A DNA stretch of 64,000 bases from the NCBI RefSeq assembly GCF_029873215.1, contig NZ_CP123620.1, positions 4,214,109 through 4,278,108 on the forward strand, in the 5' to 3' direction. The DNA comes from Nocardioides sp. BP30. GTDB taxonomy: Bacteria; Actinomycetota; Actinomycetes; Propionibacteriales; Nocardioidaceae. Below, in pieces: positions 1 through 64,000 of this stretch. A model generated the notes under the pieces. That model searched no databases, was not told where the DNA came from, and worked only from the letters and a program-made list of their open reading frames with translations. Numbering within the stretch: the first letter of the stretch is position 1; every line of letters begins with the position of its first letter. The position numbers and the translations under genes were made by a program.

Positions 1-1365
1 CGCCTGCTGCGTGTCGGCGGCGAAGGGAGCGAACCAGTCGGGCTGTGGCAGCCAGGCCGACCCTGTGGTGAAGCCGTACGCCGGCGCGCCGGACGACCAT
101 GGCAGCGGCACCCGGCAGCCGTCGCGGCCGTGCTCGGTGTGGTGCGAGCGCGCCCAGATCGGATCCTGGCGCGCCTCGTCCGGGAGGTCCTGCACCTCCG
201 GCAGGCCCAGCTCCTCGCCCTGGTAGAGGAAGACCGAGCCGGGGAGCGCCAGCACGAAGAGCAGGGCCGCCGTGGCCCGGCACGTCCCGAGCGCGACGTC
301 GACGCGGCCGCGAGCGCGGGTTCGGATGGCGTTCGGGTCCGCGCTGCGCACCGGCTCGGGCTCGACGAGTCCGTAGCGGCTCACCGCGCGGTGCACGTCG
401 TGGCTGTTCAGCGTCCAGGTGGGCACGCCCTCGGCACCGTCGAGCGCCGCGAACGTCGCCGACACCGACGCTCGGAACGCGCCTGCCTCGAACGGTTGCT
501 GCATCAGGTCGAAGTAGAACGCCTGGTTGAGCTCGCCCGGCCGCAGGTAGTCGGCGATCTGGGCCGGTGGCAGCCAGACCTCGCCGAGCAGGTTGCGGGG
601 CGGGTCGTAGCTGTCGGCGATCTTGCGCCAGCGCGGGAAGATGTCATGCACGCCGGGCTGGTTCCACAGGTACGGGTTCTCGCCCTCGGGATCCGCCAGG
701 TCGGGCAGACCGTGCGCCTTGACCATCGCGTAGGCGACGTCGATGCGGAATCCGTCCACGCCCCGGTCGAACCAGGTGCGCAGCACGTCGTCGAACATCT
801 CGGCGACCGCCGGGTGCTCCCAGTTGAAGTCGGGCTGGGTGGCGTCGAAGGCGTGCAGGTACCACTGGCCGTCGGGGACACGGGTCCACGCCGGGCCGCC
901 GAACGTCGAACGCCAGTTGTTCGGCGGTTCGGCACCGTCAGGACCCCTGCCCTCGGCGAAGTGGAACCTCGCCCGCTCCGGCGAGCCGGGACCGGCGGCG
1001 AGTGCTGCCTGGAACCATGCGTGCTGGTCCGAGCAATGGTTGGGCACCAGGTCCATCATCAGCCGGAGGCCCCGCCGGTGGCAGGCGTCGCGCAGCCGCT
1101 CGAACGCCGGCAGTCCACCGAAGCGCTCGTCGACGGTGAGGTAGTCGGCGACGTCGTACCCACCGTCCCGGTTCGGGGATGGGTAGCACGGATTGAGCCA
1201 GACGGCGTCCACGCCGAGCGCGGCGATGTGATCGAGATGCTCGACCACCCCGTCGAGGTCGCCGACACCGTCCCCGTCGCTGTCGGCGAAGGACTTCACG
1301 TACAGCTGGTAGACGACGCTGCTACGCCACCAGTCGGCGTGATCGATGCGAGGGTAGTTCGTCAC
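1..1365 (-). CDS. GH13 alpha-glucosidase (oligo-1,6-glucosidase type), 3' end outside window
   Basis: This is a family GH13 alpha-amylase-fold enzyme that would release glucose from short alpha-glucans in the cytoplasm. About 455 residues are visible and the C-terminus lies beyond base 1. The N-terminal reading WWRSSVVYQLYVKSF is typical of oligo-1,6-glucosidases. Conserved regions follow in order: DLVPNHCS, DGFRIDVAYAM (nucleophile Asp), LLGEVWLP (acid/base Glu) and NSHDVHR (transition-state Asp). There is no signal peptide. The GTG start at 1363-1365 lies four bases after the stop of the secreted GH66 gene, with AGGACC upstream, so it is the last visible gene of the dextran-type operon. That position supports alpha-1,6 activity on imported isomalto-oligosaccharides. 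Specificity within GH13 is inferred. Confidence 0.88.
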   Translation of the reverse strand, partial: MTNYPRIDHADWWRSSVVYQLYVKSFADSDGDGVGDLDGVVEHLDHIAALGVDAVWLNPCYPSPNRDGGYDVADYLTVDERFGGLPAFERLRDACHRRGLRLMMDLVPNHCSDQHAWFQAALAAGPGSPERARFHFAEGRGPDGAEPPNNWRSTFGGPAWTRVPDGQWYLHAFDATQPDFNWEHPAVAEMFDDVLRTWFDRGVDGFRIDVAYAMVKAHGLPDLADPEGENPYLWNQPGVHDIFPRWRKIADSYDPPRNLLGEVWLPPAQIADYLRPGELNQAFYFDLMQQPFEAGAFRASVSATFAALDGAEGVPTWTLNSHDVHRAVSRYGLVEPEPVRSADPNAIRTRARGRVDVALGTCRATAALLFVLALPGSVFLYQGEELGLPEVQDLPDEARQDPIWARSHHTEHGRDGCRVPLPWSSGAPAYGFTTGSAWLPQPDWFAPFAADTQQA

Positions 1366-1369
1366 GGAT

Positions 1370-4003
1370 CTAGGGTCCTAGCGTGATGTTGTCGAGGTTG
1401 ATGGCGCCGGTCTGACTGCTGCTGCGCCACAGGACGACGCTGTGCAGGCCGGCGGTGAGCGTCACCTGCACCGGGAGCGTGGCCCAGGTGTCCCAGCCGC
1501 CTTGCGCCGGGAAGGTCGGCACCGCGACCTGGCGCCCGTCCACCGCCACGATGCGGGTGGCGTCGGATCCCCCGTTGGCGTAGCGCAGCGTGAGGGTGTA
1601 CGTCCCGGCGGAGGGGGCGTTGATCGTGAAGGAGACCCCGCTGTCGGCGCTGGCGAAGTTGTCCACGAAACCTGACCCGGTGTAGCCGGGGTGGTCGCTG
1701 CCGACGGTGACGTTGGTGCGCACAGCGCTCTCGGCCTCGTAGCGGTTGTTGCTCGGCGTGGTGAAGGTGCGGTCGACGTAGATCATGTCCCACACCGACA
1801 GCGAGGGCACGGTGAAGGAGATGAACCGGCCCTTGCTGTCGCTGCCCGGGGTGAAGGACAGCGTGGTGCTGGAGCCATGGGCGACGTCGGGCGAGGCGAC
1901 CCGGACGTTCGTCGGGTTCTCGTCGGGCCCCAGGTAGTACTTCATGCTGAGGTTCGTCTGCACGGGCGGCGTCGCCTTGCCGGCGTCGCGCCAGGTGCCG
2001 TTGTTGCCGAGCAGGTTGATCAGCTGGATCACGTCGTCGGTGCCGGTCTTCTTCACATCGGTCCATACCGAACCGCCCGTGGCGCTACCGGACGTGGCGA
2101 CCCCGTTGATCGAGACGAACTGGCTACCGGAATCGACCGAGTGCACGTCCGGGCCGTAGAGCAGGTTCTCGTAAGCGGTGATGAAGTCGTAGTAGTCCTT
2201 CATCCAGTCGCGCAGGGCGTTCGTCATCTGCTTGTTGTGGTCGGGGAAGTACGGCGCCGACAGCATGGAGTCGCCCTGTGACATCTCGATGTGGCTGGCT
2301 CCCGAGGCCGCGATGGCTGCGTCCTCCAGCTGCACGGAGGTGGTGTCCAGCGTGCCGAGGACCAGGTTGTCGAGGTTCACGAAGCCGGAGTCCCCGCTGC
2401 CGACGGTGATGCTCACGGTGTGGGTGCCCGCGGTGAGGGTCGGCGAGACGACGTCAGCGTCGTCGTGCCAGTTGTTCCAGTTGCCGTCACCGGCCATGGT
2501 CACCCGCCCCACCGGCTGGCCGTCCACGGTGACCGTGCGTGTCGCATCGCCGTTGGTGCCGTTCGCGTAGCGGAAGACCAGGCTGTAGCGGCGCGCCTCG
2601 GGCGCTGTGACGGTGAAGGTGACAGCGTCGCCCGGGTTGCCGTAGTTGGCCACGAAGCCGGTGCCGGTGTAGCCCGCGTGGTCGGTGGCCACGGTCAGCC
2701 CGGCACTGCGCTGGGCGCTCTCCGCCTCGTACGCCGGACCGGCGTCGTCCTTGGTGTTCGGATAGGCGGCGATCACCGACGGGATGCCGCCGGAGGCGAG
2801 CTGCTGGTCGTCGAGATAGCTCTTGATGGAGCCGTAGGTCTCGTGGTTGTCCCACAGCTCGCTGTACAGGTAGTCGGTCTTGCGGCCGGCCGCCAGCTGC
2901 GGGCCTCCGAAGCCGTCGACGGCGTTGAGACCCAGCGCCTTGCCCGTACCGAGAGCGGTACGGCTGGCGGCGACGAGCGAGGCGAGCCCGGCCGGGACGT
3001 CCACTGCCTTGCCGCTGGTGTCGGTCATGGCGCCCCAGTCACCGAGCTGGTCCAGGTGGACGCCGTCGAACCCCATCGTGTTGACCTCGTCGAGGTACTT
3101 GTTGGTGATGAAGCTCTGCCACGAGGTGTTGGCGGGGTTCATGATGTAGAGGTTCGTGGCGGGCTGGTTCGGCTTCATCTCGAAGGACCACGGCTGGCCC
3201 GACGAGGCGTACTTCAGCGCCCAGTCCGGTGAGACGCCGGAGACCGACTGGTAGTCCTGCAGCGCGGCGTAGGACATCGTGTAGGGCATCGCGGCGGTGG
3301 TGTCCGCGTGTGCCGCGGCGATGTAGGCCTTGACCGTGTCGGGCGAGATGACGTCACCGTTCCACGCGGTCCAGGTCGAGGGCAGCGATCCGTCGGCGTT
3401 GCGCTGCACCGGGTTCTCGTGGCGCCACATCCAGTCGTAGAACTGCAGCGCGTCGATGTGGTAGCGCCGGACCAGCTGGTCGACCTCGGCCTGCGCGGTG
3501 GTGGCGCCGACCCCCGTCGGATAGGAGGTCAGGGCCGCGAAACGGGGGAAGTGGGTCCAGGTGCTGGAGACGTCGATCGCGGTGACGGCGCTGGAGGAGC
3601 CCGCCGTGATCGAGACGAGGTAGCCGGTGAAGTCGGTCGTGAGCTGCGGGGTGGTCCAGGTGACGGTGGTCGACCCGCCGGAGGCCACCGTCGCGGTGGG
3701 CGCGCCGGACGCGACCAGACTGCCCAGGTGGGTGAGGCTGAAGCTGACCGGGCCGCTCCACGAGCCGGCTCCGCTGCTCTCCCGGATGACGGCCGACACC
3801 GTCACCGCGCTGCCGGGGGCGTAGCGGGCAGAGGTGGTGTAGGCGTCGGCGACGACCGGCGTGCCGCCGGCGGCTGTCGCGGCGGGCACGGGCACCGTCG
3901 TGACCAGGGCTGTCACAGCGACGGCCAGGAGTCCGCGGGCGGCGAGCCGGTGGGAGGAGCCCAGCCGCCTCAGGTGGCGGAGCAGGGCAACGGTTCTCGA
4001 CAT
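1370..4003 (-). CDS. Secreted GH66 enzyme, dextranase or cycloisomaltooligosaccharide glucanotransferase, with two CBM35-like domains
   Basis: An 877-residue exported enzyme acting on dextran-type alpha-1,6-glucan. The first 45 residues are an Arg-rich start, a hydrophobic stretch and an AAATAAG-like cleavage region. A beta-sandwich precedes the GH66 barrel, which has FDGVHLDQLGD with the presumed nucleophile Asp near residue 318 and YSELWDN with the presumed acid/base Glu near 382. A CBM35-like module starting YEAESAQRS (about 425-549) interrupts the barrel, and a second one (YEAESAVRT) forms the last 125 residues. A CBM35 inserted in the barrel is known from cycloisomaltooligosaccharide glucanotransferases, so that activity is favoured over plain dextranase. 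The ATG at 4003 was chosen because GAGGAG lies 7 bases upstream. An ATG at 4009 overlaps the previous stop but sits one base from that site. Confidence 0.9.
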   Translation of the reverse strand: MSRTVALLRHLRRLGSSHRLAARGLLAVAVTALVTTVPVPAATAAGGTPVVADAYTTSARYAPGSAVTVSAVIRESSGAGSWSGPVSFSLTHLGSLVASGAPTATVASGGSTTVTWTTPQLTTDFTGYLVSITAGSSSAVTAIDVSSTWTHFPRFAALTSYPTGVGATTAQAEVDQLVRRYHIDALQFYDWMWRHENPVQRNADGSLPSTWTAWNGDVISPDTVKAYIAAAHADTTAAMPYTMSYAALQDYQSVSGVSPDWALKYASSGQPWSFEMKPNQPATNLYIMNPANTSWQSFITNKYLDEVNTMGFDGVHLDQLGDWGAMTDTSGKAVDVPAGLASLVAASRTALGTGKALGLNAVDGFGGPQLAAGRKTDYLYSELWDNHETYGSIKSYLDDQQLASGGIPSVIAAYPNTKDDAGPAYEAESAQRSAGLTVATDHAGYTGTGFVANYGNPGDAVTFTVTAPEARRYSLVFRYANGTNGDATRTVTVDGQPVGRVTMAGDGNWNNWHDDADVVSPTLTAGTHTVSITVGSGDSGFVNLDNLVLGTLDTTSVQLEDAAIAASGASHIEMSQGDSMLSAPYFPDHNKQMTNALRDWMKDYYDFITAYENLLYGPDVHSVDSGSQFVSINGVATSGSATGGSVWTDVKKTGTDDVIQLINLLGNNGTWRDAGKATPPVQTNLSMKYYLGPDENPTNVRVASPDVAHGSSTTLSFTPGSDSKGRFISFTVPSLSVWDMIYVDRTFTTPSNNRYEAESAVRTNVTVGSDHPGYTGSGFVDNFASADSGVSFTINAPSAGTYTLTLRYANGGSDATRIVAVDGRQVAVPTFPAQGGWDTWATLPVQVTLTAGLHSVVLWRSSSQTGAINLDNITLGP

Positions 4004-4005
4004 GG

Positions 4006-5607
4006 TCATGCTCCTCGGGAGGTGTGCGGGAACGGGTCGATGAACACCAGCTGCCACAGGTGCGGCGCCGGCAGGGTCGCGCTCAGGTAGTCGCCGTCCA
4101 CGCTGAGGTCCACGTCGACGAGGTGGTGCTGCCGGTCGGGATCGGCCCAGCGGATGCGGGGCAGGTCCGGGCCCATCCGGCGCATCCGCAAGGTGGCGGG
4201 GCCGGGATCGCCGGGCGCGGCGCGCGGCTCATCCCAGGCGGTGTCGTCCTGCCCGACGAGGTTGATCAGGTGCAGCACGTAGCGCCCGGAACCGTCCTGG
4301 GTGATGCGGCGCCAGACCGTGCCGGCGGCCGCGACCTGCGTCACGTCGGCGTCGCCGTAGTGCACATCGATGTCGTCGTTGTAGTCCCCGGCGAAGCTGG
4401 CCGTCACGTCGGTGACGGATGCCGGGAAGAGCAGCTCCCCGTGCGCGACGGCGAAGTCGTAATAACGACGCAGGAGGTCGGCGGTGGGCTCCTCGACGAT
4501 GTGGTTGCGGACGTAGTAGGGATCGACCAGCACCCGGTCGGCCTCCCCCGCGAGCAGGTGGGTGGCACCGTGGGAGTACAGGGTGGCCATCGTGAGGGCG
4601 GCGGCGCGGTCGGCCTCCGCCGCTTCGGCCTTGTCGTAGACGTGCTGGTAGGCCGCGATCACGACGGGCTTGCCCTCGGCCTCGGCGCGGGCACGGGTGA
4701 CGACCTGAGCGAGATGGCCCAGCTCCAGCTGCGGCTTCCACACCTCGATGTAGACGGCGTCCTGCGGCGTATGCGCGCTCGCCCAGGTGGGGAAGTCGTT
4801 GACGTTGTTGAACACCAGCCGGCTGTGGGGCAGCTGCTCGCGGACGCCCTCGATCATGCGGCAGAAGCTCTCGGCCACGTCGACGAGTCCGTCGTCGGGC
4901 CGGTGGGCCCGCTTGGGGTAGCCGTACTGGTCGAGGTGGAAGCCGTCGAAGCCGACGGAGGTCACCGCGTCGGCCAAGTCGGCGCGGAAGTGCTCCAGCC
5001 AGTCCGGCGCGGCCGGATCTACGAGGAAGAGGAAGTCACCCAGGCCGTACGGCGTGCCGCCGCCGGTGAGCAGCGCGTCGTGCTCCCACTTCGCCCACTC
5101 CTGCGGCCCGACCGCGTAGACGGCGGCGTAGCCGAGGGCCTCGGCGCCGACGTCGTGGCAGGCATCGACCAGGTCGCGCACCGTCGCCAGGGAGACCGGC
5201 TGACCGAGCGCGTCGTCGTACTGCTCGCCGCCGCCGAGCAGGTCGGCGTGGCGGTAGGCCCAGTCGTAGAACTGCACCCCCGTCAGGTGAAGGCGCCGCA
5301 GGTTGTCCCGGACGGCCGAGAGGTCGCGGCGCGGACGGTAGTCGACCACGAAGCCGTAGCGCAGCACCGACCGCGGGTCGGCGGTGACCTCCACGGCCGT
5401 GCGCAGGTCGCCGAGCTCGACCGAGTAGCCGCCGAAGGGCAGCTCGCCCAGCTCGACGATGCCGGCGTGTTCGACCGGACGGGTGATGACCATCTCGCCG
5501 AGGCGGCGCACGACCAGCCGGGCCGGAGCGCTCAGGGCACGGACCTCGATGGCGACGCTCTGTCCGGGGCCGTAGACGGCGCGGGTGGGCAGGATCTCGG
5601 GTGTCAT
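4006..5607 (-). CDS. Cytoplasmic GH66-family glycoside hydrolase
   Basis: A 533-residue GH66-family protein related to the secreted enzyme encoded just downstream. It lacks a signal peptide and both CBM35 modules, so it is predicted to stay in the cytoplasm. An N-terminal beta-sandwich (about 1-85) leads into a barrel with the shared VQFYDWAYRH segment, GFDGFHLDQYG (Asp226, presumed nucleophile) and VYIEVWKPQ (Glu288, presumed acid/base). Both catalytic positions are kept. Its ATG overlaps the permease stop by four bases, so it is translationally coupled to the importer. A role in opening or shortening imported cyclic or linear isomalto-oligosaccharides is inferred from location and family. 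No characterised cytoplasmic GH66 is assumed. Confidence 0.85.
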   Translation of the reverse strand: MTPEILPTRAVYGPGQSVAIEVRALSAPARLVVRRLGEMVITRPVEHAGIVELGELPFGGYSVELGDLRTAVEVTADPRSVLRYGFVVDYRPRRDLSAVRDNLRRLHLTGVQFYDWAYRHADLLGGGEQYDDALGQPVSLATVRDLVDACHDVGAEALGYAAVYAVGPQEWAKWEHDALLTGGGTPYGLGDFLFLVDPAAPDWLEHFRADLADAVTSVGFDGFHLDQYGYPKRAHRPDDGLVDVAESFCRMIEGVREQLPHSRLVFNNVNDFPTWASAHTPQDAVYIEVWKPQLELGHLAQVVTRARAEAEGKPVVIAAYQHVYDKAEAAEADRAAALTMATLYSHGATHLLAGEADRVLVDPYYVRNHIVEEPTADLLRRYYDFAVAHGELLFPASVTDVTASFAGDYNDDIDVHYGDADVTQVAAAGTVWRRITQDGSGRYVLHLINLVGQDDTAWDEPRAAPGDPGPATLRMRRMGPDLPRIRWADPDRQHHLVDVDLSVDGDYLSATLPAPHLWQLVFIDPFPHTSRGA

Positions 5608-6476
5608 CCCTTCACCGCCCCGCTCGTCAGGCCCTGCACGAAGTGGCGCTGGAAGACCAGGAAGACGAGCACCACCGGCAGGACGGCGATGATCGAGGCG
5701 GCGAAGACCAGTCCCCACAGGGTGGAGTTCTGGCCCTGGAAGAGGGCGATGGCGATGGGCAAGGTGCGCTTCTCCGGGGAGGTGATGGTGGTCAGCGCCC
5801 AGGAGAACTCGTCCCACGACGCCAGGAAGGTGAAGATGGTGCAGGTGGCCAGGACCGGACGCGACAGCGGCAGGACCAGACGCCAGTAGCGTGAGACAGC
5901 GCCCGCACCGTCGACCTCCATCGCCTCCTCGAGCTCGACCGGGATGGCCTGGAAGAAGCCCCGCAGGAGGAAGGTGTTCAGCGACAGCGTGGAGGCGGTG
6001 TAGAAGACGACCAGACCGGTGAGCGAGTTGATCAGGCCGAGGTGCTTGGCCAACACGAACTGCGGGACGATGAGCATGATGGCCGGGACCATCAGGCCCA
6101 GCAGCAGCACCCGGAACAGGGCCTCCCGACCCGGGAAGCGGAAGCGGGCGAAGGCGTAGGCCATCATCGAGCTCAGCAGCAGCGAGAACGCTGTGCTGGC
6201 GACCGCCACGACCAGCGAGTTCCAGAAGTAGTGGGCGAACCCCTGCGAGCTCCACACCCGCGAGTAGTTGTCCACCGTCGCGGGGTGCGGGACGAACTGC
6301 GGCGGGATGGTCAACACATAGGTCTGGGTCTTGAACGACGTTGCGAGCATGTAGACGAACGGCAGCACCATCACGGCGGCACCCAGCGTCAGTACGACGT
6401 AGCGCACGAACCCGCGCCCCGAGAGCGCGCCGCGCCGGCCCGGAGCCACCGGGGACGGCAGTGCGGGGGCGCTCAT
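5604..6476 (-). CDS. Carbohydrate ABC transporter permease, MalG type
   Basis: A 290-residue inner-membrane permease of the carbohydrate-uptake type 1 family. Six hydrophobic segments are visible, starting at VVLTLGAAVMVLPFVYML. The cytoplasmic EAA loop appears as EEAMEVDGAGAVSRYWRLVLPLSRP (split here across the usual E-A-A and G positions) and docks the ATPase. It forms a heterodimer with the MalF-type permease encoded upstream. The start overlaps that gene by four bases and the stop overlaps the cytoplasmic GH66 gene. No ATPase gene is present in this operon, so a shared ATPase of the MsiK type encoded elsewhere is expected. Substrate specificity (isomalto-oligosaccharides) is inferred from the flanking GH66 and GH13 genes. 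Confidence 0.92.
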   Translation of the reverse strand: MSAPALPSPVAPGRRGALSGRGFVRYVVLTLGAAVMVLPFVYMLATSFKTQTYVLTIPPQFVPHPATVDNYSRVWSSQGFAHYFWNSLVVAVASTAFSLLLSSMMAYAFARFRFPGREALFRVLLLGLMVPAIMLIVPQFVLAKHLGLINSLTGLVVFYTASTLSLNTFLLRGFFQAIPVELEEAMEVDGAGAVSRYWRLVLPLSRPVLATCTIFTFLASWDEFSWALTTITSPEKRTLPIAIALFQGQNSTLWGLVFAASIIAVLPVVLVFLVFQRHFVQGLTSGAVKG

Positions 6477-7429
6477 GCCAGCTCCTCGTCGCTGCGGAAG
6501 GCCCGCAGCTGGATGATCGACAGCACGAAGACACCGACGGTGAGCATCACCGCGATCGAGGCGCCGTAGCCGAAGTCGAGGTTGGTGAAGGCCTGCTTGT
6601 ACATGTAGGTCAACAGCACCTGGGTGGAGTCGGAGGGTCCTCCTCCGGTCATCAACAGCACCGACACGAAGACGTTGAACCCTCCGATGACCAGCATGAC
6701 GATCACGAAGAGCAGCGCCGGGCGGATGGCCTGCAGCGTCACCACCCGGAAGGTGCTCCAGCGTCCGGCGCCGTCGAGGGCGGCGGCCTCCAGCAGGTCC
6801 TTCGACACCGACTGCAGTGCTGCGAGGAAGATCATCATCGACCAGCCGACGCCCTTCCAGATGCCCAGGGCCGAGATGGCGACCATCCCGGTCCAGCGAC
6901 CCGAGAGCCAGGACGTGTCGTGTCCCGTCACGTGGGTGACGTCATGGAGCACCCAGTTGACCAGGCCGCTGTCGGCGAAGAGGTACTGGAACAGCAGGGA
7001 GACGACCACCCAGCTGGTCACGACGGGCAGGTAGAACAGCACCCGGTAGACCGCCCGGCCCGGCGCCTTGTTGTTGAGCAGGATCGCGACGCCCAGCCCG
7101 AGCACGATCTGCGGGGGGACGGTCAGCGCCATGTACAGGCCGCTGTTCTGCAGTCCCCTCCAGAACAACGGGTCGTGGAAGGCCCGCCGATAGTTGTCGA
7201 GCCCGATGTACCTGCTGGTCGCGCCGGCGACGATGTTCCAGTCGTACAGGCTCATCTGGAACGCCTTCACCATCGGGTAGGCGATCAGGAGCAGGAACAG
7301 AGCGAAGCCCGGTGCCAGGAACAGGTACGGCGTGGCCCCTGCGCGGGAGCGCGGGCGTGGCGGTCGCTCCCGTCCGGCGCTGTTCTTCTCCTCGGTCGTG
7401 CGCGTTCGGGCGCGCTCCATGACGCTCAT
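6473..7429 (-). CDS. Carbohydrate ABC transporter permease, MalF type
   Basis: A 318-residue integral membrane permease, partner of the downstream MalG-type protein. After a charged Arg/Pro-rich tail come membrane segments beginning ATPYLFLAPGFALFLLLIAYP, which is typical of MalF/UgpA-like proteins without the long periplasmic loop of E. coli MalF. The EAA motif reads LLEAAALDGAGRWSTFRVVT. The ATG at 7429 (MSVMERAR) is preferred because GGGGGACGAGGA lies just upstream. An in-frame start at 7453 would add eight residues. The binding-protein gene ends 45 bases upstream, so the two are co-transcribed. Confidence 0.91.
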   Translation of the reverse strand: MSVMERARTRTTEEKNSAGRERPPRPRSRAGATPYLFLAPGFALFLLLIAYPMVKAFQMSLYDWNIVAGATSRYIGLDNYRRAFHDPLFWRGLQNSGLYMALTVPPQIVLGLGVAILLNNKAPGRAVYRVLFYLPVVTSWVVVSLLFQYLFADSGLVNWVLHDVTHVTGHDTSWLSGRWTGMVAISALGIWKGVGWSMMIFLAALQSVSKDLLEAAALDGAGRWSTFRVVTLQAIRPALLFVIVMLVIGGFNVFVSVLLMTGGGPSDSTQVLLTYMYKQAFTNLDFGYGASIAVMLTVGVFVLSIIQLRAFRSDEELA

Positions 7430-7474
7430 CGTGTCCTCGTCCCCCGCAAGCACGGGCGGTCGTCGAAGGGTGGC

Positions 7475-8761
7475 TCAGTCGGCCTGCGTGAGCAGCGGGT
7501 CGATCGCGGCGGCGGCCTTGTCCAGGGCGTCCTGCACCGACTCCTTGCCCTCGAAGGCCTTGGTCAGCTCGTCCTGCAAGGCGGTGTCGATCGCGGGCGC
7601 CTGCGGCACGGAGGGACGCGGCTTGGCCGTGGCCAGCTGCTTGATGAAGGGGGCGAACGCCGGGACTGCGGCCGACTCCTGCGGGTCGAGCGACTTCACC
7701 ACCGACATCTGCCCCGTCTTCGCCATCGCGATCTGGTAGTCAGCGGTCTGGGTGAACGCGATGAACTTCTCGGCGGCAGCATGGTCCTTCGAGGCAGTGG
7801 TCATGGCGATGTCCTCACCACCGACCACCGAGACCGAGCCGCCCGGGCCGGCCGGGACCGGCGAGTAGACCGGCTTGAAGTCGGCGTACTGACCCTTCCA
7901 GATGTCGGCCATCCACGGGCCGTCGAGGATGGTGGCGTAGGTGGCCTTGGGCAGCCCGTCGGAGGTCTGCACGGCGCCCTTGTTCCCGATGATAAGGTTG
8001 GGGATCGCGCCCTGCTTGTAGAGATTGACCAGCATCTGCACGCCGGCCACACTCTGCGGGCTGTTGAGGTAGCCGGTCGCCTTGGTCTGGTCGGGGTTGG
8101 TCACCGAGCCGCCCGCCGACCAGATCCAGGGGTAGACGTTCCATCCCTGCAGACCGCTGTCGGCGTAGACCGAGATCTTGTGCGCGGCCAGCTTCGGAGC
8201 ATCGGCCTTCAGGTCGCTGAAAGTGGCGGGCGGTTGCGCGATGCCGGCCTTCTTCAACGCGTCGGGGTTGGAGATCATGACGCGGGTGTTGGTGTCGAGC
8301 GGGAGGCCGTAGTAGTGGTCGCCGAACCTGTTCGTCGCCAGGCTGCCCGGGTAGGTGTCGTCGGCCAGCTTCTGGAAGCCGGACATCTCCTGGTCCAGTG
8401 GCGCGAAGACCTTCAGCGCCCCGAACTTCGGCACCCAGCCGATGTCCGCACGGACCAGGTCCGGCAGCTGACCGGCGGCGGCGCCGGTGGTCAGCTTCTG
8501 CAGCAGCGAGTCGTAGGGCATGTCGACGTACTTGATCGTGATGCCGGGGTTGGCCTTCTCGAACGCCGGGATCACCGTCTTCTCCAAGGCATCGGTCTGG
8601 GCGCTGTTGCCGCCGTTGCCGTAGGTGCCCCAGAAGGTCAGCGTCACCTTCTTGGCCGACGACCCGCCGCCGGCGGAGTCGTCGCTGCTCGAGCCGCAGC
8701 CGGTCAGGGCCAGCGCGGCGACAGCCGTGCAGGCCAGCAGGATGGGGGTACGACGTGCCAT
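7475..8761 (-). CDS. Sugar ABC transporter substrate-binding lipoprotein
   Basis: A 428-residue family 1 extracellular solute-binding protein. The N-terminus has a short charged start, a hydrophobic core and the lipobox LALTGC with lipidated Cys22, followed by a Ser/Gly linker. The mature part starts KKVTLTFWGTYG and shows the fold signature of maltose-type binding proteins, including VLPQKVTT-like VIPAFEKANPGITIKYVDM. It would capture oligosaccharides made by the secreted GH66 enzyme and deliver them to the two permeases. It follows the ROK regulator gene by 84 bases on the same strand. The actual ligand is not visible in the sequence. Confidence 0.92.
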   Translation of the reverse strand: MARRTPILLACTAVAALALTGCGSSSDDSAGGGSSAKKVTLTFWGTYGNGGNSAQTDALEKTVIPAFEKANPGITIKYVDMPYDSLLQKLTTGAAAGQLPDLVRADIGWVPKFGALKVFAPLDQEMSGFQKLADDTYPGSLATNRFGDHYYGLPLDTNTRVMISNPDALKKAGIAQPPATFSDLKADAPKLAAHKISVYADSGLQGWNVYPWIWSAGGSVTNPDQTKATGYLNSPQSVAGVQMLVNLYKQGAIPNLIIGNKGAVQTSDGLPKATYATILDGPWMADIWKGQYADFKPVYSPVPAGPGGSVSVVGGEDIAMTTASKDHAAAEKFIAFTQTADYQIAMAKTGQMSVVKSLDPQESAAVPAFAPFIKQLATAKPRPSVPQAPAIDTALQDELTKAFEGKESVQDALDKAAAAIDPLLTQAD

Positions 8762-8845
8762 GGTCTCTCCTCGAAGATGTGCAGACGCGGTCGTCCGCGG
8801 GTCGGTGTGTGGGGTGGAGGGATGTGCTGCGTTACGACGCGCGGG

Positions 8846-10054
8846 TCATCCGACGACCTGGTCGCTGAGCCGACTCAGCGAGCGCAGCACGCCGCGCCTG
8901 ATCATCGTCGCGGCGGCGCCGCGGGCCCATGTCTCATCGGGCAGGGGACGCACGAGCAGGGTGCAGTCCTGGGCGCTGGTGGAGAAGGAGTCGCGCTCCA
9001 GCTCCGCGCGCAGGGCGTCCATCAGGAGGTCCGAGGCGGCGATGCCCTCGCCCGAGAGGATGACCAGCGGGGGGTTGAGCAGGTTGACCAGCGCGGCGAG
9101 TGCGCGGCCGACGCCGACACCCGCCTCCGCGAACACGCCCCGGGCGTGCTCGTCGCCGGCGTGTGCCGCGGCGATCACCTGCGACACGGTGGTGTAGCGG
9201 CGCCCGCTGCGAGCCGACATCGCCGCCACGATCGCCTCGTCGCCCACCACCGCCTCCAGGCAGCCCCGCTTGCCGCAGTGGCAGGGAGGGCCATCCGGTA
9301 CGACGACCATGTGTCCGAGCTCGCCGGCCGCCCCTCGTGCACCGCGCCACAGCTTGCCGTCGAGGACGAAGGCGCACCCGACGCCGACGCCGAGGGTCAC
9401 CACGGCGAAGCTGTCGAACGCGAAGCCGGGGCCGAACCACTGCTCGGCCACGGCCAGGGTGTTCACGTCGTTCTCGAGCACCACCTCGATGCCGAGCCGG
9501 TCGGCGACCATCTGCTGCAGCGGGACGTCGCGCCAGCCGAGGAACGGTGCGTGGACGACGAGGCCCGAGGCCCCGTCGACGTGGCCGCCGAGGCCGATGC
9601 CGATGCCGAGCAGGCGGTCGCGCGCCGCCGGAGATCGCTCCAGCAACACCTCGGTGAGGGAGGCCACCGCGGCGACGACCCCTGCGGGAGAGGTGTCGTC
9701 GTAGCGCATCCGGTGGGCGGACTGGACCTCGGCGTGCAGGTCGGCCATGACGCCGACGAGCTCGCCCTCCATCAGCTTCACGCCCACGGCGTAGTGACGC
9801 TCGGGGACGACCTGGAGGGGGATCTGCGGCCGGCCGGGAACGCCTGCCTCGCGGTGACGCTCGACGAGGTAACCGTGGGTGATCATCGGCTTCACCAGCT
9901 TGGTCACCGAGGCGGGCGAGAGGCCCGTCACCCGGGCTGCGTCGCGACGAGAGAGCGGGCCGCGGGTCAGCACCGCCTCGAACAGGGCGCCCAGATTCTG
10001 CTCGCGGCTGCCCGCCGCCCGGCCCTCGCCGCCCTCGATCTCGGTGTCCGCCAC
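8846..10054 (-). CDS. ROK-family transcriptional regulator
   Basis: A 402-residue ROK-family DNA-binding regulator. The first 85 residues carry a winged helix-turn-helix (SRRDAARVTGLSPASVTKLVKPMI). The rest is a sugar-kinase-like ROK domain with GIGIGLGGHVDG and the zinc motif GHMVVVPDGPPCHCGKRGC. The E-N-D triad of ROK sugar sites is partly recognisable in VLENDVNTLA. It heads the alpha-glucan operon on the same strand, so it probably represses that operon until a sugar binds. The GTG at 10054 was chosen because GGAAGG and GGCGGAG lie upstream. A GTG at 10069 would add five residues but has no ribosome-binding site. Confidence 0.9.
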   Translation of the reverse strand: MADTEIEGGEGRAAGSREQNLGALFEAVLTRGPLSRRDAARVTGLSPASVTKLVKPMITHGYLVERHREAGVPGRPQIPLQVVPERHYAVGVKLMEGELVGVMADLHAEVQSAHRMRYDDTSPAGVVAAVASLTEVLLERSPAARDRLLGIGIGLGGHVDGASGLVVHAPFLGWRDVPLQQMVADRLGIEVVLENDVNTLAVAEQWFGPGFAFDSFAVVTLGVGVGCAFVLDGKLWRGARGAAGELGHMVVVPDGPPCHCGKRGCLEAVVGDEAIVAAMSARSGRRYTTVSQVIAAAHAGDEHARGVFAEAGVGVGRALAALVNLLNPPLVILSGEGIAASDLLMDALRAELERDSFSTSAQDCTLLVRPLPDETWARGAAATMIRRGVLRSLSRLSDQVVG

Positions 10055-10069
10055 AGCTCCGCCTTCCAC

Positions 10070-10251
10070 GTGATGACGGTCACAGCGTGGCGGCTGTTGT
10101 TTTCGAATGTCAAGTAATTGCTGCCAATCCGCTGTCGGCCGGACTAGACCGCAGCGTGATTCACGCGAGATGACCGGCGAAGGCCTCGCCTGATTGATTC
10201 GCCCAGGGAACTAATACCCCGGCCGGCGAGCGGGCGTCCGCCGCGACTGCG
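10070..10251. promoter_or_regulatory. Intergenic region upstream of the ROK regulator, probable promoter of the glucan operon
   Basis: This 182-base gap lies between the ROK gene and the end of the catabolic operon. On the minus strand a TTGACA element (around 10108-10113) sits in an unusually AT-rich patch (GCAATTACTTGACATTCG) and could be a -35 box, but no clear -10 hexamer follows at the right spacing. A ROK operator would be expected here. No convincing long inverted repeat was found. Confidence 0.35.
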
Positions 10252-11157
10252 TCAGGCGGTGACGGACGCCGCAAGCGTGCCGAGGACCTCGACGTCGATG
10301 CGCACCTCGTCGCCGGGCTCGAGCGGCGGCGGCGCATCCTCGCCGTACCGGCCCCACAGCTCCGCCAGGCAGCCGCCGCCACCGGTGGTGCCGGAGGCGA
10401 GCAGGTCGCCGGCGCGGACCAGGGAGTCCCGGGAGGCGTAGGCGATCATCTGCGCGAAGGTCCAGTGCATGCTGGAGAGCCGGTCCCGGCCCACCTGCGA
10501 GCCGTTGACCGACACCCGGCAGTCGAGGTCCAGGAAGCCGCGGGGGTCGACGTACGGCGCCAGCTCGTCCGCCGTCACGATCCAGGGCCCGATCGAGGTG
10601 GCGAAGTCCTTGCCCTTCGCCGGGCCCAGACCGACCTGCATCTCCCGGCTCTGCAGGTCGCGCGCGGACCAGTCGTTGACGATCGTGTACCCGAAGATCG
10701 CCTCGGCCGCCTCCGACTCCGCCAGGTCGCTGCCGTCGCGGCCGACCACCACCCCGACCTCGAGCTCGAAGTCGAGCCTGCGGCACGTCGCCGGCCGCCG
10801 GATGGGCTCGTCCGGGCCGAAGAGCGCGTGCGGGTTGGTGAAGTAGAACGTTGGCGCGTCGTACCAGGCCTCGGGGACGCCGACAGCGCCGTCGACACTG
10901 CGGCGTACGCCCTCGACGTGGGCTTCGAAGGTGACGAAGTCGCGCACGCTGGCCGGCCGGTAGGGCAGCTCCAGGCGCACCCCGTCGAGCGGCACACCAC
11001 CCTCGGCGAGGGCCGCCCGACCAGCCTCCAGCGCCGCCGGAAGGCCGCCCGAGACCAGGTCCTCGAGCGTGCGGCCGCGGATCTCGTGCACCGTTCCCGC
11101 TGCGGCCACGACGGCGGCGAAGCGCCGGCCGTCCTGGCTGACGGTCGCGAGCCTCAT
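10252..11157 (-). CDS. Fumarylacetoacetate hydrolase family protein (downstream copy)
   Basis: A 301-residue FAH-superfamily enzyme. The family hydrolyses or decarboxylates C-C bonds in 2,4-dioxo acids made after aromatic ring cleavage. The N-terminal cap (MRLATVSQDGRRFAAV) is followed by the FAH core. The core includes FELEVGVVVGRDG, with the metal-binding Glu pair, and the motif IVNDWSARDLQSREMQVGLGPAKGKD (written here in two overlapping known blocks). It is the last gene of the meta-cleavage operon and overlaps the SDR stop by four bases. A paralogue begins the same operon at 15467-16462. The two probably act at different steps, or one has become a decarboxylase or isomerase. The substrate is not known. 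Confidence 0.9.
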   Translation of the reverse strand: MRLATVSQDGRRFAAVVAAAGTVHEIRGRTLEDLVSGGLPAALEAGRAALAEGGVPLDGVRLELPYRPASVRDFVTFEAHVEGVRRSVDGAVGVPEAWYDAPTFYFTNPHALFGPDEPIRRPATCRRLDFELEVGVVVGRDGSDLAESEAAEAIFGYTIVNDWSARDLQSREMQVGLGPAKGKDFATSIGPWIVTADELAPYVDPRGFLDLDCRVSVNGSQVGRDRLSSMHWTFAQMIAYASRDSLVRAGDLLASGTTGGGGCLAELWGRYGEDAPPPLEPGDEVRIDVEVLGTLAASVTA

Positions 11158-11915
11158 GCCGGCCTGGTCGCGTCGGCGATGCGCTTGTGCGACACGTGCG
11201 CGGTCAGACCACCGTCGATCACGATCTCGGCGCCGTTGTAGTAGGAGGAGTCGTCCGAGCACAGGAAGACGATGGTCGGCGCGATGTCGGCCGGCACCCC
11301 GATCCGGCCCAGCGGCACCTCGCTCAGCGCCGCCTCCTTGAACGCCGGCGAGGCGTTCGCCATCAGCGGGGTGTCGATCAGGCCCGGCATCACCGCGTTG
11401 ACCCGGATGCCCTGCGACCCCAGCTCCAGCGATGCCGAGCGGGTCAGCCCGCGCAGCGCCCACTTGCTCGCCGTGTACGCCGCAGCCGCGTGCCCGCTGA
11501 TCGCGGCCACCGAGCAGATGTTCACGATGCTGGATCCCTGCGGCATCAGCGGCACCAGCGCCTGGATGCCGAGCATCGGTCCGGTGACGTTGATGTCGAA
11601 GGCGCGCTGCCACCCCTCCAGCGACACGTGCGGCAGCCGCTCGCGGGCCGCCACGCCGGCGTTGTTGACCAGCGCGTCGACGTGGCCGCGCTCGGCGCGA
11701 AGCCAGTCGGCCAGCTCGGCCCAGGCCGCGGCGTCGGTGACGTCGAGGTGACGCTCGACGACGCGGCCGCCGTCCCACGCCTCATCGCGCGGGTCGAAGG
11801 GCAGCACGTCGGTGGCCACGACGTACGCACCCTCGGCGGCCAGCGCGCGGACCTCCTCGGCGCCCTGGCCGCGGGCCGCACCGGTCACGACGACGATCTT
11901 GTCCTGCAGTCTCAC
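11154..11915 (-). CDS. Short-chain dehydrogenase/reductase with canonical catalytic residues
   Basis: A 253-residue classical SDR. The cofactor loop is TGAARGQG (residues 11-18), the structural motif is NNAG, and the catalytic set is Ser135, Tyr147 and Lys151 (YTASK). Asp36 after the second strand suggests NAD rather than NADP. It lies between the extradiol dioxygenase and the second FAH gene, with an 18-base gap upstream and a four-base overlap downstream. It probably oxidises or reduces a hydroxyl or keto group of the aromatic substrate or a cleavage product. The C-terminus (AHVSHKRIADATRPA) is longer than in minimal SDRs. Confidence 0.9.
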   Translation of the reverse strand: MRLQDKIVVVTGAARGQGAEEVRALAAEGAYVVATDVLPFDPRDEAWDGGRVVERHLDVTDAAAWAELADWLRAERGHVDALVNNAGVAARERLPHVSLEGWQRAFDINVTGPMLGIQALVPLMPQGSSIVNICSVAAISGHAAAAYTASKWALRGLTRSASLELGSQGIRVNAVMPGLIDTPLMANASPAFKEAALSEVPLGRIGVPADIAPTIVFLCSDDSSYYNGAEIVIDGGLTAHVSHKRIADATRPA

Positions 11916-11933
11916 CAGACCCCTCCCGGTGAC

Positions 11934-12884
11934 TCAGACCGGCGGGGCGACGAAGACGCCCCGGTCCGGGTCGTTGAAGGAGTCGCGTGCGATGAACTCG
12001 CTCATCGGATCGGCGATGCCCCACATGTCCTGGGTGTTCGGGTCGGCGATGTCGTAGACGTGCGGGTGCCACTGGTCGGTGGTCAGGCGCTCCAGCTCGG
12101 TGGTGTACTCCATGGTGTTGCCGCTGGGGTCCAGGAAGTAGGTGAATGTGTTGTTGCCCGCGTGGTGGCGACCCGGGCCCCAGATCTTCTTGATGCCCGC
12201 ACGCATGACGCGGCCGGTGCCGTAGAGGTACTCGTCCAGGCCGCGCATCTCGAAGGAGACGTGGTGGACGGCGGTGTGCGGGCCGCGCGCGATGGCCAGC
12301 GAGTGGTGCCAGTCGTTGCACCGCATGAAGTGCATCATCTCGCCCATGTGCTCGCCCCACAGGGTGTCGGAGAGCTTGAAGCCGAGCACGCTCGCGTAGA
12401 AGTCGCGCGTCCGGTTGGGGTCTTGGGAGTTCATCACCGCGTGCGAGAGTCGGACCGGGATGGCCTCCTTCTCCTCGATCTCGCGGAAGGCACGGGTCTC
12501 GACGTCGGAGCTGATCTCGATGGTGCGGCCGTCGATGTCGAAGAACCGGAAGCCGTAGCCACCACCGGCGGTCTGGAGCTTGTCGGGCTCGTTGACCAGC
12601 TGGATGCCCTGGCTGGCCAGCTTCTGGGCGAGCGCGTCGACCGTCTCGGGACTCTCGGAGCCGAAGGAGATCAGGTCGAGCCGCTTCTCGGCGTCCTTGC
12701 GCAGCCGCACGATGTACTGCTCCGGGGAGCCCTCGGCGGCGAGGTAGGACAGATCGCCGTCGGTGCCGACCTCGGTCAGGCCCCAGGTGTCCTTGTAGAA
12801 GGTCCGCTGCCTCTCGAAGTCCGGGACCGCCAGGTCGACGTGCCGCAGGTGGGTGATGCCGTGCTCGTTCAGGTGAGTGTTCAT
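11934..12884 (-). CDS. Type I extradiol ring-cleavage dioxygenase (catechol 2,3-dioxygenase-like)
   Basis: A 316-residue vicinal-oxygen-chelate dioxygenase that would open a catecholic ring next to one hydroxyl group using Fe(II) or Mn(II). It has two beta-alpha-beta-beta-beta modules. The N-terminal module (about 10-130) is structural. The C-terminal module carries the 2-His-1-Glu site, read as His148 (RLSHAVM), His208 (VHHVSFEM) and Glu259 (NTMEYTTELE). The second-shell residues His193/194 and Tyr249 match the catalytic acid/base and Tyr of BphC-type enzymes. The length fits the type I two-domain class. It is the ring-opening step that defines this operon. Its exact diphenol is unknown. An AAGGA site precedes the ATG. 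Confidence 0.9.
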   Translation of the reverse strand: MNTHLNEHGITHLRHVDLAVPDFERQRTFYKDTWGLTEVGTDGDLSYLAAEGSPEQYIVRLRKDAEKRLDLISFGSESPETVDALAQKLASQGIQLVNEPDKLQTAGGGYGFRFFDIDGRTIEISSDVETRAFREIEEKEAIPVRLSHAVMNSQDPNRTRDFYASVLGFKLSDTLWGEHMGEMMHFMRCNDWHHSLAIARGPHTAVHHVSFEMRGLDEYLYGTGRVMRAGIKKIWGPGRHHAGNNTFTYFLDPSGNTMEYTTELERLTTDQWHPHVYDIADPNTQDMWGIADPMSEFIARDSFNDPDRGVFVAPPV

Positions 12885-12913
12885 CGTCTTGCTTCCTTGT
12901 CTAGGTCGATGGT

Positions 12914-13681
12914 TCAGCCGAGGACGGAGCCGCCGCCGTCGACGACGAGGTTGACGCCGGTGATCCAGGACGCCTCGTCCGAGGCGAGGAACACCGCCGC
13001 GCTGACGACGTCCTCGGGCCGGCCCACCCGGCCCAACGGGATGCGGTCCCAGGTCGCCTTCATCGCCGGCGGCGGGTCGTCCACCAGGAACCTGGTCGCC
13101 GGCGTCTGCACGAAGCCCGGCGAGATGCACACCGCCCGGATCCGGTGCGGGCCGCCCTCCACGGCGAGCTGCTGGGTCAGGTTGATCACGCCCGCCTTGG
13201 CGGCGCCGTGCGCGTTCTGCGGCATGAACTCCACCCCGCGGGTGCCGGCGATCGAGCCGATGTTGACCACCACGCCACCACTCGCCTTCAGGTGCTTCCA
13301 GGCCGCGCGCACCGCGTAGAACACGATGTTGAGCTCCATGTCGATGGCGAAGTCCCAGTCCTCGACCGAGATCTCGTCGATCGCGCCGAAGCGCTGGATG
13401 GAGGCGTTGTTGTAGAGGATGTCGATCCCGCCGTAGACCTGCGCGCCCGCGTCGATCCACTGCTCCACCGCAACCGCGTCGCCGCAGTCGACCGGAGCGT
13501 CGCCGGTGATCTCCCCACCCTCGGCGCGGACCAGGGCGACGGTCCCCTCGAGGCCCTCCGCGTCGAGGTCGCAGCCGACCACCTTCGCACCCTCCGCGGC
13601 GAAGCGACGGGCCGCCTCACGGCCCATCCCGCCGCCGATCCCGGTGATGAGGGCGACCTTGCCCTCCAGACGTCCGCTCAT
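12914..13681 (-). CDS. SDR-family protein with His in place of the catalytic Tyr
   Basis: A 255-residue protein with the SDR fold: cofactor loop TGIGGGMG (13-20), acidic residue Asp38 after strand 2, NNAS and the catalytic Ser143. The YxxxK motif reads AHGAAKAG, so the catalytic tyrosine is replaced by His158 while Lys162 is kept. The codon is CAC on the minus strand, so this is not a reading error at the protein level. The enzyme may use His as acid/base, work as a lyase or isomerase, or no longer do redox chemistry. It is translationally coupled to the VOC gene upstream by a four-base overlap. Confidence 0.87.
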   Translation of the reverse strand: MSGRLEGKVALITGIGGGMGREAARRFAAEGAKVVGCDLDAEGLEGTVALVRAEGGEITGDAPVDCGDAVAVEQWIDAGAQVYGGIDILYNNASIQRFGAIDEISVEDWDFAIDMELNIVFYAVRAAWKHLKASGGVVVNIGSIAGTRGVEFMPQNAHGAAKAGVINLTQQLAVEGGPHRIRAVCISPGFVQTPATRFLVDDPPPAMKATWDRIPLGRVGRPEDVVSAAVFLASDEASWITGVNLVVDGGGSVLG

Positions 13682-14097
13682 GCGTGTGCTCCCGCGCTCG
13701 TGCGGTCGAGCAGCTCGACCAGGTTCCCCTCGGGGTCGGCCACGTAGGCCATCCGGACACCCGGCTCCGGCGAGGGGCGCGGCGACATCCGGTCGCTCGC
13801 GCCCGAGGCGAGCAGCGCCTCGTAGGCGCTGTCGACGTCCGGTACGTCGAGGGCCACGTGGCCGAAGCCGTGGGTCAGCGCCGCCTCGACCGGGCTGGCG
13901 GCGCGGAGGCCGGGGCCGCCCTCCGGCCGGTGCAGCAGCTCCAGCCGCCAACCGTTCTGCGAGCGCAGCATCGCGCCGGTGAGGTCGACGTGGTCGAGGG
14001 TGAACTCGAACTCCACGGTGAGGTCGAGGGCCTCGGCGTACCAGGTCTGCATCGCCGGCAGATCCGCGACGGTCAGGCCGACGTGATCGAGTCTCAT
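13678..14097 (-). CDS. Single-module VOC (glyoxalase/bleomycin-resistance fold) protein
   Basis: A 139-residue vicinal-oxygen-chelate protein with two beta-alpha-beta-beta-beta halves: MRLDHVGLTVADLPAMQTWY at the start and GHVALDVPDVDSAYEALLASG in the second half. Candidate metal ligands are His5 and a Glu in LVELLDR. It resembles methylmalonyl-CoA epimerase- or glyoxalase-type members more than ring-cleaving dioxygenases, which are twice as long. It overlaps both neighbours by four bases, so it belongs to the same pathway. It could act as an isomerase, a hydratase or a small dioxygenase on a pathway intermediate. Confidence 0.8.
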   Translation of the reverse strand: MRLDHVGLTVADLPAMQTWYAEALDLTVEFEFTLDHVDLTGAMLRSQNGWRLELLHRPEGGPGLRAASPVEAALTHGFGHVALDVPDVDSAYEALLASGASDRMSPRPSPEPGVRMAYVADPEGNLVELLDRTSAGAHA

Positions 14098-15470
14098 GCC
14101 ACCACCACGGTGCGCACGTTGGTGAACTCCCTGATGCCCTCGGCCGAGAGCTCGCGGCCGTAGCCGCTGCGCCCGATGCCGCCGATCGGCAACCGCGGGT
14201 CGGAGGCCACGATCGCGTTGACGAACAGGCCGCCGGAACGGATCCGGCCGCCGACCGCCAGCGCGTGCTCGGTCTCGCCCCACACCGCGCAGCCGAGGCC
14301 GAACGCGGTGTCGTTCGCGAGCTCGACGGCGTGGTCGTCGTCGCGGGCGCGCACGATCGCCGCGACCGGCCCGAAGGTCTCCTCGGTGAAGGCGGTCATG
14401 CCCGGGACGACGTGGTCGAGCACTGTCGGCTCGAGGAACACGCCGGGGCCCTCGATCGCCTCGCCGCCGGTGACGAGCGTGGCGCCCTGCTCGACCGTCG
14501 CACGGACCTGGCGCAGGAGAGCCTCCCGCAGGTCCGGCCGCGCCATCGGGCCGAGCGTGGTCGAGGGAAGCGTGGGGTCGCCGACCTCCAGGGCGGCGAC
14601 CCGTGCCAGGAAGGCGGTGAGGAACGCGTCGGCGATCGACTCGTGCACGATGAACCGCTTGGCAGCCACACAGCTCTCGCCGACGTTGCCGAAGCGGGAC
14701 CTGGCCGCCGCGGTGGCGGCAGCCTCGACATCGGCGTCGGCCAGCACGACGAACGGGTCGGACCCGCCTAGCTCGAGCACGGCCTTCTTGATCTGCGCGG
14801 CGGCGGCGGAGGCCAGCGCGGAGCCGGCCCGTTCGCTGCCGGTCAGGGTGACCGCGGCGACGCGTGGGTCCGCCACGATCCGCTGGGACACGGCCGGGAC
14901 GTCCTCAGCGGCCACCACCAGCGAGCGCAGCAGACCGGTCGGCGCCCCTGCGTCGGCGAAGAGCGCCTCGAGCGCGAGCGCCGCACCGGTCACGTCGGGG
15001 CTGTGCTTGAGCAGCAACGCGTCACCGGCGGCGATCGCGCCGGCCCCGGCCCGGATGACCTGCCAGAACGGGTAGTTCCACGGCATCACCGCGAAGACCA
15101 CCCCGAGCGGCTCATAGGTGAGCCAGGACCGCGAAGCTCCGGAGACGATCTCGCGCTCGGCCAGCCACTGCGGCGCGTGCTGCGCGACGACCTCGCAGTT
15201 CCAGGCGCACTTGTCGATCTCCCCCAGCGCCTCGGTGATCGGCTTGCCCATCTCGGCGGTGATCAGCGCGCCGTACTCCTCGCGGCGCTCGGTGAGCAGC
15301 TTGCCGACGCCGCGCAGCAGGGTCAGCCGCTCCGCGAGCGGCGTGGCGCGCCACAGCTGCGCGGCGGCGTACGTCTCGGCGATGGCCTGCTCGATGCCGG
15401 CCTCGTCGTGCGCGGCGTACGTCGCGAGCACCGCGCCGGTCGCCGGGTTCGTGGTGACGACCTGGCTCAT
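14094..15470 (-). CDS. NAD(P)-dependent aldehyde dehydrogenase, succinate-semialdehyde dehydrogenase type
   Basis: A 458-residue aldehyde dehydrogenase of the GabD-like group. Visible hallmarks are VMPWNYPFWQ (oxyanion Asn), VTLTGSERAG (cofactor loop), VLELGGSDPF with general base Glu233, and GNVGESCVAAKRF with nucleophile Cys267. It would oxidise a semialdehyde released after ring cleavage to the acid. It overlaps the first FAH gene and the VOC gene by four bases each, so stoichiometric co-expression is likely. The substrate could be a muconate semialdehyde or succinate semialdehyde; the sequence does not decide between them. Confidence 0.92.
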   Translation of the reverse strand: MSQVVTTNPATGAVLATYAAHDEAGIEQAIAETYAAAQLWRATPLAERLTLLRGVGKLLTERREEYGALITAEMGKPITEALGEIDKCAWNCEVVAQHAPQWLAEREIVSGASRSWLTYEPLGVVFAVMPWNYPFWQVIRAGAGAIAAGDALLLKHSPDVTGAALALEALFADAGAPTGLLRSLVVAAEDVPAVSQRIVADPRVAAVTLTGSERAGSALASAAAAQIKKAVLELGGSDPFVVLADADVEAAATAAARSRFGNVGESCVAAKRFIVHESIADAFLTAFLARVAALEVGDPTLPSTTLGPMARPDLREALLRQVRATVEQGATLVTGGEAIEGPGVFLEPTVLDHVVPGMTAFTEETFGPVAAIVRARDDDHAVELANDTAFGLGCAVWGETEHALAVGGRIRSGGLFVNAIVASDPRLPIGGIGRSGYGRELSAEGIREFTNVRTVVVA

Positions 15471-16462
15471 GCCGACTCCTCCAGCCGTGCCCGGTCCGTA
15501 CGCCGGCGGGCCGGCGTCACCGCGGCGACGCTCGCGGTCCGGGGCGCGACCGGGTTGCGGATCGTGCCCAGGCGCTCGATCGACATCTCCACCACGTCAC
15601 CCACCTGCAGCGGCGGCGGGGTCAGCGACCCGTTGCGGCCCCACGACTCGGCCAGCGAACCGGACGCGCAGGTGCCCGAGGCGAGCACCTCCCCGGCCTT
15701 GACCCACGAGGCTCGCGACGCGTGCGAGACCAGCTGCTCGAACGACCAGCCCATGTGGCCCGAGCGATCAGCTCCGACCTGCTGGTCGTTGACCTTCACC
15801 GTCATCTCCAGGTCGAGGAACCCGTCCGCGTCGCGGCACTCCTCCAGCTCGTCGGCGGTGACCACCCACGGGCCGATGGTGGTGGCGAAGTCCTTGCCCT
15901 TTGACGGCCCGAGCTTGAGCTTCATCTCGGTGCCCTGGACGTCGCGGGCCGACCAGTCGTTCATGATGCAGTAGCCGCCGATGGCCTCGCGGGCCTGCTC
16001 CGGGGTGACGTCACGCACGTCGCGGCAGATCACCGCGGCGATCTCGAGCTCGAAGTCGAACCGCTCGGTGTCGGGCGGCATCGGGACCTCGTCGTGAGCG
16101 CCGACGACCGCGTGCGGCGCCATGAACAAGAAGACCGGCGCCTGGTACCACTCGGCCGGCGGCCCGGGATTGCCGTGACCGCGCTCCATGCCGTCCACGT
16201 GCGCCTCGAAGGTGAGGAAGTCGCGCATCGCCACCGGGTAGACGGGCGGCAGCAGCACCACGTCCTCGCGGTGCAGCCCGTCACCCTGGGCGGCCGCGTC
16301 GGCGGCCTGCTCGCGCTCGGCGGCAGGGGCCGCCAGCAGCTCCACCAGGTCGGTGCCCTCGGGGAAGGGGTGCAGCCACCACGTGGAGCGGTCGCCGACC
16401 ACGAGCCCGACGCGGCGGGTGCCGGCCGGCTCGTCGGTACGGCGGAAAGCTGCCAGACGCAT
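15467..16462 (-). CDS. Fumarylacetoacetate hydrolase family protein (upstream copy)
   Basis: A 331-residue FAH-superfamily enzyme, about 30 residues longer than its paralogue at 10252-11157 because of a C-terminal tail rich in Arg and Ala. The core has FELEIAAVICRDV with metal-binding acidic residues, the block IMNDWSARDVQGTEMKLKLG followed by PSKGKDFATTIGPW, and GTCASGSLAESWGRNG near the active-site cover. It follows the small monooxygenase by six bases and overlaps the aldehyde dehydrogenase by four. It would hydrolyse or decarboxylate the dioxo acid formed by the extradiol enzyme. Having both copies in one operon suggests two successive steps. Confidence 0.9.
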   Translation of the reverse strand: MRLAAFRRTDEPAGTRRVGLVVGDRSTWWLHPFPEGTDLVELLAAPAAEREQAADAAAQGDGLHREDVVLLPPVYPVAMRDFLTFEAHVDGMERGHGNPGPPAEWYQAPVFLFMAPHAVVGAHDEVPMPPDTERFDFELEIAAVICRDVRDVTPEQAREAIGGYCIMNDWSARDVQGTEMKLKLGPSKGKDFATTIGPWVVTADELEECRDADGFLDLEMTVKVNDQQVGADRSGHMGWSFEQLVSHASRASWVKAGEVLASGTCASGSLAESWGRNGSLTPPPLQVGDVVEMSIERLGTIRNPVAPRTASVAAVTPARRRTDRARLEESA

Positions 16463-16468
16463 GTCAGC

Positions 16469-16759
16469 TCAGCCGATCGTCTCGTAGAAGGCGCGCTCAC
16501 GGTCGGCCAGGACCGGGATGGCCTGGCCGAGGCCGTACTCGGCGAAGTGCTCCGAGGCGCCGTGGGCGGCGTACGCCTCCTCGTCCTGGTAGATCTCGAA
16601 GAGCCGGAAGACGCTCGGCTCGGCCGGGTCCTGGTAGGCCTGGTAGAAGAGGTTGCCCGGCTCCTGGCGCGAGGGCGGGGTGAGCTTCTCGATCGCGTCG
16701 CGGACGACGTCCTCCTTGCCGGGCTGGACGGTCCAGGTGGCGCTGACGACGTAGGCCAT
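16469..16759 (-). CDS. Antibiotic-biosynthesis-monooxygenase (ABM) domain protein, putative quinol monooxygenase
   Basis: A 96-residue ferredoxin-like alpha-beta protein of the ABM/YgiN group, which works as a dimer without cofactor, often on quinols. The fold signature is YVVSATWTVQPGKED at the start, RQEPGNLFYQAYQDPAEPS in the middle, then FEIYQDEEAYAAHGAS and the helix before the C-terminus. It is the first gene of the meta-cleavage operon, with a strong AGGAG site seven bases before the ATG. Possible roles are hydroxylation of a quinol or phenol before ring cleavage, or protection from quinones. A palindrome 117 bases upstream is a likely operator. Confidence 0.85.
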   Translation of the reverse strand: MAYVVSATWTVQPGKEDVVRDAIEKLTPPSRQEPGNLFYQAYQDPAEPSVFRLFEIYQDEEAYAAHGASEHFAEYGLGQAIPVLADRERAFYETIG

Positions 16760-16875
16760 GGGGTTCTCCTCGAAGATGGGGGGTGAAGGGGAAGGGACGC
16801 CGACGGCGGCCCGGGAAAGGTGGGGGATACGTCCACGCTAGGCGTGGGAGAGGCCCGGCGGAACGCGCCTCAAGC

Positions 16876-16888
16876 GATGGCTGGCATC
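16876..16888. promoter_or_regulatory. Candidate operator of the meta-cleavage operon, GATGGCTGGCATC
   Basis: This 13-base site differs by one base from the perfect palindrome at 20995-21007, and the match extends into the flanks (GCGATG then CTGGCATCAGCGCG). It lies in the 138-base gap between the importer operon and the ABM gene, about 117 bases before that start codon. Its position and identity suggest the same regulator controls both. This is pattern evidence only. Confidence 0.55.
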
Positions 16889-16897
16889 AGCGCGAGG

Positions 16898-17992
16898 TCA
16901 GCCCTGACCGCGCAGTTTGCGACGCCCGAGGTAGGTGGACAGGCCGACGGCGACCAGCAGCGCACCGCCGTTGAAGACGTTGGTCGCCCAGCCGCTGGCG
17001 CCCATCAGGGTCAGACCGCTGACGGCGATCGAGACGAAGATCGCGCTGATCACGGTGCCGACGACGTTGAAGAAGCCGGGGATGATCGCCGTCGCGCCCA
17101 GGAAGACCGCCGCCAGGGCGGGGAAGAGCAGCGTGCCGCCGTCGACGGCCGTCGCGCTGCCCTGCCGGCCGAGCTGCAGGATCCCGGCGAAGCCGGCGAT
17201 GAGCGCGGAGACGACGAACGCCGTCCACACGTTGCGGTCCACGGGTACGCCGACCAGCCGCGCGCTGGTGGCGTTGGAGCCGATCGCGTAGAGCGAGCGG
17301 CCGTAGGGCGTGTGCCGGAAGAAGTACCAGACCACGGCGGCCACGATCAGGACCACGAAGAAGACAGCCGGCAGGTCGAACCAGCGCGAGGAGCCGAACG
17401 AGATCAGCGCCGAGGAGCCGTCGAGGACGAAGGTGCGGCCGTTGCAGTACCAGATGGTCACGCCCGAGAGCAGCGTCGCCATGCCCAGCGTGGTCACGAA
17501 CGGGCTCATCTTGAACGTGGTCACGAACAGGCCGTTGACCACGCCGATCACCAGCGAGACCAGCAGCGGGATGATGATCGCGACGACCAGCGGCAGTCCC
17601 GACTTGGTCTGCAGACCGGCGCACAGCACCGAGGAGAAGACGGCGGTGGAGCCGAGGGAGAAGTCGAAGAAGCCGCTCACCAGCGGGAACAGCGCCGCCA
17701 GGGCCAGCAGCAGCACCACCGCGTTGTTGCCGAGCACGACGTTGAAGTTGTTGATCGTCGGGAACGCGACGCTCGCCGGGTGGGTCACCGAGAAGAAGAT
17801 CGCGACCGCGATGGTGATGAGCACCAGGGCGTAGGCCTCGAGGAAGCGCACCACGCCGCCGCTGCTCAGTGCCGAGGCGGCCGCGTGCCGCGTCGAGCCG
17901 TTCGATCCGGGCGGGGTCGTCGGGGCCGGTTCGGTCGGTTCCGACGGGTTCGTCTGGGCAGACGGGGTGTGCGTCTGCGAGGTGTCGGTCAT
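16898..17992 (-). CDS. Ribose-type (RbsC-like) ABC transporter permease
   Basis: A 364-residue permease of the carbohydrate-uptake type 2 family. A Thr/Pro-rich cytoplasmic tail of about 55 residues precedes some ten hydrophobic segments. Family hallmarks are GFFDFSLGSTAVFSS, FVTTLGMATLLSGV and YGRSLYAIGSNATSARLVGVP. It overlaps the ATPase stop by four bases. The importer operon leads directly into the aromatic catabolic operon on the same strand, so it probably imports the aromatic or a glycosylated precursor rather than ribose. Confidence 0.9.
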   Translation of the reverse strand: MTDTSQTHTPSAQTNPSEPTEPAPTTPPGSNGSTRHAAASALSSGGVVRFLEAYALVLITIAVAIFFSVTHPASVAFPTINNFNVVLGNNAVVLLLALAALFPLVSGFFDFSLGSTAVFSSVLCAGLQTKSGLPLVVAIIIPLLVSLVIGVVNGLFVTTFKMSPFVTTLGMATLLSGVTIWYCNGRTFVLDGSSALISFGSSRWFDLPAVFFVVLIVAAVVWYFFRHTPYGRSLYAIGSNATSARLVGVPVDRNVWTAFVVSALIAGFAGILQLGRQGSATAVDGGTLLFPALAAVFLGATAIIPGFFNVVGTVISAIFVSIAVSGLTLMGASGWATNVFNGGALLVAVGLSTYLGRRKLRGQG

Positions 17993-19620
17993 GCCGGGCT
18001 GCCTTCCGTGTGCTGCTGCGTGGGGTGCATGGGGTGCTGGGACTGGGGTGCTCGCAGGACGAGCGCGGTCAGGTCGTCGACGCTGACCTCGCCGGCCACC
18101 ACCTCGTGGCTGATCCGGCCCTCGCCCAGGACGACGATCCGGTCGCACAGGGCGTGCAGCTCGCTGAGGTCGCTGGACGCGATCAGGACGCAGGCGCCGG
18201 TCTCGGCGGCCGCCTCGCGGATCACCCCGTAGATGTCGGCGCGCGACATCACGTCCACGCCCTGGGTGGGCTCGTCGAGCAGGATCACCTGCGGGTTGCG
18301 CTGGAGCCAGCGGGCGATGACGACCTTCTGCTGGTTGCCCCCCGACATCGAGCTGAACAGCGCCTCGGGTCCGGCGACCTTGATGCCGAACTTCTCGATC
18401 AGCCGCTGGGCGTTGGCCCGCGACTCGCGCCGGCGGATCAGGCCACCGTGCCACAGCCGGTGCAGCACGCTCATGGACAGGTTCTGGTCGGTGGTCAGGT
18501 CGGGGAACGCCGCCTCGTGGGCGCGATCCTCCGGAACCAGGGCGACTCCCGCCCTCATCGCCGCGTCGATGCTGCGCGGCGCGAACGGCGCGCCCGTGAG
18601 CCGCATCTCCCCCGTGGCGGGCCGGACGGCACCGAACGCCATGGACAGCAGGGTGGAGCGACCGGACCCGGCCAGCCCGGCGACCCCGACGATCTCACCG
18701 CGGTGGACGGTCAGGTCGACGCCGGTCAGGGCGCCGCCGCCGATGCCACGGAACTCCAGGACCGGATCGGTCGTCGCGTGGCTGATCGAGCCGGTCGGCC
18801 GCAGGGCGGCGACCGCACGACCCGCCATGATCGCGACGATCTCGTCCTCGGTCGGGTGTGCGTCGACGAGCTCGCCGACCACGACGCCGTCGCGGAAGAT
18901 CGTGAAGTCCTGGGCGACCGAGAGCACCTCCTGCATCCGGTGGCTCACGATCACGAAGGTCTGCCCCGCGTCCGCGCGGCGGCGTACGTGCCCCAGCAGC
19001 TCCTCCGACTCCTTCTTGCCCAGCGATGCCGTCGGCTCGTCGAGCACGACCACGCAGTTGCCGGACTCGTCGTCCTGGAGGGCGCGGGCGATCGCGACCA
19101 GGGTGCGGTCGGCCGGGCGCAGCCGGTTGACCGGCGTCCGCGGACCGCCCTGGATCTCGTACGCCGCGATCAGCTCCGCGACCCGCTTGCGCAGCCGCTT
19201 CCAGTCGATGCCGCCGGCGGCGTTGCGGGGGTAGCCGGCGTCGAGGGCGAAGTTCTCCTCGATGCTGAGGTCGTCGAACAGGCCGAGGTCCTGGTGGACG
19301 AACCGCAGGCCGGCCCGCTCGGCGGTCGCCGGGGTGTAGCCGGCCAGGTCGTAGGACTCTCCGCGGACGTCGAGGTCACCGGAGTCGGCCTGGTAGACCC
19401 CCGCCAGGATCTTGATGGTCGTGCTCTTGCCCGACCCGTTCCCGCCGAGGAGGGCGTGCACGGTGCCGCGCCGGACGGTGAGCGAGGCGTCCTTGAGGAC
19501 CCTGACCGAGCCGAAGCTCTTGTTCAGCCCCGCCACGCGTACCGCTACGTCACCGGCCGCCGGCCGGCCGCCGGCCGGGGAGGTCCCGGCCGCCGCCTGC
19601 TGCGCTTGCGTCGGGACCAC
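17989..19620 (-). CDS. Ribose-type (RbsA-like) ABC transporter ATPase with two nucleotide-binding domains
   Basis: A 543-residue tandem ATPase. Domain 1 has Walker A LLGGNGSGKST and Walker B VVLDEPTAS, but the signature region reads LRPADRTLVAIARAL instead of LSGGQ. Domain 2 has GLAGSGRST in place of Walker A (Lys to Arg, usual in this family), the intact signature MSGGNQQK, and Walker B LLDEPTQGVDV. The likely start is a GTG at 19620, two bases after the stop of the binding protein, with AAGG upstream. It powers the importer formed with the permease at 16898-17992. Each composite site pairs one strong and one degenerate motif, as in other RbsA-type proteins. Confidence 0.9.
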   Translation of the reverse strand: MVPTQAQQAAAGTSPAGGRPAAGDVAVRVAGLNKSFGSVRVLKDASLTVRRGTVHALLGGNGSGKSTTIKILAGVYQADSGDLDVRGESYDLAGYTPATAERAGLRFVHQDLGLFDDLSIEENFALDAGYPRNAAGGIDWKRLRKRVAELIAAYEIQGGPRTPVNRLRPADRTLVAIARALQDDESGNCVVVLDEPTASLGKKESEELLGHVRRRADAGQTFVIVSHRMQEVLSVAQDFTIFRDGVVVGELVDAHPTEDEIVAIMAGRAVAALRPTGSISHATTDPVLEFRGIGGGALTGVDLTVHRGEIVGVAGLAGSGRSTLLSMAFGAVRPATGEMRLTGAPFAPRSIDAAMRAGVALVPEDRAHEAAFPDLTTDQNLSMSVLHRLWHGGLIRRRESRANAQRLIEKFGIKVAGPEALFSSMSGGNQQKVVIARWLQRNPQVILLDEPTQGVDVMSRADIYGVIREAAAETGACVLIASSDLSELHALCDRIVVLGEGRISHEVVAGEVSVDDLTALVLRAPQSQHPMHPTQQHTEGSPA

Positions 19621-19622
19621 GA

Positions 19623-20840
19623 TCAGGCCTTGCCCCACGAGGTCAGGAACGCCGACTTCCAGTCGACCGAACCCTGGTAGGCGCCGGACTTCGGCAGGTT
19701 GTGGTCCGCGTCGACGGCCTGGATCTCCTCGCCGATGTCGACCGGCTTCTGACCGGCGAGCACCCGGATGGCGGTGTCGATGGATCCCCAGGCACCCCAT
19801 TCCTGGGCCTGCGGAGTCGCGCCGAGCTTGATCCCGTTCTGGGTGCCCTTGCGGATCAGGTCCATGGTCGAGGCGTCGGACTGACCGCCGACCACGATCG
19901 TCAGGTTCTTGCGCCCCGAGGAGACGATCGCCTGGTACAGCCCGGCGTTGAGCCAGCCACCGACAGGGACCTGCAGGACGTTGACGTCGGGGTGGGCCAG
20001 CAGCGCGGTCGTCACCTTCTGTACGAACGAGCCGTCGGCCGTCTCCGGGTCGGAGATGTCGATGTTCTGCTCGACCGAGCCACCTCCGAGCTTCTTCAGC
20101 TCGGCGTTGAAGCCGTCGGTGATCCACTGGCCCCAGCTGTTGGTCGAGGCGGTCAGGGTGATCGCCTTCACGTCGCCGCCGTTCTGCCCGTAGGCCCAGT
20201 CCGCGCCGAACTGACCGAAGGTGTTCCATTCCTGCACGCCGGTGTAGCCGCTGACCCACGGTCGCTCGGAAGCCCACAGGGCCGGCTTGCAGTCGTCGGG
20301 ACCGCCGCCGCCGACGACGGTGATGCCGGCCTTCTTGGCCTCCTGGAAGGCAGCCTGGGCGGCCTGGCAGTCGAAGCCGACCGGCACGATCACGTTGGCG
20401 CCGCCCGCGATCGCCTGGCGGATGGCCGCGGCGAAGCCGTCGGGGCTCAGCTTGCCGTCGGCCATGTGGGCCGACCAGCCGGCCGCCTTGGCGGCATCCA
20501 TCATCGCCTGGGTCGGCGCCGAGCAGCTGGAGACCGCCTGGCCGCAGGAGATGACGTAGAAGTTGACGCCGGCCTTGGGCGTGACCTTCGGCAGGTTCGC
20601 CAGGTCCGAGCCCAGGCCCTTGTAGGCCGTGGCCAGCGCGGTCTGAGCGGCGGCGTCGACCGTCGTGGAGGTCGAGTCCGACGCGCTCGTGCTGTTCGAG
20701 CCCGAGCTGCCGCAGCCGACCAGCGTCGTACCGGCGAGGGCGACGACGGCGCCGAGGGCGGCGAGTCTGGCCGCCCGGCGGCCGCTCCGCAGCCAGGTCG
20801 GCCGCGTGGTGCGGCTGTCTGTGCTGAGGTGTTGGCTCAT
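19623..20840 (-). CDS. Periplasmic-binding-protein-type lipoprotein of a ribose-type importer
   Basis: A 405-residue substrate-binding lipoprotein. Twin Arg residues and a hydrophobic stretch lead to the lipobox TTLVGC with Cys43, then a Ser/Thr linker. The mature part is a type I periplasmic binding fold (FYVISCGQAVSSCSAP, GGANVIVPVGFDCQ, VVGGGGPDDCKPALW). At least four cysteines in the mature part could form disulphides. The ATG at 20840 has GAAGGAG upstream, and the gene is first in its operon. Two palindromes lie 117-167 bases upstream in the divergent promoter region. The ligand is unknown; the catabolic context favours an aromatic compound or aromatic glycoside. Confidence 0.9.
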   Translation of the reverse strand: MSQHLSTDSRTTRPTWLRSGRRAARLAALGAVVALAGTTLVGCGSSGSNSTSASDSTSTTVDAAAQTALATAYKGLGSDLANLPKVTPKAGVNFYVISCGQAVSSCSAPTQAMMDAAKAAGWSAHMADGKLSPDGFAAAIRQAIAGGANVIVPVGFDCQAAQAAFQEAKKAGITVVGGGGPDDCKPALWASERPWVSGYTGVQEWNTFGQFGADWAYGQNGGDVKAITLTASTNSWGQWITDGFNAELKKLGGGSVEQNIDISDPETADGSFVQKVTTALLAHPDVNVLQVPVGGWLNAGLYQAIVSSGRKNLTIVVGGQSDASTMDLIRKGTQNGIKLGATPQAQEWGAWGSIDTAIRVLAGQKPVDIGEEIQAVDADHNLPKSGAYQGSVDWKSAFLTSWGKA

Positions 20841-20955
20841 TTCTGCTCCTTCGTGAACGGACGGCACGCGTCGCCGCCTCCCATCCGAGACCGTGTGACT
20901 GAGGTCACTCACCGAAGAGTGACCCAGCCCGACGGCGGAGGGGAAAACGTCCGTG

Positions 20956-20972
20956 CGAATGCCTGGCATTCG
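20956..20972. promoter_or_regulatory. Perfect palindrome CGAATGCCTGGCATTCG in the divergent promoter region
   Basis: A 17-base inverted repeat with 8-base arms around a single T, between the importer operon (start 20840, minus) and the flavin monooxygenase (start 21076, plus). It shares the core ATGCCTGGCAT with the site 37 bases away. Its symmetry and placement fit an operator for a dimeric regulator. It does not fit the T-N11-A pattern of LysR boxes. Confidence 0.65.
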
Positions 20973-20994
20973 TCCCGACCGGGGCGTCGGGGGC

Positions 20995-21007
20995 GATGCC
21001 TGGCATC
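20995..21007. promoter_or_regulatory. Palindrome GATGCCTGGCATC in the divergent promoter region
   Basis: A 13-base inverted repeat with 6-base arms around a T, centred 37 bases from the palindrome at 20956-20972 and 69 bases before the flavin monooxygenase ATG. The near-copy at 16876-16888 includes the same downstream AGCGCG. It probably acts with the first site in co-operative binding. Confidence 0.62.
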
Positions 21008-21075
21008 AGCGCGGGCGGGGTTCCGCGTCCGGCGGCCGAACGGTTTCCTGTGACCGAAGACACAAAGGAGGCCCC

Positions 21076-22212
21076 ATGTCCGAGTCCCGCACCAGCCGGG
21101 TCCTGATCGTCGGCGGTGGCATCACCGGCGGCGTGCTCGCCCTCGCGCTGGCACAGCGCGGCGTCGAGGTCGTGCTCGTCGACCTGCGCGACACCCTGCG
21201 CGGTGTCGGTCACGGCATCACCCTGCAGGGCAACGCCCTGAAGGCGTTCCGCGCGGTCGGGATCTACGACCGCCTCGCCGAACGCGCCTACCCGTTCGAC
21301 AAGCTGCGGCTGCGCGGCGCCGACGGCACGCTGTTGGCCGAGATCGCCACGCCGCCGATGGGCGGACCCGGACTGCCCGGCACGATGGGCGCCGTGCGCG
21401 GTGACATCGCCGACATCCTCGCCGAGGAGGTGGTCGCCGCGGGCGTCGACGTACGGCTCGGGACGACGCTGACCCGTTTCGAGGACGCCGGCGACGCTGT
21501 CACCGTCACCCTCTCCGACGGAACCACCGAGACCGTCGACCTGCTCGTCGGGGCCGACGGCATCCGCTCGAAGGTGCGCGGGATGATGGGCATCGAGACC
21601 GAGCCCAGGCCGGTGGGGATGGGCATCTGGCGCACCGTCGCCAAGCGTCCCGCCCAGATGGACTGCTCGGAGATGTACTACGGCGGCCCGAAGTTCAAGG
21701 CCGGCTACACCCCGATCTCCGATGACCTCTGCTACGCCTTCCTGCTGGAGGAGAACCTCGACCGCTCCTACGTGGGCGAGGGCGCCCGCGGCAAGGAGCT
21801 CAAGGAACGCGGTCGCGGGTACGGCGGAACCTGGGGCGAGGTGCGCGACAGCCTCGCCGACGACGCCCTGGTCAACTACCAGTGGATCGAGGCGATCTGC
21901 GTCGACGAGCCGTGGTACCGCGGCCGGGTGATCATCGTCGGCGACGCCGCCCACGCCTGCCCGCCGCTGATCGCCCAGGGCGCCGCGATGTGTGCGGAGG
22001 ACGCTGTCGTCCTGGCGGAGATGCTCACCGACGGCGACAAGATCGACGACGTCCTGCCGGCGTTCTGGCAGCGCCGCTTCCCCCGCGTGAAGATGGTCCT
22101 GGACAACTCGCTCAAGCTCGCCGAGTGGGAGATCCACCCCGGCGTCGACCCGGACGAGAACCCGGGGCGGCTGATGGGTGAGACCCTCGGCGCGCTGGTG
22201 GCGCCGGCGTGA
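21076..22212 (+). CDS. FAD-dependent aromatic-ring monooxygenase (class A flavoprotein)
   Basis: A 378-residue flavin hydroxylase related to p-hydroxybenzoate/UbiH-type enzymes. It has the FAD Rossmann motif VLIVGGGITGG at the start, the DG motif LLVGADGIRSK, and the GD motif GRVIIVGDAAHACPP in the C-terminal half. It would hydroxylate a phenolic ring with NAD(P)H and oxygen. AAAGGAG lies six bases before the ATG. It diverges from the importer operon across the palindrome pair and overlaps the next gene by GTGA. It may prepare the diphenol that the extradiol dioxygenase cleaves. Confidence 0.9.
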   Translation: MSESRTSRVLIVGGGITGGVLALALAQRGVEVVLVDLRDTLRGVGHGITLQGNALKAFRAVGIYDRLAERAYPFDKLRLRGADGTLLAEIATPPMGGPGLPGTMGAVRGDIADILAEEVVAAGVDVRLGTTLTRFEDAGDAVTVTLSDGTTETVDLLVGADGIRSKVRGMMGIETEPRPVGMGIWRTVAKRPAQMDCSEMYYGGPKFKAGYTPISDDLCYAFLLEENLDRSYVGEGARGKELKERGRGYGGTWGEVRDSLADDALVNYQWIEAICVDEPWYRGRVIIVGDAAHACPPLIAQGAAMCAEDAVVLAEMLTDGDKIDDVLPAFWQRRFPRVKMVLDNSLKLAEWEIHPGVDPDENPGRLMGETLGALVAPA

Positions 22213-23609
22213 GCGCCGGTGCGAGTGCCGGTGCGAGTGCCGAGGGCCGAACGTTCGACGGGCAACTGATCCTGCGCGGTGAGCCGGGCTTCGAGGAGGC
22301 CCGCGTCGACCGGATCTTCAACCGCCGGCTCAGCGACCGCTCCCCCGCGGCAGTGCTGCGGGTGGCCAGTGAGCGCGACGTGGTCGAGGGCGTGCGGCTG
22401 GCCCGCGAGCGCGGCTGGAGGGTGGCGGTCCGCTCCGGCGGCCACAGCTGGGCGCAGTGGTCGGTGCGCGACGACGCGCTCGTGCTCGACCTCGGCGCGC
22501 TCAAGGAGATGGCGTACGACGAGGCGACCGGCATCGTCACCGCCTCACCAGCGGTCCAGGGCGGCAGCGAGCTCGGCCCCTACCTCGCCGAGCGCGGCCG
22601 GTTCTTCGTCGGCGGTCACTGCCCCACCGTCGGCATCGGCGGCTTCCTGCTCCAGGGCGGCCAGGGCTGGAACGCCCGTGGCTGGGGCTGGGCGGCGGAG
22701 TACGTCGAGGCCATCGACGTGGTCACCGCCGAGGGCGAGCTGGTCCGTGCCGACGCGACCCGGAACGCCGACCTCTACTGGGCCGCGCGCGGCGCCGGGC
22801 CGGGCTTCTTCGGCGTCGTCACCCGGTTCCACCTCCGCACCCGGCCACACCCCGGCTACCTCGCGCACACCGTCCAGGCCTTCGGTCTCGACGACTTCGA
22901 CGAGGTGATGACCTGGCTGCACGAGACGCATGCGAGCATCGCCGGCACCGTCGAGATCGTGGCGCTGACCATGACCGACCCGCACCTCTCCCCCGACCCG
23001 GTGCTCCTGGTCACCGGCGTGGCGATGGTCGACGACGAGCGGGAGGCGGACGCGGCGCTGGCGCCGTTCCGGGACAACCCGGCACTCGACCGGGCCCTGC
23101 TGGTGGTGGACGCGGAGCCGACGACGTTCGACGCCGAGCGGGCCCAACAGATCCTGGCCAACCCGGAGGGTCACCGCTGGGTCGTCGACAACGCCTGGCT
23201 CTCCGGGACCGCCGCCGAGGTGGTGCCTGCGATGCGCCGGGCCTACACCACGCTGCCGAACGAGAAGGCGTTCACCATCTGGTTCAGCATGGCGCCGCTA
23301 CGCGAGCTGCCGGACATGGCGTTCTCGGTCCAGTCCGAGATCTACCTGGCGTCCTACGTCCTGTGGGAGGACCCGGCCGAGGACGCCGCGCACCGCGCCT
23401 GGCTGGACCGCGCGATGGCCGACCTCGAGCCGGTCACGGTGGGTCAGTACCTCGGCGACAGCGACCTCGCCCACCGGCAGCTGCGGTTCCTCTCCGACGA
23501 GTCGTGGGAGCGGTTGGGCCGGATCCGCGCCGAGCGGGACCCCGACGGCCTGTTCGTGGGCTACCTCGCCGGCCCGGAGGGGGCAGCGAACGCGAACCAC
23601 TGGCAGTGA
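22209..23609 (+). CDS. BBE-like FAD-linked oxidase with predicted bicovalent flavin
   Basis: A 466-residue oxidoreductase of the berberine-bridge/6-hydroxynicotine oxidase family. The FAD-binding half has RSGGHSW with His79 and GGHCPTVGIGG with Cys138, the two positions that bind FAD through histidyl and cysteinyl links in bicovalent members. The C-terminal end PEGAANANHW matches the BBE C-terminal segment (usually NPxNxFRxxQ-like, here variant). There is no signal peptide, so it is cytoplasmic. Its GTG start overlaps the monooxygenase stop (GTGA). It would oxidise an alcohol, amine or C-H bond of the substrate with oxygen as acceptor. The substrate is unknown. Confidence 0.86.
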   Translation: MSAGASAGASAEGRTFDGQLILRGEPGFEEARVDRIFNRRLSDRSPAAVLRVASERDVVEGVRLARERGWRVAVRSGGHSWAQWSVRDDALVLDLGALKEMAYDEATGIVTASPAVQGGSELGPYLAERGRFFVGGHCPTVGIGGFLLQGGQGWNARGWGWAAEYVEAIDVVTAEGELVRADATRNADLYWAARGAGPGFFGVVTRFHLRTRPHPGYLAHTVQAFGLDDFDEVMTWLHETHASIAGTVEIVALTMTDPHLSPDPVLLVTGVAMVDDEREADAALAPFRDNPALDRALLVVDAEPTTFDAERAQQILANPEGHRWVVDNAWLSGTAAEVVPAMRRAYTTLPNEKAFTIWFSMAPLRELPDMAFSVQSEIYLASYVLWEDPAEDAAHRAWLDRAMADLEPVTVGQYLGDSDLAHRQLRFLSDESWERLGRIRAERDPDGLFVGYLAGPEGAANANHWQ

Positions 23610-23682
23610 CACCTCCCAGCCGTCGGCGAGCTGACCATCCGCTCAACACGACCCGGCTCCCCCTGGCGGGGCGAACGATCGT

Positions 23683-24603
23683 TCAGCCGGCGGGGGTGAG
23701 CTCCGCGCCGACCGCCTCCAGCCGGCCGAACAGCCATCGATAGGCGGGATCGGCGAGCCGGTGCTCGGCGAACCAGTAGCCCTCGGCGAGCAGCACCTCG
23801 CCGAACGGCGGCTCCACCATCACCAGCGGTCCGTCCGGGCGGGCGTGGAGACGGCCCAGCATCTCGGGCACCACGGCGAACATGTCGGTGCCCTCGATGA
23901 CGAAGGGCAACGGCAGGAAGCCGAAGACCTGCAGCACCGGCCGGTGCTCGATGTGCAGCTCGCCGAAGACCCTGTCGACAGGGGTGAGCACGCCGGCGCC
24001 GAAGGAACCGGCGGCGTACGGCAGGGCGCGCAGGTCGTCGATGCTCAGCGCGCCGTCGCGCAGCCGCGGATTGCGCCGGTCGACCAGCACCACCATCCGG
24101 TCGGTCCACAACGGTCGCGAGACGCCCTGGAAGCCGAAGCCCATCGGTGCGACCACGGCGTCGTGGTCCACCAGGAGCCGCTCGGACAGGTGCGACCCGG
24201 AGCCGAGGTTCCCGATCGTCAGGCGTACGCCGGGAGCGTCGGCCTCCACCAGCCGCACCAGCGGCTCGTGGATCGCGGCGATCGCGTAGTCACTCATCAC
24301 CAGTCGGAACGTGCGCCTGCTGGTGCTCGGATCGAAGGCGTCCTCCAGGTCGAGCGCCACCCCGACCAGCCGGACCGCCTGCTGCACCTCGGGCAGCAGG
24401 TCCCGAGCGAACGGCGTCAGCTCGTACTCGCGTCCCGCCCGGACCAGCAGCTCGTCGTCGAAGCGCCGCCGCAGCCGCGCCAGCGCCGCGCTCATCGCCG
24501 GCTGGCTGAGGCTGAGCCGGTGCCCGGCTCGGGTGACGTTGCCCTCCTCGAGCAGCACCTTCAGCGGGAGCAGCAGGTTGAGGTCGGTGCCACCCAGCGC
24601 CAT
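23683..24603 (-). CDS. LysR-family transcriptional regulator (divergent pair, left)
   Basis: A 306-residue LysR regulator. The helix-turn-helix spans about 10-65 (LKVLLEEGNVTRAGHRLSLS then QPAMSAALARLRRRFDDELL), followed by a periplasmic-type effector domain. The sequence DELLVRAGREYELTP places it in the NodD/LinR-like branch. It is divergent from a paralogue whose start is 55 bases away. It ends 73 bases from the BBE-like gene, tail to tail. It probably regulates part of the surrounding catabolic cluster, or its paralogue. Confidence 0.9.
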   Translation of the reverse strand: MALGGTDLNLLLPLKVLLEEGNVTRAGHRLSLSQPAMSAALARLRRRFDDELLVRAGREYELTPFARDLLPEVQQAVRLVGVALDLEDAFDPSTSRRTFRLVMSDYAIAAIHEPLVRLVEADAPGVRLTIGNLGSGSHLSERLLVDHDAVVAPMGFGFQGVSRPLWTDRMVVLVDRRNPRLRDGALSIDDLRALPYAAGSFGAGVLTPVDRVFGELHIEHRPVLQVFGFLPLPFVIEGTDMFAVVPEMLGRLHARPDGPLVMVEPPFGEVLLAEGYWFAEHRLADPAYRWLFGRLEAVGAELTPAG

Positions 24604-24658
24604 GTCGTGTCTTCTCTTCCCTCGGCGCCCGGGAGCGGGCGGTGACGACTAGAGTTCC

Positions 24659-25621
24659 ATGGCCATGGTCACACAGGAGCCCGGGACCCGGGAGCGGCTG
24701 CGCGAGGTCGACGCCAACCTCCTCTTCGCGTTGCACGCGCTGCTCGAGGAGCGCAACCTCACCCGTGCCGGTGAGCGCCTGATGATGAGCCAGCCCGCGA
24801 TGAGCGGCGCCCTGACCCGGCTGCGCAAGCACTTCGACGACGAGCTGCTGGTCCGCTCCGGCCGCGGGTTCGAGCTGACCCCGACCGCCGAGCGGTTGCG
24901 TCCCGCGGTCACCGACGCCGTCGAGGCGGCCGAGGCCCTGCTGGGGACCGAACGCGCCTTCTCCCCCGCCACGAGCGCCAAGCGCTTCGCGGTGAGCATG
25001 TCGGAGTATGCGATGACCGTGCTGGCCGAGCCGTTGGCGCGGATCCTGACCGAGCTGGCCCCGGCCTGCTCGATCACCCTCGACCCGCTGGACCTGGACC
25101 GTGAGCAGATCGACGCGCAGCTGATGCGCCGCGACCTCATCATCGCGCCGCTCGGCTTCGACTTCCCGGGGCGCTCCCAGCCGGTGTCCACCGACGAGCT
25201 GGTGTGCCTGGTCGATCGGCAGCATCCGCGGCTGCGCGACGGCGCGCTGAGCCTGCAGGACCTGCACGAGATGCAGCACGCCGTGGCCGAGTTCACCGCG
25301 GCCGGCCCGGTCAGGCGTCCGCTCGAGGTCGAGCTGGAGCGCCACGGCATCGCCGATCGCAACGTGCTGGTCCGGGTGCGCAGCCTCCTGACGCTGCCGT
25401 TCGCCGTCGCCGGCACGGACATGTGCTGCTTCGTGCCGTCCCGGCTGGCCAAGCGCTGCCTGGACATGTTGAACCTGACAGCCGCCCGCACCCCGCTCGG
25501 CCCGGTGCGGATCACCGAGGCGGCCCACTGGCATCCGCGCCGGGAGAACGATCCGTCGGTGGTCTGGCTGCGCCAGCTCCTGTACGACGTCGCCGTCACC
25601 GTGGAGGACCAGCACCCCTGA
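24659..25621 (+). CDS. LysR-family transcriptional regulator (divergent pair, right)
   Basis: A 320-residue LysR regulator paralogous to the protein at 23683-24603. The two share the block SQPAMS, then RLR, F and DELLVR in the DNA-binding domain, and LVDRQHPRLRDGALSLQDL-like text in the effector domain. Its start could be the ATG at 24659 or 24665; neither has a strong ribosome-binding site. The 55-base divergent gap must hold both promoters. The MBL-fold operon follows 115 bases downstream on the same strand. Confidence 0.89.
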   Translation: MAMVTQEPGTRERLREVDANLLFALHALLEERNLTRAGERLMMSQPAMSGALTRLRKHFDDELLVRSGRGFELTPTAERLRPAVTDAVEAAEALLGTERAFSPATSAKRFAVSMSEYAMTVLAEPLARILTELAPACSITLDPLDLDREQIDAQLMRRDLIIAPLGFDFPGRSQPVSTDELVCLVDRQHPRLRDGALSLQDLHEMQHAVAEFTAAGPVRRPLEVELERHGIADRNVLVRVRSLLTLPFAVAGTDMCCFVPSRLAKRCLDMLNLTAARTPLGPVRITEAAHWHPRRENDPSVVWLRQLLYDVAVTVEDQHP

Positions 25622-25641
25622 GCCGCCCCGCGGCTCCCGCC

Positions 25642-25654
25642 GATGCCAGTGATC
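25642..25654. promoter_or_regulatory. Weak match to the cluster palindrome, GATGCCAGTGATC
   Basis: This matches 10 of 13 positions of GATGCCTGGCATC and lies 83 bases before the GTG start of the MBL-fold gene. The arms GCCAG and CTGGC around it also form a looser inverted repeat. It may be a degenerate fourth site of the same regulator or chance in GC-rich DNA. Confidence 0.3.
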
Positions 25655-25736
25655 GGTCCTGGCGATGGTCCCGACCCTTGCAGCCGCGTCTCATCTCGGG
25701 CTGACTGTGACCGCAACCACAGCGAGGAGAGGCACA

Positions 25737-26672
25737 GTGAGCTGGGACGACGGAGCGCCGTACGTGCAGGAGCTGGCGAAGGGCGTCCACGCCTACGTCC
25801 AGCCCGCGGGCGGCTGGATGGTGAACAACTGCGGCATCATCACCGATGCCGCGCGCGATGCCGTCCTGGTGGACACCACCTCGACCGAGAAGCGCAACCG
25901 GGCGCTGCTGGCCGAGGTGGCGGGCCTCGGCGCCCGCGACCCGAAGGTGGCCGTCAACACCCACCACCACCCCGACCACACCTACGGCAACGGCTTCCTG
26001 CCCGCCACCACCACGATCGTCGGCCACCACCTGGCCCGCGAAGGCATCCTGCGCGCCGGCCTGGCCGCCACCAAGGAGCTGCCCGCCGACTACGGCCGAC
26101 TGGTCGTGCGCGCACCGGACGTCACGTTCTCCGAGCGCCTGACCCTGCACCTGGAGGACTTCGCCGTCGAGCTGATCACCCTGGGGCCTGCGCACTCCAC
26201 CAACGACGTGGCGGTCTGGCTGCCGGAGCAGAAGGTGCTCTTCGCCGGAGACCTGGCGTTCTCCGGCGGCCACCCGATCTTCATGGAGGGCTCGATGCTC
26301 GGCTTCAAGGCCGCGCTCGACGCGATGCGCGACCTCGGTCCCGAGGCGCTCGTCCCGGGACACGGTCCGGCCTGCCGCAGCGCCGAGGAGGTGCAGCGGG
26401 TGCTCGACGAGCTCGACGGGTACGTCGCCTACATCTCGGCGCTCGCCCTCGAGTCGTACGCCGCCGGCCTCACCCCGCTCGAGGCCGCGCAGAAGGCCGC
26501 TCAGGGCGAGGACCCCTACCGCGACTGGCCCGAGGGCGAGCGCGTGGTGTGCAACCTGCATCGCGCCTACGCGGAGCTGACCGACTACGAACCGCCGGTG
26601 CCGCTGACCATTCCGAGCCTCTGGCCGGAGATGGTGGCGCTGCACGGCGGCCCGATCGGAACCAACGCGTGA
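25737..26672 (+). CDS. Metallo-beta-lactamase-fold hydrolase
   Basis: A 311-residue MBL-fold protein. The metal motif HxHxDH reads HHHPDH (His76, His78, Asp80, His81), followed by ligands in LGPAHSTND, FAGDLAF and VPGHGPAC, so two metal ions are expected. There is no signal peptide. A GTG at 25737 was chosen because AGGAGAGG lies just upstream, which removes 24 residues from the longest reading. It starts an operon with a cupin and a CoA-transferase pair. It could hydrolyse a lactone or thioester intermediate. Confidence 0.88.
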   Translation: MSWDDGAPYVQELAKGVHAYVQPAGGWMVNNCGIITDAARDAVLVDTTSTEKRNRALLAEVAGLGARDPKVAVNTHHHPDHTYGNGFLPATTTIVGHHLAREGILRAGLAATKELPADYGRLVVRAPDVTFSERLTLHLEDFAVELITLGPAHSTNDVAVWLPEQKVLFAGDLAFSGGHPIFMEGSMLGFKAALDAMRDLGPEALVPGHGPACRSAEEVQRVLDELDGYVAYISALALESYAAGLTPLEAAQKAAQGEDPYRDWPEGERVVCNLHRAYAELTDYEPPVPLTIPSLWPEMVALHGGPIGTNA

Positions 26673-27214
26673 GCCCGCGGTTCCCCGCGCCGCGGCGCGT
26701 CGTCACCGGGCACACGCCCGACGGCGTCTCGGTCGTGGTCTCCGACGGGCCGGTGCCGGTCAGCCGGCACCTGCCCGAGGACGGCGTCCACTTCCACGAG
26801 ATATGGAACACCGAGGGCGCTCCGGCGCTGATCACCGCCGTCGAGGCGGACGAGCCGACGCAGCGCACCCTCGCCGTACCGCCGCCGGAGCGGGGGACGA
26901 AGATCCGGATCAACGAGTTCGCGCCCGGCTTCCTCGACGAGCGCGGCCTGCAGTCCCCGGTGCACCGCACCGCGTCGATCGACTACGGCATCGTGATCGA
27001 GGGTGAGATCACGCTGATCCTCGACGACTCCGAGGTGACGCTGGGCGCCGGTGACGTGGTGGTGCAGCGCGGTACCGACCACGCGTGGGCCAACCGCGGC
27101 GACGTCACGGCGAAGGTGGTCTTCGTGCTCGTCGACGGTGCCTTCGACGAGGCGCTCGCCGCTTCGCTGCCCGGCGGCCTGACCGGGCTCATGCACGGCG
27201 GCCCGAGAGACTAG
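26669..27214 (+). CDS. Cupin-domain protein
   Basis: A 181-residue protein with one C-terminal cupin. The block HRTASIDYGIVIEGEITLIL, then GAGDVVVQRGTDHAWAN, gives cupin motif 1 (with one His and an Asp-Tyr in place of the usual HxH) and motif 2 with a conserved His. The N-terminal 90 residues hold an extra strand-rich region. Its GTG start overlaps the MBL stop by GTGA. Similar proteins are found with aromatic degradation genes, but a ring-cleaving role would need a full metal site, which is not clear here. Confidence 0.8.
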   Translation: MSPRFPAPRRVVTGHTPDGVSVVVSDGPVPVSRHLPEDGVHFHEIWNTEGAPALITAVEADEPTQRTLAVPPPERGTKIRINEFAPGFLDERGLQSPVHRTASIDYGIVIEGEITLILDDSEVTLGAGDVVVQRGTDHAWANRGDVTAKVVFVLVDGAFDEALAASLPGGLTGLMHGGPRD

Positions 27215-27216
27215 TC

Positions 27217-27990
27217 GTGGACAAGGTGGTCTCCTCGGCGGCGCGGGCGGTGGCCGACGTCGGGTCCGGCTCGACGCTCGCCGTCGGCGGGTTCGGGCTG
27301 TGTGGCATCCCCGCCGTGCTGATCGAGGCGCTGCTGGCCTCGGGCGCCGACGAGCTGGAGGTGTTCTCGAACAACGCCGGCGTCGACGACGCGGGCCTGG
27401 GCCTGTTGCTGGGCGCCGGCCGGCTGCGGCGCGTGGTCGCGTCCTACGTCGGGGAGAACAAGGAGTTCGCCCGCCAGTACCTGGCCGGTGAGCTCGAGGT
27501 CGAGCTCACCCCCCAGGGCACCCTGGCCGAGCGGATGCGAGCCGGCGGGTCGGGCATCGCCGCGTTCTACACCCGCACCGGCGTCGGCACCCAGGTCGCC
27601 GAGGGCGGGATGCCGTGGAGGTACGACGGCCACGGCAACGTGGCGATCGCCTCCCCGGCCAAACAGGTGCAGTCCTTCGAGGGACCCGACGGGCCTCGGG
27701 AGTACGTGCTGGAGCGGGCGATCGTCGCCGACTTCGGCCTCGTGCGCGCCTGGAAGGGCGACCGGCACGGCAACCTGGTCTTCCGGGCCGCGGCACGCAA
27801 CTTCAACCCACTCGCCGCGATGTGCGGTCGGGTCACGATCGCCGAGGTCGAGCATCTGGTCGAGCCCGGCGAACTGGGTCCCGACGAGATCCACCTGCCC
27901 GGGGTCTATGTCCAGCGTGTCCTCCCGCTCACGCCCGAGCAGGCCGCGGACAAGCTGATCGAGAAGCGGACCGTGAGGAGCCGGGGATGA
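27217..27990 (+). CDS. Succinyl-CoA:3-ketoacid CoA-transferase subunit A (SCOT type)
   Basis: A 257-residue alpha subunit of a class I CoA-transferase. It has the glycine-rich block [12 protein letters not shown], and [25 protein letters not shown] is characteristic of the SCOT subgroup, as opposed to PcaI, which has SFPRQVDS at that point. With subunit B it moves CoA from succinyl-CoA to a 3-keto acid, perhaps the end product of the nearby ring-cleavage pathway. The GTG start is three bases after the cupin stop, with GAGAGA upstream. It is distinct from PcaIJ at 31947-33292. Confidence 0.88.
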
Positions 27991-28661
27991 GCTGGGACCG
28001 CGACCAGATGGCAGCCCGAGCCGCTGCGGAGCTAGCCGACGGAGACTACGTCAACCTCGGCATCGGGCTGCCCACCCTGGTGCCGAGCTTCGTGCCCGAC
28101 GACCTGGAGCTGGTCCTGCAGTCCGAGAACGGCATCCTCGGCACCGGTGCCTACCCCACCGAGGACGAGGTCGACCCCGACCTGATCAACGCCGGCAAGG
28201 AGACCGTCACGGTCCGTCGGGGAGCCAGCTTCTTCGACTCCGCGACCTCCTTCGGGATGATCCGCGGCGGCAAGATCGACGCCGCCATCCTCGGGGCCAT
28301 GCAGGTCTCCGCGACCGGCGACATCGCCAACTGGATGATCCCGGGCAAGATGGTCAAGGGCATGGGCGGCGCGATGGACCTGGTCCACGGCGCCCGGAAG
28401 GTCATCGTGCTGATGGAGCACACCGCCAAGGACGGCTCCCCCAAGATCGTCGAGGAATGCACGCTGCCCTACACCGGCAAGGGCGTGGTCCAGAGGATCA
28501 TCACCGATCTGTGCGTCCTCGACGTCACGCCCGAGGGGCTGACCCTCGTCGAGCTCGCCCCGGGCGTGACGCTGGACGAGGTACGTCGAGCCACCGAGCC
28601 ACCGATCGCGGAGAGGCCGACTGACGCCGGGGCGGCGGCGAGCGCGCGGGGCCGGGACTAG
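27987..28661 (+). CDS. Succinyl-CoA:3-ketoacid CoA-transferase subunit B
   Basis: A 224-residue beta subunit. The catalytic glutamate that carries the acyl and CoA intermediates is Glu47 in QSENGILG, and the oxyanion-type block VNLGIGLPT is upstream. The C-terminal 15 residues ([13 protein letters not shown]) extend past the family's usual end. The ATG overlaps the subunit A stop by four bases. Its TAG stop shares the palindromic CTAG with the stop of the oppositely oriented DUF389 gene. Confidence 0.9.
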
Positions 28662-29614
28662 CCGCGCTGTCGGGCGAGGACCCGCCGGCGGTGCCGAGCC
28701 ATCCGGTTGCCGATCGCCTGCTGCAGCGCGAGCGTGAACCAGCCGGCGATGACCATGCCCGAGACGTTGACCGCCAGCTGCGCGGCGCTGCCGAGCAGCT
28801 CGTGGCGAGCCCCGAAGGCGATGCCGAGGGCGACGTTGCCGGCGGCCGGGACGGTGGTGACGGAGATGAACACACCCGAGAGTCCGCCCACCTTGGCGCT
28901 CGTGAGCGAGAGCACGCCGGCCGCGGCCGCGATCAGCGCGACGATGAACGACCACTTGTCCGGGCTGTAGATGAAGCTGGTCCCGGGCCGCTTCCCCGTC
29001 ACGTCCTCGACCGTCACCCAACCGAGCGCCCGAGCTGCGAGGGCGGCGATCGTGCTCACGGCGATCGCGACAGCGAAACCGACGACCAACGTGCGGGCGG
29101 CGCCGGTGAAGAGACCGCGCCGGCGACGTACGAGCGCGAGCCCCAGCGCGGCGATCGCCACGAACTCCGGACCGAGCACCATCGCGCCGATCACCAGGAT
29201 CTGGGAGTCGACGACGATGGCGACCGACGCCAGCAGGGTCGCGAGCGTCATGAACGCCAGGTAGGTCCAGTTCAGCTCCGTCTCCTCGTAGGCACGCTGG
29301 GTCACCTCGGCCCACACCACCGCATCGGCGCCCGCTCCCGGAGTGCGCCGCTCGGCGTCCAGGCCGGCCCGCGACATCCACGTCGTGACCGGCTCGATGT
29401 GGATCGTGCCGGACTCGGGGATGCCGAGGGCCGAGAGCCGTTCGACGATGTCGTCGGTGGCCTCGCGGGCGACGTCGGCCAGCACGATGTCGCCCTCGGG
29501 CCGCACCGAGGCGCCGCGGAGCACCGCGAGCTGGCTGACCGCAGGATCACCGGTGAGCGCCTCGACGACCCGGTCGGTCATCCGGGTGGGCGAGGTCACT
29601 CGCAGATGCTCCAC
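28658..29614 (-). CDS. DUF389-family membrane protein
   Basis: A 318-residue membrane protein of the DUF389 family. The soluble N-terminal half (1-115) has an ACT-like start, [21 protein letters not shown]. Six hydrophobic segments follow, with the family block [25 protein letters not shown] split over segments 1-2. It is inner-membrane and its transported or sensed substrate is unknown. The GTG at 29614 has GAGAGGTGG nine bases upstream; another GTG at 29599 is possible. It runs into the tRNA-Glu remnant region and meets the CoA-transferase gene tail to tail. Confidence 0.85.
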
Positions 29615-29640
29615 GCTTGAGAACCACCTCTCGATGAGGA

Positions 29641-29678
29641 TGACCCCCTGATCCGCGTCTCCGCAGTTCAGAGGGTCA
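29641..29678 (-). terminator. Stem-loop next to the left tRNA-Glu remnant
   Basis: Arms TGACCC and GGGTCA enclose further pairs CTGA/TCAG and CGCG/CGC around a TCTC loop. It has the same layout as the stem at 31746-31785 that follows the intact tRNA-Glu, so the hairpin seems to have been copied with the attachment site or to be the original tRNA terminator. The T-tract is weak on either strand. Confidence 0.5.
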
Positions 29679-29680
29679 GA

Positions 29681-29728
29681 TCCGTCCGTACCCGTACCGG
29701 ATTCGAACCGGCGCTACCGCCGGGAAAG
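29681..29728. repeat. Left attachment-site repeat (3' half of tRNA-Glu)
   Basis: These 48 bases match 31785-31833 with one missing C and one substitution. The 29 bases 29694-29722 are identical to 31799-31827 and cover the T arm and the 3' side of the anticodon stem. The 5' half of a tRNA is absent, so this copy is not a functional gene. Confidence 0.8.
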
Positions 29729-30181
29729 TCGAAAGAAGAGATGATGGAACGTGGGCGGTCACGGTCGTGATCTGAATCAGCAGGCCAGAGCCTACAGCCG
29801 CAGTTGAGCACTGCTGGACAACGAGGAGCGTTCTCGGCTCTGGTGTTGCCATGCTGTCGCCACGTGGCCACCAGCCACCTAGGCAGTTCACCCCGGACGC
29901 GACGATCCAGGGCGGTGGGGTCGCTCGACGACAGCCGTTTGGCGCGACCGGCGCGATCAGTACTGCTGTGCGAACGATCCCGTAGGTTGATGTCGCTCGA
30001 TTGCGGGTGTCGATTCTCCCCCAAAGATGCCTTGCCTTGGAGCGAGGTTGGACCTGGGCGGTGGCAGCCGATGTCCGGTTCGGGACCGAGGTCGACCGGC
30101 CTCCACCAAGCCCTCTGGCAAGCGGGGCCCACACAAGGACTCACCATCCAGACACGACACCACGAGGACACCATTGCGGCG
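29729..30181. other. Non-coding or degraded stretch inside the island
   Basis: No reading frame here on either strand resembles a known protein, and no start with a good ribosome-binding site was seen. It probably consists of eroded element DNA. Confidence 0.5.
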
Positions 30182-30300
30182 TTAGGTCTCGCGGGTCGCG
30201 CCGTGGATCTGGGAGGCGAACCCGCCGATCACGATGTAGCGGACACCGTGCTCGTTCAGAACCTCAGCGGTCCGCTGAGGCTGGAAGCGGGGCGTCGTCA
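30182..30300 (-). pseudogene. Nucleotidyltransferase remnant (N-terminal part)
   Basis: The reading EVLNEHGVRYIVIGGFASQIHGATR matches the start of small nucleotidyltransferase-fold proteins common in toxin-antitoxin and abortive-infection loci (GG, A and HG-x-x-R pattern). The frame stops at TAA right after ATRET, before the catalytic DxD, and the upstream part is not recognisable. It is therefore a fragment. The left boundary is the stop codon and the right boundary is approximate. Confidence 0.5.
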
Positions 30301-30579
30301 ACTGACCCGCCTTGCTGCGGAGACGAATGCGTTCGCGGCGGGTGCACGAACAGAGCAGCCCGAACGAACCCGACGACCACGGCCTATCCCGGCCAGCCCG
30401 AACCATCCTGGTGGCGACTGACGAACGCGCAACTCCTCGCCATCCTGACTGTGCGAACAGCGCCTTGGGAATCGCCCAGCACTTGCAGGCCCTGGGCCGA
30501 TGAGACCGAAGGTGTCCCTCGACCAGCGGTCGGGGCCCCTCGCGCCAGCGTATCTAGCTCCGCCCGAGCCACATCTTCT
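30301..30579. other. Degraded stretch inside the island
   Basis: No supported gene. The minus-strand frame upstream of the nucleotidyltransferase remnant is open but its sequence is low-complexity and Arg-rich, unlike a real N-terminus. Confidence 0.4.
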
Positions 30580-31161
30580 TCAAGACGCCCGAGCGATAAG
30601 GCTTAGGATAATCATGAGAATCACCAACAAGAGGGATGCGTTGCCCAAAGCCTTGATCCAGATATGGCCAGTGCCGGGCCTGGGGGCCACAGCCATCGAA
30701 CCGAGTGCGACTCCAAAAACGCAAGAAGAGAGCCCCGAGAGCACATGTGTGCGGAGCAGCAAGTCGCCACCATAGCAAATGAGGAATACGGCCAGCGCCC
30801 CCAACCAGACTGAGAATAAAAATCCCAACCAGATTGGCCGAACTTGATGACGCGGAGAAAACAGTTCCTGGTGAAGTACTCTTTTGCCCACAGTGCGAAA
30901 CTCTCTACTCCTCAAGCGGCAACCCAAGGCGCAGCTTTCGCTATGTGAAACTCCCGGATTGAAGTCGCCCATCGGTGTCGCACCAGCCCTCCATGCGCGA
31001 AAAAAGCGCTTCCTTGAATGGATGATACCGTACGCGCCGGACAAAATGTCGCGGATCAAATAGTTGACTTCATCCGTGTCGAGCGAGAAAGCGGTAGCCG
31101 CCGGACAGGAGTCGGGGACCGAATATTCTTTTGATTCCTTGATGACCCAGGTGGCCGTCAT
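30580..31161 (-). CDS. Hypothetical membrane protein in the island
   Basis: A possible 193-residue protein of unknown family. The N-terminal 110 residues are soluble (MTATWVIKESKEYSVPDS at the start). Three hydrophobic segments follow: IWLGFLFSVWLGALAVFLIC, a second around LSGLSSCVFGVALGSMAV, and a third ending LLLVILMIILSLIARAS. GC content and codon use are clearly lower than in the flanking genes, which supports foreign origin. The ATG at 31161 has only a weak GAGAAATTAAAG site. The frame stays open for 94 codons upstream, so a different start or a truncated larger gene is possible. Confidence 0.45.
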   Translation of the reverse strand: MTATWVIKESKEYSVPDSCPAATAFSLDTDEVNYLIRDILSGAYGIIHSRKRFFRAWRAGATPMGDFNPGVSHSESCALGCRLRSREFRTVGKRVLHQELFSPRHQVRPIWLGFLFSVWLGALAVFLICYGGDLLLRTHVLSGLSSCVFGVALGSMAVAPRPGTGHIWIKALGNASLLLVILMIILSLIARAS

Positions 31162-31397
31162 CTTTAATTTCTCGAACGAGATAATTGATAAAGACTGCGA
31201 GCTTATCTGCCCAGGATCCTGGAATTCTCCGAATGAGGCCCGACAGGGGAGATCGAGTCTCGTCGGCAGTCTTGTCCGCAAGTTTGCTGAGTATCCGAGC
31301 GCTTTTCCGCCAGAGCCGTAAAGGCGCCAACGACGAGGGTACGGACCAGCAGGGCACCTTCGCGAACCGATATCTGATCTCGACTCGGGTCCTGAGA

Positions 31398-31612
31398 AGG
31401 TGAACCTTCCCCGGCCGGTCAAGGGCGAGCGTCGCCATCTCACTCACACCCAGGTCGGGCGCCTGGCCTACACCGGCGTGCGGTTCGGCGAGATGGCGGC
31501 ACTCAAGGTCCGGCGTCACGACCTCTCACTGCGTCGAGCGGTCATCGCGGAGTCGGTGACGCCCGTCCAGGGCAAGGGATGGGCTGGGCGCACAGAAGCG
31601 AGCCGACCGTGA
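31398..31612 (+). pseudogene. Tyrosine recombinase (phage-type integrase) remnant
   Basis: The reading VKGERRHLTHTQVGRLAYTG then VRFGEMAALKVRRHDL belongs to the catalytic domain of XerC/phage integrases. About 25 residues that normally separate the LTH-x-Q-V helix from YTGxRxGE are missing. The frame ends soon after the box I Arg, before the HxxR and Tyr motifs, and there is no N-terminal domain. It is a deleted fragment of the integrase that probably inserted the island. It lies about 180 bases from tRNA-Glu, as expected for such elements. Confidence 0.7.
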
Positions 31613-31745
31613 CGAGCCGCCAGCCGTCGAGAACCACTCGATTTCGCCTGCCAGCGAGGACGCCCACGACGAGCCGTTCGACCTCATCGGGCAACAAGGT
31701 GTCGCCCTTTCGTCGCCAGCACCGTTGTCAAGCCCCCGAGACGAA
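31613..31745. other. Short non-coding remnant between integrase fragment and tRNA-Glu terminator
   Basis: Probably the frameshifted continuation of the integrase gene. No intact box II or catalytic Tyr region was found in any frame. Confidence 0.35.
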
Positions 31746-31785
31746 GGCCTCCTGAACTGCGTTTCCGCAGGTCAGGGGGCCTTTT
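31746..31785 (-). terminator. Stem-loop downstream of tRNA-Glu
   Basis: Arms GGCC-T-CCTGA and TCAGG-G-GGCC, then CTGCG/CGCAG around a TTTC loop, give a 15-16 bp stem with few mismatches. A TTTT run follows on the plus strand, and TTCGTC follows on the minus strand, which is the direction of the tRNA. It most likely ends the tRNA-Glu transcript. Confidence 0.6.
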
Positions 31786-31833
31786 CCGTCCGTACCCCGT
31801 ACCGGATTCGAACCGGCGCTACCGCCGTGAAAG
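31785..31833. repeat. Right attachment-site repeat within tRNA-Glu
   Basis: This is the partner of the repeat at 29681-29728. It lies inside the intact tRNA gene and extends eight bases past its 3' end. Identity over 29 uninterrupted bases (31799-31827) marks the probable crossover region. Confidence 0.8.
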
Positions 31834-31865
31834 GGCGGGGTCCTGGGCCGCTAGACGAACGGGGC
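31793..31865 (-). tRNA. tRNA-Glu (anticodon TTC)
   Basis: A 73-base cloverleaf on the minus strand. The acceptor stem GCCCCGT pairs with ACGGGGT, followed by discriminator A. The anticodon stem CCGCC/GGCGG holds loop CTTTCAC with anticodon TTC, and the T arm has GGTTCGAATCC. CCA is not encoded. It served as the integration site of the adjacent decayed element, and its 3' half is duplicated at 29681-29728. Confidence 0.95.
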
Positions 31866-31946
31866 GTGCGCGTCGGTCGGCGCGTCGATCAGCATAGGGG
31901 GCCCCGAGCGACGCTCCCAACTCAGTGCGGCCTCTCCGGGCGAGGA

Positions 31947-32597
31947 TCAGTGCAGCTCGACCGCCACCCGCTCGCGCAGCTCCGCGAGCGAGACGCCGTA
32001 CGTCTCGCGCACCGTGGCGCCATCGGGACCGAGGTCGAAGACGGCGTAGTCGGTGTAGACGCGAGACACGCACCCCACCCCGGTGAGGGGCATGGAGCAG
32101 GTCTCGACGAGCTTCGCCTCGCCGTTCTTCGCGAACAGCGACATCATCACGAACACGTCCTTGGCGCCGATCGCGAGATCCATGGCACCGCCCACCGCCG
32201 GGATGTCGCCCGGCCTGCCCGTGCTCCAGTTGGCCAGGTCGCCGGTGTGGCCGACCTGGAAGGCGCCCAGCACGCAGACGTCGAGGTGGCCGCCGCGCAT
32301 CATCGCGAACGAGTCGGCGTGGTGGAAGTAGGAGCAGCCGGGGGTCTCCACCACCGGCACCTTGCCGGCGTTGGTGAGATCGGCGTCGACCTCCTCCCCC
32401 TCGGCCTTACGGCCCATCCCGAGCATGCCGTTCTCGGTGTGCAGGATGACGCCCAGCTCGACGGGCAGATGGTCGGCGATCTTCGTCGGTTGGCCGATGC
32501 CGAGGTTGACGAAGGAGCCCTCCGGGATGTCGCGCGCGATCACCTGCGCGAGCTCGTCCATCGAGAGGGGGCCCCGGTCGGTGTTCTCTACAGTCAT
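31947..32597 (-). CDS. pcaJ: 3-oxoadipate CoA-transferase subunit B
   Basis: A 216-residue class I CoA-transferase beta subunit. The catalytic glutamate is Glu55 in HTENGMLG, and VNLGIGQPTK forms the conserved loop. HADSFAMMRGGHLDV is typical of PcaJ/CatJ proteins. With PcaI it activates 3-oxoadipate with CoA from succinyl-CoA. The ATG shares one base with the pcaI stop. It is the last gene of the pcaFIJ operon and lies 81 bases from tRNA-Glu. Confidence 0.93.
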   Translation of the reverse strand: MTVENTDRGPLSMDELAQVIARDIPEGSFVNLGIGQPTKIADHLPVELGVILHTENGMLGMGRKAEGEEVDADLTNAGKVPVVETPGCSYFHHADSFAMMRGGHLDVCVLGAFQVGHTGDLANWSTGRPGDIPAVGGAMDLAIGAKDVFVMMSLFAKNGEAKLVETCSMPLTGVGCVSRVYTDYAVFDLGPDGATVRETYGVSLAELRERVAVELH

Positions 32598-33292
32598 CAG
32601 CGCGCTCCCTGCACGGTGTAGTGGCGGGCCTCGACCTGGACCACGCGGTCGACGTAGATCGAGGGCGTGACGACGGCCTCAGGGTCCAGCTCGCCGGTCG
32701 GCACGATGGCGCTCACCTGCGCGACCGTCGTGGTCGCGGCGGTGGCCATCACCGGTCCGAAGTTCCGCGCGGTCTTGCGGTAGACCAGATTGCCGAGCCG
32801 GTCGGCGGTGTGGGCGGCGATCAGCGCGTAGTCGCCCTTGATCGGGTACTCCAGGACGTACTCGCGTCCGTCGATCGTGCGCTGCTCCTTGCCCTCCGCC
32901 AGCGGCGTGCCGACGGCTGTCGGGCAGAAGAACGCGCCGATCCCGGCGCCGGCGGCGCGCATCCGCTCGGCGAGATTGCCCTGCGGCACCACCTCCAGCT
33001 CGATCCGACCGGCTCGATAGAGCTCGTCGAAGACGTAGGAGTCGACCTGCCGCGGGAAGGAGCAGAGGACCTTGCGGACCCGGCCGGCCTTGAGGAGCGC
33101 CGCCAGGCCGACCTCGCCGTTGCCGGCGTTGTTGGCCACGATCGTCAGGTCCTGAGCCCCCTGGCGGATCAGCGCGTCGATGAGGTCGAACGGCATGCCG
33201 GCCAGGCCGAAGCCGCCGACCAGGACGGTCGAGCCGTCCTCGATGCCGGCGACGGCCTCGTCGGCGGTCTCGAGGATCGATGTCCTGGCCAT
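32597..33292 (-). CDS. pcaI: 3-oxoadipate CoA-transferase subunit A
   Basis: A 231-residue alpha subunit with LVGGFGLAGMP, VANNAGNGEVGLA and CSFPRQVDSYVFDELYRAG, the version found in PcaI/CatI rather than SCOT. It pairs with PcaJ, encoded immediately downstream. One base separates its start from the pcaF stop. Context with pcaF, a LysR gene and hydroxyquinol genes supports 3-oxoadipate as substrate. Confidence 0.93.
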   Translation of the reverse strand: MARTSILETADEAVAGIEDGSTVLVGGFGLAGMPFDLIDALIRQGAQDLTIVANNAGNGEVGLAALLKAGRVRKVLCSFPRQVDSYVFDELYRAGRIELEVVPQGNLAERMRAAGAGIGAFFCPTAVGTPLAEGKEQRTIDGREYVLEYPIKGDYALIAAHTADRLGNLVYRKTARNFGPVMATAATTTVAQVSAIVPTGELDPEAVVTPSIYVDRVVQVEARHYTVQGAR

Positions 33293-33293
33293 C

Positions 33294-34493
33294 TCAGGCC
33301 TCCCCCGTCGCCGACGGGTTCTCCAGGACGACGGCCAGGCCCTGTCCCACGCCGATGCAGATGGCCGCCACGCCGTAGCGCTGCCTCTTCTCGCGCAGCA
33401 CCGCGGCGAGGGTGCCGAGGACGCGGCCGCCCGAGGCGCCCAGCGGGTGACCGATCGCGATCGCGCCGCCCTTCTGGTTGACGATCTCCGGATCCGCGAG
33501 GCCGGACTTCAGCCAGGTGTCGACGCAGACCAGGCTCTGTACGGCGAAGGCCTCGTTGAGCTCGACCGCACCGACCTGGTCCCAGCCGATCCCGGCCCGG
33601 GCCAGGGCGCGATCGGCCGCCTCGACCGGGGCGTAGCCGAAGTCCTGCGGGTCCAGGGCGAAGGCGCCGCGCCCGACGATGCGAGCGATCGGGTCGACGC
33701 CGATCGTGTCGCGGGCCTGCTCGGAGCCGAGCAGGACCGCGGAGGCGCCGTCGGAGAGCGGCGAGGCGTTCCCGGCGGTGATCGTGCCGTCCTTGCGGAA
33801 GGAGGGCTTGAGACCGGCCAGCTTCTCCACGGTGGAGTCGGCGCGGATGCCCTCGTCGCGGGCCAGGCCCTCGACCGGGGTGACGATCGAGTCGTAGAAG
33901 CCGGCGTCCCACGCCTGCGCGGCCAGCCGGTGGGACCGGACCGCGAACTCGTCCTGCCGCTCACGGCTGACGCCGTACTTGTCCTGGAGCTGCTCGTTGC
34001 ACTCACCGAGCGAGATCGTCCACTCCGCGGGCATGTTCGGGTTGACCAGCCGCCACCCCAGCGTGGTCGAGACGGCCGTCAGGTCGCCGGCGGGGAACGG
34101 GCGAGCCGGCTTCGGCAGCACCCACGGCGCCCGCGTCATCGACTCGACCCCGCCGACCAGGACGACGTCGGCGTCACCGGTCTCGATCGCCCGCGAGCCG
34201 ATCATGGCGGCATCCAGCGAGGAGCCGCAGAGCCGGTTGACGGTGTTGCCCGGCACCGACGTCGGCAGTCCGGCGAGGAGGGCGGCCATCCGGCCGACGT
34301 TGCGGTTCTCCTCCCCGGCGCCGTTGGCGTTGCCCCACACGACCTCGTCGATCGCCGCCCGGTCCAGGCCGGGGGCCTGGTCGAGCAGACCGGTGATGGC
34401 GGCGGCGGCGAGGTCGTCGGGCCGGTGCGCAGCGAGCGCGCCGTTGAACTTGCCGAACGGCGTTCGCGTCGCGGCGTAGAGGAAGGCGGTCAT
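33294..34493 (-). CDS. pcaF: 3-oxoadipyl-CoA thiolase
   Basis: A 399-residue thiolase that splits 3-oxoadipyl-CoA into succinyl-CoA and acetyl-CoA. The nucleophile is Cys89 in NRLCGSSLDA. The other catalytic blocks are NEAFAVQSL, GHPLGASGGR and the C-terminal CIGVGQG (Cys acid/base). Its length matches PcaF. The ATG at 34493 was chosen because the protein aligns with thiolases from MTAFLYAATRTPFGK. No clear ribosome-binding site is present, so translation may be near-leaderless. It is divergent from a LysR gene 71 bases away. Confidence 0.93.
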   Translation of the reverse strand: MTAFLYAATRTPFGKFNGALAAHRPDDLAAAAITGLLDQAPGLDRAAIDEVVWGNANGAGEENRNVGRMAALLAGLPTSVPGNTVNRLCGSSLDAAMIGSRAIETGDADVVLVGGVESMTRAPWVLPKPARPFPAGDLTAVSTTLGWRLVNPNMPAEWTISLGECNEQLQDKYGVSRERQDEFAVRSHRLAAQAWDAGFYDSIVTPVEGLARDEGIRADSTVEKLAGLKPSFRKDGTITAGNASPLSDGASAVLLGSEQARDTIGVDPIARIVGRGAFALDPQDFGYAPVEAADRALARAGIGWDQVGAVELNEAFAVQSLVCVDTWLKSGLADPEIVNQKGGAIAIGHPLGASGGRVLGTLAAVLREKRQRYGVAAICIGVGQGLAVVLENPSATGEA

Positions 34494-34564
34494 ACTGAAG
34501 ACGCTAACGCGCCGGAACCATATGTTGAAGTATCGGTGTTCGCGTCGATTAGGATGACTGACAT
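34494..34564. promoter_or_regulatory. Divergent promoter region of pcaFIJ and its LysR gene
   Basis: These 71 bases hold both promoters. An AT-rich segment (ATATGTTGAAGTAT) contains short ATA/TAT arms and T-N11-A arrangements that could be a LysR box, but the symmetry is weak. Confidence 0.4.
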
Positions 34565-35446
34565 ATGGATCTCCGTCACCTGCGCTACTTCGTCGCCGTC
34601 GCCGAGGAACGGCACTTCGGCCGTGCGGCCGAACGCCTCCACATGGCGCAGCCACCGCTCTCCCAGGCGATCCGGCAGCTCGAGTCCGAGCTGGGCGTGA
34701 TCCTGCTGCAGCGCACCACCCGTCGAGTCGAGCTCACCGCGGCCGGCGAGACCTACCTGGAGCGCGCCCGCAGCATCCTCGGCGACGTGGCACAGGCCGC
34801 CGACCTCGCCCGCCGCGTCGCAGCCGGCTCGGTCGGCCATCTCACGCTCGGCTGCGTGGGCACGGCGACCTACAGTGTCCTGCCGACCCTCTCCCGGCGG
34901 CTGTCGGAGGAGCTTCCCGGTGTCGACTTCGCCTTCCGCGGGGAGATGCTGGTGCCGGACCAGCTCAGCGCACTGCATCACGGTGCGATCGACGTCGCGT
35001 TGCTGCGACCGCCCGTCGCCGACCTCTCCCTGGTCGTGGAGCCGCTGCGCAGCGACCGGCTGATGGTCGCGCTGCCGGCCGACCACGGCCTCGCCGGTCA
35101 GACCCGGATCCGAGCCCGCGAGCTCTCCGGCATCGACCTCATCGTGCACTCGGCGGACCGGCGCTCGGTGATGTACGGCGTGGTCCTGCGGCTGCTGCAC
35201 GACGCGGGCGTGGAGCCGCGGGTCCGGCACGAGGTCGGGGAGACCTCGACTCTGCTCACCCTGGTCGCGGGTGGGCTGGGCGTGGCGATCGTGCCCGAGC
35301 CGGTCACCGCCCTGGCACTGGAAGGGGTGGCCTACCGGCCGCTCGTGGAGCCGAGCGCCAGCGTCGAGCTCGCCGTGGCCCACCGGGTCGATCGCGCCGA
35401 GCCGCACCTGCAGCGGACCGTCGAGGTCATCCGGGCACTGGTCTGA
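34565..35446 (+). CDS. LysR-family regulator of aromatic degradation (CatR/BenM-like)
   Basis: A 293-residue LysR regulator. Its N-terminus MDLRHLRYFVAVAEERHFGR, then AAERLHMAQPPLSQAIRQLE, is the hallmark of the CatR/BenM/ClcR branch that controls catechol and beta-ketoadipate genes. The effector domain follows from about residue 90. It is divergent from pcaFIJ and convergent with the hydroxyquinol operon (four bases apart), so it probably activates pcaFIJ in response to a muconate-like or oxoadipate-like inducer. Confidence 0.9.
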   Translation: MDLRHLRYFVAVAEERHFGRAAERLHMAQPPLSQAIRQLESELGVILLQRTTRRVELTAAGETYLERARSILGDVAQAADLARRVAAGSVGHLTLGCVGTATYSVLPTLSRRLSEELPGVDFAFRGEMLVPDQLSALHHGAIDVALLRPPVADLSLVVEPLRSDRLMVALPADHGLAGQTRIRARELSGIDLIVHSADRRSVMYGVVLRLLHDAGVEPRVRHEVGETSTLLTLVAGGLGVAIVPEPVTALALEGVAYRPLVEPSASVELAVAHRVDRAEPHLQRTVEVIRALV

Positions 35447-35450
35447 GGTC

Positions 35451-36341
35451 TCACGCGCCTGTCGGCGCGAGGACGATGTCGAACCGCACCCTGCTCCACG
35501 TGCCTTCCACGGCCCGGCCATCGGGCGTCGGCGTGCCGGCCGCCTGCTGCTCGAACCGCTTGATCAGCGACTGCTTGACCCCGAAGACCGAGTCCCGCTC
35601 CCCGATCGGGTCGCCCTCGGGGAAGATGTGTGTCACCAGGGTCCGACACCCGGGATGGCTGACCATGAAGTGCAGGTGGCTGGCCCGCAGCGGCGAGCGG
35701 CCGACGGCGTCGAGCAACTGCCCGACGGGGCCGTCGTCGGGGATGGGGTACGGCGTCGGCGTGAGTCCCCAGAACCGGTAGGACCCGTCGGTGTCGCTGA
35801 AGAGATGACCGCGCGCCGAGCGCTTCGCCGCGTCGTACTGCACGTCGTAGAGGCCGTCCTCGTCCGCCTCCCAGACCTCGATCCGGGCGCCGGCCAGCGC
35901 GTTGCCGTGGGTGTCGGTGACGGTGCCCTCGACCCAACAGGGCTCGCCGGGTGCGCCGAACGCGACGTCGCCGCCGAGCGCGACGCGCGGTGCGTCCTCG
36001 ACGAAGAACGGACCGAACACCGTCGCCTCGGTGGCGTTCTCGTAGGCGGCGTTGTTGATGTTGATCGTCTGCATCGAGGCACCGAGGATGTCCGAGAGGA
36101 GGATGAACTCCTGGCGCACGTCGTCGGTGATGTGCCCGGCCCTGGTGAGGAACTCGATCGCTGCCCCCCACTCCTCCTCGCTCAGCCGCACGTCGCGGAT
36201 GAACGCGTGCAGATGACGCACCAGCGAAACCATCAGCTCCTTCAGACGCGGGTCGCTGCAGGCGTCGAAGGAGGCGACGACCGCCTCCACCAGCCCGGCC
36301 TCGACGGCCTCCTGATCGGGGGAGGCGGCAGATCGGGTCAT
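35451..36341 (-). CDS. Hydroxyquinol 1,2-dioxygenase (intradiol)
   Basis: A 296-residue intradiol dioxygenase that opens hydroxyquinol (1,2,4-trihydroxybenzene) to maleylacetate. An N-terminal helical dimerisation domain (1-105) precedes the catalytic beta-sandwich. Non-haem Fe(III) ligands are Tyr165 (DGLYDVQ), Tyr198 (TPYPIP), His222 and His224 (SHLHF). [14 protein letters not shown] is typical of hydroxyquinol rather than catechol enzymes. It overlaps the maleylacetate reductase gene by four bases, which supports the assignment. Confidence 0.91.
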
Positions 36342-37402
36342 GACGGGTCTCCTTCCCAGGCCGCGCGCAGCAGCGCGGTGAGGTTGTGCTCCGTGACCGG
36401 AGCCGGATTGCTGGGCGGGACGGCGGCAAGCACAGGCCCCACCGCCCGAGCGATGCCCTCCTCGGGCATGCCGTAGTCCCTCAAGGCCCGGGGCGCATCC
36501 ACGGCGGCCCGCAGCTGCGCCAGTCCCTCGACGGCCGCGCTGCTGTCGAGGGCGGCGGCGATCCGCCGCTCGGCCTCGGGTGCGTGCGGGGCGTTGAAGG
36601 CGAGCACGTGCGGCAGCACCACGGCGTGGGTCTGCGCGTGCGGCAGGTTGAACATGCCGCCGAGCACGTGGCAGATCTTGTGGTGCATGCCCGAACCGGC
36701 CGAGGCGAAGGCGACGGCGGCGAGATAGGCGCCGTACAGGGTCTGCTCGATGCCCTCCACCAGCGGTCCCTCGCGCGCGATGACCGGCAGGCCGCCGGCC
36801 AGGCGCCGGATGCCCTCGCCGGCCAGCACCTGGTCGATCGGGTCGACGCGCGGACCCCACATCGCATCGATGCAGTGCGCGAGCGCGTTGAGGCCGCTCG
36901 CGACGCTCAGCTGCGCCGGCAGCGAGCTGAGCAGCGTCGCGTCGTACACGATCGAGCGCGGGAGCACCGAGTCGTCGACGCCGGTCGTCTTGGTCGCGCC
37001 CTGGGTCAGGCCCCAGACATTGGTCGCCTCGGAACCGGCGTAGGTGGTCGGCACGGCGAGGATCGGCAGCCCACCGGGCCGGTCGCTGGTCAACGCCACC
37101 GCCTTGCCCAGGCCGGTGGCCGAGCCACCGCCGACGGTGACGATCACGTCGACGCCGGCCGCCGCCGCGGCCTCTCGGGCGCGCTCGGCCACCTCGACCG
37201 GGACGTGCATCACGACCTCGTCGTGGTGCAGCACGACTGGCACCGCCGCGGCGATCCGAGTCGCCAGGGCCGCCTCGCGGGCGGAGGCGATCAGCATCAC
37301 TCGGGCGCCGCCGAGGGCGGTGACCTCGGCGGCGACGGCCGTGGCCGCGTCTCCCGGCGCGAAGACCACCCGCTGGGGAAGCGTCTCGTGGGTGAACCTC
37401 AT
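36338..37402 (-). CDS. Maleylacetate reductase
   Basis: A 354-residue iron-type alcohol dehydrogenase-fold enzyme that reduces maleylacetate to 3-oxoadipate with NAD(P)H. The cofactor block is [13 protein letters not shown], then VPTTYAGSE. The region [22 protein letters not shown] carries the family's His residues (written here as one known segment broken after GGM). It connects the hydroxyquinol dioxygenase product to PcaIJ and PcaF. It overlaps both neighbours by four bases in one operon. Confidence 0.92.
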
Positions 37403-39186
37403 GCCCGACCCACCAGCCTGGTGACGGCCTCGCGCAGCGCGGAGGCCGGGTCGGCGGCCAGGCTCATCGACCGCCAGGCGACGTGCTTGTCCGGCCGGAC
37501 CAGCAGCGCGCCGGACTCCTCGATCTCGCGCAGCTTGGCCCAGTCGTAGTAGAGGTCGGTGACCTCGCGGCCGGGGCCGATCACCACTGTCTGCAGCGGC
37601 ACGCCGAGGTCCACCGACACCGTCGCCGCGGCCTCGGCCCACGCCTCCCCGGCGACGCCGGTGAACAGCGTCCAGCGGGAGTACGGCGCCAGGTCCATCA
37701 GGGCGTGCTTGTCCACGTTGTTCCCGACCCAGGCGTGCGGGAGGTGGGCGCCCGGCGACGTCGACATCACGTAGTAGAGGTCCTCGTCCCTGCTCGGAGC
37801 CGGCCGGGTGCCGTCGGAGAGGATCGCGCGCGACTCGTAGAACTGGCCCAGCTCGACGCCGTGGGCGTTGAACTCGTAGTTCTTGGTCTCCATGGCGCGG
37901 ACCAGCGCGGCCCGCTTGGCCGCACCCGCCGGCGTGTTGGCCTTGCGCTCCTCGATCGCGGCGGCCATCTCCTCACCGGACAGGCCGACCACGCCGAGCG
38001 CGGTGAAGATGTCCCCGAACTCCCGGGCGGAGGTGTTGGCGCGGGTGACGATCCGCTTCGCGACGGGGGCGCGCTCGGCGGTGTAGGAGTCGAGCAGGGT
38101 GTCCTCGGCGTACCCGTGCAGGACGGCGGCGAGCTTCCAGGCCAGGTTGTAGGAGTCCTGCACCGAGGTGTTGGACCCCAGGCCGTTGCTCGGCGGGTGC
38201 CGGTGGATCGCGTCGCCGACGCAGAAGACCCGGCCGCTGTGCAGTCGCGTCGCATACATCTCGTTGACGCCCCACAGGCTGTATCCGGTGATCTCGGGCT
38301 CCAGGTCGGGCATGCCCAGCAGGTCACGGACGATGCCTGCGGCCATCGTCTCGTCGAGCTCGGGCGCGGGGCCGTCGATGTCGTAGCCCCACACGATCAG
38401 CCACTCGTCCCACGGCCGCACCATCCGGACCAGGCCGGTACCGATGCCACCGACGTTGGACCCGGGCTGGATCACCCAGTAGAGGACGCTCGGCCGGTGG
38501 TCGACGAGCGCCGAGATGTCGGCCTTGAAGGTGATGTTCATCGACCCGGCGATGTCCATCCGGCCCTCGAAGGGCAGCTCGATGTCAGCGGCGACCTGGG
38601 AGCGCGCGCCGTCGGCGCCGATGAGGTACCTGGCGCGGATCTGGTACCGGTGGCCGGTCAGCCGGTCGCGTACGTCGACGGTCACGCCGTCGGCGTCCTG
38701 GACCAGGCCCAGGTACTCGGTGGAGAAGCGGGTCTGCGCACCGCGCTGGGTCGCGTTGCGGACCAGGATCGGCTCGAGGTAGGTCTGCGGGATGTCGACC
38801 GTCAGGCACGGCGAGGCCAGACGGTAGTCGGCCTCGCGGTCGGGGCGGGTGCCCCAGGTGTGGATCCGGCCGATCTCCTCCCCCGCGATGCTGGTGCAGA
38901 ACACCGTGTCCCCGACCAGCTCGTGCGGTGTCGCGTCCGCCAGCACCTGATCCTCGATCCGCAGGTCGCGGAAGATCTCCATCGCCCGTTGGTTGGTGAT
39001 GTGCGCCCGCGGCGTGTTCGCCGTCCAGCGGTACTTGGTGATCATGATGGTGGGCACGCCCAGCTCGCTGAGGAAGAGCGCTGCCGCCGCCCCCGCGGGT
39101 CCCGAGCCGACGATGAGCACGTCCGTCTCGACCAGGGATCCTGTGGGGGCCTCGGTCTCGGCGAGGCCATCGTTGAACACCGGCAT
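37399..39186 (-). CDS. FAD-dependent phenol/resorcinol-type hydroxylase (TfdB-like)
   Basis: A 595-residue class A flavoprotein monooxygenase. It has the FAD motif [17 protein letters not shown], then the DG motif [14 protein letters not shown] motif [19 protein letters not shown] and a C-terminal thioredoxin-like domain (about 440-595) as in phenol 2-monooxygenase and 2,4-dichlorophenol hydroxylase. As the first gene of the hydroxyquinol operon it would make hydroxyquinol from resorcinol or a related phenol. The specific substrate is inferred. The AraC-family regulator gene is divergent, 149 bases away. Confidence 0.9.
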
Positions 39187-39335
39187 GGAGCACCTCTTCT
39201 CTCGTCTGCGGCCGAGTCTTCTCGGCGGCTGCCGGGCGAGGAAGGCCCGTGCGGAGACGTGGCGGAAATGCGTATGTCGTGGCTCACATCGGGCCTCCGC
39301 CTCTGTGTCACGATGGAGCCGGAGGTGGCGAGGCG

Positions 39336-40271
39336 ATGGTGCGGATCCCGCAGGCGCGGGCCTACGAGGTCGACCAGGACGTCGACCAGTGGGAGGAGCA
39401 CAACGCCCGGTCGCTGATCGAGCTCGCCTGCGTCGTGGACGATGCCCCGTTCCGGGCCCGTCAGGTCAACCTGCAGCTCGAGCAGCTGCACCTGGCCCGG
39501 GTCACGGCGACGGCGCACCGGGTCAGCCGCGACCGGACGGTGATCGCCAGGCGGCCCGCTGACGCGATCGCTGTCTATGTCGGGCTGCGTGGCGACTCGC
39601 TGCTCGAGTACGACGGCGGCCGTCGGGTAGTGCATCCGGGCCAGCTCCTGGTCTGCGACGTGGACCGGCCCTTCGTCCGCGGCTTCGGGCACGGCCTCCA
39701 CGAGCTCGCCGTGAAGGTGCCGCGCGCTGCGTTCGAGGCGCACGCGGGAACCGCCTCCCTGACCTCGCCGCTGGTGCTCGAGGCCCGCGATCGCGACGAC
39801 GACCCCTATGCCCGTGCTCTGGCCCGGCTGGTCGGCCGCGCCGTGGCGGCCGCCGTGCCGGTGCCGGCCGACGAGCAGGCGGTGCTCGAGCTGGTGGCGG
39901 TGCTGGCCACCGGCGGCCGCAGGAGCTCACCGCTGGCCCACCGCGCGGCGGCGCGGGCGTTCATCGACGACCACCTGAGCGATCCTGGGCTGTCCGCGAC
40001 CGCCGTGGCGGCGGGCGCCGGCATCTCGGAGCGACATCTGTCACGGCTGTTCGCCGACGCGGGCACCTCGGTGCCACGACACATCCTGGCGCGGCGGCTC
40101 GACCTCGCACACAGCATGCTGACCCACGACGTCGGCGGGCACGTCCGGATCGTCGACATCGCCGGCCAGTGCGGCTTCACCTCGATGGCCCACTTCTCGC
40201 AGGCGTTCAGGCGGCGCTTCGACGCGACACCGGGCGAGGTGCGCCTCGGCGGAGGTGTCGGACCGGCGTGA
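39336..40271 (+). CDS. AraC-family transcriptional regulator
   Basis: A 311-residue regulator with an N-terminal AraC-binding-like (NphR/FeaR type) sensor domain and a C-terminal double helix-turn-helix (ARAFIDDHLSDPGLSATAVA, then GISERHLSRLF and IAGQCGFTSMAHFSQAFRRR). The ATG at 39336 has GGAGGTGG upstream and was preferred over a longer reading. It is divergent from the hydroxyquinol operon, so it is the probable activator of that operon. Confidence 0.88.
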   Translation: MVRIPQARAYEVDQDVDQWEEHNARSLIELACVVDDAPFRARQVNLQLEQLHLARVTATAHRVSRDRTVIARRPADAIAVYVGLRGDSLLEYDGGRRVVHPGQLLVCDVDRPFVRGFGHGLHELAVKVPRAAFEAHAGTASLTSPLVLEARDRDDDPYARALARLVGRAVAAAVPVPADEQAVLELVAVLATGGRRSSPLAHRAAARAFIDDHLSDPGLSATAVAAGAGISERHLSRLFADAGTSVPRHILARRLDLAHSMLTHDVGGHVRIVDIAGQCGFTSMAHFSQAFRRRFDATPGEVRLGGGVGPA

Positions 40272-40292
40272 GCACGCCGGCCCGCGATCGTC

Positions 40293-41420
40293 CTACTCCT
40301 CCGCCAGCACCCGCCGCGCGACGCCGAACGCGGTGTTGGCCGCCGGTACGCCGACGTACACGGCCGACTGCAGCAGCACCTCGATGATCTCCTCGCGACT
40401 CAGCCCGTTGCGCAGCGCCGCGCGCAGGTGGAACTCCAGCTCCTCGAAGTGTCGGCCGGCCACGAGCGCGGTCAGCACGGCGATCGAGCGGTCCCGCCGG
40501 GCCAGGCCGGGTCGGGTCCAGATCTCGCCCCAGGCGTAGCGGGTGATGAAGTCCTGGAAGTCGGCGGTCACCTCGGTCGTCCCGGCCACAGCGCGGTCGA
40601 CGTGCGCGTCGCCGAGGACCTGCCGCCGCACCTGCATCCCCGCCGGGGCCGGGTCGCGGACGAGGAGCGCCTCGACCATGCTGGCGACCGCTCGCGGCGC
40701 CTCGGCGGGCGCGAGGTGGGCGACCCCGTCGAGCTCGACGAAGCGCGCTCCGCGGACCTTCGCGGCGTGCTCGCGCAGTGTGGTGGCCGGAGTCGCCACG
40801 TCCTCGGCGCCACCGACGGCCAGCACCGGCACCGTGATCTCGCCGAGACGGTCCCGGACGTCGAAGGCCGCCAGCGCCTCGCAGACGAGCGCATAGCTCT
40901 CCGCGTCGGCGTGCTGCAGCGAGCCCAGCAGCTCGGTCCCGATCGCCGGCTCGCGCTCCAGGAAGCCGCTGCCGAACCAGCGCTTGGCCGAGGACTCGAC
41001 CACCGCCGGGGTGCCTGAGGCGCGCACGGTGGCCGCCCGCTCGGCCCACGACTCAGCGGTGCCGATCTTCGCACCGGTGCAGAGCACGGCGACGCCTGTC
41101 AACCGGTCCGGTACGTCGAGGGCGAGCTGCAGCCCGACCGCACCGGCGACGGAGTCCCCGGCGTACCCGAAGCCGACCTCGCCGAGCGTGCTGTCGACGG
41201 CCGCGACCACTGCCCCGGCCACGTCCGCGAGGGTGAACGGCTCGGTAGTCGGCGTGCCGTGGCCGTGCCCCGGCAGCTCCCAGCCGACGACGTGGAACCG
41301 CTCGCCGAGCAGCTCGGCGGCGCGTCCCCACAGCGGCGTGACCGCAGTGCCGAGCGAGGGCCCGAGGACCAGCACCGGGCTGCCTTCGGTGCCGGCGAGG
41401 TGGACGAGTGACAGCTGCAT
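40293..41420 (-). CDS. pcaL: Fused 3-oxoadipate enol-lactonase / 4-carboxymuconolactone decarboxylase
   Basis: A 375-residue two-domain protein. Residues 1-250 are an alpha/beta hydrolase (PcaD) with nucleophile Ser in GYAGDSVAG, Asp in GGAEDVATP and His in GVAHLAP. Residues 260-375 are the decarboxylase (PcaC), with FITRYAWGEIWTRPGLARRDRS split over its conserved helix and LSREEIIEVLLQ. The fusion, known as PcaL in actinobacteria, does the last two steps from 4-carboxymuconolactone to 3-oxoadipate. The ATG shares a base with the pcaB stop. Confidence 0.94.
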   Translation of the reverse strand: MQLSLVHLAGTEGSPVLVLGPSLGTAVTPLWGRAAELLGERFHVVGWELPGHGHGTPTTEPFTLADVAGAVVAAVDSTLGEVGFGYAGDSVAGAVGLQLALDVPDRLTGVAVLCTGAKIGTAESWAERAATVRASGTPAVVESSAKRWFGSGFLEREPAIGTELLGSLQHADAESYALVCEALAAFDVRDRLGEITVPVLAVGGAEDVATPATTLREHAAKVRGARFVELDGVAHLAPAEAPRAVASMVEALLVRDPAPAGMQVRRQVLGDAHVDRAVAGTTEVTADFQDFITRYAWGEIWTRPGLARRDRSIAVLTALVAGRHFEELEFHLRAALRNGLSREEIIEVLLQSAVYVGVPAANTAFGVARRVLAEE

Positions 41421-42598
41421 CAGAGGTTCTCCCAGACCCGGGCGGCGCGCCCGAGGATGTCGTCGATGAACAGGTCGGTGGCGCCGAGGTAGTCCCCGTC
41501 CGAGGAGCCGCCGGACATGCTGCGCTGCTCGGCCCGCAGGGTCTCGCCCGCCTCGGCCACCCGGGCCGCCATCCGCGCGGTGTCGACGACGAGGCCGGCC
41601 ACGAGGTCGGCGGCCTGCGAGGCGGCGACGACGCTGCGCCGGCCGAGCGTGGCGAGGGTGTCCCACTCCGCGTGCCAGCCGCCGTCGGGGCGCTCGTCGA
41701 CGTAGGTGGCTGCCGCAAGGTGCAGCGTCGCTGCCAGTTGCGGGGCGGCCAGCGCGTGGCGACGCAGCAGGATCGAGAGCACCGGGTTGGCCTTGCCGGG
41801 CATCGTCGAGGAGCCGCCGCCGGCGCCCTCGCGCAGCTCGCCGATCTCGGGCCGGGACAGCAGCGCGACATCCGCACCGAGGTGACCCAGGGCGTCCGCC
41901 AGGCGCACGAGCGCGTCCGCTGTCGCGGCCAGCGGGTTGCGGCCGCGGGTGTGCCACGGCGTACCGTCCCCGAGCCCGAGCCCGTCGGCGACGGCGTGCA
42001 CGAGCGCGACGGCGGTCCCGACCGGGTCCTCCCGGTCGCGGCCCAGCTCGACGACCGCCGCCAGGGTGCCGGCGGCGCCGCCGACCTGGACCGGCAGCTC
42101 GGCGCGGACCCGACGCAGACCGGCGTCGGCCTCCGCGAGCCCGGAGAGCCACTGGGCAGCCTTGAGTCCGAAGGTGATCGGCACGGCGTACTGCGTCAGC
42201 GTCCGACCCACCATCACCGCGCCGCGATGTTCGCGGGCCAGGGCTCCCAGGGTTCGTGCGGCCCGCTCGACGTCGACCAGCACCCGGTCCACGACGTCGC
42301 GCAGGCAGAGCACCAGCGCGGTGTCGACCACGTCCTGCGAGGTCAGGCCGCGGTGCACGTCCGGTGACTGGGCGCGCAGCGCCTTGACCAGCGGGATGAC
42401 CGGGTTGCCGCCGGACTCGGTGCCGTCGGCTATGCCGCGCAGGGGCGGCACCGTGAGCACGGCCGGCGTCGACGCCAGTCCGGCACCCACCAGCGCGTCG
42501 AGCCAGGCCTGCTCGACCCGGACCATCGCGGCCAGGAACGCCTCGTCGGTGAGGACGTCACCAGCGCGCGCGTCGCCCGGCCACAGGAGCTCACCCAT
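41420..42598 (-). CDS. pcaB: 3-carboxy-cis,cis-muconate cycloisomerase
   Basis: A 392-residue member of the fumarase/aspartase superfamily. The signature loop is GGGSSTMPGKANPVLS with the catalytic Ser. GLTSQDVVDTALVL and the His-containing WHTRGRNPLA-type segment are other conserved blocks. It converts 3-carboxymuconate to 4-carboxymuconolactone. The ATG at 42598 overlaps the last eight bases of pcaG, so translation is coupled. Confidence 0.93.
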   Translation of the reverse strand: MGELLWPGDARAGDVLTDEAFLAAMVRVEQAWLDALVGAGLASTPAVLTVPPLRGIADGTESGGNPVIPLVKALRAQSPDVHRGLTSQDVVDTALVLCLRDVVDRVLVDVERAARTLGALAREHRGAVMVGRTLTQYAVPITFGLKAAQWLSGLAEADAGLRRVRAELPVQVGGAAGTLAAVVELGRDREDPVGTAVALVHAVADGLGLGDGTPWHTRGRNPLAATADALVRLADALGHLGADVALLSRPEIGELREGAGGGSSTMPGKANPVLSILLRRHALAAPQLAATLHLAAATYVDERPDGGWHAEWDTLATLGRRSVVAASQAADLVAGLVVDTARMAARVAEAGETLRAEQRSMSGGSSDGDYLGATDLFIDDILGRAARVWENL

Positions 42599-43154
42599 GG
42601 GTGAGGAACACGGTCTCGCGCTCACCTTGCAGGCGGATGTCGAACCGCAGCCCCTGGGGGTCGGGCTCGGCGATCAGCGTCGCCCGTTCCTCCTCGGGCA
42701 GCGAGGACAGCAGTGCGTCGTCGGCGTTCGCCGGATGGCCCGGCAGGTAGATCCGGGTGAGCAGCCGGTCGAGCAGGCCGCGGGCGAAGACCGCCACGGC
42801 GAAGAACGGCGCCTTGCCGTCCTCGGTCGCGCCCGGCAGCACGGTGGAGAACGAGTAGTGCCCGGTGGCGTCCGTCGAGCACCGGCCCCAGCCGGTGAAC
42901 GTCCAGCCGTCGCGGTGCAGCGAGCCCTCGACGCGCGGGACCTCACCGGCCCCGTCGGCCTGCCAGATCTCGATCAGCGCATCCGGGATCGGCACCCCGG
43001 CACCGTCGAGCACGTCACCGTGCAGGCGGATGGCGTCGGCGCGGGCGGGCGGGACCAGCTCGTTGTCACCCTGGTAGGGCAGCGCCTGGCCGTAGAACGG
43101 CCCGACGGTCTGTCCGGGCGTCAACAGCGCCGGACGGGAGGACTCGGTGCTCAC
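42591..43154 (-). CDS. pcaG: Protocatechuate 3,4-dioxygenase alpha subunit
   Basis: A 187-residue intradiol-fold subunit. The start TPGQTVGPFYGQALPY is typical of PcaG. The beta-sandwich keeps IEIWQADGAGEVP but lacks the iron-binding Tyr and His pattern, as expected for the alpha subunit. It forms the hetero-oligomer with PcaH. The GTG start overlaps the pcaH stop by GTGA. Confidence 0.94.
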   Translation of the reverse strand: MSTESSRPALLTPGQTVGPFYGQALPYQGDNELVPPARADAIRLHGDVLDGAGVPIPDALIEIWQADGAGEVPRVEGSLHRDGWTFTGWGRCSTDATGHYSFSTVLPGATEDGKAPFFAVAVFARGLLDRLLTRIYLPGHPANADDALLSSLPEEERATLIAEPDPQGLRFDIRLQGERETVFLTHG

Positions 43155-43984
43155 TGGTCTGCCTCCTCGGGCTCCATCCAGGTGCGGTCGCGACCCGACA
43201 GGACGATGTCCCACCGGTATCCCATGCTGTACTCGGGCACGGTCAGATCATGGTCATAGGTCGCCAGCAGCGCATCCCTGGCGCGCTGGTCGGTGATCGC
43301 CTGGTAGATCGGGTCGAGCGCGAACAGCGGGTCCCCGGGGAAGTACATCTGGGTGACCAGGCGCTCGGTGAACTGGTTGCCGAACAGCGAGAAGTGGATG
43401 TGCGCGGGACGCCAGGCGTTGCGGTGGTTGCCCCAGGGATAGGGCCCGGGCTTGATCGTCCTGAACCAGTACTCGCCGTTCTCGTTCGTCAGGCAGCGAC
43501 CCACCCCGGTGAAGTTCGGGTCGAGCGGAGCGGGGTGCTGCTCGTTCTTGTGCACGTAGCGGCCGGCGGCGTTGGCCTGCCAGATCTCCACCAGCTGGCC
43601 CGCGACCGGGCGGCCCTCGCCGTCGACGATGCGCCCGCTGACGGTGATCCGCTCGCCGATCGGCTCGCCCCAGACCTCGGAGTTGGTGCCGGCGTGGGCC
43701 CCCAGGGTCAGGTCGGACTCGAGCTTGTGGACGTCGCGCTGCCCGAACACTGGCGCCCAACGCTCGATGGTCTCCGGGTCCGCGTGCCGCGGGTCCTTGG
43801 TGGGGTGGCGCAGGATGCTGGAGCGGTACGGCGGGTAGTCGATCCGCGGCTGCGCTCCGCCCGGCTGCTGCTGGGCGTCGATCTCGGCGATCTCGGCGGA
43901 GATCTCCGCCTGGGTGGTGGCGGCGGCGTCGGACGACGGGACAGCCGTCTCCTGGGCCGCATCGGTCCTCGGTGTCGTGCTCAC
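43151..43984 (-). CDS. pcaH: Protocatechuate 3,4-dioxygenase beta subunit
   Basis: A 277-residue catalytic subunit that opens protocatechuate between its hydroxyl groups. Fe(III) ligands are Tyr143 (GRYVHKNEQ), Tyr182 (GPYPWGNH), His195 and His197 (PAHIHFS). It carries about 40 extra N-terminal residues (Ala/Gln/Glu-rich) compared with typical PcaH. The GTG at 43984 is preceded directly by GGGAGGA, which is too close for normal spacing. A start slightly further in or a coupled upstream start cannot be excluded. It is divergent from the IclR gene, with the operator half-sites in between. Confidence 0.92.
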   Translation of the reverse strand: MSTTPRTDAAQETAVPSSDAAATTQAEISAEIAEIDAQQQPGGAQPRIDYPPYRSSILRHPTKDPRHADPETIERWAPVFGQRDVHKLESDLTLGAHAGTNSEVWGEPIGERITVSGRIVDGEGRPVAGQLVEIWQANAAGRYVHKNEQHPAPLDPNFTGVGRCLTNENGEYWFRTIKPGPYPWGNHRNAWRPAHIHFSLFGNQFTERLVTQMYFPGDPLFALDPIYQAITDQRARDALLATYDHDLTVPEYSMGYRWDIVLSGRDRTWMEPEEADQ

Positions 43985-44022
43985 TCCTCCCAATCTACGG
44001 ACCGGCGGACTATCCTGCCGAG

Positions 44023-44045
44023 GGAAGGCTTCCACTGAGCGGAAG
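44023..44045. promoter_or_regulatory. Candidate IclR (PcaR) operator with three half-sites
   Basis: GGAAG-G-CTTCC is followed by ACTGAGC-GGAAG, giving three alternating GGAAG/CTTCC half-sites. The right-hand palindrome, 44029-44045, pairs 7 of 8 positions. IclR regulators of the PcaU/PobR group are known to bind three repeats, two as a palindrome and one as a direct repeat. The site lies between pcaH and the regulator gene, ending eight bases before its ATG, which fits autorepression and pca control. Confidence 0.65.
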
Positions 44046-44052
44046 GTAGGGG

Positions 44053-44799
44053 ATGGCCGGTCGTACGGCGACGCCGGGTGCGAGCGTCACCTCCCGCGCC
44101 CTGGCGATCCTGGCCGCCTTCGACGCCGACCATCGCTCGCTGACGCTCACCGAGATCGCGGCGCGCGCAGGCCTGAGCCGTCCGACGGCCCACCGGCTCA
44201 TCGCCGAGCTGACCGCGTGGGGAGCGCTGCGCCGCGACGCCCAGGGCCGCTACGTCGTCGGTCGCCGGCTGTGGAACCTCGGCATGCTCGCACCGGTGCA
44301 GGCCGACCTGCGCGAGGCCGCCTCACCCTTCCTGCACGACCTCTACGGCGCCACCCTCGAGACGGTGCAGCTCGCCGTCCGCGACGGGCTCGAGACCCTG
44401 TACGTCGATCGCCTCGCCGGCCATCGGTCCGTTCCGATCGTGAGCACGATCGGCTCGCGGCTGCCGATGCACGCCACCGGCGTGGGCAAGGTGCTGCTCG
44501 CCTTCGCCCCACCGGAGGTGCAGCAGGCGGTCCTCGGTGCACCGCTGCGACGGTTCACGCCGTACACGGTGACCAGCGCCGCCCGGCTCGCCGACCAGCT
44601 GGACCGCGCCCGGGCGGAGGGGTATGCGACGACCGCCGAGGAGATGAGCGCCGGGGCGTGCTCGGTCGCGGTGCCCGTCCTGGTCGGCGACACCGCCGTG
44701 GCTGCGGTCGGGTTCGTGGTGCCCGACCTGCGCCGGACCCGCCCTCGGCTCGTCGCCGCCCTGCAGGTCGCGGCACAGGGCATCGCCCGCTCGCTGTGA
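44053..44799 (+). CDS. pcaR: IclR-family regulator of the pca operon
   Basis: A 248-residue IclR-family regulator. The winged helix-turn-helix spans about 10-70 (LTLTEIAARAGLSRPTAHRL), and the GAF-like effector domain follows (LYVDRLAGHRSVPIVSTIGS, then PMHATGVGKVLLAF). It is divergent from pcaHGBL, and its own start sits next to the three half-site operator, so it is the likely protocatechuate-pathway regulator. The gene symbol is given by context and family. Confidence 0.88.
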   Translation: MAGRTATPGASVTSRALAILAAFDADHRSLTLTEIAARAGLSRPTAHRLIAELTAWGALRRDAQGRYVVGRRLWNLGMLAPVQADLREAASPFLHDLYGATLETVQLAVRDGLETLYVDRLAGHRSVPIVSTIGSRLPMHATGVGKVLLAFAPPEVQQAVLGAPLRRFTPYTVTSAARLADQLDRARAEGYATTAEEMSAGACSVAVPVLVGDTAVAAVGFVVPDLRRTRPRLVAALQVAAQGIARSL

Positions 44800-44818
44800 C
44801 CGGACCGGCCGGCGCCGT

Positions 44819-47800
44819 TCAGGCCCAGGTGATCCGGACGGCGGCCCACACCACCTTGCCGTCGGAGACGATGCGGCTGCCCCAGCGATCCGCCAGCCGC
44901 TCCACGATGCCGAGGCCACGGCCGTGCTCGTCCTCGATCCCCGGCCGCTGACGCCGGGCGCGGACCGAGGAGGCGTCGCTGACCTCGACCACGATCTCCC
45001 GCTGGGTGCGCCGCAGCCGCAGCTCCACCGGCGGCCGACCGTGGGTCATCGCGTTGGTCACCAGCTCGCTGACCATCAGCACCAGGTCGAGCCGCTGGCG
45101 CTGCGGGACACCCCAGGCGAGCAGCTGCTCCTCGGTCCGGGTGCGTGCGGACCCGATCTCGTCGAGGTCCTCCTCGACCGCCAGGCAGATCAGCTCCGAG
45201 CGAGCCGGCTGCACCGTCGCGATGACGACTGCCACGTCGTCGGCGTTGTCCTCGACCAGCAGCTCGATGAGGCGCGCGGGCAGCTTGCCGAGGGGCACGT
45301 CACGGTGTCGGGTCAGGATCCGCTCGAGCTCGTCGAGACGGGTACCGAGGTCGATCCGTCGGCGCTCGACCAGGCCGTCGGTGTAGAGGGCCAGGAGGCT
45401 TCCTTCGCCCACCGGCACCTCCAGGTCCGCCGAGCCGAAGAACCCCGACCCGAGCGGAGGCCCGCTGGCGGCCAGCCGGGTCACCACGCCGTCGGCATCG
45501 ATGAGCAGCGGCGGGACGTTGCCGGCGTTGGCGTAGGTCAGCGTGCCGTGTGCCGGGTCGTGGACCGCGTAGACGCAGGTCACGATGCCCTCGGGCACCA
45601 TGTCGCGGACGATGCCGTCGAGGTTCTCCAAGATGTCGGTGGGCGCGAGGTCGAGCCGCGCGAAGGCGCGCGCCGCCGCCTTGACCTGACCCATCACCGC
45701 CGCCGCCCGGACGCCGCGGCCCATGACGTCGCCGACGACGATCGCCGTCCGACCGCCACCGAGGTCGATGACGTCGTACCAGTCCCCGCCGACCTGCGTG
45801 CCCTCCACGCCGGGACGGTAGTAGGTGGCGACCTCCAGGAAGTCCAGCTGGGTGGCCACCTCCGGCAGCAACGAGTGCTGGAGCTCGTCGGCGATCGCCC
45901 GCTCTCGGCTCGCGGCGCGGCGGGCGGACTCCGTGGCGATCAGCTGTTGCTGGAGCAGCCGCTGCTCGGTGACGTCCTGGACCGAGCCGCGCAGCACCCG
46001 GGTGCCGGGAGGCGCCTCGGCGACCTCACCGCGCACGCTCAGGGTCAGCTGCTGTCCCGACGGCAGGCCGACCTCGGTCTGGTAGGCGATCCGCTCTCCG
46101 ACCTCGCCCGAGCGCAACCGCGACAGCGCATCCTCGACGTCCTCGGCATGGACGAACATCGCCACCACCGCACGCAGGTCGAGCTGCTCGATGCCCCCAC
46201 CGGCATCCTCGTCACCGGCGCCGCCCGCGTCGAGTCCGATCAGCTCGGCGAACATCCGTGAGCCGCTCACCCGCTCGTCGTCGAGCCGGACCTGCCAGCT
46301 GCCGAACCTGCCGATCCGCTCGGCCTCCTCGACCAGCTCCTGCGCGTGCTGGAGCCCCGCGCGCACCGCCTCGACCCGCTCGAGCTCCAGGTTCACCCGC
46401 ACCCGCGCCAGCAGCTCGCGCGCCGAGAAAGGCTTGACCAGGTAGTCGTCCGCGCCCGCCTCCAGGCCCTCGACCGTGCCCTCCTCGCCGGCCCGCGCCG
46501 AGACCATGATGACCGGGATCGCCGCGAGACCCGGATCGTCCCTGAGCCGGGCGAGCAGCCCGAACCCGTCCAGACGCGGCATCATCACATCGGTGATCAC
46601 GATGTCCACCGGCGCCTCGGCGAGCTTCGCCAGCGCGTCGCGTCCGTCGACGGCCGTGACGACGCGGTAGGACTCCGCCAGGATGCCCGCCACGTAGCGT
46701 CGCATGTCCAGGTTGTCGTCGACCACCATCACGGTGGCACGTGCACCGGGTTCGTCGCTCTCGTCCTGCGCAGCGATCTCGGCGTCCGCGTCGCCGGCAC
46801 CGGCCGGCGCGCGCTCCGGCGTACGGACCGAGGAGCCCTCCAGCCATCCGAGTGCCTCGTCGATCATGGCGGCGGCACGGCCACCGACGGCCTCCCCGAG
46901 CACCGTCCCGCTCGCGCCGCCGGCGCTGGCGGCGACCTGGTCCGGCGGCAGGTGGTCGGCTCCCTGGGGGATGCGCACCGTGAAGGTGCTGCCCTCCCCC
47001 ACGGCGCTGGTGACGCTCACCTCGCCACCGTGCAGCGCGACCAGCTGGGCCACCAGCGCGAGCCCGATGCCGGAGCCCTCGATGCTGCGCGACTCGACGC
47101 CGCGGACCCGGTGGAAGCGCTCGAACAGTCGGGACTGCTCGGTCTCGAGGATGCCGATCCCGGTGTCGGTGACCGAGAGCACCGCGTCGGTCCCGTCCTG
47201 GCGCACGTGCACCTCGACGCCGCCCGCGAGGGTGAACTTCAGGGCGTTCGAGAGCAGGTTGAACACGATCCGCGACCAGTGGTTGCGGTCGACGAAGCCC
47301 AGAACCGGCTCCGGACAGTCGACCGAGAAGCTCAGACCGGCCCGTTCCATCGGGCTCTGGAACAGACTGGCCAGCTGGGCGGTGTAGTCGGCGAGGTCGG
47401 TGAGCTCGAACTGGGACTCGTCCTCGTGCTGGGCGTCGAGGCGGGAGAAGTCGAGCAGGGTGTTGACCAGGCGCAGCATCCGGCTGCCGCTGCGGGCGAT
47501 CACGTCGACCCGGTTGCGCTGGGTCTGCGAGAGCGGGTCGTCGACGTCGGCCAGGGCGTCCTCGGCCGGCCCGAGCAGCAGTGTCAGCGGCGTGCGCAGC
47601 TCGTGGCTGACATTGGCCAGGAAGTCCGACTTGGCCTGGTCGAGCTGGGCCAGCGCCTCCGAGCGCTCCTTCTCCTGCTCCATCGCGCGGGCGTCGGTGA
47701 TGGCCGCGGAGAAGTGGGCGGCGATCAGCTCCACGAACTCGTAGAACGAGGTGTCGACCGGACGGTGGCGGTTGGCCCCGAAGACCAGGAAGCCGTACGG

Positions 47801-48667
47801 CGTGGCCGAGAGCGGCCGCGGGATCGGGACGATGACAGCCTTCTCCGGCGGCACGCTCCAGGCGCCGGTCGGCAGGTCGGGGATGAGCTGGTCGACGTGC
47901 TCGACGACGATCTCCTCGGCGGCCAGCAGGCGGCGTACGGGCCAGATCGGCTCGGGATCCGCCTGCTCGATGCGCAGCGGCGAGGCGACGTGTCCCGGCT
48001 CGATCCCGGCCGTGCCGGCCAGATCGGCGTTCCCGTCCTCGTCGAAGAGGTAGACGCTGACCCAGGGCAGCGACTCGTTGTTCAGCGCCAGGTGCTCGCA
48101 GCCCGCCCGGACCGCGTCGGCGACCGACTCCGCGGTGGAGACGCGGATGCCCAGGTCACGCAGCGTGCTCATCCGGCGCTGCGCGACGATCTCCTCGGTG
48201 ACCTCCGCGACCACGCACAGCATCCCCGCGATGGTGCCGTCGTCGTCGGTGAGGGGGCTGTAGGAGAAGGTGTGGTAGCTCTCCTCGGAGTAGCCCGAGC
48301 GCTGCAGGAACAGCTGCAGGGCCTCGTCCCAGGTGGCCTCACCGGTGGCGATCACGTGCTCGATCCGCGGGCCGATCTCGGGCCAGATCTCGGCCCAGAC
48401 CTCGCGGGCGGAGCGACCCAGCGCCCACGGGTACTTCGCCCCCAGGGTGTTGCTCCGGTAGGCGTCGTTGCAGAAGAACGTCAGCTCCTCGCCCCAGGCC
48501 ATCCACATCGAGAACCGCGAGCTCAGGATCGTCCGAACGGCGCTGACCAGGCTCAGCGGCCAGGTATCCGGGTCGCCGACCGTCGTGGCATGCCAGTCGA
48601 CGGCGAGGAGGTCGCGACCGACCCGGCCGGCGGAGGCGAGCGTCTCCCGCAGGGAGGCGTCGGTCAT
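44819..48667 (-). CDS. Hybrid sensor histidine kinase/response regulator/PP2C phosphatase/anti-sigma ATPase
   Basis: A 1282-residue soluble signalling protein. In order: PAS domain (about 20-165), GAF domain (170-325), HisKA with His355 (SHELRTP), HATPase (430-570; NALKF, DTGIGI, GSGIGLA), receiver domain (645-765; Asp693 in ITDVMMPRLD, Lys in LVKPF), PAS-like linker (780-905), SpoIIE-type PP2C phosphatase (930-1140; GGDWYD and GDVMGRG metal ligands) and a C-terminal RsbW-like ATPase (1150-1282; ELVTNAMTHG, DEHGRGLGI). It joins two-component phosphotransfer with partner-switching control of a sigma factor. The ATG overlaps the STAS gene stop, so the two proteins should act together. Confidence 0.92.
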   Translation of the reverse strand: MTDASLRETLASAGRVGRDLLAVDWHATTVGDPDTWPLSLVSAVRTILSSRFSMWMAWGEELTFFCNDAYRSNTLGAKYPWALGRSAREVWAEIWPEIGPRIEHVIATGEATWDEALQLFLQRSGYSEESYHTFSYSPLTDDDGTIAGMLCVVAEVTEEIVAQRRMSTLRDLGIRVSTAESVADAVRAGCEHLALNNESLPWVSVYLFDEDGNADLAGTAGIEPGHVASPLRIEQADPEPIWPVRRLLAAEEIVVEHVDQLIPDLPTGAWSVPPEKAVIVPIPRPLSATPYGFLVFGANRHRPVDTSFYEFVELIAAHFSAAITDARAMEQEKERSEALAQLDQAKSDFLANVSHELRTPLTLLLGPAEDALADVDDPLSQTQRNRVDVIARSGSRMLRLVNTLLDFSRLDAQHEDESQFELTDLADYTAQLASLFQSPMERAGLSFSVDCPEPVLGFVDRNHWSRIVFNLLSNALKFTLAGGVEVHVRQDGTDAVLSVTDTGIGILETEQSRLFERFHRVRGVESRSIEGSGIGLALVAQLVALHGGEVSVTSAVGEGSTFTVRIPQGADHLPPDQVAASAGGASGTVLGEAVGGRAAAMIDEALGWLEGSSVRTPERAPAGAGDADAEIAAQDESDEPGARATVMVVDDNLDMRRYVAGILAESYRVVTAVDGRDALAKLAEAPVDIVITDVMMPRLDGFGLLARLRDDPGLAAIPVIMVSARAGEEGTVEGLEAGADDYLVKPFSARELLARVRVNLELERVEAVRAGLQHAQELVEEAERIGRFGSWQVRLDDERVSGSRMFAELIGLDAGGAGDEDAGGGIEQLDLRAVVAMFVHAEDVEDALSRLRSGEVGERIAYQTEVGLPSGQQLTLSVRGEVAEAPPGTRVLRGSVQDVTEQRLLQQQLIATESARRAASRERAIADELQHSLLPEVATQLDFLEVATYYRPGVEGTQVGGDWYDVIDLGGGRTAIVVGDVMGRGVRAAAVMGQVKAAARAFARLDLAPTDILENLDGIVRDMVPEGIVTCVYAVHDPAHGTLTYANAGNVPPLLIDADGVVTRLAASGPPLGSGFFGSADLEVPVGEGSLLALYTDGLVERRRIDLGTRLDELERILTRHRDVPLGKLPARLIELLVEDNADDVAVVIATVQPARSELICLAVEEDLDEIGSARTRTEEQLLAWGVPQRQRLDLVLMVSELVTNAMTHGRPPVELRLRRTQREIVVEVSDASSVRARRQRPGIEDEHGRGLGIVERLADRWGSRIVSDGKVVWAAVRITWA

Positions 48668-49050
48668 GGTCGGCCGACCGACCCGCCGGGAAGCGCGTCC
48701 GCGACCGTCGGATAGATCTTCAGCACCGTGTCGAGGTTGGTCAGCCGGAGCAGCCGCAGGACGATCTCGTTCTCGCCGCAGACGAGCGCCAGGCCCCCGC
48801 CCTCCCCCTCGAGCCGACGCCGTGACGCAACCAGGGCGCCGAGACCCGAGGAGTCGAGGAATCCCACCCCGCTCAGGTCGAGGACCTGGTGGACGCGACC
48901 CTCCTCGGCGAGGCCCTGCACGCAGGCGGTCAGCTCACCCACCGACGCTGCATCGATCTCACCCGTCACCGCGACGACGGAGACGTCGCCGTGCGCGGCG
49001 ATCTCGATCCCCACGCCGCTCTCGGGCGGCTGCTGCCGATCCTGCGTCAT
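48664..49050 (-). CDS. Anti-sigma factor antagonist (STAS domain)
   Basis: A 128-residue STAS protein of the SpoIIAA/RsbV type. The phosphorylatable Ser is in GFLDSSGLGAL (about residue 67). Its anti-sigma kinase would phosphorylate it and a PP2C phosphatase would reactivate it. The downstream hybrid protein carries both kinds of domain. The ATG at 49050 has a perfect AGGAGG site, so upstream in-frame starts were rejected. Confidence 0.92.
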   Translation of the reverse strand: MTQDRQQPPESGVGIEIAAHGDVSVVAVTGEIDAASVGELTACVQGLAEEGRVHQVLDLSGVGFLDSSGLGALVASRRRLEGEGGGLALVCGENEIVLRLLRLTNLDTVLKIYPTVADALPGGSVGRP

Positions 49051-49201
49051 CGCACCTCCTGTGCCGGACATCGGTGACGAGTTCACCGATGGCGGCGCCA
49101 TGGTCACACCTTGGCGACTCCCGCCAGGCGAAGCAAGCGCCCTCAGGTACCACGATGCGGCCTCATGATTCCCCTACCGGCATCCTCGGTCCCCACGCCG
49201 C

Positions 49202-49963
49202 TCAGTCGCCCAGGTAGGGGTCGGCCCAGGCGCTCACGATCCGCGCCGCCCGCCGGGCCTGACCGGGCGCGGTGAGCAGGTGATCGGACCCCTCCAGCGA
49301 CACGAAGCTGCGGGGGTGGCGGGCGAGGCTGAAGATCTCGCTGGCGTTCTCGATGCCGACTGTCGCATCGGTCGGCGAGTGCATCACCAGCAACGGGCGG
49401 TGCAGGGCGGGGATGACATCGAGGAGCTGGGCCCGGCGTACGTCCTCGACGAAGGCGCGCTTGAGGGTCAGCGCCTTGATGCCCCCCACGAGCCACTGTG
49501 CCGAGCCGTCCGCGAGCACGCGATCGACGAAGGCGTCGTACTGGTGCTCGGCGTGACTCGGGTCCGACGGCGCTCCGACGGTGGCGACGGCACGGACCCC
49601 CTCGACCCGACCGGCGGCGGCGAGCACCGCGCAGCCGCCCCAGGAATGCCCCACCAGCAGGCGGGCGGGGGTGCCGCGCTCGGCCATGAACGCGGCCGCC
49701 TCGACGGTGTCGGCGACCTTGACGGTGAACGAGCCGTCGCCCCAGTCACCCTCGGAGTCGCCGAGGCCGAGGTTGTCGAACCGGAGCATGCCGATGCCCT
49801 CGCTCGCCAGCTGCCGGCAGATCCGGGCGGCGGCGGGCGAGTCCTTGCCCAGCGTGAAACCGTGGGCGAAGACGCCCCATCCCCGGACCTCGCCCTGCGG
49901 AAGGTCGATCAGCCCGGTCAGCATCGGTCCGGTCGAGCTGCGGAAGCGCACACGTTCAGCCAC
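49202..49963 (-). CDS. Alpha/beta hydrolase (OsmC-associated/dienelactone-type family)
   Basis: A 253-residue serine hydrolase. The nucleophile elbow is LLVGHSWGGCAVL, with the catalytic acid near HSPTDATVG and His in GSDHLLTAP. FAHGFTLGKDSPAAARICRQLA is typical of hydrolases that occur alone or next to OsmC domains. No OsmC domain is fused here. The GTG at 49963 is the probable start; the ribosome-binding site is weak. The substrate is unknown. It is divergent from the malic enzyme gene, 93 bases away. Confidence 0.82.
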   Translation of the reverse strand: MAERVRFRSSTGPMLTGLIDLPQGEVRGWGVFAHGFTLGKDSPAAARICRQLASEGIGMLRFDNLGLGDSEGDWGDGSFTVKVADTVEAAAFMAERGTPARLLVGHSWGGCAVLAAAGRVEGVRAVATVGAPSDPSHAEHQYDAFVDRVLADGSAQWLVGGIKALTLKRAFVEDVRRAQLLDVIPALHRPLLVMHSPTDATVGIENASEIFSLARHPRSFVSLEGSDHLLTAPGQARRAARIVSAWADPYLGD

Positions 49964-50056
49964 GAGACCAGATCGTCTCGCAGGTCGGCTCTCGGTGCAG
50001 CATCCGTACCGCCGAGTAGTTTCCCCAGCCGGACCGCCGCGGCGCATAGTGAGCCT

Positions 50057-51433
50057 ATGAAGACCGCTACCGCCGCCTCGAACTCCATCACGATGCGCCT
50101 GCACACGGCACCCGACCACGGCGTGGTGGGGGCGGTGGCGACGGCGATCTCGGCGGTCGGCGGCATCGTGACGGCCATCGACGTCACCGACTCCAGCCAC
50201 GACCGTCTGGTCGTGGACGTGACCTGCTCGGCGGCCGATGCCGAGCACGCCGTCGAGCTGGAGAAGGCCGTCGCTGTCGTCGAGGGCGTCACGGTGCACA
50301 AGGTCTCCGACCGCACCTTCCTGGCCCACCTCGGCGGCAAGATCGAGGTCGGCTCCAAGGTCCCGCTCAAGACCCGGATGGACCTCTCCATCGCCTACAC
50401 CCCCGGCGTCGGCCGGGTCTCCAAGGCGATCGCCGAGCACCCCGAGGACGTCTCCCGCCTCACCATCAAGGGCAACACGGTCGCGGTGGTCACCGACGGC
50501 TCGGCGGTGCTCGGCCTGGGCAACATCGGTCCGGGTGCGGCGCTGCCGGTGATGGAGGGCAAGGCCGCGCTGTTCAAGCGGTTCGGCGACATCGATGCCT
50601 GGCCGATCTGCCTCGCCACCCAGGACACCGACGAGATCGTGCGCGCGGTCGAGCTGATCGCGCCGGGCTTCGGCGGGATCAACCTGGAGGACATCGCGGC
50701 GCCGCGCTGCTTCGAGATCGAGGCGCGGCTGCGCGAGCGGCTCGACATCCCGGTCTTCCACGACGACCAGCACGGCACGGCGATCTGTGTCCTGGCCGGC
50801 CTGACCAATGCCCTGCGGGTGGTCGGCAAGCGGCTGGAGTCGGTCAAGGTCGTCGTCTCCGGCGGTGGTGCTGCCGGTACGGCGATCGTCGGCCTCCTGC
50901 TCGCCGCGGGCGTCACCGACGTGGTGGTCTACGACCGTCACGGCTGCCTGGTCGACGGCGACGACTCGCTCTCCCCCGCCCACCGGGAGCTCGCCGCGCG
51001 CACCAACCCGCGCCGGGTCGCCGGCGACCTACGCGCGGCGCTGCAGGGGGCCGACGTCTTCATCGGCGTCTCGGCCCCCGGCGTCCTGCAGCCGGAGTGG
51101 ATCGCGGAGATGGCCGAGCAGGCGGTCGTCTTCGCGATGGCCAACCCGGATCCGGAGGTCGACCCGGTCGCTGCGGCGCGGTACGCCGCCGTCGTCGCCT
51201 CGGGGCGATCCGACTTCCCCAACCAGATCAACAACGTGCTGGCCTTCCCGGGTGTCTTCCGCGGCCTGCTCGACGCCCGGGCCCCGCAGGTCAGCACCGA
51301 GATGATGCTGCGCGCCGCCGACGCGATCGCGCACGTGGTCAGCGACGCCGAGCTCAACCCCAGCTTCATCATCCCCAGCGTGTTCCATCCCGACGTGCAC
51401 ACCGCCGTCGCGAACGCCATCGCCGGGCACTGA
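50057..51433 (+). CDS. NAD(P)-dependent malic enzyme with N-terminal ACT-like domain
   Basis: A 458-residue enzyme converting malate to pyruvate and CO2. An ACT-like regulatory domain (about 8-85) precedes the catalytic part. Conserved blocks are the catalytic Tyr in SIAYTPGVG, Lys in EGKAALFKRFG, metal-binding EDI and DDQHGTA, and the cofactor loop VVSGGGAAGTA. The ACT domain suggests amino acid control, as in other bacterial small malic enzymes. AGCCT precedes the ATG; the ribosome-binding site is weak. Confidence 0.93.
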   Translation: MKTATAASNSITMRLHTAPDHGVVGAVATAISAVGGIVTAIDVTDSSHDRLVVDVTCSAADAEHAVELEKAVAVVEGVTVHKVSDRTFLAHLGGKIEVGSKVPLKTRMDLSIAYTPGVGRVSKAIAEHPEDVSRLTIKGNTVAVVTDGSAVLGLGNIGPGAALPVMEGKAALFKRFGDIDAWPICLATQDTDEIVRAVELIAPGFGGINLEDIAAPRCFEIEARLRERLDIPVFHDDQHGTAICVLAGLTNALRVVGKRLESVKVVVSGGGAAGTAIVGLLLAAGVTDVVVYDRHGCLVDGDDSLSPAHRELAARTNPRRVAGDLRAALQGADVFIGVSAPGVLQPEWIAEMAEQAVVFAMANPDPEVDPVAAARYAAVVASGRSDFPNQINNVLAFPGVFRGLLDARAPQVSTEMMLRAADAIAHVVSDAELNPSFIIPSVFHPDVHTAVANAIAGH

Positions 51434-51474
51434 TCCGGCACGTCGGAGCGTCGCCGCGCGTCCGCGCTCCGCGC

Positions 51475-52068
51475 CTAGGACGGTGAGGGCCGCACGAGCG
51501 TCCCGTCGTCCTGGTAGGCGCCGTGGCCGGGTGCGCGCGCACAGCCGCGCCCGTAGGACCTGGTGGCCGTCCAGGTCGCCGTCGCGGCTGGCCCGGTGCG
51601 CTTCGCCGTGATGGTCCCCTCGACGTCCACGCAGCCCGCCAGCGGGACCCAGAGCAGGCCCAGGTCCTCGCTCACGTCGGTGCCCCTGCGGGAGAAGGTG
51701 ACGGGCAGTCCCTCCTCGCCGTGCCCTGTCGCGGTCACGGCGATCGAGGTGATGGTCCAGCCGCTCTGGTGGAACTCGGTGTCGGTCCGCAGGCACACCC
51801 CGGTCGCGAGGGTCCCGACCGCGAGCACCGACTGGAACCGGGCGAGGCGCGCCGCCTCGCCCCCGGCGGCCCGGAAGCTGGTGGCGTCCTGCTGATGGGC
51901 CCACGCCTGCGTGCAGGGATCGGAGACGCGCACGCTCGTGCGCCCGGTGCCGACGACCGCCACGGCGATCACCGCTGCCACGGCGGCACCGACCAGGGCC
52001 GATGCCGCCGAGGTCACCGCCAGGGTGCGTGCACCCCTCATCCCGATCCTCCGATCGCTCGTCTCCAT
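51475..52068 (-). CDS. Hypothetical membrane-anchored protein
   Basis: A 197-residue protein of unknown family with one N-terminal hydrophobic segment (SAASALVGAAVAAVIAVAVVG) that would anchor an exported domain. The domain has cysteines that could pair (DPCTQ, GVCLR, AGCVD, GRGCA). It resembles small exported domains encoded near type VII-like or lipoprotein genes in actinobacteria, but no family is claimed. Its ATG shares a base with the stop of the lipoprotein gene. Confidence 0.72.
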   Translation of the reverse strand: METSDRRIGMRGARTLAVTSAASALVGAAVAAVIAVAVVGTGRTSVRVSDPCTQAWAHQQDATSFRAAGGEAARLARFQSVLAVGTLATGVCLRTDTEFHQSGWTITSIAVTATGHGEEGLPVTFSRRGTDVSEDLGLLWVPLAGCVDVEGTITAKRTGPAATATWTATRSYGRGCARAPGHGAYQDDGTLVRPSPS

Positions 52069-52538
52069 CACTCGAGAAGCCTGTTGCAGGCCTCGTTCAC
52101 CTCGGCGAGCACGAACCACGACCCACCCACCTCGATCACCTGGCGCCCCTCCTCGCTCCCGTCGGTGCGCCGGAAGTAGGCCAGATCCAAGCGGGTGGAG
52201 GAGGCGCCGTGGTCCGTTGTGCCGGTCGGGGGCGCGATGCTGTCCCAGCGCACCGGGTCCCCGGCAGCGAGCCGCAGACGCAGGAGCCGCTGCTCCTCGC
52301 GCCGAGCGCAGGCCAGTGGGATGCGCGCTCCGGTCACCAGCGAGGCCGGGTCGCCGTCGGGCTGATAGGCGAGGTAGGCCCGCAGTCCGCGAGCATCCGA
52401 CCTCCCGATCGCGGCCAGGTAGCCCCTGACCGCCGCCTGCTTCGTGCCGGCGCCAGCGGTGCTGCAGCCCGCACCCAGACTGGGCATCACCACCACGACG
52501 ACGGAGATCGCCCACCAGCGGCGGCGCACGCCACCCAC
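52068..52538 (-). CDS. Hypothetical lipoprotein
   Basis: A 156-residue protein with a lipobox LGAGC (Cys25) after a Trp/Val-rich hydrophobic stretch. The mature part starts KQAAVRGYLAAIGRSDARGL and looks like an NTF2-like or DUF4878-type small fold, but this is uncertain. It is followed and coupled to the membrane-anchored protein gene. The start may be the GTG at 52538 or 52529. Confidence 0.68.
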   Translation of the reverse strand: MGGVRRRWWAISVVVVVMPSLGAGCSTAGAGTKQAAVRGYLAAIGRSDARGLRAYLAYQPDGDPASLVTGARIPLACARREEQRLLRLRLAAGDPVRWDSIAPPTGTTDHGASSTRLDLAYFRRTDGSEEGRQVIEVGGSWFVLAEVNEACNRLLE

Positions 52539-52543
52539 GGGAC

Positions 52544-53308
52544 CTAGCGGCTCGCGGTGTAGGCCAGCAGGGTCCGCTTCACCGTCGGCTTGTAGCCGGT
52601 GTAGGAGTACCCGTGGGTCGTCTGCTTCACCGGGGTCCAGGTGTAGGCGTAGGCGGGTCGGGTGGCGTTGAAGGTGAACTTCGGCACCTTCCCGTCCTTC
52701 ACCTTCTGCGAGAACGTCAGGTCGGCGACCTTCATCTCGCTCGCGTGGGCGCTACGCCACGCGGCCCCCGAGCGGGTGAGGTCGGCGCGGGTCACGGTCG
52801 TCGTGGCGCACAGCGTCTGCCCCAGCGAGATCGAGAAGCCGTAGAACGAGTAGCCGGCGCTGACCGACGGGCAGCCCTTGACGACTGTCTTCTTATAGGT
52901 CGGGGTGGCGTTGTAGACGTTGGTCTTCGCGGCCAGCGAGGAGGTCACGCGCACGGCCCACGAGCCGTCGTTGCCGGCGAACCCCGCATCGGCGCTCTGG
53001 GTCTTGGCGAAGGCCTCCCGCACCTCGGTGAGGTAGTAGTCGGCCGTCTTGTCGGCGTTCTTGATCCGGAACTTCCAGGTGCAGTAGGTCACCGTCCCGC
53101 CGGCGCCGTGCGCCTTGTAACCCGGATAGAGGTTCGAGACCTTCCCGCTCCCGATGCCCTCGCGATACCCCAGCGCCCCGCTGCATCCCGATGACACGAC
53201 CGTCGCCGGCACGCTCACCGGCAGCGCCTCCGCATGAGGGACTGCCACCAGACCGGCACCGAGGACGACCGCGAGGGCGCCACAGGACACGAACCGCTGA
53301 CCATGCAT
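52544..53308 (-). CDS. Hypothetical secreted protein
   Basis: A 254-residue protein with a Sec signal peptide (cleavage near VPHAEALP) and no recognised domain. The mature part is rich in Tyr, Thr and Lys (GYSYTGYKPTVKRTLLAY at the end), and four cysteines could form disulphides. It is expected outside the cell. It ends five bases before the lipoprotein gene, and the three genes could be one operon. Confidence 0.75.
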   Translation of the reverse strand: MHGQRFVSCGALAVVLGAGLVAVPHAEALPVSVPATVVSSGCSGALGYREGIGSGKVSNLYPGYKAHGAGGTVTYCTWKFRIKNADKTADYYLTEVREAFAKTQSADAGFAGNDGSWAVRVTSSLAAKTNVYNATPTYKKTVVKGCPSVSAGYSFYGFSISLGQTLCATTTVTRADLTRSGAAWRSAHASEMKVADLTFSQKVKDGKVPKFTFNATRPAYAYTWTPVKQTTHGYSYTGYKPTVKRTLLAYTASR

Positions 53309-53440
53309 TCTTCTCGCCTTCCGACGTCGCGAATGGACTGTGTCGGGCGGGCGAGGACCAAGCGTGGCGTGCCGACCATCTCCCGAGACACGAGAGGAGT
53401 CTAGGCACAGATAGGAATGTTTGTGAACCGTTTATGTGTT

Positions 53441-54736
53441 TCAAGCACTCGATCGAGCGTCGGCGCCGAAGGCCCTGTCGACGATGTGCTCGGCGATCGC
53501 GAGGCTGGAGGTGGCCGCCGGCGAGGGTGCGTTGCGCACGCTGGTGACGCCGTCCTCGGAGTGGATGACGAAGTCGTCCACCAGCGAGCCGTCCCGCTCC
53601 AGCGCCTGCGCACGCAGACCGAGCCCGGCCCGTACGACGTCGGCGGCCCCGATCTCGGGCACGTACCGCTGCGCCGTCCGCATGTAGGCCCGCCGGGACA
53701 GCACGCCCCGCAGCTCGGTGACGCCGGCGCGCCAGTTGTCCCGCGCGAAGCTCCAGAACCCACCGAACGCCAGCGTGTCGGCCAGGTCGCGCGGGTCGAG
53801 GGAGAGCCTGCCGTAGCGGTCGCGGCTGAGCGCGAGGAACGCGTTCGGCCCTACCTCCAGGCTGCCGTCGACGCGTCGGGTGAAGTGCACGCCGAGGAAC
53901 GGGTAGCGCGGGTCGGGCACCGGGTACACCATGCCCCGGACCAGCTCCCGCTTCGGCTCCGCCACCCGCATGTACTCCCCGCGGAACGGCACGATCCGCG
54001 GCGAGGCCGGGCCTCCGACCAGCTCGCCGAGCCGGTCCGACTGCAGGCCGCCGCAGATGACCAGGTGGTCGACCAGGCGCGACTCGGGCCTCCGTCCCCG
54101 TTCACTCGGGCCTGCGTCCCCGTCGACTCGGGCCTCCGTCCGCACCTCGACGCGCCCGGCCGCTCTGCGGATCCCGGTGACCTCGGTCCCCAGCAGCACC
54201 TCGCCGCCGGCCAGCTCGATCTCGGCGCCCAGCGCCTCGGCGATCGCGACGTAGTCGGTGATGGCCGTGGCCGGCGAGTGCAGCGCGGCGATCCCGAACG
54301 CGTGCGGCTCGACGTCGGTGATCTCGGCACCCTCGAGCCGCCGCAGCCCCGGTACGCCGTTGGCGCGGGCGGTCCTCTCCAGGGCATCGAACCGCTCCCT
54401 CTCAGCGGGGTCGACCGCGACCACCAGCTTGCCGCACTCGCGCAGCGGTACGCCGTGCTCAGCGGCGTACTCCTTGAGCAGATCGCGCCCCCGCGCGCAC
54501 AACCGCGCCTTGAGGCTGCCGGGCTTGTAGTAGATGCCTGCGTGCACCACTCCTGAGTTGTGCCCGGTCTGGTGGGCGGCCAGCCGGAGCTCCTTCTCGA
54601 AGAGCACGACGGTGGTCCCGGGACGCCGCCGGATCACCTCCCGGCCGACCGCGAGACCGACGATCCCGCCCCCGACGATGCCCACCGTCGGGGTGCCTGG
54701 GTGGGCGCTGGAGGCGATTGGGTGCGGAGGCGTCAC
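53441..54736 (-). CDS. lhgO: L-2-hydroxyglutarate oxidase
   Basis: A 431-residue FAD-dependent oxidase of the DAO family that oxidises L-2-hydroxyglutarate to 2-oxoglutarate. It shows VGIVGGGIVGLAVG (FAD loop), HQTGHNSGVVHAGIYYKPGS and the C-terminal DFVIHSEDGVTSVRNAPSPAATSS (these match LhgO blocks; segments overlap). Within it a 22-base tandem repeat at 54081-54141 adds an Arg/Pro/Glu-rich insert. The GTG at 54736 has no obvious ribosome-binding site, so a later start is possible. Confidence 0.87.
   Translation of the reverse strand: MTPPHPIASSAHPGTPTVGIVGGGIVGLAVGREVIRRRPGTTVVLFEKELRLAAHQTGHNSGVVHAGIYYKPGSLKARLCARGRDLLKEYAAEHGVPLRECGKLVVAVDPAERERFDALERTARANGVPGLRRLEGAEITDVEPHAFGIAALHSPATAITDYVAIAEALGAEIELAGGEVLLGTEVTGIRRAAGRVEVRTEARVDGDAGPSERGRRPESRLVDHLVICGGLQSDRLGELVGGPASPRIVPFRGEYMRVAEPKRELVRGMVYPVPDPRYPFLGVHFTRRVDGSLEVGPNAFLALSRDRYGRLSLDPRDLADTLAFGGFWSFARDNWRAGVTELRGVLSRRAYMRTAQRYVPEIGAADVVRAGLGLRAQALERDGSLVDDFVIHSEDGVTSVRNAPSPAATSSLAIAEHIVDRAFGADARSSA
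54081..54141. repeat. 22-base tandem repeat, about three copies, inside lhgO
   Basis: Copies begin near 54081, 54103 and 54125, each with the core ACTCGGGCCT and CGTCC. The second copy has C-to-G in the CCTCCG stretch. Because 22 is not a multiple of 3, each copy is read in a different frame, yet the whole insert keeps the gene open. Confidence 0.85.
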
Positions 54737-54761
54737 ATCCGGTAGTGTCTCGCAACGGCTA

Positions 54762-54838
54762 GGCCAGGTAGCTCAGTTGGTACGAGCGATCGACTGAAAA
54801 TCGATAGGTCGGCGGTTCGACCCCGCCCCTGGCCACCA
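54762..54838 (+). tRNA. tRNA-Phe (anticodon GAA)
   Basis: A 77-base cloverleaf including encoded CCA. The acceptor stem GGCCAGG pairs with CCTGGCC. The anticodon stem ATCGA/TCGAT holds loop CTGAAAA with anticodon GAA, and the T arm is GCGGTTCGACCCCGC. It is divergent from lhgO, 25 bases away, and is followed by a strong hairpin. Confidence 0.96.
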
Positions 54839-54845
54839 TGAGCGG

Positions 54846-54876
54846 AAGGCCGCCCCACGATCGTGGGGCGGCCTTC
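54846..54876 (+). terminator. Rho-independent-type hairpin after tRNA-Phe
   Basis: A perfect 26-base palindrome at 54848-54873 (arms GGCCGCCCCACGA and its complement) is followed by TTCG. The stem is very stable but the T-tract is short, as often seen in actinobacteria. Confidence 0.8.
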
Positions 54877-54984
54877 GCGTTGTGTGGGCACCCGGCGCTT
54901 TGTTCGCCGCGAATAAAATTCGACGCCCCTTCCACGTCGCGCCCACATGTTTCGCTCAGTAAAGCCAGCGACGATGGGCGCACC

Positions 54985-55755
54985 ATGGTCGACATCAGCT
55001 ATCCCGCCGTCATCGCCGCCGCCCGCACCTGGTTCAAGCTCGGCGACCTCCGCATCAACATGACCGGGGTGGAGAACATCCCCACCGAGGGTGGCGCGCT
55101 GCTCGCGATCAACCACCTGTCCTACGTCGACTACATCATGGCGGGCTTCCCGGGCGCCGAGCGCGGCCGGCTGACCCGGTTCATGGCCAAGCGGGAGGTG
55201 TTCGACCACCCGATCGGCGGCCCGGTGATGCGCTCCTTCCACCACATCAGCGTCGATCGCGCCGCCGGCGCCGAGGGCATGATGGTCGCCGCCCGCAAGC
55301 TCCGCGAGGGTGAGCTCGTCGGCATCTTCCCCGAGGCGACGCTCTCGCGCAGCTTCCTGATCAAGGACCTCAAGTCCGGCTCGGTGCGGATCGCCGCGGA
55401 CGCCGGCGTCCCGCTCATCCCGGTCGTCCTCTTCGGCACCCAGCGCATCCTCACCAAGGGTCGCAAGCTCGACCTCACCCGGCACCGCACCATCGGCATC
55501 GAGGTCGGTGAGCCGCTGCACCCCACCGGCACCGACCCCGTCGCCGAGACCGCGGAGCTCAAGGGCCGGATGGAGCAGATGCTGGACCGGCTGATCCGCA
55601 ACCACCCCGCCGACGAGATCGAGCCCGGCGCCTGGTGGATGCCGAAGGCCTACGGCGGCTCGGCACCCACCCTCGAGGAGGCCGAGCAGCTCTATGCCGA
55701 GGAGCGCCGCCAGCGTGCCGCCCGTAAGCGGGCCAAGGCCACCAAGAAGCGCTGA
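54985..55755 (+). CDS. 1-acyl-sn-glycerol-3-phosphate acyltransferase family protein (PlsC)
   Basis: A 256-residue acyltransferase of phospholipid synthesis. The catalytic motif NHxxxxD reads NHLSYVD (His44, Asp49), with FPEATLSRS as the phosphate-binding block. The C-terminus is a charged tail (ERRQRAARKRAKATKKR). It would be peripheral to the inner membrane. The ATG at 54985 was chosen; earlier in-frame codons overlap the tRNA hairpin. AGCGACG upstream is a poor ribosome-binding site. Confidence 0.9.
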   Translation: MVDISYPAVIAAARTWFKLGDLRINMTGVENIPTEGGALLAINHLSYVDYIMAGFPGAERGRLTRFMAKREVFDHPIGGPVMRSFHHISVDRAAGAEGMMVAARKLREGELVGIFPEATLSRSFLIKDLKSGSVRIAADAGVPLIPVVLFGTQRILTKGRKLDLTRHRTIGIEVGEPLHPTGTDPVAETAELKGRMEQMLDRLIRNHPADEIEPGAWWMPKAYGGSAPTLEEAEQLYAEERRQRAARKRAKATKKR

Positions 55756-55807
55756 CCGACCTGCTTCCCCGCATCAAGCCCGCCGGGCACCGTGCGAGGA
55801 TCGGCGG

Positions 55808-57187
55808 GTGCAGCTGCCCCGCTTCGAGCCCCACGCCCGACTGCGCCCGATCTCCCTGCTGAGCACGTCCCAGGTGCGCGCGCACGGCTCCGGCTCGAGC
55901 ACACCCTGCCCCCGGCCGGCGCCGTACGCCGCGGCGGTCGCCACCGGTGTCGGTGAGCGGCTCGTGCTGTCCTGGCGCTCCGGCGAGGACCTCCTGGAGG
56001 CGGTGTACGCCGAGGGCCGCGTGCTGCTGCGCGTCACCTCCGCCGGCCGGACCTCCGAGCACCGCAGCAGGCGGTTCTCCCGGCTGACCACGCCGGTCAC
56101 CGACGTCGCGCTGACCCTGACCGGCACGCACCTGACCGTGCTCACCCGCGGAGCCGGCCAGGACTGGGTCGCACGCTCGCGCGTCGATCTGTCCGGCCCG
56201 GCCCGGACCGGAGCAGCGCCCGCGATCGACACCCGCGACGCGGCGTGGCTCGGGGCCCTGGAGGTGGGTCACGAGGGCGCGGTGGAGATGCTGGAGGCGG
56301 GTGGATTCGGCCAGCTCGGACTGCGGGATCTGCGCCTGGCCAGCCATGCGGACGGCACGGCGTACCGGCTGGCGGACGGGCGCCCGGTGCTGACCGCGAC
56401 GAGCGCCGGACCGGGGTTCTTCGACACCGCCCACACCTCGGTCTGGGCGCTGGACCCCGCAGGCCCGGCACTGGAGCACCTCAGCGACCTGTACTTCCAC
56501 CGCCCCGACGGCGACGAGCGGCCGGGCGTCTTCGGCGACCACGCCACCCATCTCGTCCGGGACGGCGACGCCGACGCGTGGTTGGTCGCGACCAGCACGT
56601 GGGGGGACTTCGACGCCCGCCGCCGGGGAGCGGGCGTGGCGGTGACGCTGGCGCGCACCCGGGTGGACCTCCTCGAGGGCGAGCACGTGCTCGACACCGA
56701 GCCGCTGGTGCTGCCCACCGACGGCTTCCGGTCCGTGGGGGTGTGGGACCCGCACCTCGTCCGGACCGGCGACGGCTGGTTGGTCGGCTACGTGAGCGCC
56801 CGGAGGTTCTTCCGGTTCCACCCCGTCCTCGCCGCCGGTCCGAGCCTGGACCGGCTCGGCCTGCGCGGCGTGGATCCGCGCCGGCGCGCCACCGAGGGCA
56901 CCACGCTGTGGCACCGCGACGGCACCTGGCTGGTCCTGGCGAGCGACGGCCGCGACGGACGCACCGGGCAGCGCGAGCGCTACCCGGTGTTCGACCTCGA
57001 CCTACACGAGATCGGCGCGCTGCCCGCGCCGTACCCGACGAACATCCCCTGGCCCACGCTCGTGCCCGCCTCAGCGGAGGGCGAGGAGCTGGTGCTGGTC
57101 GGATTCGACGGCACCCGTACGGGCGGCAGTCTGCTCGGCTACGGCACCCATGGTGACGTCGTGATCGCCAGGAGCCTCAGCGACTGA
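55808..57187 (+). CDS. Hypothetical protein, predicted five-bladed beta-propeller (GH43-like fold)
   Basis: A 459-residue cytoplasmic protein. The repeated W-x-x-D-G and G-D-W/G-T-W turns (HLVRTGDGWLVGYVSA, LWHRDGTWLVLASDGRDGRT) resemble the blades of glycoside hydrolase clan F/GH43-type propellers. The presumed acidic residues are not clear enough to call an enzyme. GAGGA lies seven bases before the GTG at 55808. It follows plsC by 52 bases. Confidence 0.7.
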   Translation: MQLPRFEPHARLRPISLLSTSQVRAHGSGSSTPCPRPAPYAAAVATGVGERLVLSWRSGEDLLEAVYAEGRVLLRVTSAGRTSEHRSRRFSRLTTPVTDVALTLTGTHLTVLTRGAGQDWVARSRVDLSGPARTGAAPAIDTRDAAWLGALEVGHEGAVEMLEAGGFGQLGLRDLRLASHADGTAYRLADGRPVLTATSAGPGFFDTAHTSVWALDPAGPALEHLSDLYFHRPDGDERPGVFGDHATHLVRDGDADAWLVATSTWGDFDARRRGAGVAVTLARTRVDLLEGEHVLDTEPLVLPTDGFRSVGVWDPHLVRTGDGWLVGYVSARRFFRFHPVLAAGPSLDRLGLRGVDPRRRATEGTTLWHRDGTWLVLASDGRDGRTGQRERYPVFDLDLHEIGALPAPYPTNIPWPTLVPASAEGEELVLVGFDGTRTGGSLLGYGTHGDVVIARSLSD

Positions 57188-57210
57188 GCGTCGACGAGGC
57201 TCGAGGGCGG

Positions 57211-57396
57211 TCAATCGCGCGAGGGTCCTCGATAGTCAGACCACTGGTCGGACTCGTCGATGGTGTCGGACTCATCCGTCTCGGCTTCATCGCCGTGCAG
57301 CTCGCGCGCAAGAGCACCGAAGTCGGTCTCATGAGTGCGGTACTTCAGGTCGCGAGCGACCTTCGTCTGCTTGGCTTTAGCTCGGCCGCGCCCCAT
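57211..57396 (-). CDS. DUF3073-family small protein
   Basis: A 61-residue charged protein starting MGRGRAKAKQTKVARDLKYR, the DUF3073 signature, with an acidic tail. The family is conserved next to purM-purF in actinobacteria, as here. Its function is unknown. Confidence 0.92.
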   Translation of the reverse strand: MGRGRAKAKQTKVARDLKYRTHETDFGALARELHGDEAETDESDTIDESDQWSDYRGPSRD

Positions 57397-57506
57397 AGGG
57401 TCCAGCCCCCTCGCACACTTGGCCGGGATGACTCCCGGGCTGCCTCAAAAGTTGTCGTGGGGCCAACGCTACCTGTTCGGTGGCGCCAAACGCACACTCA
57501 GGGTTC

Positions 57507-57532
57507 GAAAAGGCGTTCGCGCGCGGCGAACG
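57507..57532 (-). terminator. Hairpin downstream of purM
   Basis: Inverted repeat CGTTCGC/GCGAACG (57514-57532) is followed on the minus strand by CCTTTT, placed 21 bases after the purM stop. It is a likely intrinsic terminator of purF-purM. Confidence 0.65.
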
Positions 57533-57552
57533 TCACGTTTCCAGGGGGCCGG

Positions 57553-58617
57553 TCACCAGCCGGGGTGCTGGCCGACCAGCTCGACCCGGCCGCCCGCGCC
57601 CTCGGCCGGGGCAGCCGTCACCTCGCCGGCGACCCACGCCTCGATCCCGCTCTGGGCGAGGACGTCGAGGGCTGCGTCGACCGCGTCGGCAGCCGTCAGA
57701 GCGACCATGCCGACCCCCATGTTGAGGGTCGCCTCGATGTCGGGCTGGGAGACGTCGCCGGTGCGCCTGACCAGGTCGAAGACCGCCCCGGGGGTCCAGG
57801 TCGAGCGGTCGATCCGCACGCTCACCGAGGCGGGCAGCACCCGCTCGAGGTTGTTCGCCAGGCCACCACCCGTCACGTGGCTCATCGCGTGGGTGGCGGT
57901 CTCGCGCGCCAACCGCAACGCCGGCTTGGTGTAGAGCCGGGTCGGGACGAGCAGCTCCTCGCCCAGCGTGCGGCCGAGCTCGTCGACGTGGCGGTCCAGC
58001 GGGAGACCGGCGGTCTCCAGCAGCACGTGCCGCACCAGGCTGTAGCCGTTGGAGTGCAGGCCGCTGGAGGCCATCGCGATCACGACGTCGCCGGCGAGGA
58101 CCTTGTCCGGCCCGAGCATGGCGTCGGCCTCGACCACACCCGTGGTCGCACCGGCGACGTCGTACTCGCCGGGCTGCAGCAGGCCGGGATGCTCGGCGAT
58201 CTCGCCGCCGACCAGGGCCACGCCCGCCTCCGCGCAGGCGTTCGCGATGCCGGTGACGATCGCCGTGATGACCTCGGGCACCACCTTGCCGGTGGCGATG
58301 TAGTCGGTCATGAACAGCGGCTCGGCACCGCAGACGACCAGGTCGTCGACGACCATGCCGACCAGGTCGAAGCCGATGGTGTCGTGGAGGTCGAGCGCCT
58401 GGGCGATCGCGACCTTGGTGCCGACGCCGTCGGTCGAGGTCGCCAGGACAGGCCGGTCGTAGTCCTTCAGCGCACTGGCGTCGAAGAGGCCGGCGAACCC
58501 GCCGAGCCCACCGATCACCTCGGGCCGCTTCGTCCTGGCGACCGCTGCCTTGAACATCTCGATCGCGGTGTCCGCGGCGTGGATGTCGACACCGGCTCGG
58601 GCGTAGGCGTTGGTCAC
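57553..58617 (-). CDS. purM: Phosphoribosylformylglycinamidine cyclo-ligase
   Basis: A 354-residue enzyme of purine synthesis that makes AIR from FGAM with ATP. YARAGVDIHAADTAIEMFK, TSTDGVGTKVAIA and GGEIAEHPGLL are PurM hallmarks. The GTG start has GAGGAG four bases upstream. It follows purF by 29 bases on the same strand. Confidence 0.95.
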   Translation of the reverse strand: MTNAYARAGVDIHAADTAIEMFKAAVARTKRPEVIGGLGGFAGLFDASALKDYDRPVLATSTDGVGTKVAIAQALDLHDTIGFDLVGMVVDDLVVCGAEPLFMTDYIATGKVVPEVITAIVTGIANACAEAGVALVGGEIAEHPGLLQPGEYDVAGATTGVVEADAMLGPDKVLAGDVVIAMASSGLHSNGYSLVRHVLLETAGLPLDRHVDELGRTLGEELLVPTRLYTKPALRLARETATHAMSHVTGGGLANNLERVLPASVSVRIDRSTWTPGAVFDLVRRTGDVSQPDIEATLNMGVGMVALTAADAVDAALDVLAQSGIEAWVAGEVTAAPAEGAGGRVELVGQHPGW

Positions 58618-58646
58618 GGGGCTCCTCGTGGATCGAGCGGCGGGGA

Positions 58647-60221
58647 TCAGGGGTTGTTGAGGACCGGCAGGGCCTTGCCCGCGGTCGGGGACTGCAGCGA
58701 GACCTCGAGCAGGTGCTTGCCGAGCAGGCTCTCGTCGGGCAGCGCGACGGGATACTCGCCGGTGAAGCAGGCGGCGCACAGCTGGTCGGCGGGCTGGCGG
58801 GTCGCCTCGATCATGCCGTCCAGGGAGATGTAGCCCAGCGAGTCGGCACCGATGGAGGACGCGATCTCGTTGACGTCGAGCCCGTTGGCGATCAGCTCGG
58901 CACGGGTGGCGAAGTCGATCCCGTAGAAGCACGGCCACTTCACCGGCGGGGAGGAGATCCGCACATGCACCTCGGCGGCACCGGCCTCGCGCAGCATCCG
59001 GATCTGGGCCCGCTGGGTGTTGCCGCGCACGATCGAGTCGTCGACCACGACGATCCGGCGGCCGCGGATGACGTGCTCGAGCGCGTTGAGCTTGAGCCGG
59101 ATGCCGAGCTGGCGCAGCGTCTGGGAGGGCTGGATGAAGGTCCGCCCGACGTAGGAGTTCTTCACGAAGCCCTGGCCGAAGGGGATGCCCGACTCCTCGG
59201 CGTAGCCGGTCGCCGAGGGCGTGCCCGACTCCGGGACGGGGATGACGAGGTCGGCCTCCACGGGGAACTCGCGCGCGAGCACGCGGCCCATCTCCACCCG
59301 CGACTCGTGCACGTTGCGACCGGCGATGTTGGCGTCGGGCCGGGCGAGGTAGACGTACTCGAAGACGCAGCCCTTGCGCGCCGGCTCGGCGAAGCGGTGC
59401 GACCGCAGCCCGTCCTCGTCGATGACGACCATCTCGCCGGGCTCGATCTCGCGTACGACGCTGGCGCCGACGGTGGCCAGCGCGGCATCCTCCGACGCGA
59501 CCACCCAGCCGCGCTCGAGGCGGCCCAGGACCAGCGGACGGATGCCCTGCGGGTCGCGAGCGGCGTACAGCGTGTTCTCGTTGATCCAGACCAGGCAGAA
59601 GGCGCCCTTGACCTGGGGCAGTAGCTCGATCGCGCGCTGCTCCAGGCTGCTGTCGGGGTGGTGCGCGAGCAGCTCGGTCAGCAGCGAGGTGTCGTTGGTG
59701 GAGACCGGCTCGGAGGCGCGGATCGGATCCGCCGCCCGCTCGGGCAGCGCGGCGACCATGTCGCGCAGGTCGTGGGTGTTGATCAGGTTGCCGTTGTGGC
59801 CCAGCGCGATCGAGCCGTCGGCCGTCGGCCGGAAGGTCGGCTGCGCGTTCTCCCAGGTCGAGGCGCCGGTCGTGGAGTAGCGGGCGTGGCCGACGGCGAG
59901 GTGACCCTGGAGCGAGTCGAGGGTGGCCTCGTCGAAGACCTGCGAGACCAGACCCATGTCCTTGTAGACCAGGATCTGGCGCCCGTTGCTCACAGCGATG
60001 CCGGCCGACTCCTGGCCACGGTGCTGCAGCGCGTAGAGACCGAAGTAGGTGAGCTTGGCGACGTCCTCGCCCGGCGCCCACACGCCGAACACGCCGCACT
60101 GGTCCTGCGGACCCTGGTCGTGGGGGTCGAGGGCCGCGGTCAGCCGGCCGTCGCCTCCCCTGCGGGGGTTGCCGGTGCGACTCGTGTAGGGCACCGGACC
60201 ATCGTACGGGGACGTCACCAT
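58647..60221 (-). CDS. purF: Amidophosphoribosyltransferase
   Basis: A 524-residue enzyme for the first committed purine step. A propeptide of about 41 residues precedes the glutaminase nucleophile Cys42 (QDQCGVFGVW). The PRPP loop is IVVVDDSIVRGNT. Cysteines in RKGCVFEY, WPCFYGID and LCAACFTG match the [4Fe-4S] type of PurF. The start may be the ATG at 60221 or the GTG at 60218; no strong ribosome-binding site is visible. Confidence 0.95.
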   Translation of the reverse strand: MVTSPYDGPVPYTSRTGNPRRGGDGRLTAALDPHDQGPQDQCGVFGVWAPGEDVAKLTYFGLYALQHRGQESAGIAVSNGRQILVYKDMGLVSQVFDEATLDSLQGHLAVGHARYSTTGASTWENAQPTFRPTADGSIALGHNGNLINTHDLRDMVAALPERAADPIRASEPVSTNDTSLLTELLAHHPDSSLEQRAIELLPQVKGAFCLVWINENTLYAARDPQGIRPLVLGRLERGWVVASEDAALATVGASVVREIEPGEMVVIDEDGLRSHRFAEPARKGCVFEYVYLARPDANIAGRNVHESRVEMGRVLAREFPVEADLVIPVPESGTPSATGYAEESGIPFGQGFVKNSYVGRTFIQPSQTLRQLGIRLKLNALEHVIRGRRIVVVDDSIVRGNTQRAQIRMLREAGAAEVHVRISSPPVKWPCFYGIDFATRAELIANGLDVNEIASSIGADSLGYISLDGMIEATRQPADQLCAACFTGEYPVALPDESLLGKHLLEVSLQSPTAGKALPVLNNP

Positions 60222-60302
60222 CGTGGCCGAAACCGCGCGAAGCGATGGGCGGATGCACCAGACTTGGTTCGCTTCCCGTCCGCCCCCACCCAGCCGGTGA
60301 CG

Positions 60303-62123
60303 ATGTTCTCCACGATCTCGACCCTCGGCGTCGTCGACCCCGACGGTGATCTCGACGACCTGCTGTGGTCCTCCTTCGAGCTGATCGCCGACGCCACGTG
60401 CGCGCTGGCGGGCTTCACCGTCGTCTCGCTGACGGTGCGGGTGGGAGAGGCGGTGCGCTGCGTCGCGGTCTCCGGCAACGACGACGCCCGTGCGGCCCTG
60501 CTCGGCACCGACGCACCGCTGTCGATCGTCGAGGAGGTCATCGCCTGCGGGACGCGGCACGGACAGTACGTCTTCCTGCCCGCCGGCGGCGCCTTCCCCG
60601 ACTCGTTCGCCGAGCACGTCTGGGTGCCGCCGATCGAGGCCGACGGCGATCCGGAGCGCTGGCAGCCCGAGGATGCGCTGCTCGCCCCGCTCCTGGACGA
60701 CGACGGCCAGATCATCGGCGCCCTCAGCCTCGACATGCCCGCCGACGGCCGTCGCCCCGGCGATGCCGACTGGGAGCCGCTGCAGGTCTACGCCGAGCAC
60801 GCCCGCAACGGTCTCCTCGCCGCCCTCGAACGTCTCCGGGTCGCCGAGAAGCTGCACCAGTTGGAATCGGCACGGGACCTGATCCGGGACGCGATCCGTG
60901 ACTCCAGCGAGCACGCCGGCCCGCTCGAGCCGGGCGAGCAGCTGGCGCACGCCCTGCGCCCGGTGGGCGAGACCCTGCTGACGCACTTCGGGCTCGCGGC
61001 GGCGTGGTTCCACATCGTCGCGGGTCCGGGCCCCGACCCGACCACGCTCGCGATCCAGGGTGGCCCGGACCTACCCGTCGAGGAGGCGCTCCTCCCGTAC
61101 GCCGAGGGCGTCTCCCGCCGGTTGTGGGACGGGCAGGAGCTGGCCGTCCTCACCCGCTCCCGGCGGCTCGACGTCGACGCCTCCGACGCCGCCGCCGTCG
61201 AGCTCGTCGAGGATTACCTCGCGCGCCACGACGTCGGGTCGATCCTCCTCGCTCCGATCGGGGTCGGGACCGCGTGCCTGGGGCTGGTCGTCATGCTACG
61301 ACCGTCCGGCGCCCCGGCATGGCTCCCGGTCGAGCGGGAGGCGATCATCGAGATCTGTCGGGACCTGGGCGGGCTGATCGCCGGCGTGATCAGCCGGCAG
61401 CGCGACGAGCAGGTGCTCAGCGATCTGCGCTCCCTGGAGACCTACAAGAGCGAGATGGTCTCGACCGTCTCGCACGAGCTGAAGAACCCGCTGGCGGCGA
61501 TCCGGACCAATCTGGAGCTGCTCGCCGAGACCTCGGCACCGGACGAGGCGGCGCAGCTGTTGGGGGCCGTGCGTCGCAGCGTCGCCCGGATGTCGGCCAT
61601 CGTGGAGGAGCTGCAGGGGCTCGGCACGGCCGACCGCATCGCGCTGCAGGAGCAGGCACCGGCCGAGCTGGACGCGGTCCTGCGCGAGGTCTGCGCAGCG
61701 CACGAGGACGTCGCCCGCCGACGCGACCTGCGCCTCTCCCTGCGCCTGCCCACCGAGCGGGTGCTGGTCGCCGTCGCCGCGAGCGAGCTGGATCGGCTGG
61801 CCGGGAACCTGGTGAGCAACGCGGTGAAGTACTCCCCCGCCGGGGGCGAGGTCCGGATCACGCTCAGCTCGTCGGAGGAGGAGGCGGTGCTGACGGTTTC
61901 CGACGACGGCATCGGCATCTCGACCGAGGACCAGGCGATGCTGTTCACCGAGTTCTTCCGGACCAGCAACGCCGAAGCGCTGCTGGAGCCCGGCACCGGG
62001 CTCGGCCTGGTGATCGTGCGCCGGATCGTCGAGCGGCACGGCGGCCGGATCGAGGTCGACTCGCGGCTCGGCGAGGGCAGCACCTTCCGGGTGCACCTGC
62101 CGTGCCCGGGGGCGAGCCGGTGA
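60303..62123 (+). CDS. GAF-domain sensor histidine kinase
   Basis: A 606-residue soluble kinase with two GAF domains (about 15-180 and 210-365), then HisKA with His391 in SHELKNPL, and HATPase with NAVKY, DDGIGI and GTGLGL motifs. There is no membrane segment, so it senses a cytoplasmic signal. It overlaps the next gene by GTGA and has no response regulator gene nearby in the window. It is divergent from purF, 81 bases away. Confidence 0.92.
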   Translation: MFSTISTLGVVDPDGDLDDLLWSSFELIADATCALAGFTVVSLTVRVGEAVRCVAVSGNDDARAALLGTDAPLSIVEEVIACGTRHGQYVFLPAGGAFPDSFAEHVWVPPIEADGDPERWQPEDALLAPLLDDDGQIIGALSLDMPADGRRPGDADWEPLQVYAEHARNGLLAALERLRVAEKLHQLESARDLIRDAIRDSSEHAGPLEPGEQLAHALRPVGETLLTHFGLAAAWFHIVAGPGPDPTTLAIQGGPDLPVEEALLPYAEGVSRRLWDGQELAVLTRSRRLDVDASDAAAVELVEDYLARHDVGSILLAPIGVGTACLGLVVMLRPSGAPAWLPVEREAIIEICRDLGGLIAGVISRQRDEQVLSDLRSLETYKSEMVSTVSHELKNPLAAIRTNLELLAETSAPDEAAQLLGAVRRSVARMSAIVEELQGLGTADRIALQEQAPAELDAVLREVCAAHEDVARRRDLRLSLRLPTERVLVAVAASELDRLAGNLVSNAVKYSPAGGEVRITLSSSEEEAVLTVSDDGIGISTEDQAMLFTEFFRTSNAEALLEPGTGLGLVIVRRIVERHGGRIEVDSRLGEGSTFRVHLPCPGASR

Positions 62124-63916
62124 CGGCCCCCCAGACGCGGGCGGTGCCCTACCTCCCGGACCCCTACGACACCCGGTTCTTCCAGCTGATCGCCGACGGC
62201 GTCGGCCGGATGCTCGGATTCGGCATGGTGGTCGTCAGCATCCGCGACGCCGACGAGCTGGTCGCGGTCGCCGTCGGCGAGGGCGGCGAGCTCGGCCGGC
62301 TCCCGGACGGGCGGCCGGTACCGGCGACGGGGCTGCTCGGCACCCGCTGGCGCGTCGACGACGTCGCTCGCACGCTCGCCGCGGGCGAGGACTGGGGTGT
62401 CTTCCGGTTCAGCGGGCGCCACGAACCGGTCGGCCATCCCACCGCCGACGGCGCGGCAGCGCTGCGCGACCTCAGCCACTGGCACCCGCGCACCGCGCTG
62501 CGCGCGCCGAGCTACGCGCCGGACGGCCACCTGATCGGGATGCTCAGCGTCGCGCTGCCGCTGGACGGTCGGCCGGGCCCCGACCAGCTCGCCGTGCTCG
62601 AGCGCTACGCCGGCCAGGCCGGGAGGGCGATCTTCTCGGCGCTGGAGCGCCAGCGCCTCTCCCAGAAGGCGCAGCTGCTGGCGACGGCGCGCGACGCCGT
62701 ACGCCGGGCGTCGGCGCACACCACCCTCGCCGGCGCCGTCGACGAGGCCAGCTCGGCGATCTTCGAGGGCTTCGACATCGTCGGACTGCGGGTGCGGATC
62801 TTCGATGCCGAGGAGCCCGGCTTCGCCCGGGGGCTCGGCCAGCGGCCGATCTCGCTGAGCCGCGAGTTGCTGGCGGTGAGCCAGGCGGCAGCCGAGGAGC
62901 TGTGGCGGCGGGGTGAGGTGATGGTGCGGGGGCTGCGCCAGTCGGTGCCCGTGACCGAGCTGCAGACGACGGCGACCCGGATGGTGCTCGCCGACCTCGA
63001 GGCCAACGGGCTGGACTCGCTGCTGCACATCCCGCTCGGCTCGGGCGAGCGTTGTGGAGGCGCGCTGGTGCTGCTCCGCGACGCCGACGCGCCGCTGTGG
63101 ACCGAGGCGGAGTGCGCCGTCGGCCTCGACATCGGACGCGACCTGGGCCAGGTGCTGCACCGCGCCCGGATCAGGGAGCGCCAGCGCGCGCTGATCCGCG
63201 ACCTCTCGGCCCTCGACGACTACCAGAGCAGCCTGATCGGCACCGTCGCCGCCCGGCTGCAGGGACCGTTGCGCACCATCGAGCACAACCTCGAGCGGAT
63301 CGGCGATCCGGCCGGCGGCATCGACGAGGCGGCGCTCGCCAGCGTCGAGCAGGGCACGGAGCTGATGACGCAGGTGGTCGACGCGCTGCTGCTGCTCTCC
63401 CGGCTCGCGCACCCCGACGACGGCTCGGGCCGCGAGGCGCTCGACCTGCGCTCCGTCGTGCGCGGTGCGACCAAGGCCGCGGGCACCGCGGCGGCCGAGC
63501 GGGGACTCGCGCTCAGTGCGCTGCTGCCACCGGACCCGGTCGTGGTGACCGGCGACGGCGACCAGCTCGCTCGGATGCTGCACGAGCTGCTCGAGAACGC
63601 GCTGAGCTACACCCCCAGCGGCGGCTCGGTGACGGTGCGGCTCGAGCGGCATGCCCATCGCGCGTTCCTCACCGTCACCGACACCGGGATCGGGATCGCC
63701 GAGGAGGACCGCGCCCACGTCCGGACCGACTTCTTCCGCGGCGCCGCGGCGCATGTCCTGGCGCCCTCGGGCATCGGGCTCGGCATGCCGATCGTCGAGC
63801 GGATCGTCCGGCGCCACGACGGCACCCTGGACATCGACGCCCAGGCCGGGAGCGGCACCCAGGTGCGGGTCACGCTCCCGGCCCCGCCGGCGCGAGGCGC
63901 CGCCGATCAGCCCTGA
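62120..63916 (+). CDS. GAF/HATPase sensor protein lacking the phospho-acceptor histidine
   Basis: A 598-residue paralogue-like partner of the preceding kinase, with two GAF-type domains and a C-terminal HisKA-HATPase module. The H-box, read as TVAARLQGPL, has Ala378 where the kinase upstream has His391 in TVSHELKNPL. The ATPase motifs ENALSYTPSGG, DTGIGI and SGIGLGMP are intact. It probably binds ATP but cannot autophosphorylate, so it may regulate or heterodimerise with the upstream kinase. The GTG start overlaps that gene by GTGA. Confidence 0.88.
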   Translation: MTAPQTRAVPYLPDPYDTRFFQLIADGVGRMLGFGMVVVSIRDADELVAVAVGEGGELGRLPDGRPVPATGLLGTRWRVDDVARTLAAGEDWGVFRFSGRHEPVGHPTADGAAALRDLSHWHPRTALRAPSYAPDGHLIGMLSVALPLDGRPGPDQLAVLERYAGQAGRAIFSALERQRLSQKAQLLATARDAVRRASAHTTLAGAVDEASSAIFEGFDIVGLRVRIFDAEEPGFARGLGQRPISLSRELLAVSQAAAEELWRRGEVMVRGLRQSVPVTELQTTATRMVLADLEANGLDSLLHIPLGSGERCGGALVLLRDADAPLWTEAECAVGLDIGRDLGQVLHRARIRERQRALIRDLSALDDYQSSLIGTVAARLQGPLRTIEHNLERIGDPAGGIDEAALASVEQGTELMTQVVDALLLLSRLAHPDDGSGREALDLRSVVRGATKAAGTAAAERGLALSALLPPDPVVVTGDGDQLARMLHELLENALSYTPSGGSVTVRLERHAHRAFLTVTDTGIGIAEEDRAHVRTDFFRGAAAHVLAPSGIGLGMPIVERIVRRHDGTLDIDAQAGSGTQVRVTLPAPPARGAADQP

Positions 63917-64000
63917 GCGAGGTTGCGCAGCAGCAGCGCCTCACCGAGCACGACCCGCTCGAACTCGGCCAGGTGCAGGCCCTCGTTGGGTCCGTGCGCG
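63907..64000 (-). CDS. M20-family peptidase/dipeptidase, C-terminal fragment
   Basis: Thirty codons before a TGA at 63907-63909 read AHGPNEGLHLAEFERVVLGE then ALLLRNLAQG. GPNEG with F-x-R-V-V is the C-terminal end of M20/M25 metallopeptidases. The rest lies beyond base 64000. It overlaps the histidine kinase gene tail to tail by 10 bases. Confidence 0.7.
   Translation of the reverse strand, partial: AHGPNEGLHLAEFERVVLGEALLLRNLAQG

Follow-up and report, generated by a model that had tools for sequence, protein, structure and literature searches.

Gene content of the locus

The locus occupies positions 10252–28661 of the window, a 64,000 nt stretch of the genome of the soil actinobacterium Nocardioides sp. 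BP30, to which coordinates refer unless stated otherwise; over-long ORF starts were trimmed before gene coordinates were set. The whole locus is a single conserved unit, a compact set of approximately 20 genes which, judged from sequence, most likely serves the import of a plant polyphenol, perhaps a flavonoid, and its breakdown via aromatic ring opening.

Eight genes lie on the reverse strand, headed by the first gene of the catabolic operon, which encodes a 96 aa ABM-domain protein (16469–16759; PF03992). There follow a fumarylacetoacetate-hydrolase family protein of 331 aa (FAHa; 15467–16462; PF01557), an aldehyde dehydrogenase (ALDH; 14094–15470; PF00171), a small single-domain VOC protein of 139 aa recognized from its translation and its orthologs in relatives (VOC1; 13678–14097), a short-chain dehydrogenase (SDRa; 12914–13681; PF13561), a 316 aa type I extradiol ring-cleavage dioxygenase with HHE ligands (VOC2; 11934–12884; PF00903), a second short-chain dehydrogenase (SDRb; 11154–11915; PF13561) and a second fumarylacetoacetate-hydrolase family protein (C-C hydrolase) of 301 aa, the start of which was placed by its overlap with SDRb (FAHb; 10252–11157; PF01557). 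On the same strand are the genes of a CUT2 (ribose-type) importer: a permease (16898–17992; PF02653), an ATPase with two tandem ABC domains (17989–19620; PF00005 twice) and a substrate-binding lipoprotein with a start backed by an RBS (19623–20840; PF13407). This set bears out the sequence-only reading, which had given the locus an importer of its own.

The forward strand carries a group A flavin hydroxylase (FMO; 21076–22212; PF01494, FAD_binding_3), a BBE-type (VAO/PCMH) flavin oxidase with a bicovalent motif (22209–23609; PF01565, FAD_binding_4), the regulator LysR2 (24659–25621; domain match), an MBL-fold metallohydrolase (25737–26672, alternative start 25665; PF00753), a 181 aa cupin (26669–27214; PF07883) and subunits A (27217–27990; TIGR02429, 234.1 bits against a cut-off of 128.5) and B (27987–28661; TIGR02428, 326.7 bits against 243.55) of a 3-oxoacid CoA-transferase. 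A further regulator, LysR1 (23683–24603; domain match), is on the reverse strand. All enzymes named in the sequence-only reading are present, each above Pfam cut-offs; VOC1, the MBL-fold protein, the cupin and both LysR genes had been overlooked.

Two partner genes, for an alpha/beta C-C hydrolase and an SDR, lie close to the left of the window (G000:C1:4210776-4212815), the C-C hydrolase gene 1.3 kb from its edge. Membership of an intervening GH66/CUT1/ROK operon (1370–10069) in the pathway was weighed and rejected, as its genes are without matching neighbours in 13 relatives; by its sequence it looks like an operon for dextran use.

Conservation and a shared operator

All eight genes of the set ABM-FAHa-ALDH-VOC1-SDRa-VOC2-SDRb-FAHb are retained in 9 of 13 actinobacterial loci, and a smaller set in the other 4. 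ABM, FAHa and SDRb (67–96 % identity) are found in all 13 relatives, and VOC1, ALDH and FAHb in 12, FAHb at the same position and missing from L024. SDRa occurs at the corresponding position in 9/13, and is 50 % identical to an SDR of the Corynebacterium occultum locus. The arm running from the FMO through the BBE-type oxidase, both LysR genes and MBL to the cupin is complete in four of the six relatives read at that side. MBL matches occur in all six; the CoA-transferase genes occur in one, which counts against a polyphenol reading. The C-C hydrolase is present in 10 of 96 relatives, all 10 among the 13 with VOC2.

Three matches to the palindrome ATGCCTGGCAT with at most one mismatch are found, where 0.46 are expected; 2 of 100 shuffles attain this number. 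Two are exact (20959–20969 and 20996–21006), while the third, upstream of ABM (16877–16887), has one mismatch to ATGCCNGGCAT. Genome-wide, exact ATGCCNGGCAT occurs at 11 places, three of them with a central T/A, and two of those three lie in the locus. If one mismatch is tolerated, the motif turns up at 195 genome places (69 for a reversed control), so often that isolated imperfect sites carry little meaning by themselves. The weight of the operator comes from its conservation 89–139 bp upstream of ABM in 11/13 relatives, compared with 133 of 5200 random stretches, and the shared operator proposed earlier is upheld. The locus and its operator are predicted to form one regulon, the binding protein perhaps being a LysR.

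Two further sites were discarded. Around the remaining exact site with a central T (genome position 4033419) there are only weak ABC-ATPase matches. A candidate operator before the C-C hydrolase gene is exact only in L033, with one mismatch in L030 and two to four in nine other loci; the corresponding site in the BP30 genome has two mismatches.

Enzyme relationships and candidate substrates

VOC2 has the two-domain VOC fold and His-His-Glu metal site of type I extradiol dioxygenases. H148, H208 and E259 align with the extradiol metal ligand positions of catechol 2,3-dioxygenase (1mpy) and are invariant in 17/17 aligned homologues. The family is large (3642 relatives at E 0.001), and its best solved member, 3b59, is named merely ‘glyoxalase/dioxygenase’.

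The resemblance of VOC2 to HpaD and catechol 2,3-dioxygenase, and of the FAH proteins and ALDH to HpaG and HpaE, would suit an established meta pathway for homoprotocatechuate or catechol. However, the matches to the curated models all fall below cut-off: VOC2 scores 122 bits against 321.4 for HpaD and 120.5 against 320.2 for catechol 2,3-dioxygenase (TIGR03211), the FAH proteins 72.6 and 75.4 against 276.4 for HpaG-C, and ALDH 249.5 against 638.35 for HpaE. The locus genes that were scanned also include no pyruvate aldolase, and the probability left to such a pathway is close to nil. The homogentisate-type fumarylacetoacetase model (TIGR01266) likewise gives 93.3 and 79.2 bits against a cut-off of 375.3. 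The earlier judgement that this is not a known catechol, homoprotocatechuate or gentisate route stands.

A diketo-hydrolase type of sugar-acid route, for L-rhamnose or L-fucose, would employ SDRs, ALDH, a FAH hydrolase and a sugar importer. Among solved structures FAHa is closest to an L-2,4-diketo-3-deoxyrhamnonate hydrolase (8gsr), and the importer is of sugar type. Such a route is nevertheless very improbable, as both FAH proteins fall far below the curated L-rhamnose model (NF053535; 87.2 and 87.3 bits against 500), no sugar-acid dehydratase occurs among the genes scanned, and 77 of 80 loci found with VOC2 have an FMO and 79 a FAH protein.

The FMO is 37 % identical to P0187, labelled ‘naringenin degradation protein FdeE’ by its source, and 30–40 % identical to hydroxylases of flavonoid-type clusters. 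In a tree the actinobacterial FMOs are placed beside, not inside, the FdeE-labelled group and apart from MhpA-type hydroxylases. The C-C hydrolase is 46–47 % identical to its counterpart in five of six proteobacterial stretches searched, including a Paraburkholderia stretch and an fde-like Massilia stretch with an FMO, a VOC and a Rieske protein; the Polymorphobacter protein, at 27 % only, counts against a polyphenol reading. Its nearest solved relative is 2,6-dihydroxypseudooxynicotine hydrolase (2jbw), the type of alpha/beta hydrolase to which ifc locus 59470 belongs. The cupin is 37–42 % identical to cupins of polyphenol-type clusters, reaching 41–42 % in the stretches from Paraburkholderia and Sphingomonas R1; the cupin of Paraburkholderia hospita (41 %) was compared as a possible counterpart of IfcD.

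VOC2 was also considered as an ortholog of FdeC/IfcB and rejected. It matches a Massilia protein, VOCb, judged FdeC-type from context, at 33–34 % over 146 aa only, and its clade is separate from the FdeC-type clade in a tree in which long branches call for caution; this counts against a polyphenol reading. In sphingomonad clusters, on the other hand, a VOC2-type dioxygenase (41–43 %) stands next to an FMO and a C-C hydrolase of the families that accompany FdeC-type dioxygenases elsewhere, which implies the same step.

Polyketide clusters often contain ABM proteins, and in Streptomyces angustmyceticus a VOC2 relative has a type I PKS nearby, raising the alternative that the degraded substrate is a microbial aromatic polyketide or pigment instead of a plant compound. 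The BBE-type oxidase contains the motifs VRSGGHSW (H79) and GGHCPTVGIGG (C138, the sole Cys of the protein), taken together as the signature of bicovalent FAD linkage, which agrees with the earlier assignment. Its nearest solved relative is EncM, and it is also near flavoenzymes of a paper on Clz9/Tcz9, both in keeping with a polyketide. However, the locus genes that were scanned include no PKS or NRPS, the importer and the FAH/CoA-transferase set are catabolic, and the cross-phylum partner genes match flavonoid-type clusters; a polyketide is considered unlikely.

A substrate with a single ring, derived from resorcinol or phloroglucinol (orcinol, a phloroglucinol carboxylate or a hydroxycoumarin-derived acid), is a stronger competitor, though still doubtful. 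The route would run from the FMO through extradiol cleavage and FAH hydrolysis, yielding an acylpyruvate and an acid, to the second FAH protein. The hcdABC enzymes, from the same three families, follow this very route. The presence of two FAH genes and of a 3-oxoacid CoA-transferase is compatible with it, as are a Streptomyces variant with an Amidohydro_2 protein, possibly a decarboxylase, and the Corynebacterium occultum locus with an acetoacetate-CoA ligase. Yet a monocyclic phenol would hardly call for a C-C hydrolase, a cupin and an importer with a binding protein, and the first two are common to flavonoid-type clusters.

CUT2-type importers accompany 12 of the 13 loci and belong to two lineages. 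The binding-protein lipobox Cys43 is invariant in 57 homologues, and no solved relative was found at E 0.001. The binding protein occurs in only 3 of 394 genomes in a class-level search; plasmid records gave two weak Streptomyces matches and viral records none. An aromatic glycoside had been proposed as the imported substrate, and the evidence for this is suggestive only. Leaving aside short GH1 matches on the strand opposite the C-C hydrolase gene, a near-full-length GH1 gene is located at the cluster in 7/13 relatives, and GH3 in 2/13. The BP30 genome has no GH1 ortholog, its best matches (~36 %) lying elsewhere in the genome, which counts against a polyphenol reading.

Proposed pathway and known systems

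The reading preferred here, with confidence evenly balanced, is that the locus encodes catabolism of a polyphenol with a resorcinol or phloroglucinol ring, most likely of flavonoid type, as an actinobacterial counterpart of fde/ifc A-ring meta-cleavage. It draws on the complete extradiol site, the placement of the FMO beside FdeE-labelled proteins, the C-C hydrolase and cupin matches, the co-occurrence of the C-C hydrolase with VOC2, the conserved operator, the CUT2 importers in 12/13 loci, and hcdABC as biochemical precedent.

The CUT2 importer would take up the polyphenol or its glycoside. The FMO, from its family, would hydroxylate an electron-rich ring beside an existing hydroxyl, and VOC2, its active-site residues being in place, may open the resulting vicinal diol. 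By analogy with HcdC and 2,6-dihydroxypseudooxynicotine hydrolase, FAHa and FAHb with the C-C hydrolase could hydrolyse the polyketo acids stepwise. The SDRs and ALDH may oxidize the released side fragment, the CoA-transferase may activate a 3-oxo acid, and neighbouring protocatechuate genes could take the second ring. The BBE-type oxidase, absent from the proteobacterial clusters examined, probably performs an extra flavin-dependent oxidation of the scaffold, and the ATGCCNGGCAT operator would mark one regulon. The places of BBE, MBL, ALDH and VOC1 in this scheme are provisional, a point against the polyphenol reading.

A broader proposal is tentative and rather less likely: that Actinobacteria own a complete A-ring meta-cleavage pathway for flavonoids or their glycosides, with a dioxygenase not orthologous to FdeC/IfcB, a new bicovalent-flavin oxidation, polyphenol-glycoside ABC importers recruited at least twice and one palindromic operator. 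Bacterial flavonoid A-ring catabolism has been described mainly from proteobacterial gene sets (fde, ifc). A conserved actinobacterial counterpart would add a major group of soil bacteria to those that turn over polyphenols, give a function to the large VOC2 family and tie ribose-type importers to uptake of polyphenols or glycosides.

Comparison of gene order gave no exact syntenic match to a characterized pathway, and no actinobacterial A-ring flavonoid cluster was found in the openly accessible literature searched. The combination, not recognized in the sequence-only reading, does have partial precedents: it resembles fde and ifc and, in its core of FMO, type I extradiol dioxygenase and FAH protein, hcdABC. 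The hcdABC system of Pseudomonas mandelii 7HK4, which degrades 7-hydroxycoumarin, is likened by description; it has three genes only, and its hydroxylase, type I extradiol dioxygenase and FAH hydrolase act on a trihydroxybenzene to give acetylpyruvate and succinate. The Arthrobacter nicotine pathway offers a relative of the C-C hydrolase (2jbw), the remaining cluster being unlike.

Among described systems, fde and ifc, two pathways of Proteobacteria for the flavonoid A-ring, come closest. The proteobacterial stretches compared were labelled as such from gene content and a database label, not from characterized fde/ifc sequences, which weakens the polyphenol reading. The fde naringenin pathway of Herbaspirillum seropedicae SmR1 (FdeE, FdeC) shares an FMO of the same broader group and an extradiol VOC step, and the fde-like Massilia stretch has FAH, SDR, C-C hydrolase and ABM-type genes like those of Nocardioides. 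The Massilia ABM does not match that of Nocardioides, and no Rieske FdeD-like protein is among the locus genes scanned; both count against the polyphenol reading, the latter also being a difference from fde. In contrast to fde, the Nocardioides dioxygenase is from a different clade, the host is actinobacterial, and BBE, ALDH, MBL, VOC1, the CoA-transferase and the CUT2 importer are features of the Nocardioides locus. The ifc isoflavone pathway of Variovorax sp. V35 (IfcA, IfcB, IfcD), as described, likewise has an FMO, a glyoxalase-fold dioxygenase, a cupin and an alpha/beta hydrolase akin to 2,6-dihydroxypseudooxynicotine hydrolase; IfcA homologs are reported there from Proteobacteria only (PMC11069340). 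IfcB is FdeC-like (65.8 % identical to FdeC in the same source), whereas VOC2 lies outside the type taken as FdeC.

Gene organization and conservation

The window closes a single contig of 4.28 Mb, taking up its final 64 kb, and its G+C content is ~70% throughout. Gene layout was drawn after trimming over-long ORF starts. An operon of eight genes on the minus strand (16759–10252) encodes, in order, an ABM protein, a fumarylacetoacetate-hydrolase family protein (FAHa), ALDH, the small VOC protein VOC1, SDRa, the type I extradiol dioxygenase VOC2, SDRb and FAHb; successive genes overlap or are separated by short gaps. Importer genes for a binding lipoprotein, tandem ATPase and permease occupy 20840–16898 on the same strand. 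A group A flavin hydroxylase (FMO) and a VAO/PCMH flavin oxidase (BBE) are encoded on the plus strand (21076–23609), followed by LysR1 (minus strand) and then, on the plus strand to 28661, LysR2, an MBL-fold metallohydrolase (MBL), a cupin and CoA-transferase subunits A and B. A DUF389 protein (28658–29614, minus strand) lies directly beyond.

A VOC2 alignment served as scan query, and the best 80 loci of a longer list were examined. At thresholds set by us, these contained FMO (77/80), FAH (79/80), SDR (57/80), LysR (66/80) and CoA-transferase A (19/80). The closest named locus among the matches listed is that of Nocardioides sp. Iso805N (VOC2 95% identical). Thirteen of the best 80 (L022–L034, fetched from Nocardioides, Tetrasphaera, Humibacillus, Paractinoplanes, Phycicoccus and one unclassified MAG) carry the window-type cluster, with the octet complete in nine. 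SDRa is absent from its usual place in L024, L027, L031 and L033; L031 also lacks ALDH and VOC1, and L024 lacks FAHb. On the far side, read in six relatives (L121–L126), all six genes from FMO and BBE through both LysR genes, MBL and cupin occur in L121, L122, L124 (with ~10 kb between the LysR pair and BBE) and L125. L126 is missing the cupin alone, the L123 stretch has LysR2, importer and MBL, and the CoA-transferase genes occur in one of the six. The sequence-only observation is upheld: these genes form a real, conserved unit that looks coregulated. A widespread Streptomyces-type variant (L035–L101, e.g. L044:4788-15102) contains LysR, FAH, a PF04199 cyclase, FMO, Amidohydro_2, VOC2, FAH, SDR(s) and, in part, CoA-transferase.

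Putative operator and importer

Exact copies of the palindromic motif ATGCCTGGCAT bracket the FMO/binding-protein promoter region; another copy, with one mismatch, precedes ABM. Within 200 bp before ABM, the best match in the 13 relatives, which are not independent of one another, has no mismatch in five, one in six, two in L026 and three in L030, between positions −139 and −89. Of 5200 random 200-bp stretches, 133 held a match with at most one mismatch. This form is common genome-wide (195 places vs 69 for a reversed control), and an isolated site therefore carries little weight by itself. The third exact copy of the genome (G000:C1:4033419-4033429 of the source contig; L140:5920) precedes a gene on the minus strand; the region around it gives a weak ABC-ATPase match.

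The window-type importer is found in four of the 13 loci (L022, L023, L026 with L123, and L027), while eight (L024, L025, L029–L034) have a different importer with a single ATPase and its own PF13407 binding protein; the L028 stretch showed no importer. In G428, an unrelated actinobacterial genome, the window-type binding protein and ATPase have as neighbours a LysR gene and a partial match to the Streptomyces-type cyclase. Because the association recurs, it supports a predicted uptake role for this pathway. No solved relatives of the binding protein (19623–20840) were found at E 0.001. Besides the lipobox Cys, C99, C106, C158 and C184 are invariant in 57 homologues (alignment A3), which is unusual in a sugar-binding protein; many of its relatives come from Microbacterium.

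Enzymes, partner genes and predicted chemistry

Alignment with catechol 2,3-dioxygenase places the VOC2 metal positions at H148, H208 and E259, invariant across 17 aligned sequences. In BBE, H79 and C138 fall within motifs typical of bicovalent flavin oxidases. The nearest solved structures are EncM and 9p1p, 9p1o and 9p1r, the last three cited in a paper on Clz9/Tcz9.

Just left of the window lie an alpha/beta hydrolase gene (G000:C1:4211553-4212815) and, beside it, an SDR gene (G000:C1:4210776-4211549). The nearest solved relative of the hydrolase is 2,6-dihydroxypseudooxynicotine hydrolase, a C–C hydrolase. Homologues occur inside the fetched stretch of 10 of the 13 loci; at E 1e-60 the hydrolase is present in 10/96 relatives, all among the 13 genomes with VOC2, and in the remaining three VOC2 is only 40–55% identical. 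When VOC2 identity is required to reach at least 60%, a cut set post hoc, the two sets are identical, with 10 genomes each. The probability of this nesting would be 2.5e-11 if genomes were independent, which they are not. ABM is present in 8 of these 10 genomes. Between the aromatic cluster and this hydrolase sits a likely dextran/isomalto-oligosaccharide operon (1–10069 and across the left border) with an alpha-amylase-family gene, two GH66 genes (one with CBM35/CBM6), a CUT1 importer and a ROK regulator.

In the 7-hydroxycoumarin (hcd) pathway, HcdA, HcdB and HcdC are an FMO, a type I extradiol dioxygenase and an FAH hydrolase; they act on 3-(2,4-dihydroxyphenyl)propionate, which passes through a trihydroxyphenyl acid and then a dihydroxy-oxo-dienedioate and ends as 2-hydroxy-4-oxopentenoate and succinate (PMC6222606). 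Such a route offers a plausible task for two FAH proteins in series and for a 3-oxoacid CoA-transferase. The Corynebacterium occultum region (VOC2 62%) contains an acetoacetate-CoA ligase and thiolase.

Near-full-length GH1 genes lie near the cluster in 7/13 loci, GH3 in L023 and L034, and a beta-glucosidase within the Sphingobium TomTYG65 stretch; a search of the source genome gave no close GH1 (best pieces ~36%). Adjoining the locus, 31947–44799 is a protocatechuate/beta-ketoadipate set: a 3-oxoadipate-type CoA-transferase pair (the second in the window), protocatechuate 3,4-dioxygenase (PcaG, PcaH), an FAD monooxygenase, and a thiolase, PcaB-like gene and IclR-type regulator that score under pca-specific cut-offs. 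A hydroxyphenyl fragment could pass to these genes.

Comparison with flavonoid pathways

A Massilia putida stretch (FMO-VOC-Rieske-hisD-SDR-FAH-epimerase-hydrolase-ABM) resembles the naringenin (fde) pathway in gene content. Its FMO shares 61–62% identity with P0187 and P0193, which carry the label 'naringenin degradation protein FdeE'; between P0187 and the FMO of the window the identity is 37%. The outside C–C hydrolase is 46–47% identical to counterparts in the Massilia, Paraburkholderia hospita, Sphingomonas R1, TomTYG65 and Novosphingobium aromaticivorans stretches and 27% in Polymorphobacter, and the window cupin is 37–42% identical to those of the proteobacterial stretches. In sphingomonad stretches a VOC2-type dioxygenase (41–43%) adjoins FMO genes of the same group, and in Sphingomonas R1 and TomTYG65 the C–C hydrolase too. 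The Massilia and Paraburkholderia dioxygenases are of another type (63% mutual identity, 33–35% to VOC2 over ~140 aa) with the same partners; in the tree VOC2 groups with the sphingomonad dioxygenases and separately from these two, subject to a long-branch warning from the tree builder. We interpret this pattern as the exchange of one extradiol dioxygenase for another, with the type of pathway unchanged. On the TomTYG65 plasmid (L120), the VOC2-type cluster lies beside beta-glucosidase, AP-endonuclease-like and oxidoreductase genes, a set reminiscent of C-glycoside deglycosylation.

Of the corresponding enzymes in the isoflavone (ifc) pathway, IfcA hydroxylates daidzein at C8, IfcB opens the ring and the cupin IfcD acts on a pyranone (PMC11069340). 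An essential role for the alpha/beta hydrolase in ifc is weakened, as disruption of locus 59470 left daidzein degradation unaffected (PMC11069340). In a published summary of FdeE and FdeC, the A-ring is lost, putatively as oxaloacetate (PMC10755750). The locus is best read as encoding a meta-cleavage pathway of the polyphenol A-ring type, and we consider it flavonoid-like with moderate confidence. As VOC2 is not an FdeC/IfcB-type ortholog, the locus is not placed as a member of fde or ifc, yet the pathway predicted from its genes would work like them.
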